64,000 bases of DNA from Tetracentron sinense (taxonomy: Eukaryota > Streptophyta > Magnoliopsida > Trochodendrales > Trochodendraceae). The stretch covers positions 20,528,607 through 20,592,606 of the forward strand of contig CM026568.1 in NCBI GenBank assembly GCA_015143295.1, in the 5' to 3' direction. Below are positions 1-64,000 of this stretch, in pieces. Under the pieces are notes generated by a model. The model did no database searches, was not told where the DNA came from, and was given only the letters and a program-made list of their open reading frames with translations. Position numbers and translations under genes: made by a program. Position 1 is the first letter of the stretch. Each line of letters begins with the position of its first letter.

Positions 1-33
1 TATTACTCAATAATAATGTTTGATTGTGTAGGA

Positions 34-467
34 ATGATTTCTTCATCTACAAGAGGTAATTACCAGACGTGACCAACGAAGTCTTGTGCTTGCGAGGCTC
101 AATGTATAGTAAAGATATCAAAGACATCCTTTAATCGTGGGAGAAATTACTATTCATGTGCTGAAAAAAAGGTAAGTTATTAATGTATTAATAATAATTA
201 AGAGTCATTACAAATGAATACTGATGCTTTATTAATATGATCTCGCAGGGCATACAATGTGACAATTTTATCTAGATTTACGGCGAATACGTAAAACCAT
301 TGGAACAATCTTTTACTGGCCCCAGACTACTGGTGACAAATGAAGTTTTGTGCTTTGAAGGTCGATTGTCAAAAGTGAAATCAGAAAACTCTTTTATTAA
401 ATATATTTTAGTTGGTTTTGGTGTTGTTTTTTTTGTTTTACTTGCTATAATACTTGTAAAAATTTAG
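34..467 (+). pseudogene. GRF-type zinc-finger protein with C-terminal membrane anchor, broken
   Basis: Seen: two exons joined in phase 0, donor GTAAGT at 172 and acceptor GCAG ending at 248. Exon 1 (34-171) begins ATG and holds CAC-x4-C (from 85), then KTSFNRGRNYYSC; exon 2 opens GIQCDNF. This Cys spacing with a KTS...RGRxYYxC core is the GRF zinc finger. The rest (276-467) encodes a hydrophilic stretch and a final hydrophobic segment of about 20 residues ending VKI, which suggests a tail-anchored membrane protein; small plant GRF proteins often end this way. Two in-frame stops break it: TGA at 70-72 and TAG at 273-275, the latter where the GRF fold normally has Trp after the phenylalanine. 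Both fit C-to-T transitions (CGA to TGA; TGG to TAG). The start could lie left of the window. Function of this small family is unknown. Confidence 0.7.
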
Positions 468-1949
468 TTTGTTTAGTTTGGTGTTGGTTCACTGGATGAA
501 AGTAACAATCTGACTGATGGATATTTTTAACAGATCAGTTGTTGTATTTTCTTATTTAGCAATCCAATTAGACCACTTGATTTTACAGGCGTTGTGTGTT
601 CCGGAAGAGGTCTAAGTGCGGAATATGAAAAAATTCAACTTGCAAGTAGCTTATCTATCAAAAAACAATTCAGAAGAAAAATTGGAACAAGCACTACTTT
701 TATCATAAATCCAACCGTATTACACAGCACAGAATCATGCATATGGACTGTTTTAAAGGTGGGGCATCACATTATTGTCCGTGCACCATTATGCTGATAT
801 GAGGATGATAGGACTATATATCCTTATGCTCCTTGGGGCCTAGCCGAAGGGGACCATGATCCCAATTTTTATCTCCAGCTTACAAGGAGATCTCTGGGAA
901 GACTTCGCACATAGTGAATACGGTCATAAGGGGAACTCCTGAGATGATTCCCACATGAATTTAGTAAAAAATTTATTGGGTGAAGCAGTAATGGGATCCA
1001 CATGCCCTAATAATTAACACTGCAAAATAACAATACATGTGAAAATTGGGCGAAACTCCATGTTTAGCTCCATGACACAAGAGCATACTTAGGACATTCG
1101 TTTCTGAGGCGTGGTCCTGCTTAGCAGCACCATCCCATGAGAGCAGACTCATTATCCCACCTAGATGAAAAATAAAATTCTATGGGGTCTAAATCAATGT
1201 GTACATTTAGGCATTTCGACAACAGATCTCCAACAGATTTACCATACCCATGTCTTAATCAAAAGGGGACCTCTAGAACAATTAATTGTCATCCATTAAA
1301 TCAAGTGGTCCAATTGCTAGGAAGAGTCAAGAGAGTGGCCTGCTGAATTGCTACACAGGAAAGTATCAATCCAAAATTTTACTTGAATCCAAACAAATTT
1401 TACTTCAATTATGGTGCAGCTTGGAGCTCCAATTGCAGTCTTATCTTATTGTCCATTCTGGGCTGTTTGGCAAGCCCCATTTAGAACCTGTCAATATTTA
1501 AAAGTAGATACATAAAAACAAATAAGAAATATTTACATTTCAAACAGTGAGGCATGAGAAATTCATAGAGACAAACTCCTTACAACAGAACAAGAAATCC
1601 AACTTAAAAAGATCCCATTATTCAACTTTAAAAGTTCCAAAAATACTCAAAACTAGTTCCCATCTTGGAGTCCCTGATCCCACATGAGAGAATATAGTTT
1701 ACAAAACAAGATACAAGAAATCCATTTGCTTCAACAAGAATGTTCACGCTGTCATGAAACTCTCTTCCATATATGCTTATAGTTATTTGATTATGGCTCA
1801 TCTCCCATCTCTCTGAACTGGCTTGCATGTCTAACTCCCTACAACACAAAGCAAGCCAAAATAGCCAAAAATAAATTTTATTGTAAGAAACAATATAGCA
1901 CAAACTGGTGCAAATTTGGTATATGTTGTAGACTACTTATAAAATTTTA
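468..1949. other. Intergenic, no gene recognised
   Basis: No protein family, RNA gene or clear terminal repeats were recognised. Short open frames here lack homology that I can see. The right part (about 1630-1949) may be 3' flank of the FRS pseudogene, which is read on the minus strand. Confidence 0.4.
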
Positions 1950-2434
1950 CTATTTAATTACCAATGATTGGTTTGAAGCAGATGGAGCAACCACATAACT
2001 ACCTTTGAAGAAATTATCCAGATTTGCCTATTCACAAATAAAGTTACATTTCAATTAGCGAAACATATAAAACGTAATGTATTATAAATTATATTAACCA
2101 TAATATTTACGTTCTCTTGTATTCCAACAGGCGGATTGAATACATAACCACCTCCCAAAAAGCTAGCCAAGTTTGCCTATTCACAAATAAATACGCATCA
2201 CATAGAGTGTAACGTAAATAATTCTATGTTATAAAAATTATATTAAATTTTAAGCAAATAATATCGATAAAATAAAAGCATTAAATTTATGGTCTCTTGT
2301 GTTCTAATCTCATTGACGATGTGTTGTGCTCTTGAAGTAGGTGGAGCCTCATTGACGATATCTTGTAATGACAATATTTTTAATGACCAATAATTAAGAA
2401 AGAAGTAACACTTTTGAAGAAGGAACCTATTCAT
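1950..2434 (-). repeat. Duplicated C-terminal exons of the FRS pseudogene
   Basis: Seen: two homologous small exons follow each other. Exon B (2111-2176) reads ANLASFLGGGYVFNPPVGIQ plus EN; the final exon (1950-2027) reads ANLDNFFKGSYVVAPSASNQ plus SLVIK and stop. Both follow the same acceptor context (TTTGTGAATAG). The exon before them (within about 2291-2365) ends ...TQET, like the IQEN end of exon B. At the equivalent donor it has ATAAAT instead of GTAAAT, possibly a lost splice site. The pattern is ANLxxFxxGxYVxxP. This indicates exon duplication before decay. The exon C boundary is uncertain. Confidence 0.6.
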
Positions 2435-4472
2435 CTAAATAAAAGACAAATAACTTTTTTGGTTATTGCTTCTTTTTCCTTCGCGATATTTTTTCTTATG
2501 TAGAGTCCTTTCTTTTAAATCGTGGTTGACCCTTAGCCTTCACATCTAAGAGACTAATTACCATGTTGCATGTGTTTGATACAACATTACTGTTATTCAC
2601 ACAATTTGACGAAGCAATCAGTGGACTTGATTTTGATTGATTGCTCCAACACAATGATTCATTACTAAGTAATTGATCCTTTAATTGACACATATTAGAT
2701 ATCACAATGTTGCAACTCTCTTTAACATCCCCTGCAATCGTTGTAACTTCCATCAACTTATTGAACATCTTAGCATAGCTTGGTGTATGCAGTTTGACAC
2801 CCAAATCATCGTAGCCACTTTTAATTAAAGTGTATTTTCGCTTTATGTCTTTTCTCTATCGATGTAAAATGTAGGTGGGTGGAATCTTTTTTACTCTTAT
2901 TTGGGTGAGCACCAAAATAGAGTGTCTGCATATAATCCATCTGAACTCAAATAAAAGACACGTGCACTTCACTTCACATTCCACTTCATTGAAATAAGCA
3001 TTGAAAGCCACATCTTTCTTATTTTCTCCAATTTTTACATCTTCAACAACTTTATATATGCAAATGGAGCCTTCCTCCTTAATGATATATTTCTCGCAAT
3101 ATATCTTTTCCCTCAACTCCTCTTGAAACTCTTGAAATTTTGCATTCATGTAAGCTCTCTGAAACTGTTTATCAATATCATAATGACTTAAACATTCATA
3201 CATTCATTTGAAAGAATAATATTCCGTTAGGTTCTCATTTTCAACCTTATCTCTTAAAGCATTATCGTATTGTTCAACAAATTGCTTTAAACTTATTTTG
3301 GAATGCACATAATTATCAAAAATGAATTCATACTTTCACTATGTTGTGTAGTTAACATTCCTGCCCAAAAAGTGTCTGTCACATAAATTGGAACCCAACG
3401 ATGCCGCTCATCATACAACACTCTTAACTAGTCATTTTCATGAAGATCATATTTTTCAATCATCCCTCTCCATCCTTCTTCAAACTCATCCTTGAATAAA
3501 TAATCATATACAATATTTTTCAAAGCTGTTTTAATGGTTTTATACTCAGCATATCCTTTAAATTTTTCGGGAATCTTTTTCATTATATGCCACAAGCACC
3601 ACCGATGTCGAGTATTTGGAAACACCATCTCAATAGCCCTCTGCATAGCTTTGCACAACCTAATAACATTGATTGCCCGTGATGATTTACTCCTACAAAA
3701 TGAGCAAAAGGTATATCATACTTATTTGTGAGATACGTTGTGTCAAATGTGACATCTTCGAAAGTTTCATATGCTGCCCTATTCCTTGCATCAGCCCAAA
3801 ATAAGTTCCTTACACGACTATTCTCATCCAAGTTCATTATATAATTTTTTTTTGAATTATTCATTTGTATTCCAGTAAAATAGCATTAGATTGCTCGGCA
3901 TCACCCTCCCCAAGTCTTAACCTTCTTGCTTTCTCAATATAATTTTGACAATCTTTTTCAGCAAATGATAAATTCTCAAATCCCCCGGCTTCGATAATAA
4001 GAGAATTAAAATTCTTATTCGCACGTATCCCAGCTTGATCATTTAGTACAAGTCTCTTTTTCATATGCTCATCCATCTTCTTGTTACATCTGAAATGTCA
4101 AACTTTTCTTGGACTCAATGTATGATTATGTTCAAGTTTAACAGTGGTTACTTTAAACACCCCATCAGATTGTAGTGTTAATCTTATCTTAGTTGCGCAC
4201 TCCATTTTTTTTATGAAGCGTGACATAGATAACTTATTTGAAAATTGTGGCTTCCTTGTTCGAGAATATGCAAATGTGCAGTATTTCATCATTCCATCAT
4301 ATCCACATCCAATCGATATTTTTAGAACACCAAATTTTTCTTGTCGACCATAATTTGCATAATACTAATAACCATCTTCATGTGAGTTAAACAACATCCC
4401 CAACTCATAATTTTTAATTTCTTCTTTCTCATTTACTTCAACTCTCTCATGTACTATGGATACATTCTCCAT
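1950..4472 (-). pseudogene. FAR1-RELATED SEQUENCE (FRS/FHY3-like) protein, broken
   Basis: FRS proteins are plant transcription factors domesticated from Mutator-like transposases. Seen on the minus strand from ATG at 4472: a FAR1/WRKY-GCM1-like DNA-binding part (CTFAYSRTRKPQ, MECATKIRLTL, LEHNHTLSPRK); a MULE transposase part (NLFWADARNRAAYETFEDV, TFDTTYLTNKYDIPFAHF, VFPNTRHRWCLWHIMKKIP, WAGMLTTQHSESMNSFFDN); a SWIM zinc finger (CTC...FRWIICRH, about 2900-2960); and C-terminal exons ending at 1950. It is decayed. In-frame stops lie at about 4360, 4098, 3428 (TAG for the Trp of ENDWLR), 3204, 2856 (TAG for Trp of HRWRKD) and 2496. A one-base shift lies near 3861. About 30 codons of the transposase core are missing near 3665, where MLLGC runs into CKAMQRAIE. 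It could be an old MULE rather than a host FRS; no terminal repeats were found, so I favour an FRS pseudogene. Confidence 0.8.
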
Positions 4473-6226
4473 TATCAAACAAACCTCTTATCGTGAACAA
4501 CTGTTAGAATAAGACTTCATAAAATTGAAAACACAACAGATCAATAGACAACTAGTTTAGACACAATAGATGATTGTCCTAAGAGAAAACACAACATATC
4601 AAGATGTATTGCAGCTAAAATTTTCATCTTGTTACGCATCTATTATCTTCCTCAAAAATTTGTCATACTTTTTATTGTCATCAGTAAATTAAAAAGTTGC
4701 TTTTGCACCAATTTATGAAGAACATATAATATATACCTAAGCAAATTACTGGTGGCCATTATAGAACCATACATATAGAGGCCATCCCTAAATTCCTAAG
4801 CATCCCACAACATCAAATATCAACACCAGCAGATAAGCTGAAAACACAATCTAACCGGTTTCAGTTCTTAAAACGTCGAGTTCATTACATCAAGATACTG
4901 AGGTAACTTGAAAAACCCAATTTTTTGTTTTTTGTTCGGCAATTCAAAAAACATGATTTAGATCTAACTTAAAAAGTAATGAATAGAAAACAATATAAAA
5001 CCATAGGAAAATAGGGGGAAAGGAAATTGTGAACCTTCGATATTCACCCGGCCATTAATTGTGTAACCTTCACTTGTCCTGCAAAATACATAATTCAAAC
5101 AAACCTTCCATGTCAAAACCCTAACAGATTCACACGAAAATTAACAAACTTTAATCCAAAATAATTCAAAAGAGAGCCAACCAGTAGATTAGAGTTTGAA
5201 AACATGGAGACAAAAATAAACAAATCCTACCCAGATGAAATCGCGAGGGACGAATGAAGAAGAGAAAAGCAGAACTGCAAGATAACTGAAATGGAAACTT
5301 GTTCGAGTCTAGTCGTGTTTTCTCACTTGTTCGAACTTCCACCGCTTGTTCGAGTCTCGTGGGGATTTTGAACCGGTAGAGATGGAGAGGGAGAGAGAGA
5401 GGACCCAAATTTATACTTTGCCTTGACACAGGCCAAAATCAAATCACTTTTTTTTAATAAAAAAAACAGCCTAATAATAGTTGGGGTTTGGGCATCTCTG
5501 ATGTGGGCATGTGTGATGTGGCAGCCACATAAGATGGGATGCAGATTTGGGTGTTTTCGATGGGCTATGCAACGTTATTCAATATAAAATAAGGACTTTT
5601 TTAATAAAGTTTTAGGGTGTTTGGAATTTCAACTAAGACCCCAATCATTTGGGAGAATATATTGGTGAGTCCTAATAATAAGACCCACTTTTCTTTTTAT
5701 GGATAAATACGAGGTTGTGGATTATTTCTATAATTGTAATAAACTCCGACTTATTAATTGTAAATAAATTATACGTATACTATAATAGTTCCAATGAGAT
5801 GTCAATAATTTTGTATATAATAAAGTAAGGTGAAGGGTAGTTAAGTCCACTTAAAGTTTGATACACTCTTTATACTTTTATTACTAGAATGATAATAATA
5901 TTCAAATAATTTTGAAATATTTTTTTTTAATCCAACAATGAAGTTATTATTATTTTTTTTTTCAGTTTAATCGCATACAACAATGGTAGGTCACTAACCT
6001 CAAATGTTTTGTTTTGGCTGATAGGAAATCCAAAAAAATCAGAACCCAATTACAAACCTACGCGTGGCACCCCACACCTATCCATAATTATCGGACAATT
6101 CAAAGGGGAAGAGAAGTCAAATGGAAAAACTACTATTATTAATGATGAGCAAATGTATTGGCTGTCCGGGAAGTGTGGAAGATAAAAAACTCGGACCCAC
6201 CACCCAAATAGGACTCGAATATCATG
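4473..6226. other. FRS 5' flank and intergenic
   Basis: About 4473-5430 is probably promoter, leader and leader intron of the FRS pseudogene, read on the minus strand: there is a GGGTAGGATT-type donor near 5230 and CT-rich leader sequence at 5240-5430. The remainder (5430-6226) is AT-rich; no gene or mobile element was recognised. Confidence 0.35.
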
Positions 6227-6235
6227 CACCACAAT

Positions 6236-6527
6236 GGCCTCGGATTGTCTCTGGCGAAGCCAGAAACCCCTCTCGGGTTACCATAGAATAGGGGACATGT
6301 GGCGATAAAAAGGGGAGAAGTCATTTCATTTTCTCCCAATGATTTTGACTTCTCCCCACTTGATATCTCTCCCCTTTTATCTCACCACCTTATTGCCATA
6401 TGTCATGTAGTGTGTGGAGAAGTCAAAATCATGGGCTCCATGATTTTAACTTCTCCACCGCTTGTCCCCTAATCTATGGTTGCCCGAGACAAGCAATTTC
6501 TGGCTTGGCCAGAGACAACCCGAGGCC
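6236..6527. mobile_element. Mutator-type MITE, 292 bp, perfect 9-bp target duplication
   Basis: Seen: the ends are GGCCTCGG... and ...CCGAGGCC. The terminal inverted repeat of about 65 bp runs 6236-6300 against 6462-6527, sharing the TTGTCTCTGG core and a TATTCTATGG/CCATAGAATA-type block. Direct copies of CACCACAAT (6227-6235 and 6528-6536) flank it exactly. A 9-bp duplication with long TIRs is the signature of Mutator-like elements. An inner inverted repeat based on GGAGAAGTCA.../...TGACTTCTCC lets the whole element fold. There is no coding capacity. Confidence 0.88.
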
Positions 6528-6632
6528 CACCACAATGGGGTAAAAAAAGAAGAAGAATCAAATGAGAGAGTAGAAGGTTAATTTAGGCTACACGTAATCA
6601 AAGAGGTGGGCCACCAATTGAACTGATCAGAT

Positions 6633-6891
6633 GAATGTTATTAGAATTGGACCGGCCGGTTGAACGGGTAAAACTAGGAACCGGCCAGGTTTGCGGTTCG
6701 AAAAACTACCTGAACTGGACTATTAAAAACTGGTACAAAACGGACAGATCCGATCGGTTCAACTGAGAAACCGGTAGAATAGGCTAGGGAAAGAGAAAAA
6801 AATGGAAAGAAAAAACATTTTTTTATTAATAAAATGACATGGCCAAACCGGAAACTACCGGTTCGAGACTCGACCGGTTCTGAAAAGATTG
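6633..6891. mobile_element. hAT-like MITE rich in ACCGG (older copy)
   Basis: Seen: many ACCGGTT/AACCGG motifs, a left end like GAATGTTATTAGAATTGG and a right end TTCTGAAAAGATTG. These match in order the ends and interior of the better-preserved copy at 61629-61881. Ends are worn and no clean target duplication remains, so boundaries are good to about 10 bp. Confidence 0.6.
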
Positions 6892-7385
6892 GTTCAGATG
6901 GTAGTTGATGATCGTGGCTTCAGGAAAGGGTATAAAAGTAGTTTCATAAATATAGAAAACTGCAGCAATTCATGCCCAAAAAAAACAGAGCGGGAAGGAG
7001 ACGTCCGGATTCAAAACCTGTCGAATTCCGAGAGTCATACTTATCTACAATGATCATTGTAGAATCTCCTACAAATAACCGATAAAAGCAAGCCATGTCA
7101 GGTTTGCAACAATTTTTATTATTGGTAATAGTCATAGTCAAAGAAAAGACTAAGTAAGCTGATGTGGCATGCCTTCATTAGGTACAGTTCCAAACAAAAC
7201 AGCAAATATCGTAGTTTCCCTCGCGCAGTTTGGAAAGACGGGTATTTTCATTATTACATAAATAATCCAGTGGTAAATCTGTAAATATCAATCCAGCACT
7301 CTCTGGCGGAGACGACAACGGCAAACGCAGAGACGGTGAGAAGCCAATCAAAGGAGGGAGAAAGCAAAAAAGAAATGAAAATAAG
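6892..7385. promoter_or_regulatory. Upstream region of VAC14
   Basis: Non-coding stretch between the MITE and the VAC14 TATA box, presumed to hold the promoter. No specific operator-like motif was recognised. An ATG at 7374 lies upstream of the TATA box and so would not be in the mRNA if the predicted start site is right. Confidence 0.4.
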
Positions 7386-7393
7386 TATAAATA
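7386..7393 (+). promoter_or_regulatory. Putative TATA box of VAC14
   Basis: TATAAATA at 7386-7393. Usual spacing would put transcription start near 7415-7425. From there to 7589 no other ATG occurs, so the ATG at 7589 would be the first in the message. Confidence 0.55.
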
Positions 7394-7588
7394 CAGAAGA
7401 GACTCTCAGAAGAAGGTTGGAAAAAAAAAAACTAGGTTATTTGTTTGTCCAGAGGCGTTCGTTCAGGTTTTCTGTTCTTGCGATATTTCTTTCGAGAACT
7501 CAGATTACAGCACATTGTGTTTATTTTTTTCGATTCTTGGTCTGGTTTTTCCCTGGAAATTTTCCAATTCGACGAAGAAGATTCGGAA

Positions 7589-10500
7589 ATGAGGTCAATT
7601 TTTCCAGGAGTATCACGTTCCATGACTGTAATGCCGCCAAATGTTGTTATAAAACTCGTTGACAAGAAATCCAATAAGCGCAATGCAGCCACGCTCGAGG
7701 TGTTTCTCTATTTTTCTGCAAATTCATTTCTATTATCGACTCTTCTGTTTTTACTAGGGTTTTGAAATTGTTCTTTGGGATTCTTGAATTGTTTTTTGGT
7801 TACAGGTTGTAGATACAGTTAAGAAATTTGTTGAAGCCCACGATCACGGCAGGATAACGGAAATGATCAATTTTTTGATTACAGAAATGACGGACTCGGA
7901 AAATCTGGACCGGAAGAAGGTTTGTGGATGATTGGAGAAGACAGTTTATCTTAGATTTTGGATGGAAATATTATTCTTGTTTGATTTAGCTTAGATATTC
8001 TATGCTTGTTCGCATTACTTTCTTTCAGGGAGGATTATTAGGACTTTCTGCCGTGACGCTTGGTTTGACTACAGAAGCGGCTCAGCATCTTCAGGTAAGG
8101 AATTTGGTTCAAGATATCCACGTATTCGTTGGGTTGACCCTGTAGACATAAATATATATTATTCTTGGCTGAACAACTTAAATTACACATTTCTTGGTAA
8201 GATTCTAGTTGGAGTGTATAATGTGAACGCAACGTTTTAAACCCATTTATGGTAAGTGATGGGAGATACACTGTTATGTAAATTTAGCTCTTACAAATAA
8301 AACGATGAAAAAGTTTTACTTTCAAGATCACCTGCAAATGGTGCCTCTCTGATCGAACCAACTATATTGTCAACTTCCAATTGTGATTTCTGAAAACCTT
8401 AATTTAATAATATGAACTAGACTTAACTATCAAATGTATTTCTCATATATTTGTGTTTGTGTGTGTATATATATATATAATTTTATTTATTTATTAATAT
8501 TTAAAATCAGTCTGACTGGGTAGTCTGGTCCAGATTTTAAAACGAAGAAGAGAATTTAGCTGTTATTCTATTTTTCTGTCCAGGCTCTCACTTTTGATGG
8601 CTTTTATTCTTATGTTTTAATGTTTTCAAATGGTGTATTTTGTGCAGAATTTTTTCCTTTCTCTTTTTTTTTTTCATTCATGGATATCCTGTTCATACTT
8701 TTATTTCGCTTGGATGTAACTCAGCAAATAGTACCGCCCGTGCTTAATGCATTCTCTCACCAAGATAGCAAAGTTGGCTATTGTGCTTGTCAAGCTCTGT
8801 ATAACATCGCAAAGGTGAGAGTTGATCCGTAGGCTTATATTTTATGGTTTCTGTTGACATAATGTTCCATTGCCGATGTAATTCTCTCTAGCTGCTGTGC
8901 AGGTTGTAAGAGAAGGAATCATTGAATTTTTTAATCAGATCTTTGATGCACTAAGTAAACTCTCAGCCGTCCCAGACGCCGACTTGCAGGGAGCTGTTTA
9001 CCGTTTAGATCGACTTATGAAGGTATTTTCCTTATTAGTCGGCTTGTGCCAACCATATCCCGAAAAGTGATTGTTCAAAGTTTAATCCTTTGCCTATTGA
9101 TAAAAATAGGACATCGCAACTGAAACTGATTTATTCAGGTGTGTATTTTCATAGTTTATTAGCTTCTAGTTTTGAGTTAAGTGGTAAATTTTTAACTTGG
9201 TTGTGTAACTTTATTTTATTGTTTTCATTATTTTTCTCAGCTATGAAGAATTTATACCACTGCTGAGGGAGCGTATGCTTGTCCTAAATCCTTCTGTCCG
9301 CAAATTTTTGATAGGATGGATCACTGTATTGGATGGTGTTTCGGATTCTCCTATACTGGATTATCTTCTCGATTTTTTTGATGGTAAATATTCACTAAAT
9401 ACAAATTAATAGAACTTTAAGCAAGATGTATGCTAGTTCATAGGACTTAACAAAATTTTCAGGTTTGTTCAACATGCTAAGTGATATTAGCGATGAAGTA
9501 CGGGAACAAGCACATTCAGCAATTGCCAGGTTTCTCCAAGAGATCAAATGCTCTGCAGTAAGATTCCTGGTAATGTGCAAGGGGTAATTTTTCGGGGATT
9601 TTTGTAGTAATGCTTATGCTAGTCACTTACCTTTCACTTGGAAGACTGGCACCATGCATTGAAAATTTCCTTATTCTTTTTGAGTTTAAGAGTTTGTAGG
9701 ATGATGTTTTATTTGACATTTAGTTTTAACAAGAAATAGTGTTAGAAATAGGCATTAATGTAAAGTATTTTAAAGAATAAATCGTGTTTAATTTTCTGAC
9801 TCAAGCAATGAACTGAAGCCTGTAGATTATGGTCGCATGGTTAAAATATTGGCATTGAAGGCAGCTTGTTCAGATGAACTAACTCGGCTGACAGCTATCA
9901 CATGGGTAAGGAGATTGGCACATTAGATCGCAAAAAAAACAAGACGTTGTTTGTATCACATTGTTGCATTTCTTTATCAATTTTCATCATCTGATGTGAT
10001 TTTTGTAGTTGATCTTCTCTTGGTTGAGGATGTGCAGTTTTCAGGATTCTGTTTCTAATTCTTTTGTAGACAGACCGATATACAAATTTTTATTTTTTTT
10101 GTATTACTTCATTCAGATAATCATTTTCAATATATCTACTTGAGCCTACAGATAAATGAGTTTGTAAAACTTTGTGGAGCTCAGCTGCTTCCTTATTATG
10201 CTGATATATTGGGAGCCATTTTGCCCTGCATATCTGATGAAGAGAAAATAAGAATGGTAAATTTATTCTTTAAAAAAAAAAAATCTAAATGATGATATTG
10301 ACTTCTTTAGTTATTCGACTGCATGTATGACAATTTTTTTGTCAAGTATCTCATATACTGCACATTGTTTTCCTTTTATTTTGTCAGGTTGCCTGTGAAA
10401 CAAGTGAAGAGCTTTGTGCAATCAGTTTTGATCCAGCAGAGGGATTTGATATAGGAGCGTTACTCTCCATTGCTAGGAGGTACAGTTTTTTTAACCTGGG

Positions 10501-13500
10501 AAACCAGCTAAGTTTTAAAGCTTACTGGTGCTTCCGTAATTTGTGGGTTAATATCGTTGTTCTGCGATTTAAAGACGAAGAGAAGAAAGCTGTACAGAAG
10601 GGATCCTTGTTTAATTAAGTTAGTTCATTGACAATGGTCTTCCAGAATGTTTAGCACATTTAAAGACGAAGAGAAGAAAGCTGTACAGAAGGGATCCTTG
10701 TTTAATTAAGTTAGTTCATTGACAATGGTCTTCCAGAATGTTTAGCACCATGTAAAATGGTTATGTGAGTACTGTTTTTCCCCCCTTCTATCAGGGAATT
10801 ATCTAGTGCATGGGAGAAGACTCGAATTGAGGCATTGAGCTGGATTGCAACACTTTTGGAAAAATATCGTGCTGAGGTAATTTGTGGAAGCTTTCTAAAT
10901 GTACATTGGCATGCCTATGTAGATACATATAATCGGTCTGTCCATTTACTTACAATAGATCACTCCTTGTAGGACAGTTTCTTTTATCATTTCCCTTGGT
11001 ACTATATCTGTCAGAGATCTAAAATGAATATTGGTAACACTATGGTAGCAAAGTGATTTTTTTTTTGATTGGATGGCTTATCTGGTTGTGTCTGTTATCG
11101 TCATGTTTGAGGTGGTCTGTTGCATTGCAACTCTCTTGTAATTAATGAATCTCCTTCACTGATAGGAAAACTGCTGTATCAGTTGGATATTTAGGTCCTG
11201 AAAGTGGCTTCTGCGGGGATTTCTCTATAATCAGAGACACTTAATAGTTATACCTGGTTTTGGTTTGTTGAAGTGGATTTTTACTCTCCAAATGAGGGAG
11301 CATTTGAATTTTACCGTTCCATCTTGTACAAGCCTTGTAACTTTTTGGGTCTGGATAGAAGGCCACTGTAGAATGTAGGTCTTCTTCGAACTGTGAACTG
11401 ATAGGTAAGCCTATTTGTTTGCTATGAAAGGGATATGGGGATTAGCTTGTCCTTATTACTAACCGCTTCTCATTTAGGAGTGGGAAGGAAAGATGAATTA
11501 AGCGGTCATCGAGATCTTTATGAAAAAAGGTGCTCTGGGAAAGAAAGGTTCCACTAAGGGAGCTGGACTCCAAAAAGTCAACGAATTCTTTCAACCACGT
11601 CCTTTGCTGTATATATAATAAATTACATAAGTTTGTTATGTTCACATAAAAAAGCTATGGTTGATTGCTTAGAAATTCTTAGGCTATTGCCTTCCTGGGC
11701 TAGGTCACTTTTTCACATTAATAATCATGTTCTCCACATAGCACTATCCAGTTAAGCCATGGGCTAAAATAATCCTTCATTCATTTGCATTGTTTTGAAA
11801 CTACGCCGGAGCAGGTGATCCATAGATGCCATGCTTGTACCTGAAACAGGTCTTATCTTTTTTGAATGACATATTTGACACCCTTGTTAAAGCATTATCG
11901 GATCCTTCTGATGAGGTAAGTGCCTTTTCCTGGTTGTCTTTTCCATTTCTGAGAGTTTTATAAAGGTGCCTTTTCAAATCATCTTAATGATAGCTTATGA
12001 ATATGGGATCAGAAACATGATTTTTGATATTGTGGTTCACCTCCTTGTTTGTCCGGAAAATTATCGATGCTCAAGTTGTGCCTGACTTTGATAAAGAACT
12101 CATGAAGTTTTGCACTCAAGTTGACATTGAAGTCTGTGGTTCTTTCCAATTTGTGAACACATCTCGTAATTGTCACTGTCTTTTAGTTTAAATAATCTGT
12201 TACATTGTTCTTGTAGTAGGCTTAACTGTTCTTTACCCATTGACAATGTTTCAAGTTGCAACACAAGGCAGGCATACTTGTAAAGAATGCGTCTGAGCAT
12301 GAGAAAAGCATAGTTTGGGAGGAATATGATGTAGACTAAGGAATACCCGGCAATTATATATTGCCTGTTTCAAAGGCACAAGAGTATATATAGGAAAATG
12401 AGATAGGCCCCAAAAGTCAGAAACAGATTCTAATGAAAATCACTTCTTCTGCAAAGTTGGTGCCGGCATTGCAGATAAAGAAAAATTGATACACCAGCAT
12501 TGTTTTGATATCCTTCTGCTGGATGATGTACACTACAGATATGCACACTTGCAACATGCAGCTGCAGGGAGAACATAAATCCAGGTGGCACATTTTAAGA
12601 AAATGCCATCTGTGTTTTGCGCTACACATGCAAAAGGTCCAGATGGTGTGTTTTCTCCTAGGTTTTTCTCTTGAAGTCTATCATTAATGATTACTCTGTC
12701 ATTCTGCAGAATGAATCATTTAACTCAACAAGACCATTATGTTATCTGATGCCTGTCTCACTATTGTGCCTTCTATTAAATTGTCATCAGTTTGTGTTTT
12801 CCTACCTGGTTGATGTGTTTTATAAATCTAAGAAATGTGGTTTGAATTTTTTTTTTACCTGGAACCTTTAAACTCCAGTCCATCATTATACTGTCCCTGT
12901 CCTGCCCCTTGTCCTTTCAAAGCCTCAACCTGTACAAAAGCTCTCCATAACTGTACTGTCTAAGTTTACTTTAATTAGTACATTGTGACATGTATATGAG
13001 CTTAGATTTAGGTTCTTAAATTACAGACAGTACAGTTTGACCTGTACTGTCTAAGTTCACTTTGAGTATTACATTTTGACCTGTATGTAAGCTTAGGTTC
13101 AGATTCTTAAAACTTTCCTTCAATTTTTAGGCGCCTTTGCTGTACACACTATGTAATGACCTTGAGAAATTATTCGTCCAGATGTAACTCCCATAAGCCA
13201 GGGATATGACTGTTTTTTGTACCATGAGAACCATTCTTGAGATGAGACAGAGATATGAATTGATATACTATGCTCTTTTGTTTCTTGCCATTGTCTATCT
13301 ATCTTTTGCACTTTTATTCATGTCTTTCTATATGCCACCATAAGAATTGCTATTAAGAAACTCAAATAGTTCATGTTATATGTTTTATGAGTTTGCATTC
13401 TGACAAGTTAACCTCCATCTAGTGGATCTAATAACATTTGATAATTCATATATCTTTTTTCTGGACTTAAGACCTGTGCTATACAGAAGGCTAGATTTTG

Positions 13501-16500
13501 AGATAAGGACATTTTTTCTACTCTTTAGATATGTAATATGTTGCCATTCCGGAGCATTTCCAGATGGTGCTCCTGGCGCTTGAGGTGCATTCATCTATAG
13601 CAAGGGATCCACAACACTTTCACCATCTTTTTGCTTCTCTATGTCAAAATTTCCGGGTGGACAACTCGCTTCTTGAGAAGTGAGTTTTCTTGTTTTAATT
13701 CTGATAATTCGGTTAAATGAGAACACAGTTCAAAGGTAATTAGGAACTTTCATCTCAGTACTCCTTTCAATGATTCTTTTTTCTTCTTCCAGGCGTGGTG
13801 CTTTGATAATCTGTCGACTTTGTGTACTGTTGGATCCTGAACGGGTTTACCGGGAACTCTCTACAATACTTGAGGGACAAACTGACTTGGATTTTGCAAC
13901 TATCATGGTTCAGGTTTTATCATTTATACGGCGAAGACACTAATATCCCATAAAAGTTAGAAACATGGTTCATTGGTTCTTATGAACCCTTAACATGTTT
14001 TTGATTTTGTTTCAGGTTTTGAATTTGATTCTACTTACTTCTTCTGGATTATCAGAGCTGCGAGGTCTTCTGAAGCAATCACTAGTAAATGCCGCTGACA
14101 AAGACTTATTCGTTTCTTTGTATGCTTCCTGGTGCCATTCGCCAATCGCAACAATTAGCCTTTGTTTATTATCTCAGGTAAAAATGTCACTATGTTGTGA
14201 CATTCATATATTTCATCTTTGAATGTGTTTCTCTCTCTCTCATTGATCAATAAGTGAAGGATTTACTTTCATAATTATCCCTTCCATATTTTGCATGAAG
14301 ATTTTATTGCATTTTTGTGATCGTCTGTGATCTTCCCTTACAGGCTTACCAGCATGCAAGTTTTGTGATTCAGTCTCTGTTGGAGGAAGATATGAACATC
14401 AAATTCTTAGTCCAGCTGGAAAAACTGATCCGCTTATTGGAGACTCCAGTCTTTGCTTATCTAAGATTGCAGGTGCATAGCCTTCAGTTTGTCTATAGTT
14501 TTAAAGCTCAATTCTGAACTTCATCTGCCCAACTTCTGGATTTTCATTGCATTTTACAATCATGAATCGATGACTAGTGGATTATACTCTACATGCTTGA
14601 TTGAAAAAATTAAAAAAAATACTAGCAACTTATGCATCATGTCACTCATAGAAATTAAGCATCCAATTTTTTGGTATGGTGAATAGTTAATTAGGGAGCA
14701 AGTGCGGTAGTTATTTAAAAATCTAAAATCTCCAGGATATGTGATGCAGAGATGGAGGGACAGACCTTCAAGTTGCAGGTTGTGGATAATTTGTTACCTC
14801 AAAACTTGAGGGTGAATTGTTTCCATTTGGGGTAGATTGATTCACAAGCTAAACCCAAGGGAAGCACAAAAAATATGGATAGCACATGAAGTATCGTGGT
14901 CTGAGAAATATGGGACCAGTACCCATAAAACATGATAAACAATCTCATCATTCTACTTGTGGACAAATTTTCCTACGTCAGCAAATATCCAAATTCATTG
15001 TGTAAACACCCCATTTTTGCACCCCCTACCGCCTCCTCCTAGTTCGTTCTAAATCTCCAAGGAATCCACCCAAAGCTTCTCATTTAGCCTTACCCAAGGC
15101 CAAGACTGATGCAGCCCACACCATTGGATTGTCTGTCTACCTATGATGATCCATTCTTGAGATCTTTAGAGGTTTCTCTAAAGATGACATGTATGGGGTG
15201 TTGTTAGGGGTATTCTGGGTATTCTCTATATGTTAGGGATCTTATTGTTATCTCTTAATAGTTGAGGGTTTTATTATCATTTATTAAGTGAGAGGGGTCT
15301 AATTGTAATTCAAGAGATTATATAATAGAAGAGGAGAAGAGAGAACGGTGATTCAATTCACGTATCTCTCTCCCCATTCCTTTCTTCCTTCTTCTTTAAT
15401 TCTTCCTCCTATTATTTCTACTTGTTATTAGAGCATAAGATCCAAAAAGGAAGAGAAAGCAAAGGAAAATAAACATCGGTAACTTCACCATTTCTTACGG
15501 TTGTTGTTAGCAGTCGTACGGGCTCCCTTTGGTCTGGGAAACGTGCATCTGGTAAGGGGTATTGTTTCAGATTTTTTGATTATTTTTTCCTATTCTTTGG
15601 AGTAATCGAAGATGATGTTTGATCCACTCGAATGATTTTTTTGTAAAACTTCATATTTGAATCATTCGAGTGTTAGGGCTCATGAAGTTGTTTTTTGGTG
15701 ACTTAAATCAATGTTATTTGATCTGTTTTTTGGATCTCTGGGATGTTTGAGAGTGAAAGGGATTGATTCTTGGAGGTTTGAAATCGTTGGAATAGATCTG
15801 TTTGGTGAAGAACAATCCTGTAAACCTTAGTGTGAGGTTGTTTGAGGTGCTGGTTTGTGTGAACCAGTCTCCTTCATTGTGAAACAGTTAATATTGGTGG
15901 TTGGTGTTCACCAGCCCTGTTCCTGTGCAAAGAAGGTGTTTGTGGAATTGTTTGAGTGAACCTAAAGTTTTTTTTTTTGGAGATAGTGATGGCTGAAACT
16001 GATAGTTCAGAAGTTGATTCTTCAGTCCAAAGGGCCCCCAATGTGGTTTATTCCCACATGGAAAATCCTAATTCCCAAATTACCACTGTTAAACTTGATG
16101 GAAAAAATTATCTAGAGTGGTCACACTCTACTAGAAAGTATATTGGAGGTAGAGGAAAGTTAGGATATGTGAATGGCCGTATTAAAGAACATTCAAAGAC
16201 AGATCCTCAGTATGAGAAGTGGGAGTCAGAGAATTTTACAGTGATGTCATGGCTCACTCACTCAATACAGCCAAATATCAGCAGGGGGTTTCTTTTTCTC
16301 CAAACTACTAAGGGGATATGAGATTCAATTGCTCAGACATATTCTCAGGCTAAGAATATTGCTCGGGTGTATCAGTTACGTCAGGAGATCTCCAATCTTC
16401 GATAGGGGGAGAAGCAATTAGTAGATTACTTTGCTACCCTAAAGGGTATGTGGGAGGAGTTAGATCACTACCAAACCTTTCAGCCTCTATGTTATGGTGA

Positions 16501-19500
16501 TCGAAAGCAGTACAAAAAACTTGTTGAGCAAACTCGTATCTTTGAATTTCTTGCCCGACTTAATCTGGAGTTTGAGCTAGCTCGGGTTTAGATCCTTAGT
16601 AGGGATGAGTTATCATCCTTTAACCAAGTTTATTCCTATGTTCAGAGTGAAGAAAGTAGGAAAAGTGTTATGCCCCATCATATTGCTCCAGAGATATCAG
16701 CTCTTGCTTCATCATTTGTGAGTTAGAAGAGTAATAAGAGTGGGTTTAATAAGCCGGGGAAGAGTTACCCCAGTTTTGAAGACCGTGATAAGTTGAAATG
16801 TGATCATTGTGGAAGGTGAAGACACACAAAGGAAAATTGTTGTGATTTAGTTGGCCGGTCTCAGAAGTATAATCGTACAAGTTCATCTACAGCTCACAGT
16901 GTAGCCACAAGCGACTCTACATCCTCTGTCCCCATCACGCCACAATAATCAGTTCCTTGGGCCACCCAGGAAGCTTCATAGGGCACTCCTTCCCATAAAG
17001 AAATGGTCATTGTTTCCAAAGATGAGATTGAGAATATTCGACGCTTCATGGCTCAATTAGGAGCGTCTGCCACCTCCACTTTTGCTCAATGAGGTATCGT
17101 TGGTTCTGTTCATCATGTCTCTACCTCATCTAGTCCATCCTGGATCATTGACTCGGGTGCTTCAGAGCACATGACTGGCATGTCATCCTTATTCTCTTCC
17201 TACTCTGTATGTTCTGGTCGAGATAAGGTTAGGATTGCAGATGGAACATTATCCTCTGTTGCGGGGAAAGGAGATGTTACCATTTCCTCTCATTTTTCTT
17301 TGTCGTTTGTATTACATGTTACTCAATTTTCCGCAAATCTTTTATCGGTTAGTGTCCTCACAAAAAAATTAAATTGCAGTGTCACTTTTTTTCTTTCTTA
17401 TTGTGTCTTTCAAGACTTGGTGACGAGGAGGATGATTGGTTCGGGTCATGAAGCTACTGGTCTCTACCTTCTAGATGTGGCTCCCAGCATTCCATGGGCT
17501 TTTCAGTCTAATAGTAATAATATAGTCAATAAGGAGCATGTTTTGGATTGGCATGCTTGGTTGGGTCATGTGTCTTTTCAGTATTTGAAAGTCTTGTTTT
17601 CGAATTTATTTTCTTCTGTGTCCACTTTTGAACTTCAATGTGAAGTTTGTGAGCTTGCTAAAAATCATCGTACATCATTTCCACCTAGTATTAGTAAAAA
17701 CTTTAAAACTCTGGTTTGTTTGAAATCATTCATACTGATGTTTGGGGTCCTTCCCCTGTTACCTCTGTTTTTGGCTATCGTTACTTTGTGAGTTTTGTTG
17801 ATGATTACTCGAAATATACATGGATATATCTTATAAAATCTAAAGATGCATTTTTTTCTATCTTCAAATTTGGAGAATATGTTTTTGGGGGGTTGAAAGA
17901 GTATTTGACTAGTAGTGGGATAGAACATTAATATTCTTGTCCCTACACTCCTCAGCAAAATGGGGTTACCGAACGTAAAAATAGACATCTTTTAGAGGTA
18001 ACTTGAGCTCTCCTTTTGCATTTTAATGCTCCTAAGTTTCTTTGGTCTGAAGCTGTTTTGACTGTAACTTTTCTTATCAATCGTTTGCCTTCTCGTGTGT
18101 TGGGCTTTAAAAGCCCCTTTTAACTCCTACACCCAAATCGTCCTCTTTTTCCTATCCCTCCAAATTTTTTTGGTTGTGTCTGTTACATGCAGTGTTACCT
18201 AGGCACGTGGTACGGGTGCCAAGTGTGCAGATATCTAGAGGTGTTCGGCACGACAAGCTCTGAAAATTCCAATATGGAAGTACAGACGTACAAAATTTTA
18301 AAAATGATTATATATATATATATATATTATAACTCAAAATTTTTAAATAATAATAGAAAGAGGGGGGATCACTTGTCCCTAATTTTGTATTATAAAAAAA
18401 GTATATAACCAAGTTATAAAATATACTCATATAGGGAGTAGAAATGAACAACAAGAAAGAAAAAAGAGAAGAGAGAAGCGTACATATTGACCGTTGTCGT
18501 TGCAACTGCTCCCTTAATAAAATTTCCTCTATGTTTCCAAAAAAGTAACACAACTTGACAAAAGGTTCCTAGCAATTGTATTTTTATAATGGCACAACAT
18601 CCTTGAAGCACCACGTGCCTAACCATAATGTGGATGTCACCATGACATGGTATAGCCGTATAGGCATGTACCAAGGAGTGTCGTGTCATGCCATGGAGTG
18701 TTGTGTCGTGTCCAAGCGTCGGCACGACAAAATTTGGAAAAACTAAAGTGTCTAGGTAACATTGGTTACGTGCATATTTTGGGCCCAAATAGGACCAAAT
18801 TGGATCCCAAAGCCCTTAAATGTATCTTTATTGGATATTCATCTGCTCATAAGGGATATAAGTGTTATCATCCTCTTTCCCAGAAGAAGTTTGTTTCCAT
18901 GGATGTTACATTTTTTGTGTCCTTTCCGTTCTATTCTATCTCTAATCCTTCTTCTCTTCAGGGGGAGAATGAACTTGAAGAGAGAAGGATTCCTCTTCCA
19001 ATCCCTGTTCCCATTTCCTTATTCTCAACTTTGTCATCGTTTTGTCATGATGACTCTGTTAATACTCAGGATGAGGGTACTGAAAAACAGGAGGAGTTGA
19101 AAGTTTATTAGTGACACTGGAAGGTAGAAGAAAAGGCCATAGCTGAAAAGGACTCAAACCAAGTCACCTCCTCGGATCCAAGTAATTTTGCTCCCACAAA
19201 TACTTCATCTCTTTCCCTAACTTCGCTTGATGATTCTAACCTTCCAATTACCCTTTGAAAAGGAACAAGGATAAAAAGGCCTAGTACTCGGTATCCTATT
19301 GCTAACTTTGTCTCGCACAAAGCATTGTCTCCTTCATACAAGTCATTTGTCTCCTTATTGTCTTCAATTTCAATTCCTTCTTCAGTCACAGAAGCCTTGA
19401 AACAACCAAAGTGGAGGGAAGCAATGGTCGAAGAGATGACTGCATTGGAAAATGCTACTTGGGAATTGGTCGATCTTAATAAGGGAAAAGTTTATGTGGG

Positions 19501-22500
19501 GTGTAAATGGGTATTTACTATGAAGTGCAAGGCAAATGGGTCAGTTGAGAGGTATAAGGTGAGGTTGGTAGCTAAGGGTTATACACAAACATATGGGATT
19601 GACTATCAGGAGATCTTTGCTCCCGTTGCAAAGATGAACTCCATACGGGTGATATTGTCATTAGCAGCAAATCAGTCATGGCCTCTGTATCAGCTTGATG
19701 TTAAAAATGTATTTCTTCACGGGGATTTGAAGGAAGAAGTTTATATAACTCCTTCTCCAGGATTTCACCTTGAAGGAAGCGAAAGGAAAGTGTGCAAATT
19801 GAAGAAAGCTTTGTATAGATTGAAACAATCACCCTGAGTGTGGTTTGAGAGGTTTAGTACAGCAGTGAAGAAGAAGGGTTACTCTCAGAGTCAGGCTGAT
19901 CACACCTTGTTCATCAAGCGTACTACGGACAACACCACAACCCTTATTGTGTATGTGGATGACCGGTAACGGTAAGGTAGAAATTGAGCAGCTAAAGAGG
20001 TAATTGGCTAGTGAATTTGAGATTAAAGATCTAGGTTTATTGAAGTACTTCCTAGGTATCGAAGTTGTTAGGTCCAGTAGTGGCACATTCATCTCTCAAA
20101 GAAAGTATATTCTAGATCTTTTGCACGAGATAGGGAAACTTGGGGGTAGACCTGCTGATACTCCTATAAAGCAAAATCATAAGTTAGATGAGACAGGTGA
20201 GCCTCTACAGGATGTGGGTAGTTTTCAGTGACTAGTTGGTAAGTTGATTTATCTCTCCAGCTTACCTTCTAAAAAAAAAAAGTTGATTTATCTCTCCCTC
20301 AGGATTTTGAGATATCTCAAATCCTCACCAGGTAAGGGAGTTTTTTTAAAAGATATAGGCATATGAGGGTAGAAGCCTGCACAGATGCAGATTGGGCTGG
20401 TGCTAGAGATGACAGAAAGTTTACATCGGGGTATTGTACTTTTGTGGGTGGAATTTTTTGTTGTTGATCAATATCTCATCTTATTAATGCGAAAAAAGGG
20501 TAGAAATACAAACCGACAGGCCCTATTGGTTTACAAGCAAGTAAACAAAGCCCTGGCCCAACAACACGACCTGCAACCTCCCCCTTGAATACCCATGGAT
20601 CTAATACAATATGTTCTGGATTTCCTCCTTTGGGCTATGAAGGCCTACCCATTCCAAAACTGTCCCATGGACTCGGGCGCAAATCTGGGGCATTGATGTC
20701 GATGTGTCCTCGAAAACTCTGCGATTTCTCTCTAACCAGAGAGTCCAAGAAATCGCCCTTGGAAGCACTCCCCAAACCTCCTCCCACACTCCCTCCCCTC
20801 GTTCCCTTAACCAACAGTCTAGAAGATGACGAAACGATGAAGGGAAGACCCAAACCACCCCCATGTGAGATAATTAGAAGTTTCACACCTCTGACGCAAC
20901 TGGGCAATGTAAAAGAAGGTGGTCCACTATCTCTTCTGACTGGAGACACATAAAACACCTATTTGCCAAGTTCCATCCTCAATGCTGCAGATGGTCCTCG
21001 GTTAGAAGTTTATCCAATGATGCAGTCCAGAGAAAGAAGGAAACCTTGGATGGAATGCCGGGGTTCCACACTACTCTATGCGGATAAGGCATCCCCGGGA
21101 AAGAGAACATAGACTGAAACAACTTTCTAACCGAGAACCGCCCTTGGGTGCTCCTTGACCACAATTTGCAATCCCTAATCTCTGGGCATAGAGAAACCGA
21201 GGTAATACGCGCCAATAGCCGAGTATAATCACTGATTTCCCAGTCATTGAGATCCCTCCTCATCCTAGGGCACCAAACGACTCCATTTGAACATCTCATA
21301 AGAGTCCTCCAGCAGGATTTTCTTATCGACCGAAATAGCATATAGGTTTCCAAAATCATCCATGAGACGAGTGGAGCCTGTCCAAATATCCTTCCAAAAC
21401 CTGATCTCCGACCCTCTCCCCGCTCTGAAGAAAGGCATCACCAATTTAGCATTCGCCATAATTCCCTTCCACAACCCTAATCTGTGGGTGGAAATCTTGT
21501 GACGTGGAGAAGTAAGAAACAGTCAGTTGTTGCTCGCTCAAGTGCAGAGGTAGAATTCAGATCAATGACACAGAGTGTGTGAGCTGTTGTGGTTGAAAAT
21601 TCTAGTTCAAAAACATGGATTTCCTATTAAAGGACCAATGAGCTTATATTGTGATAATAAAGCGGCGATCAGTATAGCTCATAATCCGGTTCAACATGAT
21701 AGGACCAAGCACATTGAGATAGATCGTCACTTTATCAGAGAGGATTCTTGGAGGTGCAATGTGCACTCCCTACTTGCAGACTAATGATCAGTTGGCACTT
21801 GGTTGGCACTTGGCAGATGTTCTTACCAAGACGGTTAGTGGTAATCGATTAGTAGCCATGCTTAACAAGATGAGCATGCTTGACATTTTTGCTCCATCTT
21901 GAGGGGGAGTGTTGTCAAGGGTATTATGGGTATTCTTTATATGTTAGGGATCTTATTGTTATCTCTTAATAGTTGAGGGTTATATTATCATTTATTAAGT
22001 GAGAGGGGGCTAATTGTAATTCAAGAGATTATATAATAAAAGAGGAGAAGAGAGAACGGTGATTCATTATTCACGTATCTCTCTCTCCTCATTCCTCTCT
22101 TCCTTCTTTCATTCTTCCTCCTATTATTTCTACTCGGTGCTTGTTGTTGATATATGTAATATCGTGGGTATATATAGGTATATTTGTAAAAGAGTTTATA
22201 TTTAATGTTCCCTCTTAATATAAGATGCTAGTAGGGTCTCTATATGTCACGACCCAAAATCCCCCGTAAAAGTTATTGGACTTTGGCTTGTGACTTATAT
22301 TTCAAACCATCCTGTAAGAGCATTAAAGCAATGCTAAAAGCATAAGCTAAAAATTTCTTAACAATACTTAACAGTATTCTAAGTTCAACACCAACTAGTA
22401 CAATAAGAGTTTAACAAAAGGAACCATCATAAGTGGACATCCCTACTTTAAAACAAGTCTAAGTCAATATATACAATCAGTCCCTCACCCTCTCAACAAT

Positions 22501-25500
22501 AATCAAGATAAGGCCACTTATCAAGGCCCTTATCCTCTCCTGGATGTTCTTCTTTAATGCCTTATTCAATGTACTACTCCTCTACCCACGGAGCTGGAGC
22601 ACAAATGTCGAAAGGTGGACCTGCCGACAATAACAGCTCAGTTGAGCATTGATGGCTCAACGTATACTAACTATGAAATAATGATGTTATAATAATAACA
22701 AGATTTCATTTACAATTCATATATCTCAATTATCAAGACACATGCATACTTCAATTCAGAATGCGGAGAAATCAAAACTTCGATATCAATGTGCATACTT
22801 TTTGAAACTATATACTTTACTTTACTTTCTTCGAAAACCAAATGCTTTTACAATTTTCTTTATGTTTTTTACTTTTCAATTTTCATCTTCCATTTTTTTA
22901 CTTAACTTAGCCGAGTTGATCTTTTTACTTGAGATCAGGTAACTAGTGGCTGGACCTGGTCTAAGCACTCTAATATCCTCCCAATAACATCCTTGTTCAT
23001 TATTTTACTTGGGATCAGATGACTAGCGGTTGTAACTGGTCTAAGCACACTAACATCCAACCAATAACATATTTTCCTTTGTTTTACTTGGGATCAGGTG
23101 ACTAGTGGCTGTACCTGGTCTAAGCATACTAACACCCTCCCAATAGCATTTCTTCAATATTTTACTTGGAATCAGATGAATAGTGGTTGTACCTGGTCTA
23201 AGCACACTAACATCCGTCCAATAGCATATTCTTCTTTGGTTTAACTTGAGATCAGATGACTAGTGGATGTGCCTAGTCTAAGCACACTATCATCCTCCTA
23301 ATAGCATCTTTTCTTTCTTTCATCTTGGTTACTTTACTTTTCGGATACCCGTATTAAGACAAAAACCTCGATCATGCAAATTTCAAGTGCTCATATAACA
23401 TTTGTGAGTGACATTTAGGCAATAAGACTTAAATAACATGACACATGCATTTCAATTATCAATTCATAGTTCTAAACATGCTCACATATCATTTAGGCAC
23501 CTAATTCCATCTATTAGATATGCTCTTCATCAAAATTAATGCATCATGTCTCCCCTTTCATCAAGGATTAAGCACATGAACAATTTACGAAAACATTCTT
23601 AAGGACATTGCATCAAACACATTATCTTCATCATTTAATTCAATAAGGAATACTTCTAGATCATTTAATAGAGTTTAACTATTTCAATTCATCATTCTCA
23701 TGCTTTCATTTTCATTTCTCAAGAGGAAATCACAATAAGAATCAATAGTGTAGGATAATCTTCAACACATCATAGAACAACATGATTTTCATCTCAATTT
23801 AAGCTAAAGAATTACAACAACACTATTTAGTAGAGAGTATCGAGCTTCTGAGATCGAATCCCTTCGATCTAGAGTTTTAGAAAGGCTTGTGGAGTGGAAT
23901 CCAAACTTTTCCTTCTCCAAGCTTATTCTATTGAAAACCTAGGTTTTCTCCTCTCCTTTGCCAAATTAGGTGAAAAAGCCTTAGAATATCCTAAACCCTT
24001 AAATTAGATGTCCTATTTATAGTCCAAGGGTTAAAAACTCAAAAATCTGAACTTAGCACAATTTAAAAAAAAATTGTTTTACGATATTTCGTTCGGACGA
24101 AAGTTACATTTGTTCGAACAAAATATTCGTTCGAACAGAAGTGATGCCCTTTGAACGAAAATGGATGTTGATTTCCACTAAATTGAGATTTTCCTGGATT
24201 CGTTCGAACGAATGGGAATTTGTTCGAACGAAGTCTCAGAATTCCATTTTCTTCAGTTTTTGTGTTGTTTGCTCCACCTTTTATACTTTTTAACTATTCC
24301 AATAAATAATTTAAGATAAATTAGTCATCAAGACAATTCATAGACGTTGAGCATGACACATAATTTAATGTTGACCATTTTACCCTTGATCAGTATAGGA
24401 TTTGCATGGATGAAATCTGGGTCTCTACATCATCCCTAACTAAGCAATTTACCTTAATCTCTCTTCTTTCCTCTCTTTCTCTTCTCTTCTCTCCAAACCT
24501 ACAACCTCTAATTCTAAACTCCAACTTGGTATCAGAGCCACAAAGAAGGAGAAGCTTGATAAAACTAGAAGCAACAACCAAGGAAGAGGAGCTCACAGGT
24601 GACATCACCCACCGTACGGTTGACGTCAGCCGAGCGGCCTAGGTTGCCCATTGGGGTATTTTGAAGGTAATATCTTAGAAATCTTGATTTGAGAGGATTT
24701 TTAATCCTATACCATGTGATTTGGTTCAATATTGACTAAGTTATAATGATTTGAAGGAAAAATACAGAAAAAACTCAAAAAAAAAAATTGTTTTGGTTCA
24801 GAATTTTTTTTTGCTCGGATGGGTTACTGTTAATGTTGTTCATTGGTCATGGGTGAACCATTTTTTTTGTTAAGGACATATTAAAACCGAGTTTCCTCCA
24901 TTTGGATGAGATTTGAAGGTGTTATGAGGATTTTTCCAGGCCCCTTAACTACCGTTTTTCATTGTTGAGGTTTTTTCTATACTCTGTTTGCCTATGACAG
25001 CAACTTAGATCACTGTTTTTGGTAATCTTAATACCTATGGACAAGTTTTTGATGAATGATTGATTGGTTGTAGGCGTGACTCCATTTTTCTCTACTTAAG
25101 TTGCTCCTATGAATGCTAAAGTGCTTACTCCGCCGACTCTTTTTAACTCTGTTATCCACTCTATCACCAATATTAAATTCAATGGTGATATTTTTCTTGC
25201 GTGACAATGCTTTGTTGGGTCGTTAAAAAATGGGGTATCTTGATGGTGAGACCCCAAAACCAGCAACTGGTGTTCCTGAGATCGCTAAGTGGAATACTAA
25301 GAATTGCATTATTTTGGGCTGATTATTGAACTCTATAGAATCTTAGATTGCCGGTAATTACATTTTCTATAAGAGTTGTCATGAGCTTTGAGAAGCTCTC
25401 ATTCAGACTTATGCCCTAGTGGAGAACGATGCTCGGATCTATCAACTCACCCGTGAGATTGCTCATTTTCAATAAGGGGCTTTCCTATCTTTGAATATTT

Positions 25501-25622
25501 TGGGGCCCTACAACGTCGTTGGGAAGAATAGAGCCATTATGAAATCCTCTTTGATTATTTTGGGGCTCCTCTTAAATGCTTTGTTTGTTTCCAACATATG
25601 GGAAAAAGGCTTCTCTTAACTT

Positions 25623-25661
<39 letters not shown>

Positions 25662-28600
25662 CTCATGATGTATTTTGGGAGGGAAATTTTTACTAGACTT
25701 TAAACTTATATGAGAGTTTACAAGTTTCCATTAGAGAGTGAGTGATTCCTCTCAAGGATGAGTGATTCCCTAGCTGGTCGAGTGAGTCCTGGGTATCATT
25801 TGGGTTGAGTGATTCCCCAATCTTTTTCTTGTTCCTTAGCTAATTTTCTGATTTAATAATAAGAAATCTCTCATCATTTCTCCCTCAAATTCTCTTTCAT
25901 TTGGTAGTACTTTGTGATCTGGCTTGAATCTACAACCGTCCTGCATCAAAGTCCCAATACCGTATACCCTAGCTTACACACCTTACCTAAACCCAAAAGA
26001 CTCAGAAAATCAGCAATTTCAAGTGTAAATCTTTTCTGGCGGTATTGAGATTCCTGCCAGACTAGAATCACCTTTTTCGGTTTTGGCAGTAATCCCTCTA
26101 CTACCATTCTACATTTTTGTAGCCCAGAGCCAGTCCGTAAACACAATACTGACATTCCCACATTTATGTTTGTTTCAGGTCAATCAATTAGTCACTGAGC
26201 GAACCAAGTCCCAAAAGAAGAAAAATTCCAGAATGTTAGTAATCAAAGTATCGACATACCTTTTTTTTTTATAGTAATTTTGCAGTTGGCGGTAGACCAT
26301 CTACCTCTAACTTACAGTCTCGCCAACCAACAGTTTCCCCATGGGGAGACCTCCCATACCCCTACCAACCCTAATTCTCCTTAATCTTAATCCCCCTAGG
26401 TCCTTAGATACCCATTCTACCCCAACCCTCATTCTCTTCTATAATTTCCCACCCCTTAAGCCTTCAAACTTCACTCCAAAAACCTCCAGAGGAACCTCTT
26501 GCAAATTTGAGAGAGAGAATCCATGTCTCTTAAACCCCCAACCCTTGAACCTTAGAGCTTGAGTAAGTCATTTTAGGGTGGAAGGTCCTAGCTATAACCC
26601 TCTAGGACTACTCCCTTTTTGGCCTAAGCGCACTCACCTCATCTTGGAGCTTTGAGAAAAAGAAGGATACTGGAGGAGCAGGTCTTCCTCCCTCCTCTTT
26701 CATTTTCTTTTTGTATTGCTTATTATATTTCCTTTCTAAGCTAGTTTCCTTTCAAGAAGGCCTACCCTTTGAGAAGAATAATTGAGGCCTCCTATGTTGT
26801 CTACAACATAGGAGGTGTGAGTGTGGGAATTTACCGCCTTTCCATCATGTGGCAATCCTTTTGGAGGAACGGCGCAAAACGCCAATTTTGGAGTCACCAC
26901 CTATTTAGTTTGGGAAAATAAGATCCCGTTTATGTAGAGATTAAGGCCTAGGGCCCGAATTGAGATTCAAGGGTAATAGATTCCATTAAGTTTAGGGGAA
27001 GCTGTTAGGCAACCCCCATCCGAAAATGGTAACCTACTCCTTAAATCGAAGTCAAATTGAGAAAATATAAAGGGAATTCAATATGCTAAGTAAATCTCAT
27101 GTTGAACAAAGAGATATGCATAATAGAGAGATAAAGCAAAGAAAAGGAAGCCTAATCTAGCTGGTTTGAACCCGTAAGGGCTGCCTACGTACCCAAGTTA
27201 ATGGGATCAATCCAAACATAGTTTAAGAGCATGCTAACTATGATTTTGGAGTTATGTGAATTTTTTAAGGATTTTTTGATTTATTTTTAGCAGTTTAGGC
27301 TCATGTGTTGAACATACCCTATGCAGTTTTATCTCGTGTAGGTATGGAGTATGGAATGAGACAAGCCTAGCGTAAACCTAAGGTCATTCCTAGGTCATTG
27401 GGACAACAGCAAAAACCAATGTATTATTTGGTTACAAAACAAAACAACATTGCAGATTTCTATCCAGAAAAAAACAGCAATCTTACAGAGGACAGAAGTC
27501 GGTCATCCGGACTTCAAATGGGTCCCTGTTTTTTGCTGTGTTCCTCATATCTTACCTAGTTTAACACGTAGAAAATCCAGATTTTTTGGATTAGGGGAAG
27601 TCTGACTGTCCAGCAAGTTACTATGTCATTTTAAACTATAGGTATTGGAATCTGATTTCAGATGAGTGCAAAGCCATTTATTTCAGTTTCCAGAGGTCCA
27701 AAATAGCCTAGATATAAAATTTTATTAGTTTCTGAATTTGGTAGGGGGTCCATTAGATTTTACAAAGTCCACGCATGTACTGAGTAAAATATAAGGGAAA
27801 AGCCCTAACTAGTGAGTGAAAGCTCACCCTTTGGCTGCAAACAAACCAAAGAGGACGTGCCTCCACTGATTTGGGGCCTCCTACCTTGCTGGCTTGCTCC
27901 AAGGCAAACGGCTAATTATCTACCCATAATCCATGCTTATGTAAGAGGCACAAGAAGATGGAAATGAAAGGGTTTTAGAGAAAAGCCATACTTACATAAA
28001 ACCACCCGACAGTATGTCGCTCCTAATCACCTTCCGAAGCCTCCTTGTTTAAAGTCCTCTAAGTAAGAAACTTAAGGATCTATTTTCTTAATAAGGTTGA
28101 TGGCCTAAGCTTGAGGGACTAGGGAAAAAGGGAGAGGGATTTTTAACTTAGGTAAATGTGTTGCTAAGGGATATTGGTTTTTGGAGAGAGTTTTCCTCTA
28201 AGGCAAAAGAGAGCTAAAGGGGTTTTCCCAGTAAGGCCAAGAGTCTTTCCTAAGAGGTTTAAGGGCTTTAGAGAATGGATTTCCAACTAAGGCCAGTGTG
28301 GTCTCTAAGGGGCTAAGAGATGAGTATTTATAGGAAAGCTATGGGTTGGGGTATGTCTATTACATGGGGGGTAAGGAGTTAGTAGGTAAAGAGTTGAGTG
28401 TTGTAAGGGGTGTAAGAGAGGGGGTGAGTTGTCAAAGGGATAGAACGATATAGATGTGGTGTGTGTATTTTAGGGGTGTAGGGGATGAGTTGTCAAAGGG
28501 AGAGAAGGAGAGAGAGTGGTGTGTTAGGAATGTCAGCACCCAATGTTTGTACCCCCTTCTCCCTGCTTTCTTCAATGTTCCAAAGCACCGATCCAAGCCC

Positions 28601-31600
28601 AAATATCTTGCTTCATGCCCCAAACACCCAAATTAAGCCCAATCCCAAACCCAGTTCAAAAGACCAATTTTTTAAGCCATTTTTCAACCTATTCGTTCGA
28701 ACGAATCCACCATTGTTCGAACGATGCCAATTAATATTGGGCAGTTTTCCAGTAGCCTTTTTTAGTTCGAAGGAAAGATAGATCATTCAAACGAATCATG
28801 GTTTGTTCGAACGATCCTAACTTCGTTCGAACGATTTGTTCGCAATCAGTTTTAAAAAAAAGGTTTAAACCCTAATTAGGTCATCCATTTCGCCCATGAC
28901 ATCACCCCACACTTCCCAACCTATTCCAAACCCTTTAAAAACCTATAAATAAGCCCCCATTCCAAGAGCAAAACCGTAATCCCAAAAATCCTTAATAGAG
29001 AGCTCCCAAACCCTAATTCAAGCCCTAATTCACCCCCACCTCCTTCAACCTTCAAACCTAATTTACTCTATCTCCTTAAACCCTCATCAATTCAAATCAC
29101 TTTTCTAACCTGAATCTCAATCCTTCCAAGAGCTTGAGGCTACCCCTCATTGAAGATGACTTCCATTGAAGACACCTTGAAGCTTGGAGATCAAGGGAGT
29201 AGGGTAGGTTTTCACCTCACCCTTTCCATCTTCCATTTGCATTATTTTCTTCAGCTTAATCTCTGTAATTTTACTTTGGAGTTGTCTTTTACTTTCCATT
29301 TTAGGGTTCTAGTCCTTTTCTAGACCCATTTTGGGAGTCTCATCCTCTTCCTTGGGTGGGTCTCTCTACACCAATCTTATGGTATAGAGGGACCCCATTA
29401 ACAAGGGAGGATGAGCTATTTTCTCTTTCCTTTGCTGTATTTTGATTTATTTCCTTGTGGAAGCCTCATTCCCTCTCGGATACAGGTTTCTCTATACTAA
29501 TCTCATAGCATAGAGAAACCCATTTCCAAAAGAGAGAGGACTTCCACTTCCTTTCCCGCATCATTTTGCATTTCCGTATTTGCTTTCTAGCTTAATTTCC
29601 CTTCTAATTGGACCCATAATCCCCCTAGGTTGACTAGATTTTTTGTTAGAATTCCTTAGAATCCCTCAAAACTTGAAAAATACAGTTCTAGGCAGATTCG
29701 TTAGAACGAACCCCTATTCGTTTGAACGAATCTGGTCTAGAAAAAGTTCTGGTTTCAGTTTCGTTCGAACAATCTTCTGGTCGTTCGAACAAACGTAAAC
29801 CAGTGGCTAGATTTTGACCTCTAGACTCATCTTAGGTTAATTTTGACCCTAGTTAGCCTCCCAACCCTCTTATGCTCCGAAATAAGCCATAAACTACAAG
29901 AATAACCCAGAAACAAGATTTTGTTGAGCAACAGAACTGGTTTTGTTCGAACGAATCCCAATTTGTTCGAATGAAGCCAGGTTCTGAACATTCCAGAGCC
30001 TAGTTTCATTTAAACGAACCTAGATTCGTTCGAATGAACCTGATCCAAAATTGATCATTTGAGACTCTGGTTAACCCTTTTGATCCCTTAGGCTGGCCTT
30101 AGGTTAGTTTTTAACGCCGGTTAACTTCCCTACCCTTCTCATGCTCCGAAATGAGCCATAAACTGCTATTTAAAATCCAAAAATCATGATAAAAAACCCA
30201 AAACAATATAAAATCAACATACCAAAGTCAGTCAATCAAGCCGTGCTCCGAAATGAGCCTAAAACTACCATTTACTCTGAAATGAGTCATAAACTACGTT
30301 ACTCTGAAATGAGTCTTAAACTACGATCATCACCCTCCTTTGGAAGAACTACTCCGGTCTGATCCCGCCAAGCCGGGTATGTAGGCAATCTGAACAAGGG
30401 TCCGACCTCCACCTAGGATAAAGACCCTTCTCTTTTCCCTTCTAAATTAGCATACTCTAAATCACTTAGACAATTTCTTTTGATTCAAACGTGGTTTGGC
30501 TTAGACTTAGGGAGTAGGTAACCATCTTAGGATGGGTGTTCTAGGGTGCCTAACACCTTCCCCCAGACTTAATCAAATCGCTTACCTAGAATCTCAACTC
30601 AGACTGTAGGCCCTTATTCATCTTTTCCTGGGTTCCTATTTCTCTTATTATTAAATAGATGATGACTCCTAATTGAGGCGTTAGCGTCGTTCCTTCGCAA
30701 GGCTCAACTCGGAAGGAAAGGCGGTAAATTTCATGCTCACAAGGAATTTAGGATGAATTTACTTGTGAAAGAGGGATTTGATATGATGGTGGAGTTGTGA
30801 TGTAGGATAATTGGTAGAAGGTTTCATGGAGCAATTACAGCGTCAGAAACCAAACGAGCTACTCGACAAGAACTCTGATTTTTCGTTAGCTTGATTTATT
30901 GTATTTTATTTTACTTTTGTCCTTTTTCGTAACTTCTTATTTAAATTGTTTTAGGGTTTTGATTAGAGTTATAAATAGGGTTATATCAAACTTATTGAGG
31001 AATTATTCAGCTGTCATTAATATTATCTCTGTTAAGAGCTTTTCATCTCTGGTGTATTCCAATTTTAAGGTTATAGGCGTCGGTATTAACCGATCTTTGT
31101 TTCACGCTACGTCAAGTTGAGTGTTGGAACTAAGTGAGTGGGTGGGATGATGTTGGGTTGTGTGTTGAGAACATGTGAGTAGGTGAGATATGATGACCGG
31201 GTTGAGTGTTGAGATCATTAAGTGGGTGAGATGGATCATGGACCATGGATATGCGGTTGTGAGGGTAAATGGGCTATGGGCCATGGACCATGGGTAATGG
31301 GTCATGGATTGAGTTATAAATTTTAAGGTCTAGGATTTTAAAGGCTTTAAGGTTTAGGGTTTTAAAGGCTCAAGGTTTAGGATTTCAAAGGCTTAGGAGG
31401 AAAGTCCTAGGGTATGAGATGGGGTTCTATGGTTTGGAAATAGTCAAAGGGTTTAGGAATGGTCCTAGGATTTGGGGATTTCTCCTAGGGTATTGGTGAA
31501 GGGGGGTCTTAGGTTTAAGAATGGTCATAGGGTTTGGAAATGCTCCTAGGGTGCGTTTGGATTTGTGGAATTGGTGGACGGAATTGGTAATTTTGTTCTT

Positions 31601-34600
31601 GAATTCCAATTCTTTCGTTTGGCTTGTACTATACAAAAGACTGGAATTGGAATCGTTAATTCCGCACGGAATTGAAGCAGTGATTTCATAAGCTAAATGA
31701 ACAAAATTCAAATCCTTACTGAGAGGTCTTACTTGACAATTCCACATTGTTATGGAATTGAGGAAAAGACATGAACGTTATGAAAATCTCTCTCCAACTA
31801 CTTATCGAATGAGATAAATGAATAATAATTTAATACATTAAATAATTTTAATTATAATTTATAATAATAATTAAATTTGATATATAATTTACTATATTAA
31901 ATAATTATTATTATAAATTAATAAATAAAATTATAAGTAATAAACTAAATAATAATAATAATAATAATTATTATTATTATAATTATATAATAATATTTAA
32001 ATTTAATATATTAAATAATAATAATAGCAATATTTATATTTAATAAATAATAATTTAATATAATTAATATTTTTATTTATTTTATTTTATTTAAATCAAA
32101 ATTTAATACATAAAATAATATTTATAAATTATAAAAAGTACATAAAATAATAATTATTAATTAAAATTTAATAAATATATTACTTATATAATTATATAAG
32201 AAATTAAAATATACACATAAAATAATAATTTAATGCATAAAATAATTATTATAATTTATAATTTTAATGAATATATTACTTGTATAATTATACATTCTTA
32301 TTATTATTTTCAAATTAGAATTTCAAACTTTTATTTAATATTTACTAAATATCGTATGTAAGTAACAATTGAATACTTAAATTAATAATAATTTATAATA
32401 ATATTTAAATTTAAAAATAATAATAGTAATATTTATATTTCATAAATATTAATTTAATACATTAAATAATTATTATAAATTCTATTTTTTATAAATATAT
32501 TACTTAAATAATTACATATCCTTATTATTATATTCAAATTAGAATTAAAAAAATTTATTTTAAAATTTACTAAATACCTCAAATAATAATTGAATGCATA
32601 AAATAATAACTATAAGTTATCACAATATTAAAATTTAATACATAATAAATTATAATTGGAAATTAAAATAATATTTAAATTTAATAAATATATTACTTGC
32701 ATAATTATTTATTCCTATTATTATATTCATATTATGTTTTGCATAATTTTTATTTATCCAAATTTCATCTAATCAATAGTGCATCCAAATGATAGAATTA
32801 TAAATTCTGATGAATTCAATTCAATGGATTTCAATTCCTCAGAATTCAATTCTTTAGGTCAATTCCAATTCCACAAATCCAAACACAACCCTAGGGTTTT
32901 TGTAAAAATGGGTCTTAGGTTTTGAAAATAGGGGTCCTTGGGTTTGGAAGGAATTTGAAAAGGAGGTCCTAGGGTTTGGAAGGAGGTGATACCTCAAGGC
33001 CCTAGAGGGGTGGAAAAATGGGGTGTTTATAGAGGTCCCTATGAAAAGAAAGAGGGTGGGTACTTTTTTTTGTTTTTTTAGCGTGTATTCTTTTTTTTTT
33101 TCATGTAATATGGATGCAAATGAGCCCATGAGTGAGGCTAAAATCCCAAAGGAAGTTGCTCTCCAAGGAACATCATAGTATGTTGTTTGCACCATTTGGA
33201 CGGCATTTGTTCTAGTGCCAATCCCCATTTAGTCATTATGGGTATTGGCGGTAGAACTTTTACCGCCAATATTGAGCAGTGCATAAAATAATGCAATGAC
33301 CCCTTCCTAAGAAATTTTTGAAGCACCCAGTGTCTCCAAACCCTCTGGGGTGGTCTTCATTCGGACTACACCTAGGAAAGTGTTGATTTCAACATTGTTC
33401 AAGATTGGCGGTTCTGTGTTTACTGCTAATCTGAACGGTACTGAAAATAGCACCGTCCCCTTAGCTTTCATTCCTCAATGGTTCACCAGACCCCTTGGAA
33501 TGGTGTTAGGCTCCCTTTGAATCCAACTAAGCCAGAGTAGTGTTGATTTCAACACTATCTTGATCTGGCGGTATTGTAATTGCCGCCAGGTTGGACAATG
33601 CTGAAAACAGCACTACCCTTGAGCCCTTGTGCCTCCCAACAAACCACTAATATACCTTCCTCAATTCCCCCAACCTGCTGAAATTCCTTGAATTCATTTT
33701 GGACTAGTCCCGAGATAGAAAGGAGGCTTCAAAATCCCCCTATTTAGATTTGGCAGCAATCTCAGTACTGTCATTGTCATTTTGCATAGCTAAATTAATG
33801 GCGACACTAAGATTACCTCCATTCTAGACAGTGTTGTAAAACAATACTGATCTTCTCATTTTGGGTAATCTATGGACATTCCTTTAGGTCCCTTCTTTGT
33901 CTCGGGGTTCTTCCAGTATCCGTGAATCATTTTTTACCCCACTTAGGTTTGTTTTTAACTATAGTTAACTTTCCAAAACCCCTATGCTTCATGCATGAAC
34001 TTAAACTACTAAATAAAAGCCCAGAACTCCAAAAAACATTCACATAATCCCAAAATCAATGTTAGCATGCTCTATGAACTACACTTGATCCAATTTATTT
34101 GAGTATGTAGGCAACCTTAACGGTCCATCCCACCTTGGATAGATTTCATTTTCTTGTTCCCTCTATCAACTAAGCATTGTTTGTCATTTAATTTAGCATG
34201 GTTAAATAGCGCATTCGAATTCCCTTACAATTTCCCTTATTTGGCTTAGAGTTAAGGAGTAGGTTACCATCTTAGGATCGGGGTTTAGAGGTGTCTAATT
34301 CTTAATATCTTCTCCTAAACTTAATGGAATCTCTTACTCTAAAATCTCAATTTGACTTTAGGCCTTATCCTCACAATTAAGGGACCCTATTTCCTCCCTA
34401 CTTTTAACGTCATTCCTCTTAAGAGATTGTCTCGGGATGGAAAGACGGTAAATTCCCATGCTCACACTTTGATTTTGGTTTCATTAGAAAGATAAATCAA
34501 CTAGCTACCCAATGAGCCCCAGATCATGTGATTTGGACATGATTTGAGAAAGTCATGGTTTGGTCGGTTGGGTGCGGGATTGTGATGAGATTTTTATTTA

Positions 34601-37600
34601 GATTCATAATTTAGAAAAGTTATTATTTTTACTTGTTTTTATGGGTAAAGAGATTTAAAATTAGTATAAGAGTAGGTTCACAAATGGGTGAACAAAAGAA
34701 AAAAAATGTAAAAGAAAGAATTGGCTGGGTACGAGATTGTGACGGGATTTTCAATTTTTCATTGCTTCTTTAGTACTTGAATGGTTCAAAAACCCGAAAA
34801 CTCGACTCGGCTCGAAAGTTAACCGGGTCGACTAACTCGAAAAAGAAAAAAAAACTCAACTCGGTCAAACTCAGAATATATATGTAATAACTTGAAAAAC
34901 TTGGGTTAAAAGAACTCAAAGTACGTTGGTTTTACAACCTCAAACCTATAAACTAGGTTTAACAGAACCCATAGTAAGTCGTCTTTGTAGGCCCAAAAAC
35001 ATATGATGCAAATATAGTATGGCGTTTAAGTTTATGTTTAAAAGAATGATAAAATTACCCTTTTGTGACTCGACCTAATTTGGCGAGATGAAAAACTCGA
35101 TTCGACTGAGTCACGTGAGTAACTCGGCAAATAGTGTCTCATTCGAGTTTTGAGGCGATTCGACTCGATTCAGTCGAGTTGAGTAACTAAGTTACTCGAG
35201 TGACCCACCAAAATTTTGAACTATTGAAGCATGGCTCAAAATATCGGTTGGATATGCCGGAAAAATTTAAGAAATGCTAAGAAACACTTGGATATGTAAG
35301 GAAAAAATTGAATACTTTGCATACAACCCTTTTTAATGTAAATATAAGTTAAAAAGAAATGAAATGAAGGTCGCCAACTACATTTATAACCATATATATG
35401 AGAGAAAAATTTTATTAGTTAAAAGGCGATCATGCTGATAAACAAGTTTAAAAACACAAACAATAGTCATTAACCAGGTGTATGCAATACAATCTAGATA
35501 TTAAAACCTTACATTCAATGAATCAAACAAGAAAGTATTAAATTACAATCATAATGTAAATTACATATATGATACAAACTCAATACCACATTCAGCTTCT
35601 TCTTGGCTTGAACGGTGTGGGCTCAGGAACTGAATAAATTGATACATTATAAGTGAGCTAAGCATATTGATAATAATGTGACCAACTCATGTGAACGTGG
35701 TATATAGACTGGTATAGATGTTTATACACTGATGTGAGACCTGTGAAATTTGTTCATAAATGTCACTCGATGCTTGAGACTTAGCATGTGGTGACCCAAT
35801 ACCATATATAAGCCAATTTGTGAAATATTTTCATTAGTCTTGTGTTTTAATAATGTTTTGACATATTAAAAATTATGAGCCCTTAAGATTTGAAAAAAAC
35901 CTTGCAATTTAGAAGTTGAAATTTGGTTTAGACAGCTAAAAACCCTGTTTTAACCTTAAACTAGAAATTTGGATTTTGATTATTTTGGAATTGAAGTGTC
36001 GTGCCCCAAAATCCCACCTAGGTTAAAGTGAGACCCTGACACGTGACTTATACATCATACCATCCTGTTAGAAACATTCAAGGCAACTAAAATATGAACT
36101 TGAAAATTTTTCCTCAATTACTAATAATTGATACTTCAAACTGAGCATTCATAAGAATCCATAACTAAACTAAATATGAAAATCTGAATTATCCATTGTG
36201 ATTTTCCAACATCAATTTAACATAACCTTAAATCTATAACTAAATTCAATTACAATTCCTTGAATTCAATTAACTGCTAATAAATCAAAATCCATTGTAC
36301 GACTAACGGTCAAGATTTCATTCCCCCTCAAGATAATCACCTGTCGGATCTTCCTCTACGTGCTCTTCCACTTCCTACTATTCAGGTGCGCAAATATCGA
36401 ACCTCGAACCTACTGAAAATAACAGTTCGGTTGAGTATTGAAAACACTCAGCGTATATGAACTCGTAACTAACAATATTATAAACATTAATGTAAGGCAT
36501 AAAACATGAATTAACAATACATGTACATATACATAAATCAGAGTGTGGAAATATATTTTCTTTTCAATTCTTTCATGTGTTCACTTGTACTTGTCTTTCT
36601 TACTTTTCTAATATGTCCTTGTCTTACTTTTCTAACTTGTCTTCTTTGTCCGTGAGTATATTCAACAACATACACTGTGCAATAACTTAAAATAACTTTA
36701 TCCCATATATGGGTAAAGATTAACATATACTTTACTTACCGAGGTATGAAAGCTTTAACACATTTTCCGTTGTATACGGTTTAGCACATTATCCGATGCG
36801 CACGACTTGCTTGTGATTAACTTGCTGGACTTTTCTTGCCTTGATCTTGGACTTAGTGGTACTCAGACAGTGCAAAACTCAATAATATACTCATTTTTGT
36901 GTACTTATATACTTGTGTAAATACTTGTAATCGTGCTTTTCATCCTGCTTGTACATATCCGTTGCCGTGAGTGAGTGTGAGCGAACAATAATAACCCTTG
37001 GTTAAATCACACCTTAAATTATCGGTCAAGGGCTCTTGAAGATTCATCATAACGACTAATGCCACCATGATAATACTCTTAAGTCACACAACCATAATTC
37101 AAGACTTGTTTTAACCAAACATATATCATCCTTGCAACTTGTAAATTATACATCAAAATAAAACATATCATAAATCTCGTGGTTGGTAAATTTAAAGCAT
37201 GCTCGATAGGGTTTTTACAATAAAATGATGAAAACAAATCAACAATCATTCATCAATTCCACGTATATAATTGCATAAATTTAATTTGACAAAAACTCTA
37301 ATTTCACAACATATCACAATTTTTGCATCACGATCATAAGCATCCCATCAAATCCAACATTCATCCCTTCCACCATTCTCCATCATACATACACCACAAA
37401 ATATTCCCTTTCTCATTTGATATACATAATGGAAAACATAATGAGAACGTCTCTAAAAATCATGATAATCTTACGTAAGGGATATACATAATATAAACAT
37501 GCTTTGATCTATTTATTACTTTAAATCTAAATCTTTTATTCTTATTTACATCAATGATTATCCTATTGATAGAAGGGAATCCATATTTGTCTCTCTTGAT

Positions 37601-37940
37601 CGCTTTCCTATGATCTAGCACTTGTGAATGAGCTCAATCTAGATCTTCACGCTCTTTTCCTTATTCTTTAATTCGATCTTGTGATCTCTAGGTCTTCCCT
37701 ATTTAAATCTCTCAAAATAATCTCTTCTCTCTCTTTTAGGTTTAAAAAGCTTTGGGAACCCTAAACTCACGAAATAAAGACTATATATAGAGTTTAGGAC
37801 TCAAGGAAAGTTAAAAAGTCGGAAAAACACACTTCTTGAGAAAATCACCGCATGGGGGATTGATTGGTTGTTGTGCGCCGATCGATCGGAGTCGCCGGCG
37901 ATCAATCGACGGCGGTGTGCCGATCGATCAGTTGTCGCCG

Positions 37941-37980
<40 letters not shown>

Positions 37981-40900
37981 ATTTTAAAACTCTTTTGCTA
38001 CTTTTTGATTAGCTTCAATTTTATATAATTTAATCCCAAAAAGGGCTAATAAAGAATGAATTATTTGAGTTTTAACATCTAAACATCTCACACTAATTCC
38101 TATATAAACAATTCATTAAAATTTAACACATTTTTCTAGGAAATCAATTAAATAGTATGAATGCCGAGAAAAATAAATTCGGGTCTCTACATGAAGTTTG
38201 AGAGTATTTTTAATTATTTAAATTTGGGGGGGGGGGGGGGGGGTTACCCAACATATGCTTAGAAACTTTTTGTAAAGATTAAATGTAAGTCTTTTTTTTA
38301 ATGAAATGTTAGTTGACTTTTTGACCCAGTAGATGAAAATATTTTTGAAGACTAAAATATGAGACTTTTCTTACTGGATTTTTGAGTTTTAATAATGTTT
38401 TGATATAGTAGAATTTATGAAATTTTAGGATTTGCTAAATACCTTAGCATTTGAAAATTAAAATTTTGACCCAATCTATAAAAAGTGGATTTGGATATTG
38501 AACTAGAAAGTTGACTTTTTATTCTTAAGGAATTTGAATCTAGGATAATTTTTATTGAATTCAAATGGGGTTATAATCTTATTTACATATAAATATTGGC
38601 CAATACGCACGATACGGGTCAATACTATGTCAATATAGGGCATTTTTTTTATTCATGTGTTTCTATATGTTAGATAAGCTCAAACCCGATATGTATCAAC
38701 TGATATGTATCGATATTTTGAACTTTGTTTGAGAGACTAATCATGTAATAGATTAATCATTGTAATAATTTTTTTTCCCAAAAAAACTTAACATATGCTC
38801 TATTTGACTTTTGCATATTATAATATCTTTCAATTATGGATTTTTTTATTTAGTGTTGTTTGCATTATATATATTTTTATCCAGTTTGTTCCCTCTTGCA
38901 ATCTCTCATATCATTTTTCATATAAATTTGAAAATTAAATAATATGTTAAATAAAAGAAAATATTCCCGTGTCCTCGAATCCTACTTTTTGAGATTCACT
39001 AAATCTGATACCTCACATCCGTGTCGGTTTCCGACACTCGTGTCTATGTCTATGCAACCTAGGCTTTGTCCATTGGAAGATGACAAGAACATCAATGCAA
39101 GCAAAACCTTTACTGGTTATATACAAACTGATTTAAGTGCGATAATTGGTTAGTGTAGCCATCTCTATTGTTACTAAATCTGTTTTGGGCATGCTGGAAT
39201 ATGAATAAGGTTAGTTTTTTAATATAGTATCAAATATTAAACCACAAATCATGTAGGTAGTTTAGGGCCATTTTCTTAAGTCTCTTCGGCATCGAGTAGT
39301 TCTCAAAAAGTTGCAGGGTCTCTCTAGCATGAAAATAAAAATCGCCGAAACTGATACGAAACAGGCGATACGTATAGGTTTTGATAGCTCCCTATACGAT
39401 ATTTATACTGATACGAAACTGGCGATATGTATTGTTTATTAGTAATTAATGTTTTAATGCATTGTGTAATTGTAATTGTGTTCGCTACTTTGTCTTTGAG
39501 TCTCTTCCTATGACTTTATATTTGGTAAATTTGGTTCCTATAACTCATTTATTTATTTGTGAAATTTAATTTGATTTTTTTTAAAAAATAAAATTTTATA
39601 TGTATCGTCCGAAACGATACTAAAACCGATACGTATAGGTTTCGGTTGGGACCGATACATCCCCTGAAACCTTATTTTTAATCCTTGCTCTCTAGTGGGT
39701 TCATTCAGCCAAGAGGTAAGGTACTTTGGAAGTTGACCCATTTGCACTTTATGAGGTGCGTAATCCTCATCATCAAATTTGTTGTCTTATACCAAATGTT
39801 TAGGAATACATATGACGTTACTTTTGGGGACAGGAAAACGTCTAAAAGATCCAACTTTGTAGGGCATCAAAAAATTTATTTTCAGATGGACTTTATTTTT
39901 AAAAACCTATGTCTGTTTTGGTTCAGTTCTTGTCCTTAAGAGGATTTGTGCTGCCAACTGCAAATAATTGGTTGAACATGGAGGTGATAAAGAGCCCATC
40001 CTCAATGCCAATTTTATCAGAAGATGAACATGGAGGTTACTTGTATGAATTGATGCTCTGTTGGAGTTTGGCAATAACATGCATGTCTATATATATATAT
40101 ATCAAGTTCTTAATTTATGTGTGTCATATTTCCTCTTAATCTTCAGCAAAATAAATGCTCCATGGCAGTATAACATCCTCCGTCAAGAATTCATAGATTA
40201 TGTTGGATAGAGCTGATAAAGAGCAGAAATTTTATCTAGAGTCTGGGAATTACAAGTACCATATATTTATCTGATTGAGCTGTTCTCGATTCATGCATGT
40301 GCACCTTTTCCTTTTTGTTCCCTACTATGGGGCCCAAGTACCTATCAAACAAGTTTCATGCCTCTAATTTAACAGAAGGATGAGCATTAAGACAAGGTCG
40401 CGCAGATCGTCAAACATTTTTTTATGGGTATGGTGGCCTGAAGGATGCCTTCAGGAATATCTTACCAATTTGTAATGCAACTAACTTCTAGTCTTGGTAC
40501 TAGGTGATTATTGATTTTGTCCCAATATTTGCTATATACTCATTTTTTTTCTTCTGAAATTAGTATTGAAATTGATTACCTCTTCCATTTTTGTGAATTT
40601 TGCAGCTTCTTGAACCTGTAAGACACATAAGGTTATTGGAAGCCTTATACGGTCTTCTGATGTTGCTACCGCAGGTACAACTAAATATTAATACTGTTTT
40701 CATCCATGCCGCCTTCTTAGTCTGTGTATGCCATACATGAACTCGCCATTATTATATCCATGCCCGTAAAGCTGTGAGTTAATCTTCTTGTGTAAAGGAA
40801 AATTGTATTTTGGCAATTTGACTTCGTTAATCTTGAAAATCTTTGAACACACACTAAAAAAATAGGGAAAAGAGGAAATACCTTTTGAAAGGTGAAATGG

Positions 40901-42460
40901 AAACAATTGGAATAAGCAAATGGGCATCAGCTTCATCCAAAATTTTAAGCTTTGTTGTTTTTACTCGAGAACTAGGATTCAAATCAATTAAAAAAAATTC
41001 AAATTTACAGATTGTCAGATTCTGCCTGGGTATTGGTTGGGTCTGTCAGACTTGCTTGACTTGAGACCTTAGGGTACTTCGACATGGTTATACAACTTTT
41101 ATTATATTCTTTTTAATATATTTTAATAGTCTTTGTTATTGAATTAATTGAAATGCTTTTATGATTTCATAAATGTTTTATTAATCTAAATATGAGAATA
41201 CGGCTGAAGTCCATAGTTGCAGGGAAGCTGTGTACAGGGTGGGCTGCTCGCTTCGAAGCTCGTTTCCTAGGAAGCTCACTTTCATCACATCCAATTGAGT
41301 GATCAAAGGGGGCCGGCCATGTATATGAGAAGTGATGGGATGAGCCAAGTCTACAGCCTAGGGTATAGACCCTGAGCAACTATCATTAGGTTGTAACTCA
41401 AGGCACCTACTTCCCTTGAAATATCTCATGTAAGATAAAATTTAAGGAATGATTGCTCATACTGATATAATGAGAATGAGACGCATATATCTCATTTATT
41501 GCTTCTCATTTCCTAAGAATTTTTTTAGCATCGCTTTCCGCTTCTCACTTTCACTTTGCTTGTGGTTTTTGCTTCTTGCTTTGGTAACTATGGGCTGAAC
41601 CATACGGACATGGATCCCATACCCATGTGTTATTTGTATCCTACGGGAGGTTTGAAAGGTCCAAGTAACCTACCTAGGTTCAGATTGATTTTCATCATTT
41701 GTAAATTTTAAGGTTTAAAAAATTCCCCCAGATGTTATACAGTACATGCAAAGTTGTCAACAGTTTAACAACGAGAACTGAATTTACACACCACTTAACT
41801 GCACTTGTTATATTTAGGATGTTAATTATTTACATACATTATGTAGCTTCTCTGTTCACTGATAATTCACTCTTAAATGCAGAAATGTGAAACCTTTAAG
41901 ATACTATGGACTCGATTGAAAATTGTACACTCCAATGATATTCAACACAAACAAACATCTTCATGGGACCTATACTCGCCGACTTTACATACCTTGCCAA
42001 ATGGATCGCAGATCACTGAGGATGGTGCCAATAACCAGGATACAGGAAATTTGCATGATGAAATCAATTTCCCGTTGATGCAATGGTACTTCAAGCACAT
42101 GCAGCACCAACATCATATGCATTTGAAATCAAAGTTACAGTCTAGCAGTTCCACTTCATCCACCTTAACACAGGTTTGCTAATTGTTTCCATGTCGGCAT
42201 GTACACCTACCCCTGTACTGCTTGATAACCATAATACATCTCTGGGCTTTTCTTAATGTTATTATCTCGTTTTTTATAAATTAACAAATTTTCAACTTCC
42301 CACAGTTTTTGCTTTTACTCTCCTGTAAGACTTTTACTGCCATACTTGGAATCTTTTTTGGGACCTCATGGAACTTTATGTATAATTGCAGGAGGTGCAA
42401 AGACTAGAAGAACCTCAGCATCCTTCAGCCGTGCCAGACATGAACCGGCAGCTCGCTTAA
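7589..42460 (+). CDS. VAC14: VAC14 homologue, scaffold of the PIKfyve/Fab1-FIG4 complex, 20 exons
   Basis: VAC14 is a HEAT-repeat scaffold that holds the PI3P 5-kinase Fab1/PIKfyve and the phosphatase Fig4 on endosomes and vacuoles, controlling PI(3,5)P2. The protein matches plant VAC14 throughout: [102 protein letters not shown]. Exons: 7589-7699, 7806-7919, 8029-8094, 8725-8814, 8903-9022, 9110-9138, 9241-9383, 9463-9557, 9819-9905, 10152-10256, 10388-10479, 10795-10876, 11850-11915, 13564-13679, 13793-13913, 14016-14177, 14344-14472, 40606-40674, 41883-42173, 42392-42460. All junctions are GT-AG and in phase, giving 718 codons, close to the usual plant length. The first ATG (7589) was chosen as start; 7622 and 7631 are in frame too. 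Intron 17 is 26.1 kb and full of mobile elements, yet exons stay open. The C-terminus stops before the usual GPGQLQL-like tail, a trace of which follows in frame. Confidence 0.92.
10567..10748. repeat. Perfect 91-bp tandem duplication in VAC14 intron 11
   Basis: Two identical copies (10567-10657, 10658-10748) beginning ATTTAAAGACGAAG and ending GTTTAGCAC. The second copy ends 46 bp before exon 12. No mismatch was seen, so it is either very recent or an assembly duplicate. Confidence 0.9.
15199..15422 (+). repeat. 5' LTR of the Copia fossil
   Basis: Starts TGTTGTTAGGGG and ends TTCTACT just before the primer-binding site. It pairs with the 3' LTR, with a small number of substitutions and short indels. 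Confidence 0.88.
18190..18764. mobile_element. hAT-like non-autonomous DNA element, 575 bp, nested in Copia
   Basis: Seen: ends CAGTGTTACCTAG and CTAGGTAACATTG form a 13-bp TIR with one mismatch. Flanking 8-bp duplications GTTACATG (18182-18189) and GTTACGTG (18765-18772) differ at one base. An 8-bp duplication and CA...TG ends are typical of hAT elements. There is no transposase inside. GGCACG-rich subterminal motifs occur at both ends. It lies between the integrase and reverse-transcriptase parts of the Copia element and so is younger than it. Confidence 0.88.
20259..20279 (+). mobile_element. Tiny poly(A)-tailed insertion with long target duplication
   Basis: A 21-bp insert (AGCTTACCTTCT plus an A tract) sits between two copies of AAGTTGATTTATCTCTCC (20241-20258 and 20280-20297). 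An 18-bp direct repeat and a poly(A) end are hallmarks of LINE-driven target-primed insertion. The insert would be an extremely truncated retroposon in the Copia fossil. Confidence 0.6.
20454..21482 (-). mobile_element. 5'-truncated L1-type LINE, nested in Copia
   Basis: Seen on the minus strand: [15 protein letters not shown] (about 21400), [28 protein letters not shown] and [18 protein letters not shown]. These form the zf-RVT domain found at the C-terminus of plant L1 ORF2. The short T-run at 20454 is the poly(A) end of the minus-strand copy. Direct repeats TGTGGGTGGAA (20443-20453 and 21483-21493) flank it. Only the last part of ORF2 remains, and its frame is disturbed, so it is dead. It split the RNase H part of the Copia fossil. 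Confidence 0.88.
21910..22134 (+). repeat. 3' LTR of the Copia fossil
   Basis: Starts TGTTGTCAAGGG after the polypurine tract and matches the 5' LTR end to end. Confidence 0.88.
22915..23312. repeat. Five tandem copies of a ~77-bp unit inside solo LTR copy 1
   Basis: The unit contains GATCAGGTGACTAGTGGC..., CTGGTCTAAGCACACTAACA and CAATAGCAT. Five diverged copies run head to tail. The sister LTR at 35997-38191 lacks them, so the amplification is copy- or lineage-specific. Confidence 0.85.
24087..24234. promoter_or_regulatory. Dyad array (TTCGTTCGAACGAA type) upstream of LTR TATA box
   Basis: TTCGAA-like cores lie at 24092, 24113, 24130, 24203 and 24223. The unit at 24199-24212 is the exact palindrome TTCGTTCGAACGAA. 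Spacing is 21, 17 and then 20 bp. On the minus strand, the LTR's own direction, the array ends about 70 bp upstream of TATAAATAGG. Confidence 0.7.
25661..26815 (+). mobile_element. LTR fragment, TGTGAGC family, plus direction
   Basis: Fossil. About 25930-26815 resembles the LTR at 31126-34466. It has GGCGGTA...TGCCA dyads (about 26038-26070 and 26286-26330), then a TATA-like CTTCTATAATTTCCC near 26437, then a leader-like CT-rich stretch. The left boundary is not defined; 25661-25930 holds nothing I recognise. Confidence 0.45.
26788..26815. repeat. Perfect 13-bp hairpin abutting an LTR start
   Basis: CCTCCTATGTTGT, two bases, then ACAACATAGGAGG. The palindrome ends exactly where the next element begins with TGTGAG (26816). 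It may have served as the insertion target or may mark the end of the preceding LTR. Confidence 0.85.
28692..28835. promoter_or_regulatory. Dyad array, 20-bp phased, upstream of LTR TATA box
   Basis: Cores TTCGAA (or one-off) start at 28696, 28716, 28766, 28786, 28806 and 28826. The spacing within runs is exactly 20 bp. The unit at 28692-28705 is a perfect TTCGTTCGAACGAA. TATAAATAA follows at 28944. Confidence 0.8.
29339..29545. repeat. Two related long stem-loops in tandem
   Basis: Hairpin 1 (29339-29415): outer stem CTCATCCTC/GAGGATGAG, inner stem GGGTCTCTCTA/TATAGAGGGACCC, loop around CCAATCTTATGG. Hairpin 2 (29459-29545): outer GGAAGCCTC/GAGGACTTCC, inner GGTTTCTCTATA/TAGAGAAACC, loop around CTAATCTCATAG. 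The loops and inner stems are similar, so they look like a duplicated structured leader element downstream of the TATA box. Confidence 0.75.
29600..30741 (-). mobile_element. LTR arm, TGTGAGC family, minus direction
   Basis: Fossil. On the minus strand it starts TGTGAGCATG at 30741 and runs left. It matches the start of the plus-strand LTR at 26816 for about 450 bp, including GGAGTCA, TTTAAGTCT-type and GGTTACCTACTCC blocks. A dyad array lies at 29697-30038. The left end is unclear. Together with 26816-29590 it forms a large inverted arrangement. Confidence 0.6.
29697..30038. promoter_or_regulatory. Paired dyads at exact 20-bp spacing, duplicated with a 245-bp period
   Basis: Cores (TTCGAA or one-off) start at 29701/29721, 29764/29784, 29946/29966 and 30009/30029. 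Each pair is 20 bp apart, pairs are 63 bp apart, and the block of two pairs recurs 245 bp later. No TATA box is obvious in this arm. Confidence 0.8.
30742..31125 (+). mobile_element. Possible further LTR-like fragment
   Basis: The stretch begins near TGATGTAGGATAATTGG (30800) and has TATAAATAGGG near 30971, a layout usual for retroelement LTRs. No partner, primer site or coding part was found. It could be unrelated intron sequence. Confidence 0.3.
31551..32886. mobile_element. AT-rich TIR element, about 1.34 kb, no coding capacity
   Basis: Ends GTGCGTTTGGATTTGTGGAA and TTCCACAAATCCAAACAC are inverted repeats of about 24 bp, extended by AATTCCAATT-rich subterminal inverted sequence. Flanks are CTCCTAGG and (AAC)CCTAGGG; the CCTAGGG shared by both could be the target duplication but is itself palindromic and repeated locally. 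The interior 31800-32760 is almost pure A/T with short AATAAT-type repeats. The superfamily is unsure (hAT or PIF-like). Confidence 0.7.
33235..33850. promoter_or_regulatory. Compound dyad array, ~160-bp period, in an LTR
   Basis: Each unit combines three dyads: TGTTGATTTCAACA (33381 and 33541), GGCGGTA with TACCGCC (about 33245, 33404, 33567), and GTGCTGAAAAnAGCAC. The period is about 160 bp. On the minus strand the array lies about 215 bp upstream of TATAAA. It sits where the related arm at 30741 carries the TTCGAA-type array. Confidence 0.7.
34467..34780. other. Intron sequence, no element recognised
   Basis: Two similar phrases (GATTGTGATGAGATTTTTA near 34570 and GATTGTGACGGGATTTTCA near 34733) suggest a diverged local duplication. 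Nothing else was recognised. Confidence 0.3.
34781..35224. mobile_element. MITE-like repeat rich in ACTCGACTCGG
   Basis: Ends ATGGTTCAAAA and ATTTTGAACTAT are short inverted repeats. The interior is packed with ACTCG/CGAGT motifs in both directions. Target duplication is unclear (TGA on both sides). Confidence 0.5.
35225..35996. other. Intron sequence left of solo LTR copy 2
   Basis: No gene or element was recognised. The last 160 bp (TTTTAATAATGTTTTGACAT...) resemble 38385-38560 on the other side of the solo LTR, a diverged duplication that may predate its insertion. Confidence 0.35.
35997..38191 (-). mobile_element. Solo LTR, 2195 bp, copy 2, perfect 5-bp target duplication
   Basis: Fossil. 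On the minus strand it runs TGTAGAGACCC to ...CACGACA and is homologous to copy 1 (22245-24429). Perfect TGAAG repeats flank it (35992-35996 and 38192-38196). CTATATATAG (37781-37790) is the likely TATA box, with a dyad array 70-145 bp upstream in LTR orientation. There is no internal region, so it is a solo LTR left by recombination. A TA microsatellite lies at about 37940-37980. Confidence 0.85.
37858..37930. promoter_or_regulatory. GATCGATC-type dyad array upstream of LTR TATA box
   Basis: Units GATTGATT, GATCGATC (inside the perfect palindrome CCGATCGATCGG, 37878-37889), GATCAATC and GATCGATC. Their centres are 22, 20 and 22 bp apart. The array occupies the place where copy 1 of the same LTR family carries the TTCGTTCGAACGAA array. 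Confidence 0.75.
38197..39319. other. Intron sequence with G tract and CGATA-rich remnant
   Basis: An 18-base G tract lies at 38226-38243. At 38585-38725 GATACGGG.../...ATGTATCGATA motifs suggest a worn relative of the MITE at 39328-39687. The rest is not recognised. Confidence 0.4.
39328..39687. mobile_element. hAT-type MITE, 360 bp, perfect 8-bp target duplication
   Basis: Flanked by exact CTCTCTAG (39320-39327 and 39688-39695). Ends CATGAAAATAAAAATCG and ...TTATTTTTAATCCTTG form an imperfect TIR beginning CA. Interior is rich in CGATACG motifs in both directions. It lies 0.9 kb before VAC14 exon 18. Confidence 0.8.
40606..42460 (+). CDS. VAC14: VAC14 3' exons 18-20 (same gene as above)
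   Basis: These exons are listed apart because 26 kb separates them from exon 17 and a gene finder may call them as a separate locus. Exon 18 (40606-40674) reads [20 protein letters not shown], the strongly conserved VAC14 C-terminal motif. Exon 19 (41883-42173) starts [15 protein letters not shown] and then becomes low in conservation, with [12 protein letters not shown] and a Ser-rich stretch. Exon 20 (42392-42460) ends PDMNRQLA. All junctions are phase 0 and continue the frame of exon 17. They cannot encode a stand-alone VAC14. Confidence 0.9.
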
Positions 42461-43261
42461 AGATTATCATGAAGAGGTCCAGGGCGACTATAACATTGAC
42501 TGAGTTGCTTCTTGCCTCTGATTCAGGCTACTACTACACCAATCTCAGTGTTTTGGAGGGGTACGTGAACCAATATTAAATTTGCAAACCATGAACGAGA
42601 TCTGGTGTAATCTGTAAATTTTGTAAATCATAGAAGTGCAGCGTTGTGAATTTCTGGTAGTTGGGGTAGTGGGAATTGGGATTGAGTCGAGATAAGCTTG
42701 GGGATTTCTGAGGTATTCTTTTTGTATGCTCATGTGGTTCTGCTATTTTTGTGTCGAAAACCATGGGGCAAGAGGGAGAAATTAAATGTAGTGGAATGCT
42801 CATGTGGTTCTGCATTTTTTTTGTTGAAGACCACATGGGCAAGAGGGGAAATTGAATTTAGGCGATTCAATTGGTTGTACTGTTCATCGATTACAGCAAT
42901 CTAAAAGAATTAAAGCAATCAGAGAATTGTATATAGTATATACAGAGATCTTTGGAAAGAGATGCATGGTATTTTTTTTTTTTTTTTGCTCTTCACCTAT
43001 CATGGTCTGCCAGTTAAATTCTTCATTTTTCTTTCTTCACCTATCATGATCTGCCAATTATCCCAAACCTTTCCCTGTAAACTTAAGAGCTCTTGCTTGT
43101 CTACCTAACTCGCTCTCTTGTGGCTGAGTAAAATCACAATCCCAAAAAATTGGTTTTCGATTGCTTAGAGAAATCCCATGACTAGACAATATATATGAAG
43201 TGTAATATGAGTGAATACATGGTAAAAATGTACAAATCAGGAAAAAAAAAGTCATTCTACA
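42461..43261. other. VAC14 3' flank with relic C-terminal codons
   Basis: In frame after the TAA (42458-42460) come AGA TTA TCA, TGA, AGA, then GGT CCA GGG CGA CTA TAA (42476-42493). This reads GPGRL, like the GPGQL tail of other plant VAC14 proteins. A diverged 70-bp tandem duplication starting ATGCTCATGTGG lies at about 42726-42865. The rest is presumably 3' UTR and flank; no polyadenylation site was assigned. Confidence 0.5.
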
Positions 43262-43422
43262 GGTACCCTCAAATATACTTTCAAATACTAACCCTTCAAT
43301 TCAAATAATTAAGGTAAAAGATTAGAGCTGATGTGACTTTAGAAAATGATAAAATAAGCCAAGCTAAATCTAATTTTGATCCTTAATTATTTGAATTAAA
43401 GGGTTGGGTTTTGGGAGTATCC
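43262..43422. mobile_element. Foldback MITE, copy 1 of a two-copy family
   Basis: Starts GGTACCCTCAAA and ends TTTGGGAGTATCC. Inverted arms hold ACCCTTCAATTCAAATAATT and AATTATTTGAATTAAAGGGT. The middle (GATGTGACTTTAGAAAAT...AAGCCAAGCTAAAT) matches 53571-53711. Confidence 0.75.
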
Positions 43423-44888
43423 ATAGACTGATTAAAATAAAAAAGTTAAATTTTTTATGTGTTTAAATATGAAGAGAAGATATCCGAGCTCCCCAAAATA
43501 TGGCTGATGACAGGGATATTTTGCGAATTACAAATATAAAAGAAACGGATATTGGACTGAATTAATCTTCCTGGAACATTAAATGCTAAATAATTCAGTA
43601 AAAGTATATATAAAAAAGATTTTTTGGGGGGTACAAAAGGAATAGTTTATGTATAATTATTGTGGCTTAAACAGATTGAGAACACAGCACATTAAGAACT
43701 GCTTTTTTGTGGAAAAAAATTCTCTTCCTTTTATCATTAAGAGCTTTGCAAAATTTCTTTTTATTTTATATTCAAATAGAAGACATAGGAAGTTAGATGA
43801 GGAATAGCATGTGATCCCAAGCTAATCCACCAAATCACATCTCAACAACTTTTATACACAACTACAACAAGTCATATGCACACACACTAGTTGGCCTGAC
43901 CCGAAAACCAAATTAGGTTTCCCGAGGCATTGGATTAATTCTTAAGAATATGGTGCATCATAGTTCTTCTTGTTCCATCCTAGGTCTGCTTCGGATGGAA
44001 TTAATCAAGTCCTAGCTCTTGTTTTTTAAGAAACCACATAGCTCCTTCTCGTTGGATATATAGATATGTATAGAATAATGTTCTCTGGATTTTTTTGCAA
44101 GTAACAAATGGTATATGGTCCCCATTGGATGTCCTTGTAAACATCATCCATCAATGTTAGCTTGGAAAAAGATGGTGTCACCATCGGAGAGAGAGAGGCA
44201 ACGAATGGGTCAGGGTTTGAGCCATCTTCAACAAATGAGTGTGCCAGATGAGACAAGTTCTTTGGTGAGTGTCCATAAACAAATGTGCCATGTCATGTGG
44301 AGTTTCGTTACTAGGGTCCGATGGTATGACTAGGACAGCTTTGCCTTTAGACTGTAAAAAACTCTAATCTAATATGGACTAAATTTAAGTTGCTATATAT
44401 GGAAATTACTACAACAATGTAAAAATTTTTTCAAAAAATTTATATATTGATTCTGGCCAACGTGTTTATGGTGATTTCCCTCTTACATCTTGACAGTTAA
44501 AAGAATAAAATATGGTTGTTTATTTGATCAACTCCACATGATCAACTATAGAAGGGCAGATAATGGGGTGTTTGGTTACTGCCATATGACTTTCCAAGAA
44601 TAAACTTTACTGCGAACAACATAATTCATTGATTGGATTGCACATTAGTGAGAGAACCACTACACTCAAAAAAAAAAAAGCTTAGAAAACATTTCATATG
44701 GATGGAAACTTGGTAGAAAAGGATTCCCATAAAACTTGGTGTCATCTTCTTTTCAAGATAAGCTAACCGGTACACAAATACAGCTTCTTATTTTTTCGTT
44801 AATGGTGAGAAAGTCTAGTCTGCAGACAAACAAAACCTCATGAGGCAGGTCAGCCCTTTGAGGTCCTCTAAAATGAGTGTATTAACAT
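43423..44888. other. Intergenic, no gene recognised
   Basis: AT-rich sequence with several homopolymer runs. No coding similarity, RNA gene or terminal repeats were recognised. Confidence 0.35.
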
Positions 44889-47187
44889 TCTGAGAGATTG
44901 CTCGAATTGGGATTTTCCCAATAGCACCGCTCGGGCGGAGGAGGGGCATCGCTCGGATGGTTGCGCAGCAGAATCAACAAAGGGCCCTGGAAGCCAGCGC
45001 TCGGGCAGAGGCCAGAGGCCAGAGCGGTGCGACGCAGTTTTAGTCCGGGAGTTTGGTTAGAAACTCCTAATTTGAGAGGAGTTTATATTTTCTAGGACTC
45101 CGAGTGTAGGCCTATAAATAGGGGATTATGGATCTAGGGTTTGTGATAGGGACCTGAACCTAATTCATGATCTTTTGATTGGAAATCAACCACTAAGAAA
45201 TCCTTTGATTGAGGATTAGCCACCAACGAACTGAGTTTTTTGATTGATACCTTCAACGATTACAATGGAGTCTTTTTATAGGACTAAAAGCATAGACTCC
45301 TACTAAATAAGAAAATAGAACATTTTAAAATAAGCAAACAACACTTACTAAAATAAGGGACTTGCTAATAGTAGAACAACTTCCTAACATTCTAGGCCTC
45401 TTGAAACAGGGCTTGTCCTCAAGCCTAAAAATCTGGAGCAAAAAGTCTCGTAGTCCTTCCAAGTCGCTTCCTCAATCGGGTGATCTTTCCAAGGGCGGAG
45501 AATCCTATCCGACAGAATCAATTGACAATTGTAGGAACACAGAATCAACCTCATCGAGTGCACCATCCAACAATAAAAACTGTGGCTTTTGACAATGATG
45601 ACCTAATTTATAAGTTTTATCACAGTTAAAACAAAGCCATTTTTCACGGTGCTCTTTCTGTTCAGCCCAAGAGAGACGTTTTACGCCGGGTGGTAACGTA
45701 GCGGTGGAAGCAGTAGGCTTCGAGACAGATTGGACCGCAATAGCCCTTAACGAAGATTGAGAAGATCCCTTAGACGAAGAATAGGTCGTAGTGGTAGTAA
45801 TAGCATCCTCTTGACACAAGCCAAATCAAAAGCATGAGTAAGGCTCGTAGGGCGAAGCAACCAGACCCCAACTTGAATATCGCCACGAAGACCCGACAAA
45901 AACATACTAATTTGATAGGCTTCAATAATCCAGGAACCAGATTAACAAGTTTTTCAAAAGCAGTGATGAATTCAAGTACCGTGCCAATTTGAGTTAACTT
46001 AGAAAGTGAACTACATGGATCCACATGTTGCCGGGAACCAAAACAGGTGCAAATTGCCTTGAAAATTACTACCAAGACAGTGAACTAAGGGATTGACGAA
46101 TCCAACGATACCATGCAATTGCATCACCTTGGAGATGAAAAACAGCTAAATGGACTTTCTGATCATCACTAACTCCATTAAGGTCGTGATATTGTTTAGC
46201 TTAGAATACCCAACCTTCAGGGTCATCACCAGCAAACTTAGGAAAATCAATATGTAGGGTTTTGCCCTGAATAGTTGCGCCTTGCGGGTTCAGAATAAGC
46301 CGTTGCTCGGGATGAGTGGCCATCAGTGTTTGGAGTGTTTGCAAGATTGTCTCATTGGTTCACCTCTTGTCTTGACACTCATGTATCAATTCTTGTATGC
46401 TAGTTGCTAAAGTTGCCAACTGAGTTGTAAGACTAGCAACATGAGTGTCCAACTCCTTAACAGTCATGGTGATGCAAGAAAAAAGTAAGAAAGGAAGATG
46501 ATAATGGAGGAGAAGGTGAGGGAAAAAAAAATTTGGCTCAAAATCGATGCTCTGATACTAGACGATAGGGACCTGAACCTAATTCACGATCTTTTGATTG
46601 GAGATCAACCACCAAGAAATCCTTTGATTGAGGATTAGCCACCAATGAACTGAGTTTTTTGATTGCTACCTTCAACGATTACAATGGAATCCTTTTATAG
46701 AACTAAGAGCATACAACTCCTACTAAATAAGAAAATAGAACATCCTAAAATAAGCAAACAACACTTACTAAAATAAGGGACTTGCTAACAGTAGAACAGT
46801 TTCATAACAATTTGTATTGAAAGATCAATGGTTCATGAGAAGGTGAATATTAGGGCTCCCGAAGGAGAGCGGGTTTTGCTCTCGGGGAGAGTCCTAGTTG
46901 TTCTCATAGGAGTAGGAGATAATAGAAAGGGTTTAACATACTAGGGCTTAGGAAATGTTGAAGGGAGGAGTTGTACAAGGGGCTTTGGGCTTGAGTTGTG
47001 ATTTAATCTGAGAAGAGAGTGTTTATCTTGTATTGAGTTTCTCAAGGTTTGTTTTAATAAAGAAAAAACAATCGGATCTTGACCCGTGGATGTAGGCAGG
47101 TTATTGTCAAACCACGTATATCTTTTGTGTTTTTCGTGTGCTTGTTTATTCATTTCCGTCGGGTGTTATTCTATTATTTCCCCAACA
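44889..47187 (+). mobile_element. Solo LTR (about 630 bp net) holding a nested gag-only element
   Basis: Fossil. Perfect AACAT repeats flank it (44884-44888 and 47188-47192). It starts TCTGAGAG and ends CCCCAACA. TATAAATAG lies at 45113-45121. GC-rich motifs including the dyad CCGCTCGGGCGG occur upstream of that (44927-45010). The element at 45144-46809 is inserted in its leader part. No internal region is present. Confidence 0.8.
45144..46809 (-). mobile_element. Gag-only LTR element (TR-GAG-like, Ty3-type gag), broken
   Basis: Fossil, 1666 bp. LTRs at 45144-45389 and 46563-46809 are closely similar (about 93% by eye). On the minus strand a primer-site-like TAGTATCAGAGC follows the 5' LTR, then a gag region (about 46470 to 45490) with recognisable FPKFAGDDPEGW and a zinc knuckle CFNCDKTYKLGHHCQK near 45600. 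The 3' LTR follows at once, with no protease, reverse transcriptase or integrase. This layout matches the non-autonomous TR-GAG class known in plants. The gag is broken in several places. Flanking 5-mers GTTTG/ATTTG are a near-perfect target duplication inside the host solo LTR. Confidence 0.85.
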
Positions 47188-47192
47188 AACAT

Positions 47193-47440
47193 ACTTAGAA
47201 AAATCTCTTCTCCAACTTGGGCTACTTGTTTTGCCCTACCTCTATATACATGATTAAAACCATGGTTAGCCTCCTAATATATCTGATTAAAACTAATTCT
47301 ACAAATGGGCTCGGGGCTGCTTAGCTAACCAGACAGCTACTTGATTAGCCTCACACATATCTTAGTGCATTGTAGTTTTTCCTTTTAACATCGATGCTCA
47401 ATAGTGTCGACTCACTATTAGGGGATGGCTGGTCAACTTG

Positions 47441-47471
<31 letters not shown>

Positions 47472-47903
47472 TATATTATAAAATTAAATAATAATAAAAA
47501 AAATGATTTCTGAGTTGGGAAGGATAGCTAGTCAACTTGATTAAGAAGAATCGAAATTGTGCATGTGACATGGAGAATATTTATGATGCTAAGATGTGTA
47601 TATGTGAATATGAAGCCAACATGTGTATTTGTGTGTGTGTGTGAGAGAGAGAGACATCAAATTGACTTATAATCTATAAATTAATTAAATAAATTGAATG
47701 GATGCAATGTATCTTTTCATATGTATTAGCCATTGGGATTCTTCCCAATGATGTGGAAGTGTAAGACAGAAATTGCAACTACAACAACCACAATTTTTCT
47801 AAAGAGATAAGCCAAGAGTTAGATTCCAGATTCACCCTTTCAAGATAATTAAAGATCCCTTCCTCCCTCTTGTGGCTGTTGTGATTCTGAATTATTATCT
47901 CTA
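47193..47903. other. Intergenic with microsatellite
   Basis: An AAT repeat lies at about 47440-47470 and TGTG/GAGA runs near 47630-47655. No gene was recognised. Confidence 0.4.
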
Positions 47904-48938
47904 TCTCCACTAATATAATGAGAATTCTCGATGTTCAAAATGTTGATTGAAAGTATAATATCTAAAATACCCTTACATGAAATGATTATAAATAAATATG
48001 CAAAAGAAAATTTGTAAGAAACTAATTTTTTGTAGTCATTTCCTCCCTCACTCTGTATCCCTTTTCTACCCCACTCTCTCCTGTATAGAGATTGAATCAG
48101 CCAATCGTGATTGAACTCGAGTTCAATTGCACTGACATTCAATTGCACCCTCATGTCAACACATGCCTATTTTAATTCTTATTAACCATAGTTAAGATTT
48201 ATTGACCCTTAATGTTCAATAATCTAATCTTGATTTTTAGAAATTATTTTTTTTATAAAAAATAAGTTTAGGTTAACGTGTCCCCTTTAGCCTTTATTAA
48301 CTGTGGTTAAGATTTTTTAACCCTTAGGGTTCAACAATCAAATCTTGGTTTTTAAATTATTATTTTTTAAAATAAGCTTAGGGTTTAAATTTCTTAACCC
48401 TTGGTTTCTTTTTTTAAATATTTTTTTTCTACACATGCCTATTTTAATTCTTACTAACCGTAGTTAAGATTTATTGACCCTTAGGGTTCAATAATCTAAT
48501 CTTTGATTTTTGGAAATTATTTTTTTTTATAAAAAATAAGCTTAGGTTATCGTGTCCTCTTTAACCTTTATTAACAGTGGTTAAGATTTATTAACCCTTA
48601 GGGTTCAACAATCAAATCTTGGTTTTTAAATTATTATTTTTTAAAATAACAGTAGGGTTTAAATTTCTTAACCCTTGGGTTACTTTTTTTAAATATTTTT
48701 TTTTCTAAAAACTAAGGTTAGATTGTTAAATCATAAGAGTTAATAAATCTTAACCACGATTAAGATGAGTTAAAATGTATACGTGTTGTGATTGAGCTCT
48801 CCTTAAGTTAGCCAGAGGCCAACATGTTTCTCTCCCTTTCACACACGTGCATTACATTGGTCACACTAGCGTGGCTCACACTTTCTTCTCTCTCTCCCTC
48901 TTCCCTATCTCACGTGCATAGCACGTGCAGCCCACCAG
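47904..48938 (+). mobile_element. Non-autonomous Helitron, about 1.03 kb
   Basis: Starts TCTCCACTAATATAATGAG after an A. Ends with hairpin CACGTGC-ATA-GCACGTG followed by CAGCCCACCAG and a T. This matches the 5' TC and 3' hairpin plus CTRR-like end of Helitrons, inserted between A and T (the last four bases are CCAG, one off CTAG). It shares ends and interior (AGCCAATCG.GATTGAACTCG) with 54457-54833. It contains a 272-bp tandem duplication and no Rep/helicase. Confidence 0.7.
48159..48702. repeat. 272-bp tandem duplication inside the Helitron
   Basis: Copies start ACACATGCCTATTTTAATTC at 48159 and 48431. Each itself contains two diverged half-units (AACCCTTAGGGTTCAA.AATC and similar), so the array grew in two steps. 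Confidence 0.85.
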
Positions 48939-50398
48939 TTATTATTTAAAGGAAGAAACTTCTACATAACATTAAAAGGTACAAATAATATTCTGTTATT
49001 TGTATATTTTGTAGGCAAAACAGCAATTTTAGCTTGAACCAAGCTATCTGGATTCTGGATTACACTAACTCAATGTTATCAAGGTTAGTTAACACGAAAG
49101 GCACCGTTAAGCGATGGTTTGATTAACTTGCTTAAAGAGACATAAGCATGATTTTGAGATATTTAATGGAATTATAATTTTGTTTGATAACTTTCCTAAG
49201 TCTGACATACAACAAAATGCTGGATTCCATTCTCTGTGTCTTACAACAGTTGTGTATAAGCGCAATGTAATTACTTAAGCAAAAACATACTTAGATTAGA
49301 AAATTTTGTTATATAGGAATGTACCCTTAGATATTTCCTGTTAAGGAAGAATGAATCGCTCTCGAATAGGAATCTATTAAATATTAAAATTATTAATTAA
49401 ATCAAGGTGTTCTATATATGGTGGAGTAGGGGTGGCAATTCTGACGCGGCATTCCACAACTAGACTGTTTTTACGTGGATGTGAATTTGATTTTCTCAAC
49501 GAGTTTATAATTGGGTTGAAGAGGAGTCATCGTGGGTGCAACGCTTGATGTTGCTACCCGTTTCGAAGGTTAAGAAAAAATATTTAAAAAAAGGAAAAAG
49601 TTATGGTCTCAAGTCTCAACAAGGTTAAGGTAATAAAAAAAAATTGAAACATCCCAACTGCATTGAGACTTTGAAAGTTTGCGTATGGGGCTAGCGTTTC
49701 TGGCGAGTTGAATATAGGTTAAGCACCTCGAATGGATATTTATCAATAATTTTATACGATAATTTCAATTATTAAAGCCCTTTTTTTTGTTTTGGTTTGA
49801 TTTTGCCTCTTTCAACCTATTATTAACATGGGTTGGATTAGATACCCATGGTATCCTTAATCAACCCAAAACTAACCTAACCCAAACCAACTCAAATCCA
49901 ACCCTTGTCATACCGTGGAAGGTGGGGAAGAAAAATATATATATATATATATTAAAGTCTTTCTTGATGGTACATGGTGGCCAAACACTTTGGAAGCCAA
50001 CACCTACTCGCGCTCTCTCTCTTTATTCCTTATAGTCACTATAGCAGTGTTAATATCCTATCATCGGTTAGAAGCCCAGAGGCCTAACATTTTATAAAGA
50101 ATGGATTTTTCAACTGTCACACCATGTGAAAATGATTACCAGACTATTCAAGCGGGCGGGGATTAACACTGGGACTGGTACAATATGGAGGTGTGAACTG
50201 AAGCCAACACTTCCTGGTCAATATATTTAGTGAAGCAGCCTCCACGACAAAAAAGTGACTAAATCCGATGATTCTGACCGCCCAGTCTTGTAAAAAGTCG
50301 TCAATTTTGGGATGGTGAAGTCCACTTGATCAGATTCATAAACACCTCATGTGTACAGGCAGTTTCATCTTGTCCTGGAACCAAATTTTCTACAAAAG
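48939..50398. other. Intergenic, no gene recognised
   Basis: Mostly AT-rich; a short TA run lies near 49930. No family was recognised. Confidence 0.35.
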
Positions 50399-50760
50399 TC
50401 AAAAGTATAATGATCCAATGGTCATGGCTCATGATCATCATAACAAAGTAGGGTCAGTTCTAGGGTGTAAACAAGCCGAGTTGAGCTGAGCCTCAAAAGT
50501 ATAATGATCCAATGGTCATGACTCATGATCATCGTAATGAAGTAGGGTCGGCGGTTCTAGGGTGTAAACAAGCCAAGTTGAGCTGAGCTGGGTGTTGCTC
50601 AAGCTCGGCTCATGACATTATATTCTGGCTCAAGCTTATCTTGAGCTCAATTCGAGTCCTCGAATGTTCGTTTTGAGTTCGGCTCGTCTATAGATAATTG
50701 AGCTTAGATCGGCTTGCGATCTTGCATTATTATTTTAGACTCGTTTATCCTAATAAATAA
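50399..50760. repeat. 94-bp tandem duplication and GAGCT-rich MITE-like repeat
   Basis: TCAAAAGTATAATGATCCAA starts copies at 50399 and 50493. Each copy ends in GGTGTAAACAAGCC.AGTTGAGCTGAG, the typical left end of a GAGCTCGGCT-rich repeat seen in many plants. The second copy continues into that repeat to about 50760. Confidence 0.7.
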
Positions 50761-52139
50761 AAAAATTCAAATCAAAATCTTAAGAGTTAAACATGCTTAG
50801 GAGATTACATTCCGAGAGGAATCGAGCCAGCTCACGATCTGGCTCGGCTCATTGACTGTTCTCATGTGAAGGCGAGAAGCTCTACAGTTATCTTTAAAGG
50901 CCTTATGGAGAGGGCCCAGGCATCGTACGGTAGGGATTCTTCCACGTAAGGCATGACCGTCGACTACTGGACAATGGATCAACTACAAGAAAATCTCTCA
51001 TCTCAGCACGCAGACGATGACCTCATTGGCATTTGGGATTTCCAAAGTCGCTGGTGGGTCCCATTCGTTTAGGACACGCCAAAACCCCGGAAACTTGGAC
51101 GCTTCGATACCAACGGCACGTGTCGGTGATTACGATGTCCTCTCCTCCCAAAACTATCCCAACAATCTTTGCCGTACAATTAGAGTCCTCTCACACCGGC
51201 TCAGCAAGTCTTCTTAATAGTTAGGAGGCAACTATACATGAAGTCTTTCTGGGTCAAACAAAGGTTAAAAACTCTCATTTTAAAAGTAAATTTCAAAGCA
51301 TTTGTAGCCACTAGCCAGCAATCCCATTGCCTTATCAAATTGACTATACTACCCTTCTAATTTTTTTTGGAAGATAATACCCTTCTAAGTTGCCGAAGCA
51401 TTGAATTGGCTAAGTTTAAAATATTCTCACCAAATATTTTGAATTTCACAAAATCTTGAAGTTCCACAAAATTTTTGAAATTTTGTGAAGATAAATTATT
51501 AGTTTTTCGTTATATGTGAATTTTTTCTAGTATTTTTTTATAAAGTTATCAAATGTAAATCAATTATTTAATTGTTAAATATAATATTTAATTTTTATAA
51601 TTAAATTAATATAACCTATTAAATTTAAATGTAATATTTTGGATTTAATAATTAAAAGTTTCTTTATAAAAATAAAATAATTATAGTTATCAAATGAATT
51701 CCTAGCATTTAAGTATTTAAAAAAAAATTAAATAAGTAGTAGAAGTGTTTAAGAGTCTTAAGCACCTAATTTATTAGGTATCCTAGTATAAACCTAATAA
51801 TTTAAATTAAAAGATAAGATTACCTTTATAAAATTAACAAATTATAATTACTGAGTGAGTAAGTGTTTAATGGTCTTTTTAAGTATCCTAACTTATTACC
51901 TATCCTATTATAGTTATGAATAAATATTTAATTAAATTTGTAATCTGATAAATAATTTATTTATTTTATTTTTAAAACAAAACCCTAAAATTTTAGAAAA
52001 AAATCGCAAATTTTTTACTAAGATCTTAGAAATTTTGATATACTTTCGTAAATATTGGTAATTTAATAATAATTTATATATATATAAAAAGAAACTGTAA
52101 GGGATAAAATTCGTAAAAACTGTTTAACGTTGGGGAACG
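50761..52139. other. Intergenic, no gene recognised
   Basis: Short open frames at 51017-51224 show no family similarity that I can see. From 51420 on the sequence is strongly AT-rich and repetitive. Confidence 0.35.
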
Positions 52140-52943
52140 AGCTGGCTTTTGTTGTTTTGTGCACAAAGGTGACACGTGGATGTGTGTTTGAGTCACGTGC
52201 TTAAAATAGAAGGCTACACAATATCTGATGCATAGCGTTCACGTTGTACAAATTAAGACGTATCCGTGGTCTTGCGAAACAACGTTCTCGTTGTGGTTTT
52301 GACAACGAATCCGTTGTCTTGTGCACAACGTAGACGTTGTATTCTCGACAACGTTTTCAGTGTTAATTGAACAACGAGCCCGTCGTGATTCAGATAAGGT
52401 TGTCTAGGTCATATTTTAAGACATATACAACGTACTCGAGCTCGAGTCAACAACGAGACCGACTCGCAGGAGGGAATAATCAGGAGGCGATCGATTGTTC
52501 TGACAAGTGGGCCGAAAGCACTGCCTCGACATTTAATGCAGGTCACTTCTATGTGCTGTCAGACTCAACCGACTGAACTAATGGTAGGCTTTCACTTGTG
52601 ATGCAACAGGTGGTAGATTTTACTGACATATTTGGTAATGAGTGCAGGGCACGTGGTATGGGCATCTATGGTCATTTATGACCATACCAAGGTTAACCTA
52701 TAAATACCCCGAGAATTTCAGTGTTACAGAGATCGAAAGATAGACATAATTTTCAGTACTCCTATTTGCTTTACTGTTCATCATCTTCTTCATCTACTTA
52801 CTTTATCATCGGAGTACAGGTCAGGGTATCACACCCTTCAACTTCTACCTTTTACCAGTAAACCAGAGGTGAACAGTTGCAGCTGACACGTGTCATTTCT
52901 GGTATTTTTCCCCCTCAGAAACCAACACTATATTGATCGAAAA
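52140..52943 (+). mobile_element. LTR-like unit with dyad array and TATA box
   Basis: Fossil. A TATAAATA box lies at 52699-52706, a leader follows, and the right end is CCCCTCAGAAACCAACA at about 52943. The left end was not fixed and no matching target duplication was found. The dyad array at 52232-52386 lies upstream of the TATA box. A solo or truncated LTR is the likeliest reading. Confidence 0.5.
52232..52386. promoter_or_regulatory. Seven dyads ACAACG-N4-CGTTGT, 23-bp period
   Basis: Dyad centres lie at about 52239.5, 52262.5, 52286.5, 52309.5, 52332.5, 52355.5 and 52378.5, that is 23, 24, 23, 23, 23, 23 bp apart. Arms are ACAACG and CGTTGT (the outer units are slightly degenerate). The 4-bp centres all differ: TTCA, TATC, TTCT, AATC, TAGA, TTTT, AGCC. 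Conserved arms with free centres suggest binding by a dimer. Confidence 0.85.
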
Positions 52944-53570
52944 TTTGAAATTCCCAAATTTCACCTGAAATCATGCACCCCGAAAATAATAGAGATATCA
53001 ATTTATTTTTGACATATTGATGGCTCAAGCCACCTTAGGATGCAAGTGGCTTCTAGCCATGATAGAAGCATGAATTCAAAATATTAGATCTAAAGAGGAG
53101 TTGAAGCAACCGTTGACACAAATCTCAGTCTTCTAAGTAGATGATCTGGAAAAACAAGATTGTATATTATTTTTTTAAATATCGCCCCCAACTCTAATTG
53201 GATAATATCAAAAGCTGAGAGGCTGATTGGTTAGATTCAGAACTAATTTTTAAAGGGCATTGTTCTTAGTGCTGTTGGTCCCCTCCCTTCACCAAGTCAT
53301 AAAAATCAACTGTGATGGTGCTCTTATTCTAGACTATATAGCTCTTCGGTGATTGGAGTTGTTGCCTGAGATCATAATGGTGTGGCTTTAGCTTAATTGA
53401 GTTTTTGGGTACCCAAAAACAAAAGAAAAAATATTCACAAGAACGTTTAGAACCTCAAATCCCATGTTAGGAATGAAACTCTAATAGGACATTTCTATGT
53501 TATTCTTAACAAATTGTTATATTTTTTGTTTTGAGCACACTTGCTCTTATAAATGTAGAATTAGTTTATA
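52944..53570. other. Intergenic, no gene recognised
   Basis: No coding similarity or element ends were seen. Confidence 0.35.
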
Positions 53571-53711
53571 GGTACTCCCAAATCCTAACCGTTTATCTCA
53601 ATTATCAGGCAATTAGGATTAGAACTAATGTGACATTAGAAAAAACAAAATAAGTCAAGCTAAATCTTGACCCTCAATGATTAGTTCTAAAGGGTTAGGA
53701 TTAGGGAGTAA
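53571..53711. mobile_element. Foldback MITE, copy 2
   Basis: Starts GGTACTCCCAAATCCTAACC and ends GGTTAGGATTAGGGAGTA. Interior matches copy 1 (GATTAGAACTAATGTGACAT..., AAGTCAAGCTAAAT). The superfamily is unclear. Confidence 0.75.
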
Positions 53712-54456
53712 ATGTATTCAAACCGTAAATGATTGTAACCAAACATTGCTGGACTATGCTATTCCCACACATCTCATTCCACTAGTAAAAATACAAGAAC
53801 TATATCAAACTTTATGGGGACATAATTACCTCTTAATTTACTTTTTATATAGTTGCAGCACGTTTAAGAACACCATTACCTTCTTCTTCCCATGGCTAGG
53901 AGCAACCCGACGCCCGCAGCTGTGCAACACATCAGCAGCGCAATAGCCACCCCCTTTTTTCTTTTTCTTATGCTCCTTCTTTACAAATAAGGGCAGTAGC
54001 AGTGTGGTCTTGTCCTTCTTAGATCTCGATCAAACCTAAAGCAACAGTATCCTCTATAAAATTTTTAACTTATTATTTCAATTTACAAATTATGTTTGAT
54101 TCTACATTGGTAAAGGTATGCAGTATGTTGTCAATTTTTAAGAGAAATTGATCTCCTCTAATGACTAACTAAAGGTTGATTAATGTTTATGTTCCGTGCA
54201 CTGGATGTCATGTTCGTCTAGACCCTAATTTTTAAAATTTTATTAATAAAAAAGTATTATGTGCACCTTTTCTAGTCATATAATGTATAAGAATACCACA
54301 TTCTGATTCACAAAATAATTTCCTATAAGAAAGAGAGGGGAAAAAAAAGATTTCCATGATTAATTTTAAGTTGTATTCAAGAGAGAATTTGAGCTCTCAC
54401 AAATCTCCCAGAGATAATTTGAAAATTATAAATATAAAAAAAGAGTGTGTCCATCA
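53712..54456. other. Intergenic, no gene recognised
   Basis: AT-rich, no features recognised. Confidence 0.35.
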
Positions 54457-54833
54457 TCTTTACTATTATAATGCGAGAGCCTTGCGTAGATGAATTTTTC
54501 GAATTTCTCAAACTACCCTTATATAAAAACAAGTCATTGATTTAATGTTTTATTTTAATTCCTAAACTACCCCTTGCTCATCTATCTATTTAGAATCACA
54601 GCCAATCGCGATTGAACTCGGGTAGAGTTCAATCGCACCCGTGGGTTAACACGTGTCCCTTTTAACTCCTATTAATTGTGGTTAACTCTTTTCTCTCGCG
54701 CTGATGTGCATCGCACCTGCCACTAGCGAATTCAATCGCACCCACAGGTTAACACGTGTCCCTTTTAACTCCTATTAATTGTAGTTAAGTCCTTCCCCTC
54801 TCTTTCACGTGCATCGCACGTGCCACCCGCTAG
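54457..54833 (+). mobile_element. Non-autonomous Helitron, 377 bp
   Basis: Starts TCTTTACTATTATAATGCGA after an A (54456). Ends with hairpin CACGTGC-ATC-GCACGTG (54806-54822), then CCACCCG and CTAG, followed by T (54834). This is the full Helitron end signature: 5' TC, 3' hairpin, CTRR, A/T target. An inner duplication (CAATCGCACCC...GTTAACACGTGTCCC, twice) is visible. Confidence 0.85.
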
Positions 54834-55380
54834 TATAAATAATTATACATAATTTTCAAAATGCCCTTGTCAAGGCATATTTTGGGGAGCTCTAATTCTC
54901 TCTTTGATCCCTGTGCTCCTGTTTATAGTTAAACTCAACAAAGAATTAGGCTTTTTACATTAATTAAAAAAATATAAGAAAGAAATGAAAAATAACCCAA
55001 TAATTTTTCATTGCCTTGATCTTGGTTAATTTATGTCTTGAGTCTTGACGCTTGATGACGCCCCATGGAGAGCCACCAAATGCCAGTGGACAAATTAAAT
55101 ATATAAGCAAGGTTAAAGAGGTCATTTCGAAAGGGTAATTCAGTCAATCGAATTTCAAAATTGAGTGTTTATTAGTAATACCTCAGAATAAATAAAAAGG
55201 CGAGAGTAGTAGGTATCCAGTTCACATTTCTTAACCATAGTTAGCTACCTACCTTTCAAACTCGCCACTTTCCATATATACATGAATCTGCATCTTTATT
55301 TTGAATTACTGCAAATTCAAGTAATTAATAATTATTCTGGATTTCATTTCTAAATTGGATTTTCCAACACAAAAATCCAT
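54834..55380. promoter_or_regulatory. Upstream region of glutamine synthetase
   Basis: Non-coding, presumed promoter of the GS1 gene. It begins right at the Helitron end, so the Helitron lies about 550 bp upstream of the TATA box. No specific binding site was assigned. Confidence 0.4.
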
Positions 55381-55388
55381 TATAAAAG
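55381..55388 (+). promoter_or_regulatory. Putative TATA box of GS1
   Basis: TATAAAAG at 55381-55388, about 110 bp before the ATG. A CT-rich start region and a leader with GAGAGAG follow. Confidence 0.65.
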
Positions 55389-55495
55389 CAACTCATCCTC
55401 CCGTCCTTCTTCACGTCTCTGCAGAAAAACACAGAGAGAGATTCCAAGAGATCCAAGAGAAATCTCGCTGTGTTTTTTGAGTCTCTGTTTCCACC

Positions 55496-58400
55496 ATGTC
55501 GCTGCTTTCAGATCTTGTCAACTTGGACATCTCCGATACCGAGAAGGTGATCGCAGAATACATATGGTAAGTTCTTAGTTCTTACTGATTTGTGATTAAA
55601 ATTTCTTGTTTGTGGGATTTTTTTTTTCCTTTTTGCGTGTTTTTTGAATTTCTTCCCTTCTTTCTGTGGGTTTTGTTTTTTCAATAATATTATTTTATTA
55701 CTGTTTCTAGATTTTATGTTAGTCTTTGTTACTGTTTGTGTAGAGTTCTGATCTTTTAGTTTTTCCTTAATGGGTATGCTTTGTTTTTGTTTTTCTTCCT
55801 TGAAATCGGCCGATCTCTTTGCTTAATCCAGTAGACTTCTTTTTATAGCCGATATTGTTTAATGGGTGTGTCATATTTGAGATTTTTGAATGTTGATTTG
55901 AATCTTGAACAGGATCGGTGGATCTGGTATGGACCTCAGAAGTAAAGCAAAGGTAAATCCTTTTTTCTCCATTTTTTTTAACTTTAAACTTTATTATCTT
56001 GATGGTTTATGAAGTTTTTTTGATTGACTTGGTTGTTTGTTTATTCTGGCATGAATTAGACATTTTCCGAACCTGTTACCGATCCCCATGAGCTTCCCAA
56101 ATGGAACTACGATGGGTCCAGCACCGGTCAAGCTCCCGGCGAGGACAGTGAAGTAATTTTATAGTAAGTTTTCTTCATTTATTTGATCCCTTGATCTTTC
56201 TGGTACATTTTTATGAGTTTTTTTTTTTTTTTGTTTGTTTGGTGTTTGACTGTTTTGTTCATATATACAGTCCTCAGGCAATTTTCAAGGACCCATTCAG
56301 GAGAGGGAACAATGTTCTTGTAAGTACTTTATTGATTTAATTAATTTGGGTTATTGTCTACTATAATTATGGTGTTTTAAATTATTTGTTAATATATCTC
56401 ATTTCAAATTGGATTAGGTCATGTGTGATACTTACACTCCTGCCGGAGAGCCAATTCCGACAAACAAGAGGTTTGATGCTGCTAAGATATTTAGCCATCC
56501 TGATGTCGCTGCTGCAGCACCCTGGTATCTATTAATCTATTGTCATTTAACTGTTTTTAGAGTTTTTCTTCCTCTTTCTATATGCATATGGCCATTTTCT
56601 CTATTATGATTCTCTGAATTCTATTGTAATTTTCATTTGCAAAACATTTCAATCGAACAGGTACGGAATAGAGCAGGAGTACACCTTGTTGCAAAAAGAA
56701 GTTAAATGGCCGATTGGATGGCCTGTGGGAGGTTATCCTGGACCTCAGGTAAATGAATCTCACCCTCTGCAAGGTCAAAGCTTCTGATAATCTTTTTATG
56801 TTTATTATCAGTTTCTTACTGTTTCTGGATTGGTTTGTGTTGATTTTATTTTCTTTTGCTTTTACAAAATTCATTAAGGGTCTTGAGACTTGCCAAGCGC
56901 AGCACTTCGAAAGTCTCGAGACTAAGTCTAAAGTGCTGGGCTTTCAAGTTTCATTATTTGAAAATATTTGTGTTCTTTTGTACATAGGAAACTATTGTGA
57001 AAATTTGTAGGCATATTCTTATTCCTTAGCCATGAAATGAATCAAAATCAGCATCCCTGAAATGAATTAAATATAGAGATTATTGCTGACTTTATGGTTG
57101 AATCCTTCTGGAGGATTAAACTGCCATTTGACAATATCTTTCTCGAATAATTAGAAGCAATCTTACTTAAAGGCTAAACACAAGTGAAGTAATGATAAAC
57201 AGAGATGGATAGAGAGAGAAAAGAATATTAGGGCAAAAGAGGAACTAGAGAGAAAGTGAAAACCTTGTGAAAAGGGGCGGAGGAGCTGATCCTTCTTCAG
57301 TGAGGCAGAGAGATGGGTTGGGGTTATAATTGAGAAATTAGAGCCATGAAATGAGTAGTCATTTGCTTGTCAGTTTTGATTTTTGAAAACCCTCAATTAT
57401 ATTAAAGTAACGTTGGATTTGAAAATTGTGCGACATGTTATGGAAAGAACAGCATCAAAATTATAAAATCCCCAGAAATAAGTCCCACCTCCAAATCCCA
57501 TAAAAGAACATGGCTTAAAGGAACTAATAATCAACTATTTCATTTGCACCCTTCTTAGTAGAAATCTTGTAAGTCATGTTTGGGAATTTTTAGTTTTTTT
57601 CCACACTTATCTATATTCTGTGGTAATTGGGAAGGGGCAGGCCCTTGATACTTTTCTTTTTTTTCTTTATGCTCCTGTTTATCACAAGGATGCAGATCTT
57701 GGTTTTGCAAATCCAAGCTGTTCGAGCTAATACTGGGATTAATTCTATGACTTGGGCAAGTTTTATATGATTCTGATAAAGTCATTGTTAATTGTGAATC
57801 ACTGGTTACAGAGTGCAACTTAAATTATACCATTTGTTGTTTGATACATTATCATACTGAATCTGACACAACAGGGTATACACAAGAGTTAATGATTGGT
57901 TTTTCATTCTTGTGCCCTCTTCCTCATGCATAATTTTATTTAATATATTGATCTCTTCCTCCAAATAACTGTAATTAAAATTGCTTGTTTGGCCAAAACA
58001 GGGACCATACTACTGTGGTATTGGTGCCGACAAAGCCTTTGGGCGTGACATTGTTGATGCTCATTACAAGGCGTGTATATATGCGGGCATTGACATTTGT
58101 GGAATTAACGGAGAAGTGATGCCGGGTCAGGTAAGAAAAATATTTATTTATTAATTAATATTAATTTTTTGTTATTTTTTTCTCTCGCAGTTCCCTTTAT
58201 CGGATTGGTTTGTGAATGGCTATTATTCCATGTGGTTTTTAGAACTTAATCTTGTTCCATCTGTTGTACAGTGGGAATTTCAAGTAGGTCCTTCCGTTGG
58301 CATTTCTGCCGCAGATGAGTTATGGGTGGCTCGTTACATACTGGAGGTATTTTAAGTACCGGTTTGTTCTTTTATTATAGGATATGCTTTTAGGGAGATA

Positions 58401-59343
58401 TTGTAGTGTAGGAAAATTGTTTCTTATGACATGGGATTCTATGATACAAGTTTTGCTATGAAAATAATATCTGGTTTCCCGTACTAACAGAGGATTACAG
58501 AGATTGCTGGGGTGGTGGTTTCCTTTGACCCCAAGCCTATCCAGGTTAGCTTTTGTTTTGAGTTTCCTCTCTGTTTCCTACCCTTGTTCTATTCCATTCA
58601 CCATATTATCCTTCTTTCATTGCAAAATTACTTTAACCTTTTAATGGGATTTTCTGTGACCAGGGTGATTGGAATGGAGCAGGAGCTCACACAAACTACA
58701 GGTAATATATGCAATTTATAATTGAAGTAAAGGATTCCCCTCATCTGTTTCAATTTCTTATTTCTTTCCTGCTAAAAATATGATCTGGGATTTCCTTTTT
58801 TTAGTTTAGTTATGAACACAAATTAGACTACGGCTCCATGATTTGGATATCTGTAGCTTCCGCTTTTTTATCCCCTCATTTCTGATGAGGTTGATTGTTG
58901 TGGTTTTAGCACCAAGTCCATGAGAGAAGATGGAGGGTATGAGGTCATCAAAAAGGCTATCGAAAAGCTTGGGAAGAGGCACAAGGAACACATTGCTGCC
59001 TATGGAGAAGGGAACGAACGTCGTCTCACTGGACGACACGAGACAGCTGACATCAATACGTTCTTATGGGTAATTTTTGTAAAAAAAAAATAATTTCCCC
59101 GCATTTTCACCTTGAAACACTAGTACTGCGTAGAAGTTCCAATTCTTGTGGTCTGTGTACTTATAGTGCCCCTACATGTTTGATCGACAGGGAGTTGCGA
59201 ATCGTGGGGCTTCAATTCGAGTTGGAAGAGACACCGAGAAAGCCGGAAAAGGTTATTTTGAGGATAGGAGGCCAGCTTCAAACATGGATCCTTACGTAGT
59301 TACTTCCATGATTGCAGAGACCACCATTCTGTTGAAACCATAG
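55496..59343 (+). CDS. GLN1: Cytosolic glutamine synthetase (GS1), 12 exons
   Basis: Makes glutamine from glutamate, ammonium and ATP in the cytosol; GS1 is a decamer central to nitrogen assimilation and remobilisation. Exons: 55496-55566, 55913-55952, 56060-56163, 56271-56319, 56418-56524, 56661-56748, 58002-58130, 58272-58346, 58491-58544, 58664-58701, 58910-59069, 59191-59343. All are GT-AG and in phase; 355 codons plus TAG. Seen: [28 protein letters not shown] (Glu128 and Glu130), [18 protein letters not shown] (Glu191, Glu198), [13 protein letters not shown] (His248), [19 protein letters not shown] (Arg290, Glu296), all the residues expected for catalysis. Numbering is one less than most GS1 proteins because the N-terminus reads SDTEK rather than SDTTEK. 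No chloroplast transit peptide precedes MSLLSDLV, which argues against GS2. Intron 6 is longest (1.25 kb). Which GLN1 paralogue it is cannot be told. Confidence 0.96.
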
Positions 59344-59968
59344 GAGTGCAGCGGGGTCTGCCGTTCTTCATTGATGGGATCTTGTCATAGCTATTTTTCT
59401 ATTGGAAATGTGTCCATAAAAATTGTATTTCAGTACACGATATCTCCATCTATTCGCCATTAGAATTGCTTGTCCTGCTGTGTTAGTTTGTTTGGTAGTC
59501 TTTGCCCTCTTGGTTTTGAGGTAGGCAGACGATTGTATTGTTTCCTGCCTTTTGATCTTGCCCTGTGTGTTCAATAACAGTACCAACAACAGTTAATAAT
59601 ATAAAAGGGCTGGATCCTCTTATATGTTTAGTATGCATACTTCGTTTAATTCTGGTTTTGTTTAATATCATATGGGAACCACTGCTATCTGAAGCTAAAT
59701 ATGTTGGAACCATTTATTATTTAATGGCTTGAAGGTAATATACCTCAGTAACCAAAACCTTGCAATAACCTTTGTTCTAAATTGATGCACTCGCTCCTTC
59801 TTTGCTCTGGCTTTGTGTTCTGGTTATTAGGTACAAAGACATTTTTTAAAAATAATTTTTTCTGATGTGGAACAAGGTCATTTGGTAATTTGGAGTGGGG
59901 GTTAAGGGGAACACATTTAATAAAAGGGATAGGGAGTATATGCTCATATATAATATACATGTACATCT
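59344..59968. other. GS1 3' flank
   Basis: Presumed 3' UTR followed by AT-rich intergenic DNA. No polyadenylation site was assigned; no gene recognised. Confidence 0.4.
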
Positions 59969-60442
59969 TCTCTATTATTATACTATTATAGAAAAAATAA
60001 GTCCTAATTTTATGATATTTTACTGTGGAGGCAGTTAGTAATGTGAATTTTTTATATTTTTTCTATTTTATCCAGAACTTCATATAAAAAAAATTAAGAT
60101 TTTATGTTATCTTATTTTACATGAGAAAAGTTAGTAGGGGGTATTGATGTAATATCAACTATAATTAACAATAATCCCTCTATTTCTCCACGATTCCCTC
60201 AAATCTTTATCCTTAGGCAAGCCCTCTCTACATGGTAACTACTTTTTAAGAGAATAAATAGAATTTTTTGGTTCTCAAAATGTCTATTTCTATACAAACG
60301 TGTTCTTCATAATTTTTTTATTATCTGAAAAGTTCCTCAAGTTTCTATACCCAAAATGGTTAATTTTTTGTTCAAAATGCCCGTACTAGGATTCCTCTCT
60401 CCCTTTCACTTCTCTCTCACGTGCCCACGTGCTGCCCACTAG
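59969..60442 (+). mobile_element. Non-autonomous Helitron, about 470 bp
   Basis: The 5' end resembles the other two Helitrons (TCTCTATTATTATACTATTA; start could be 59966). The 3' end has hairpin CACGTG-CC-CACGTG, then CTGCCCA and CTAG, followed by T. Internal sequence differs from the others, so it is another member of the same end-sharing family. Confidence 0.7.
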
Positions 60443-61628
60443 TATAGAATAAAATAAAAGTAGAGCATGTAAACATTACTTTTGTATGTTATGCAAATAG
60501 ATCTAGTCATCATGCAAATAGATCCACTCAGGCCTGTTTTGGGATCGGATGTTGAGTGGGTTTCATTGGGAGACTTGTAGCAAAACAGGCAGAATGGATG
60601 TTTCTAAATCATTGGAAAGGTTAGAACATCATTGATTTCTATAGCCTTGGTAGGGTCTAATTAACCCTAGAAGTTAATTGGGGTGATCTAGAAATGCCTG
60701 ATCGCGGGCCATTTTTTTTTTTAAAATCACTTGTCTCAGCAAAAAATTCACCTCTCTAAGTATAGATAGATAGAGAGATAGATATGAATGCTATTCTTAT
60801 CAAGTTTCAAAAGTAGACCAATCAAGCTGCATTTTACATAAGCTGAAGTTTGGTTAATCAAGTTTCAATTCAATTTGGTTGAAACTGAAGTTAGGTGAAT
60901 CAAGTTTCAATTCAATTTGGTTGAAACTGAAGTTAGGTGAATCAAGTTAGGTGAATCCTTTAGGGTGGTAATTCATTGGTTGGTCTCTGACCAATTTTAT
61001 TTGCTTTGGAGATTTTTAAGTGACGGTATTTCTTTGGTGCGTCTATGACTTGATCAATTCACATAAGCAGCTTTGTTTCTGGGTCAAGTTCAAAAGCTGC
61101 TGCTTTACCAAAACATCACTTTCTTCCTCCTTTCATGGAGGGACAAGTGGGTCTGGGTCAGTGGTCATCCACCTCACAAATAGAGAATTCTCTCGATAGT
61201 AGCCCCCAGCTGATCCTGCCCCCAACCACACAACTTTTCTTAGGTTTTTGTTCTGCATTTTTTTTGTTATCTACTGACTGATCCTTTTAGACTCTTCCTC
61301 TGTTGGTATTAAAGTTAGCTTTAACGCATCTTTGAACTTGTATTTAAGCCCTATGCAATGCATTGTAGTTAAATATGCTTCCATATTTGATTTTTAGCGA
61401 AGTTCAGAGATCAAGTTGAGATATTTGTAAGTACATAAACTTTAACCCTATTTTATAAAAATTATTACAAACGACAAAGATTAATGGCAAACACGTGTGA
61501 GTAAAGAGAGAATTATTTTGTGCAAGTTAAAGGTTGTATAAAAATATACTTTAATTCAAGATATGACTTTTTTTTTTGTTACATGCGGATGGGCCAAGGC
61601 CCCACTAAGAGTATTAGTATCTGTTCGG
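60443..61628. other. Intergenic with a short tandem repeat
   Basis: At 60856-60939 two perfect 42-bp copies start AATCAAGTTTCAATTCAATT; each contains the dyad AGTTTCAA/TTGAAACT. Partial units flank them. No gene was recognised. Confidence 0.5.
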
Positions 61629-61881
61629 CAGTGTTGTCAAAATTGGATCCGACTGGCCGGTTGAACTAGTGGAATTAGGACTCGACCCCTTCATCAGTTC
61701 CCAAAACCCTCAAAACCGGTATTCATTAAGAACCGGCCAAAACCGATAGAACCGGTTATAATCGGTCGGACCTGGGAAAAAAAAAAAAAAAAGATTTTTT
61801 TTTTCAAAAAGTACACGGTGGAATTGGACCAGTCGAACTGGGAACCGGCCACTCTACCGATATCTGGTTCTGACAACATTG
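61629..61881. mobile_element. hAT-like MITE rich in ACCGG (younger copy)
   Basis: Ends CAGTGTTGTC and GACAACATTG are inverted repeats with one mismatch. Interior is rich in AACCGG/CCGGTT, as in the copy at 6633-6891. The flanks (CTGTTCGG and GTTCGAGG) share GTTCG only, so the 8-bp duplication is worn. Confidence 0.75.
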
Positions 61882-62961
61882 GTTCGAGGTTAGTGGGTTA
61901 ATGCCTAATATTTGAAGCCTGGATAAGAAGATCAATATAACAACCATGACTCCTCCTCGGGCCTTGATCTTGGAACCTAACCCTTTGGGAGAGACGCACT
62001 ACTGGTGGGATAAACCCTTAGTGCATAGAAATAACTTTTCATACACTAGAATGACAGACACGATATAATTGTTGATACTGACAAAAAATAATAATTAAAG
62101 GTTAGATGTAAATATATTTATTTTATTTTTTAAAATTCTAAAAAAAATTTGATAAAATCATTCATAATTCAAATTTGTAGTCACAATAAACAAAATGACT
62201 ATTGATATATTAAATGTATAATTCTAAATTCAATTACAATATCACTAATAATTAACAAATCTTACCTCAATCTTGTACCCTACTTAAAATATTTACTTGA
62301 TATTCTTGAAAATTACTTATAGATGTAAATATATCTATTTCACTTTTCTAAATTCAAAGAAAAAAATTGAGAAAATCATTTATAATTTAAATTTGTAGTC
62401 ACAATAAACAAGATGATTATTGATATATTAAATGTATTATTCTAAATTCAATTACAAGATCATTAATAATTAACAAATCTTACATTAATCTTATACCCTA
62501 CCAAAAAAAATAAAATACATTCCACTTAATATGAAAAATTGGGATAAAAATAAAATTTTACACAAAAACCAAACTTTTAGGTGAGAGCGAGGTTTATAAA
62601 AGTTGAAACCGAAGTTTGAGAGGGAGCCAGGTTTGAGAGTGGGAGCGGATAGCATGTTAAGAGTTTTGGGTTACTAAAGCTTTGAAGTCTATCCTTATTT
62701 TTTTGGTAAAGCATTTGAGGCTTCTATCATGATGGCACCCTCTTGGTATTTAGTCACCATATAACTCGAAACCTAAGCCACTAACTTAGTTGACCATGAC
62801 AGGTTATCGGTCCAATAACATCAAAGTCGGTACAAGAGTAATCCCTCACTTCGTTTGTACTTTTCTCTAGAGCCCATTCCTTTATATGGGTATCAGAGTC
62901 GCTCCATAAAATCAGGAGCATGATTCCATTTTACAGTACGTATTTAGTGTTACAATGGGAG
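61882..62961. other. Intergenic with a 217-bp diverged tandem duplication
   Basis: Copies start GATGTAAATATAT at 62105 and 62322 and share TTTGTAGTCACAATAAACAA and the following TGATATATTAAATGTAT. Divergence of perhaps 10-15% by eye. No gene was recognised. Confidence 0.6.
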
Positions 62962-63230
62962 CAGGGGTGTCAACAACCGACTAGGCCCAATTAATAAATG
63001 GGCTGGGCCAATCCATCTAAAAAAATCATGTGCAATTTTTTTACACATAAACTAAACGGGTCTAATCACGTAAGGTTAGTCAACCTAAGTCTGGTTAAAA
63101 ACCTATCAAAACAGGTTACGGGCTTTAGATTCCAAGCCAAGCCCAAGCCCAACCCAATTAATAATCTGGCCGGATGGCCGGGCCTAGACCGGGCAGGCTT
63201 GCGGCCCGACCCGACTCATTGACACCCATA
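62962..63230. mobile_element. hAT-type MITE, 269 bp, perfect 8-bp target duplication
   Basis: Exact AATGGGAG repeats flank it (62954-62961 and 63231-63238). Ends CAGGGGTGTCAA and TTGACACCCATA are inverted repeats, worn at the right tip. Interior has GGGCC/GGCCC-rich motifs. Confidence 0.85.
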
Positions 63231-63238
63231 AATGGGAG

Positions 63239-64000
63239 TGAAGTTCTCCCTCTCCCCGTAAAATAGATGATTTTTTTTGTTAAACATAGAAATGTTAAGA
63301 GACATATCATGATGCCTAAGAGCTCATTTACTCCATTTGTTATCTTCTATATTTTCTCCAGCAAAGGTACAAATTCTCTTATTTAGATCGATGGACCTGG
63401 AAGGCTTGGCGTTCTTCTTTTGAGACATGCCAAACTTCCTAATCTAAGTTTACACTGGGTTGACTCAAAACTTAAAACATATGAGTATTATCTTAAATAT
63501 TTTTTTATTCTTAAATACAAATAACATGTATTTAACCATATTTATATAGGGAACAGTACAGTACATACATGTTGAAGCTTGACTCGTTAACCAAATGAGC
63601 TCAAAAATTAAACTCGAGCTTGTTTTGTTTATTAGATAAATAAGCACAAATGAATTCTTAATAAGCCGAGTTTAAGTTGAACGTGAGCAACTTGCATTAA
63701 TTATCAAAATCCACTAAAGATAAGGGTACTTTAGTCTTTTCATAGGGTTTAGTAAATGCTTGGGGCTGCATTTTGACATGTATCTCCAGGGGTGGAGCCA
63801 AGGGGGGGCCTGAGGGGGCACGTGCCCCCCCTAAACTTTTGAGAAAAAAGATTTTTATATATATATATATGGGATGGAGATCCAATCATAGCCAATTGCA
63901 ATTGAAACTCGTAGAGAGTTCAACCACACCCACAGGCCAACACATGTCCGGCACTTTTAACCCCTATTAACTGTGGTTAAGATTTGCTAACCTTTGGGTT
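63239..64000. other. Intergenic; fragments of further repeats at the window end
   Basis: At 63560-63690 GAGCTC/CTCGAGCTTG motifs resemble the repeat at 50560-50760. At about 63785-63835 there is a GGGGTGGAGCCAAGG...GTGCCCCCCC stretch as in common plant transposon ends. At 63885-64000 AGCCAATTGCAATTGAAACTC and TAACTGTGGTTAAG match the interior of the Helitrons at 48 and 54.5 kb; this copy is cut by the window end. Confidence 0.5.

Follow-up and report, generated by a model that had tools for sequence, protein, structure and literature searches.

The window analyzed here is a 64,000-bp stretch of Tetracentron sinense contig CM026568.1 (GenBank assembly GCA_015143295.1). It contains five long terminal repeats (LTRs), designated B to F, that carry arrays of short dyads, and a further one, LTR A, in which (26816 to 28525) no array was recognized (Table 1). 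The array-bearing LTRs are solo or interrupted, with no linker region, and hold 14 (B), 7 (C), 7 (F), 5 to 6 (D) and 4 (E) dyad copies. All six arrays listed in a preliminary description of this DNA are present. The array at 26037-26309 was missed in that description, and the orientation and number of LTRs between 26.8 and 34.5 kb were given wrongly.

Table 1. LTRs, dyad arrays and promoter elements in the 64,000-bp window
Feature	Positions	Strand	Details
LTR D	22245-24429	-	2185 bp; termini TGTAGAGACCC...GGGTCGTGACA
LTR D tandem repeat	22923-23327	-	five ~80-bp units; LTR positions 1103-1507
LTR D TATA box	24014-24022	-	CTATAAATA; LTR position 408, ~64 bp past array
LTR D U3 array	24088-24232	-	5 TTCGTTCGAACGAA dyads and a degenerate sixth near 24148; LTR positions 198-342
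LTR C, probable 5′ part	25915-26815	+	duplication CTTTG at 25910-25914; only a weak TATA-like CTATAATT at 26439
LTR C upstream array	26037-26309	+	three TGGCGGTA-N7-TACCGCCA-like dyads
LTR A	26816-28525	-	3′ end at 26816; TATA box at 28325-28333
LTR B	28531-30741	+	solo, 2211 bp; target duplication AGGAA at 28526-28530 and 30742-30746
LTR B first array (B1)	28692-28835	+	6 dyads, gaps 20, 50, 20, 20, 20; LTR positions 162-305
LTR B TATA box	28943-28951	+	CTATAAATA; LTR position 413
LTR B second array (B2)	29697-30038	+	8 dyads as four 20-bp-spaced doublets; LTR positions 1167-1508
LTR C second array	33246-33821	+	four dyads of the upstream-array type plus other dyads
LTR C 3′ end	33994-34466	+	homologous to ends at 26816 and 30741; duplication CTTTG follows
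LTR E	35997-38191	-	solo, 2195 bp; target duplication TGAAG on both sides
LTR E TATA-like site	37781-37790	-	CTATATATAG, identical on both strands; LTR position 402
LTR E array	37858-37931	-	four GATCGATC-like cores (CCGATCGATCGG), gaps 22, 20, 22; LTR positions 261-334
LTR F (tentative)	52096-52917	+	822 bp; duplication GAAAC
LTR F array	52233-52386	+	seven 23-bp units, ACAACG-N4-CGTTGT, first two degenerate
LTR F TATA box	52698-52706	+	CTATAAATA; ~310 bp past array

LTRs D, E and B share a layout, with lengths of 2185, 2195 and 2211 bp, TATA positions of 408, 402 and 413 and a first array within LTR positions 162-342. On the assigned strands, the arrays of D and E stop 64 and 67 bp short of the TATA box or TATA-like site, on its upstream side, in agreement with the ~70 bp reported earlier for two 2.2-kb LTRs, and the distance in LTR F is ~310 bp, one of the other values reported. 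The 3′ blocks of LTR D align to LTR E at 67-71%. The 5-mers flanking LTR D (CTATA and TCATC) do not match. One CTATATA lies on the opposite strand of the LTR D region at 22808. The tandem repeat of LTR D occupies the slot of the second LTR B array, and a GACYAG-N9-CTRGTC dyad is kept in three of its five units.

With LTR B read on the plus strand and LTR A on the minus strand, a conserved block of 240-400 bp becomes the 3′ end of both, and LTR B gains a target duplication. TATA matches in LTR B lie on the plus strand only; in LTR A, the minus strand has CTATAAATA and the plus strand has two ATATAAA matches. The AGGAATG start candidate of LTR B is the single one in 22-30.7 kb, with ~0.5 expected by chance. 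The earlier reading of TGTGAG ends as LTR starts was rejected on the TATA strands, the placement of the 3′ block and the LTR B duplication. The upper end of LTR A was not found within 26816-28525; LTR A may be the host in which LTR B is nested. The second array of LTR B lies ~750 bp downstream of the TATA box. This block recurs after ~245 bp, with flanking DNA duplicated too. Because the arrays at 28692-28835 and 29697-30038 belong to one plus-strand LTR, the claim that arrays always lie upstream of the TATA box fails here, and the array given as 33235-33850, which is the second array of LTR C, is probably downstream of its promoter too.

We are fairly sure, as a judgment, that LTR C is on the plus strand. 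It is preferred on three grounds: LTR C is homologous to LTRs A and B, CTTTG is duplicated around it, and its dyad word recurs at 26037-26309. The orientation given previously keeps some probability through a TATA-like site on the minus strand at 33026. The LTR C start is tentative because one candidate start was found and ~0.8 is expected by chance. The boundaries of LTR F were chosen among 7 exact candidates because the ends are imperfect inverted repeats.

Dyad words were counted in the window and in shuffled or simulated sequence. TTCGTTCGAACGAA, at up to three mismatches, has 20 matches (shuffle mean, 1.89; maximum, 7; 100 shuffles), 19 of which fall inside the arrays at 24088-24232, 28692-28835 and 29697-30038. 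At most two mismatches are seen in 16 of the 20, versus 6 such matches across 40 simulated windows, and 9 of the 15 neighbor gaps of up to 100 bp are exactly 20 bp. The LTR C word, TGGCGGTA-N7-TACCGCCA, has 7 matches versus 0.09 expected (3 at 26037-26309 and 4 at 33246-33821). The LTR F word, ACAACG-N4-CGTTGT, has 23 in the whole window versus 14.1 expected, a count reached by 1 of 100 shuffles. The 12-bp LTR E word is not above chance window-wide (7 matches, 5.6 expected; 31 of 100 shuffles reach 7); its clustering is unusual, with three matches within 60 bp in 0 of 3,000 local random sequences. A looser generic dyad scan gave 26 clusters of at least 4 members, versus a mean of 9.6 and at most 15 in 30 shuffled windows. 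It placed 7 members in B2 and 6 each in D, B1 and F, none above the largest cluster of the shuffled windows (7), and it did not return the LTR E array or the 26037-26309 array. A tandem repeat at 48.3-48.8 kb, in no recognized LTR, makes up the biggest cluster (10 members), and 6 members form an AT-rich cluster near 51.5-52.0 kb.

Viral contigs were also scanned, with no exact tandem TTCGTTCGAACGAA pair found, as were bacterial and archaeal genome contigs, with no TTCGTTCGAACGAA pairs, which has no bearing on plants. GTTCGAAC triplets occur in 4 viral contigs, one of which (L001) has phage-like open reading frames (ORFs), again with no bearing on plants. TGCCTAACACCTTCCC occurs in 4 viral contigs, and a TGTCACGACCC-type end occurs in 1, phage-like by eye from its ORFs.

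The dyads are conserved relative to the sequence around them. Columns of TTCGTTCGAACGAA-type dyads are 0.81 identical versus 0.27 for flanks (19 units; picking by match inflates 0.81 but not the flank value). In the LTR F array, half-sites are 0.90 identical versus 0.29 for other columns in the five best of seven units, in which all six ACAACG bases are identical, and 0.52 versus 0.27 in all seven. The LTR E array gave no signal in a fixed 21-bp register (0.33 versus 0.36), and in the corrected 22/20/22 register its core is 0.81 identical versus 0.39 for other columns (4 units). Pairing within dyads (91 of 112 pairs) equals that of independent column decay (shuffle mean, 90.9). With no compensatory change within dyads, covariation lends a dimer no support.

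Judging from these sequence features, the arrays are probably clusters of palindromes in LTR control regions to which dimeric DNA-binding proteins, presumably from the host, bind. In each array-bearing LTR, one dyad word is repeated several times in a slot that ends 64-108 bp (D, E and B) or ~310 bp (F) before the core promoter, and factors occupying neighboring sites would increase element transcription. LTR B has, and LTR C probably has, a second block of the same word in what would be the transcribed part. The LTRs sampled number five, all from a single window. HSF, NAC and MYB proteins were weighed as candidate factors. TTCGAA as a LIN54/TCX (CHR) site was rejected as a poor fit, because TTYRAA is optimal when Y is T or R is A (PMC4974476). 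Palindromes as insertion targets were set aside as well, merely a slight preference being reported in the portion of PMC6911290 consulted.

The preliminary description had proposed modules read by dimers upstream of the TATA box, lined up on one helix face and acquired separately by at least three LTR families. The modular upstream plan holds for the first array of B and for D, E and F but not for B2 and probably not for the second array of C. The 23-bp spacing of LTR F corresponds to 2.2 turns (at 10.5 bp per turn), which does not support a single face. Separate acquisition is weakened by the common layout of D, E and B, which may reflect an inherited array slot in which the word alone changed. 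The downstream blocks fit poorly with a pure upstream-enhancer role. We tentatively raise, as a rather doubtful possibility, a two-slot plan in a 2.2-kb, probably Ty3/Gypsy, lineage, in which one array precedes the TATA box, a second of the same word follows ~750 bp after it, and the word is exchanged between related LTRs while the slot is kept. The exchanged words would be TTCGTTCGAACGAA, CCGATCGATCGG and GGCGGTA-N7-TACCGCC, the last without the 20-22 bp pitch.

The dyads could instead act as RNA, with adjacent palindromes giving long transcript hairpins for small-RNA production, packaging or dimerization, but we regard this as unlikely. Each of the 8 stretches folded exceeds almost all of its 200 shuffles in stability (z, −2.9 to −10.4), and within B2 the segment 29940-30040 folds end to end, spacer included, the first half forming separate hairpins. 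Any palindrome array folds, so such stability is not independent evidence for a role as RNA. Windows of 110 nt under −40 kcal/mol merge into 18 regions, of which 7 overlap array blocks and 11 lie outside; 4 of 7 blocks (B2, C3, E and F) reach this value, and D, B1 and C5 fall short. Small RNAs are drawn to palindrome clusters of maize Sirevirus LTRs, according to passages of PMC10760457. Against this reading, 102 of 126 pairs between the partners of a doublet are kept, the same as column shuffling gives on average (102.2), with no compensation seen, and hairpins need no near-constant 20-23 bp pitch. As a discriminator of DNA from RNA, covariation thus gave no signal for either.

CpG content bears on the preferred binding-site reading as well as on a second alternative. 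In favor of binding sites, the observed/expected CpG ratio of the D, B1, E and F arrays is 1.9-2.3 versus 0.53 for the window, these four are among the 25 CpG-richest 200-bp bins, alongside other bins, and CpG transitions make up 18 of 30 substitutions from consensus. On the other side, B2 has a ratio of 1.18, and the two C arrays are CpG-poor (0.59 and 0.36). By analogy with Arabidopsis VANDAL elements, the arrays might be targets of a sequence-specific anti-silencing protein and not of an activator, which seems quite improbable. VANC targets are, in the sections of the source consulted, short non-coding motif arrays, often in tandem repeats, and both the motif and the number of copies change from one relative to the next (Hosaka et al. 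2017, PMC5735166). Here, likewise, related LTRs have different words, four arrays are dense in CpG and the LTR B blocks flank the promoter. However, VANDALs are described in the same sections (PMC5735166) as DNA transposons that encode their own reader, VANC, with the motif YAGTATTAY and not a long palindrome. The elements here lack a coding region and are LTRs, either solo or interrupted, with TG..CA ends and 5-bp duplications in E and B, and decay by CpG transitions suggests past methylation of the arrays.

Least likely, and already disfavored, is a neutral by-product of tandem duplication and slippage that gave repeats palindromic by chance: the ~80-bp repeat in LTR D, the duplicated flanks of B2 and the loose-scan clusters elsewhere, including that at 48.3-48.8 kb, point that way, but symmetric bases are kept beside near-random spacers for three different words, which argues against plain tandem duplication with neutral decay.

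Discussion

Binding by dimeric proteins, the reading we prefer, has precedents in plant LTRs. Tnt1 and Tto1 activator boxes are repeated cis elements before the TATA box of much shorter LTRs, in few copies. A 2016 Genome Research paper is reportedly about Sirevirus palindromes. Symmetry of Tnt1 box I is mentioned in PMC2829016. Palindromic repeated motifs, almost one word for each element, create CpG islands ahead of the TATA box in Sirevirus LTRs (Bousios et al. 2010, PMC2829016), so the class presented earlier as undescribed had been reported. Cis-regulatory regions of transposable element families are often arrays of sometimes palindromic repeats, as stated in parts of a 2023 paper (PMC10760457).

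Like the arrays of D, E and F and the first array of B, Sirevirus repeated-motif (RM) boxes are a palindromic motif clustered upstream of the TATA box. RM boxes occur in many copies in the upstream LTR half, make local CpG islands and differ in word between most elements. The half-site of Sirevirus Inga (GCGGTA/TACCGC) resembles the LTR C dyad (PMC2829016). A CGG-CCG core, present in 12 of 13 Sirevirus elements in the 2010 table, is absent from TTCGTTCGAACGAA and ACAACG-N4-CGTTGT and reversed in E (CCG..CGG); only C (GGCGGTA..TACCGCC) fits, although Sirevirus Tnd-1 (ACAATCGATTGT) also lacks it (PMC2829016). Sirevirus LTRs span 0.54-1.68 kb (ten lengths in the part of the PMC2829016 table consulted) versus 2.2 kb for D, E and B. 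Also unlike RM boxes, a second block lies downstream of the promoter here, and C, D, E and F have fewer copies; the Sirevirus definition uses at least eight per element, and the counts here, which are per LTR, run from 4 to 14. The genus is marked by the polypurine tract (PPT) AGGGGGAG, the primer-binding site (PBS) TATCAGAGC and gag-pol, and the LTRs here have no internal region attached.

The lengths of D, E and B fall within what is described for Del/Tekay, in which LTRs are 1.1-4.8 kb and the 5′ part of many monocot members has a variable CpG island (Cruz et al. 2014, PMC4029996, in part). The short U3 of D, E and B, with TATA positions of 402-413, is compared with Retrosat2 alone, which has a U3 of 244 of 3292 bp, a TATA box near the U3 end and a long R-U5 (from sections of PMC3485330). 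In the portions of PMC4029996 and PMC3485330 consulted, Del/Tekay islands are not described as dyad arrays, and eudicot members are said to lack the island. The Del/Tekay U5 end (GGG at −8 to −10, ACA end) fits E, is shifted one base in D and lacks GGG in B. The lineage is marked by a chromodomain integrase and reverse transcriptase phylogeny, whereas these LTRs carry no coding region.

The design itself is thus already known and is found here in what look like other families. The novelty lies in three points: a Sirevirus-like plan occurs in 2.2-kb LTRs without the look of Sireviruses, a further block lies downstream, and two LTR families share one palindrome. The present yield is a few such examples plus a corrected LTR map. 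The two-slot plan, if true, would fit a switch by LTRs of the factor reading them and would carry a Sirevirus architecture into another superfamily. A shared slot with changing words would allow host-factor switching by retrotransposons under silencing pressure to be tested. If genome-wide, palindrome arrays before the TATA box would be a solution of general use in long plant LTRs, beyond the Sireviruses, at which several lineages arrived or which they inherited.

On our reading, the DNA is plant-like and LTR retrotransposons are abundant in the window. The six rows of short, regularly spaced palindromic dyads (arrays) named in the preliminary description are present where it placed them, and a further array at 26037-26309 was missing from its list. 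Arrays were found in five of seven LTR units examined (A to F and a Copia pair); none was recognised in the delimited part of LTR A or in the Copia pair, whose short LTRs are at 15195 and 21906.

LTRs, their dyad arrays and other repeats in the window
Feature	Position (strand)	Length (bp)	TATA (LTR position)	Arrays	First array (LTR position)	Remarks
LTR A	26816-28525 (-; delimited part)					
LTR B	28531-30741 (+)	2211	413	B1 28692-28835; B2 29697-30038	162-305	AGGAA both sides
LTR C	25915-34466 (+)			C5 26037-26309; C3 33246-33821		interrupted; start probable
LTR D	22245-24429 (-)	2185	408	24088-24232	198-342	same TGTAGAGACCC end as LTR E
LTR E	35997-38191 (-)	2195	402	37858-37931	261-334	solo; TGAAG both sides
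LTR F	52096-52917 (+)			52233-52386		tentative
MITE-like inverted repeat pair	6236-6527					very stable fold (-55 kcal/mol)
Tandem copies	10567-10756					two perfect 91-bp copies
Copia element	15195-22134					degenerate; short LTRs 92% identical; gag-pol ORF fragments (by eye)
Copia remnant	24430-25600					primer-binding site TGGTATCAGAGC at 24527, then gag-like sequence (by eye)
Inverted repeat	26788-26815	28				CCTCCTATGTTGTCTACAACATAGGAGG; 13-bp perfect arms; ends exactly at the left boundary of LTR A
MITE-like element	31552-32889	1.34 kb				AT-rich; imperfect terminal inverted repeats, left one TGCGTTTGGATTTGTGGAATTGG; 7-bp duplication CCTAGGG both sides
Tandem repeat	48156-48783					115/274-bp units, inverted copy present; GTTAA-N6-TTAAC dyads paired at 20-bp spacing; outside any recognised LTR

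The ends at 26816, 30741 and 34466 are homologous to one another. They had been taken as LTR starts and are read here as LTR ends, whereupon LTR B gains its AGGAA duplication and TATA box. AGGAA followed by TG occurs at one place within 22-30.7 kb (~0.5 expected by chance), and an AGGAA-flanked LTR B of 2,211 bp places both of its arrays in one LTR. LTRs D, E and B have a common layout (table), which was not used in choosing LTR B. The start of LTR C is probably 25915, from a single CTTTGTG candidate (~0.8 expected by chance); this LTR is interrupted by LTR A, by LTR B inside A and by the MITE-like element, and its only promoter candidate is CTATAATT at 26439, so that promoter placement is uncertain. 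The palindrome at 26788-26815 may be the insertion point of LTR A. LTR D seems to lie within the LTR of the adjacent Copia remnant; no matching target duplication was found at its ends. Its 3′ blocks align with E at 67-71%, and its TATA candidates are CTATAAATA on the minus strand and a single CTATATA on the plus strand. The TATA-like site of E, CTATATATAG, reads identically on both strands, and the strand assignment of E therefore depends on homology to D.

The commonest array word (dyad sequence), TTCGTTCGAACGAA, is a perfect 14-bp palindrome. With up to three mismatches it has 20 matches in the window (shuffle mean, 1.89; maximum, 7; 100 shuffles), 19 of them inside three arrays; 16 carry at most two mismatches, and 40 simulated windows together give 6 such matches. 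Of the 15 gaps no longer than 100 bp between neighbouring matches, nine measure exactly 20 bp and the rest 21, 17, 73, 50, 43 and 43 bp. The LTR C word, TGGCGGTA-N7-TACCGCCA, has seven matches against 0.09 expected in the window, three in the left array and four in the right. In the F array, seven units with half-sites ACAACG and CGTTGT follow a 23-bp register, units 1 and 2 being degenerate; window-wide its word has 23 matches versus 14.1 expected. Four GATCGATC-like cores at gaps of 22, 20 and 22 bp make up the E array; the number of matches to its word in the window is not above chance, and three matches within 60 bp occurred in 0 of 3,000 local random sequences.

Repeated exact dyads (5-bp arms) form 19 families in the window versus 0.37 per shuffled window (60 shuffles). 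Seven lie inside the named arrays and 12 elsewhere, 11 of the latter in tandem, segmental or inverted duplications. In a looser scan the window has 26 clusters, whereas 30 shuffles average 9.6; B2 has 7 members and D, B1 and F have 6 each. Cluster size is not what distinguishes the arrays, since shuffled windows reach 7 and the tandem repeat at 48.3-48.8 kb holds the largest cluster, of 10; they stand out by the quality of their words and by how far dyads contrast with spacers. Across 19 units of the 14-bp word, pairwise identity is 0.81 in dyad columns, inflated because the units were chosen by match, and 0.27 (near random) in flanking columns, which is not inflated. Half-site and remaining columns of the F array give 0.90 and 0.29 for the five best units and 0.52 and 0.27 for all seven, and the E array gives 0.81 for the core versus 0.39 for the rest. 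Among the 30 substitutions from the 14-bp word, 18 are CpG transitions, a further 3 alter CpG positions in some other way and the remaining 9 fall outside them. Half-sites kept at near-constant pitch among near-random spacers look, in sequence, like a row of protein sites, unlike a decaying tandem duplication.

We lean towards reading the arrays as rows of putative binding sites that dimeric DNA-binding proteins would occupy, the bound proteins driving or gating the LTR promoter. This reading draws on the conserved half-sites and pitch, on the fact that in four LTRs an array precedes the TATA box and on local CpG richness (observed/expected, 1.9-2.3 in arrays D, B1, E and F versus 0.53 for the window). 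Against it stand the C arrays, which are poor in CpG (0.59 and 0.36), the downstream blocks and the lack of a compensatory signal within dyads or between the partners of doublets (two dyads spaced 20 bp apart; 102 of 126 paired versus a shuffle mean of 102.2). The proposed rule that arrays always precede the TATA box fails at B2, which sits ~750 bp past that of LTR B, in a part that would be transcribed. The matching slot in E has a single weak dyad; that in D (positions 1103-1507, corresponding to B 1167-1508) has an ~80-bp tandem repeat with a GACYAG-N9-CTRGTC dyad kept in three of five units. Nor is alignment on one helix face general, because at the 23-bp pitch of F every site is rotated ~70 degrees relative to the preceding one. 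A less likely reading is that the dyads matter as RNA, folding into hairpins in element transcripts. All eight folded stretches fold well, and 110-nt windows below -40 kcal/mol coincide with four of the seven array blocks; on the other hand, 11 of the 18 regions that pass this value are outside arrays. Likewise between arrays, in the stretch of LTR B from its TATA box to its second array, is the most stable fold of the window (29291-29580; -59.7 kcal/mol over 110 nt), which consists of two large imperfect hairpins, GGTCTCTCTACACC...GGTATAGAGGGACC and GGTTTCTCTATACT....

The preliminary description knew of no account of such arrays; the putative protein-site rows are of a known kind. In the sections available, Bousios et al. 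(2010, PMC2829016) describe 13 Sireviruses with palindromic motifs, many copies each, upstream of the TATA box and forming CpG islands; the authors report no such motifs in the remaining Copia elements of their comparison, and no common factor. Excerpts of PMC10760457 describe small RNAs attracted by palindrome clusters in the LTRs of maize Sireviruses, state that maize Ty3 elements generally have no obvious peak of palindrome structures, and cite further transposable element families with arrays of repeats, sometimes palindromic. Many monocot Del LTRs have variable CpG islands in their 5′ part and eudicot ones none; the available portion of that paper does not term them dyad arrays (Cruz et al. 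2014, PMC4029996). Retrosat2, with a 244-bp U3 within a 3,292-bp LTR in the accessible part of PMC3485330, has a short-U3 plan resembling that of D, E and B. A limited literature search, made largely outside subscription journals, found no description of dyad arrays in Gypsy LTRs. An array of the same kind is present in an unrelated element, a 14.5-kb phage-like viral contig (L001:416-493), with four copies of AACGTTCGAACGTT, another GTTCGAAC palindrome, at gaps of 22, 21 and 21 bp.

The arrays are a real feature of known kind. They extend it to LTRs of unproven lineage (no attached coding region) that do not look like those of Sireviruses, to one word that the LTR families of D and B have in common, and to a second array block after the promoter.
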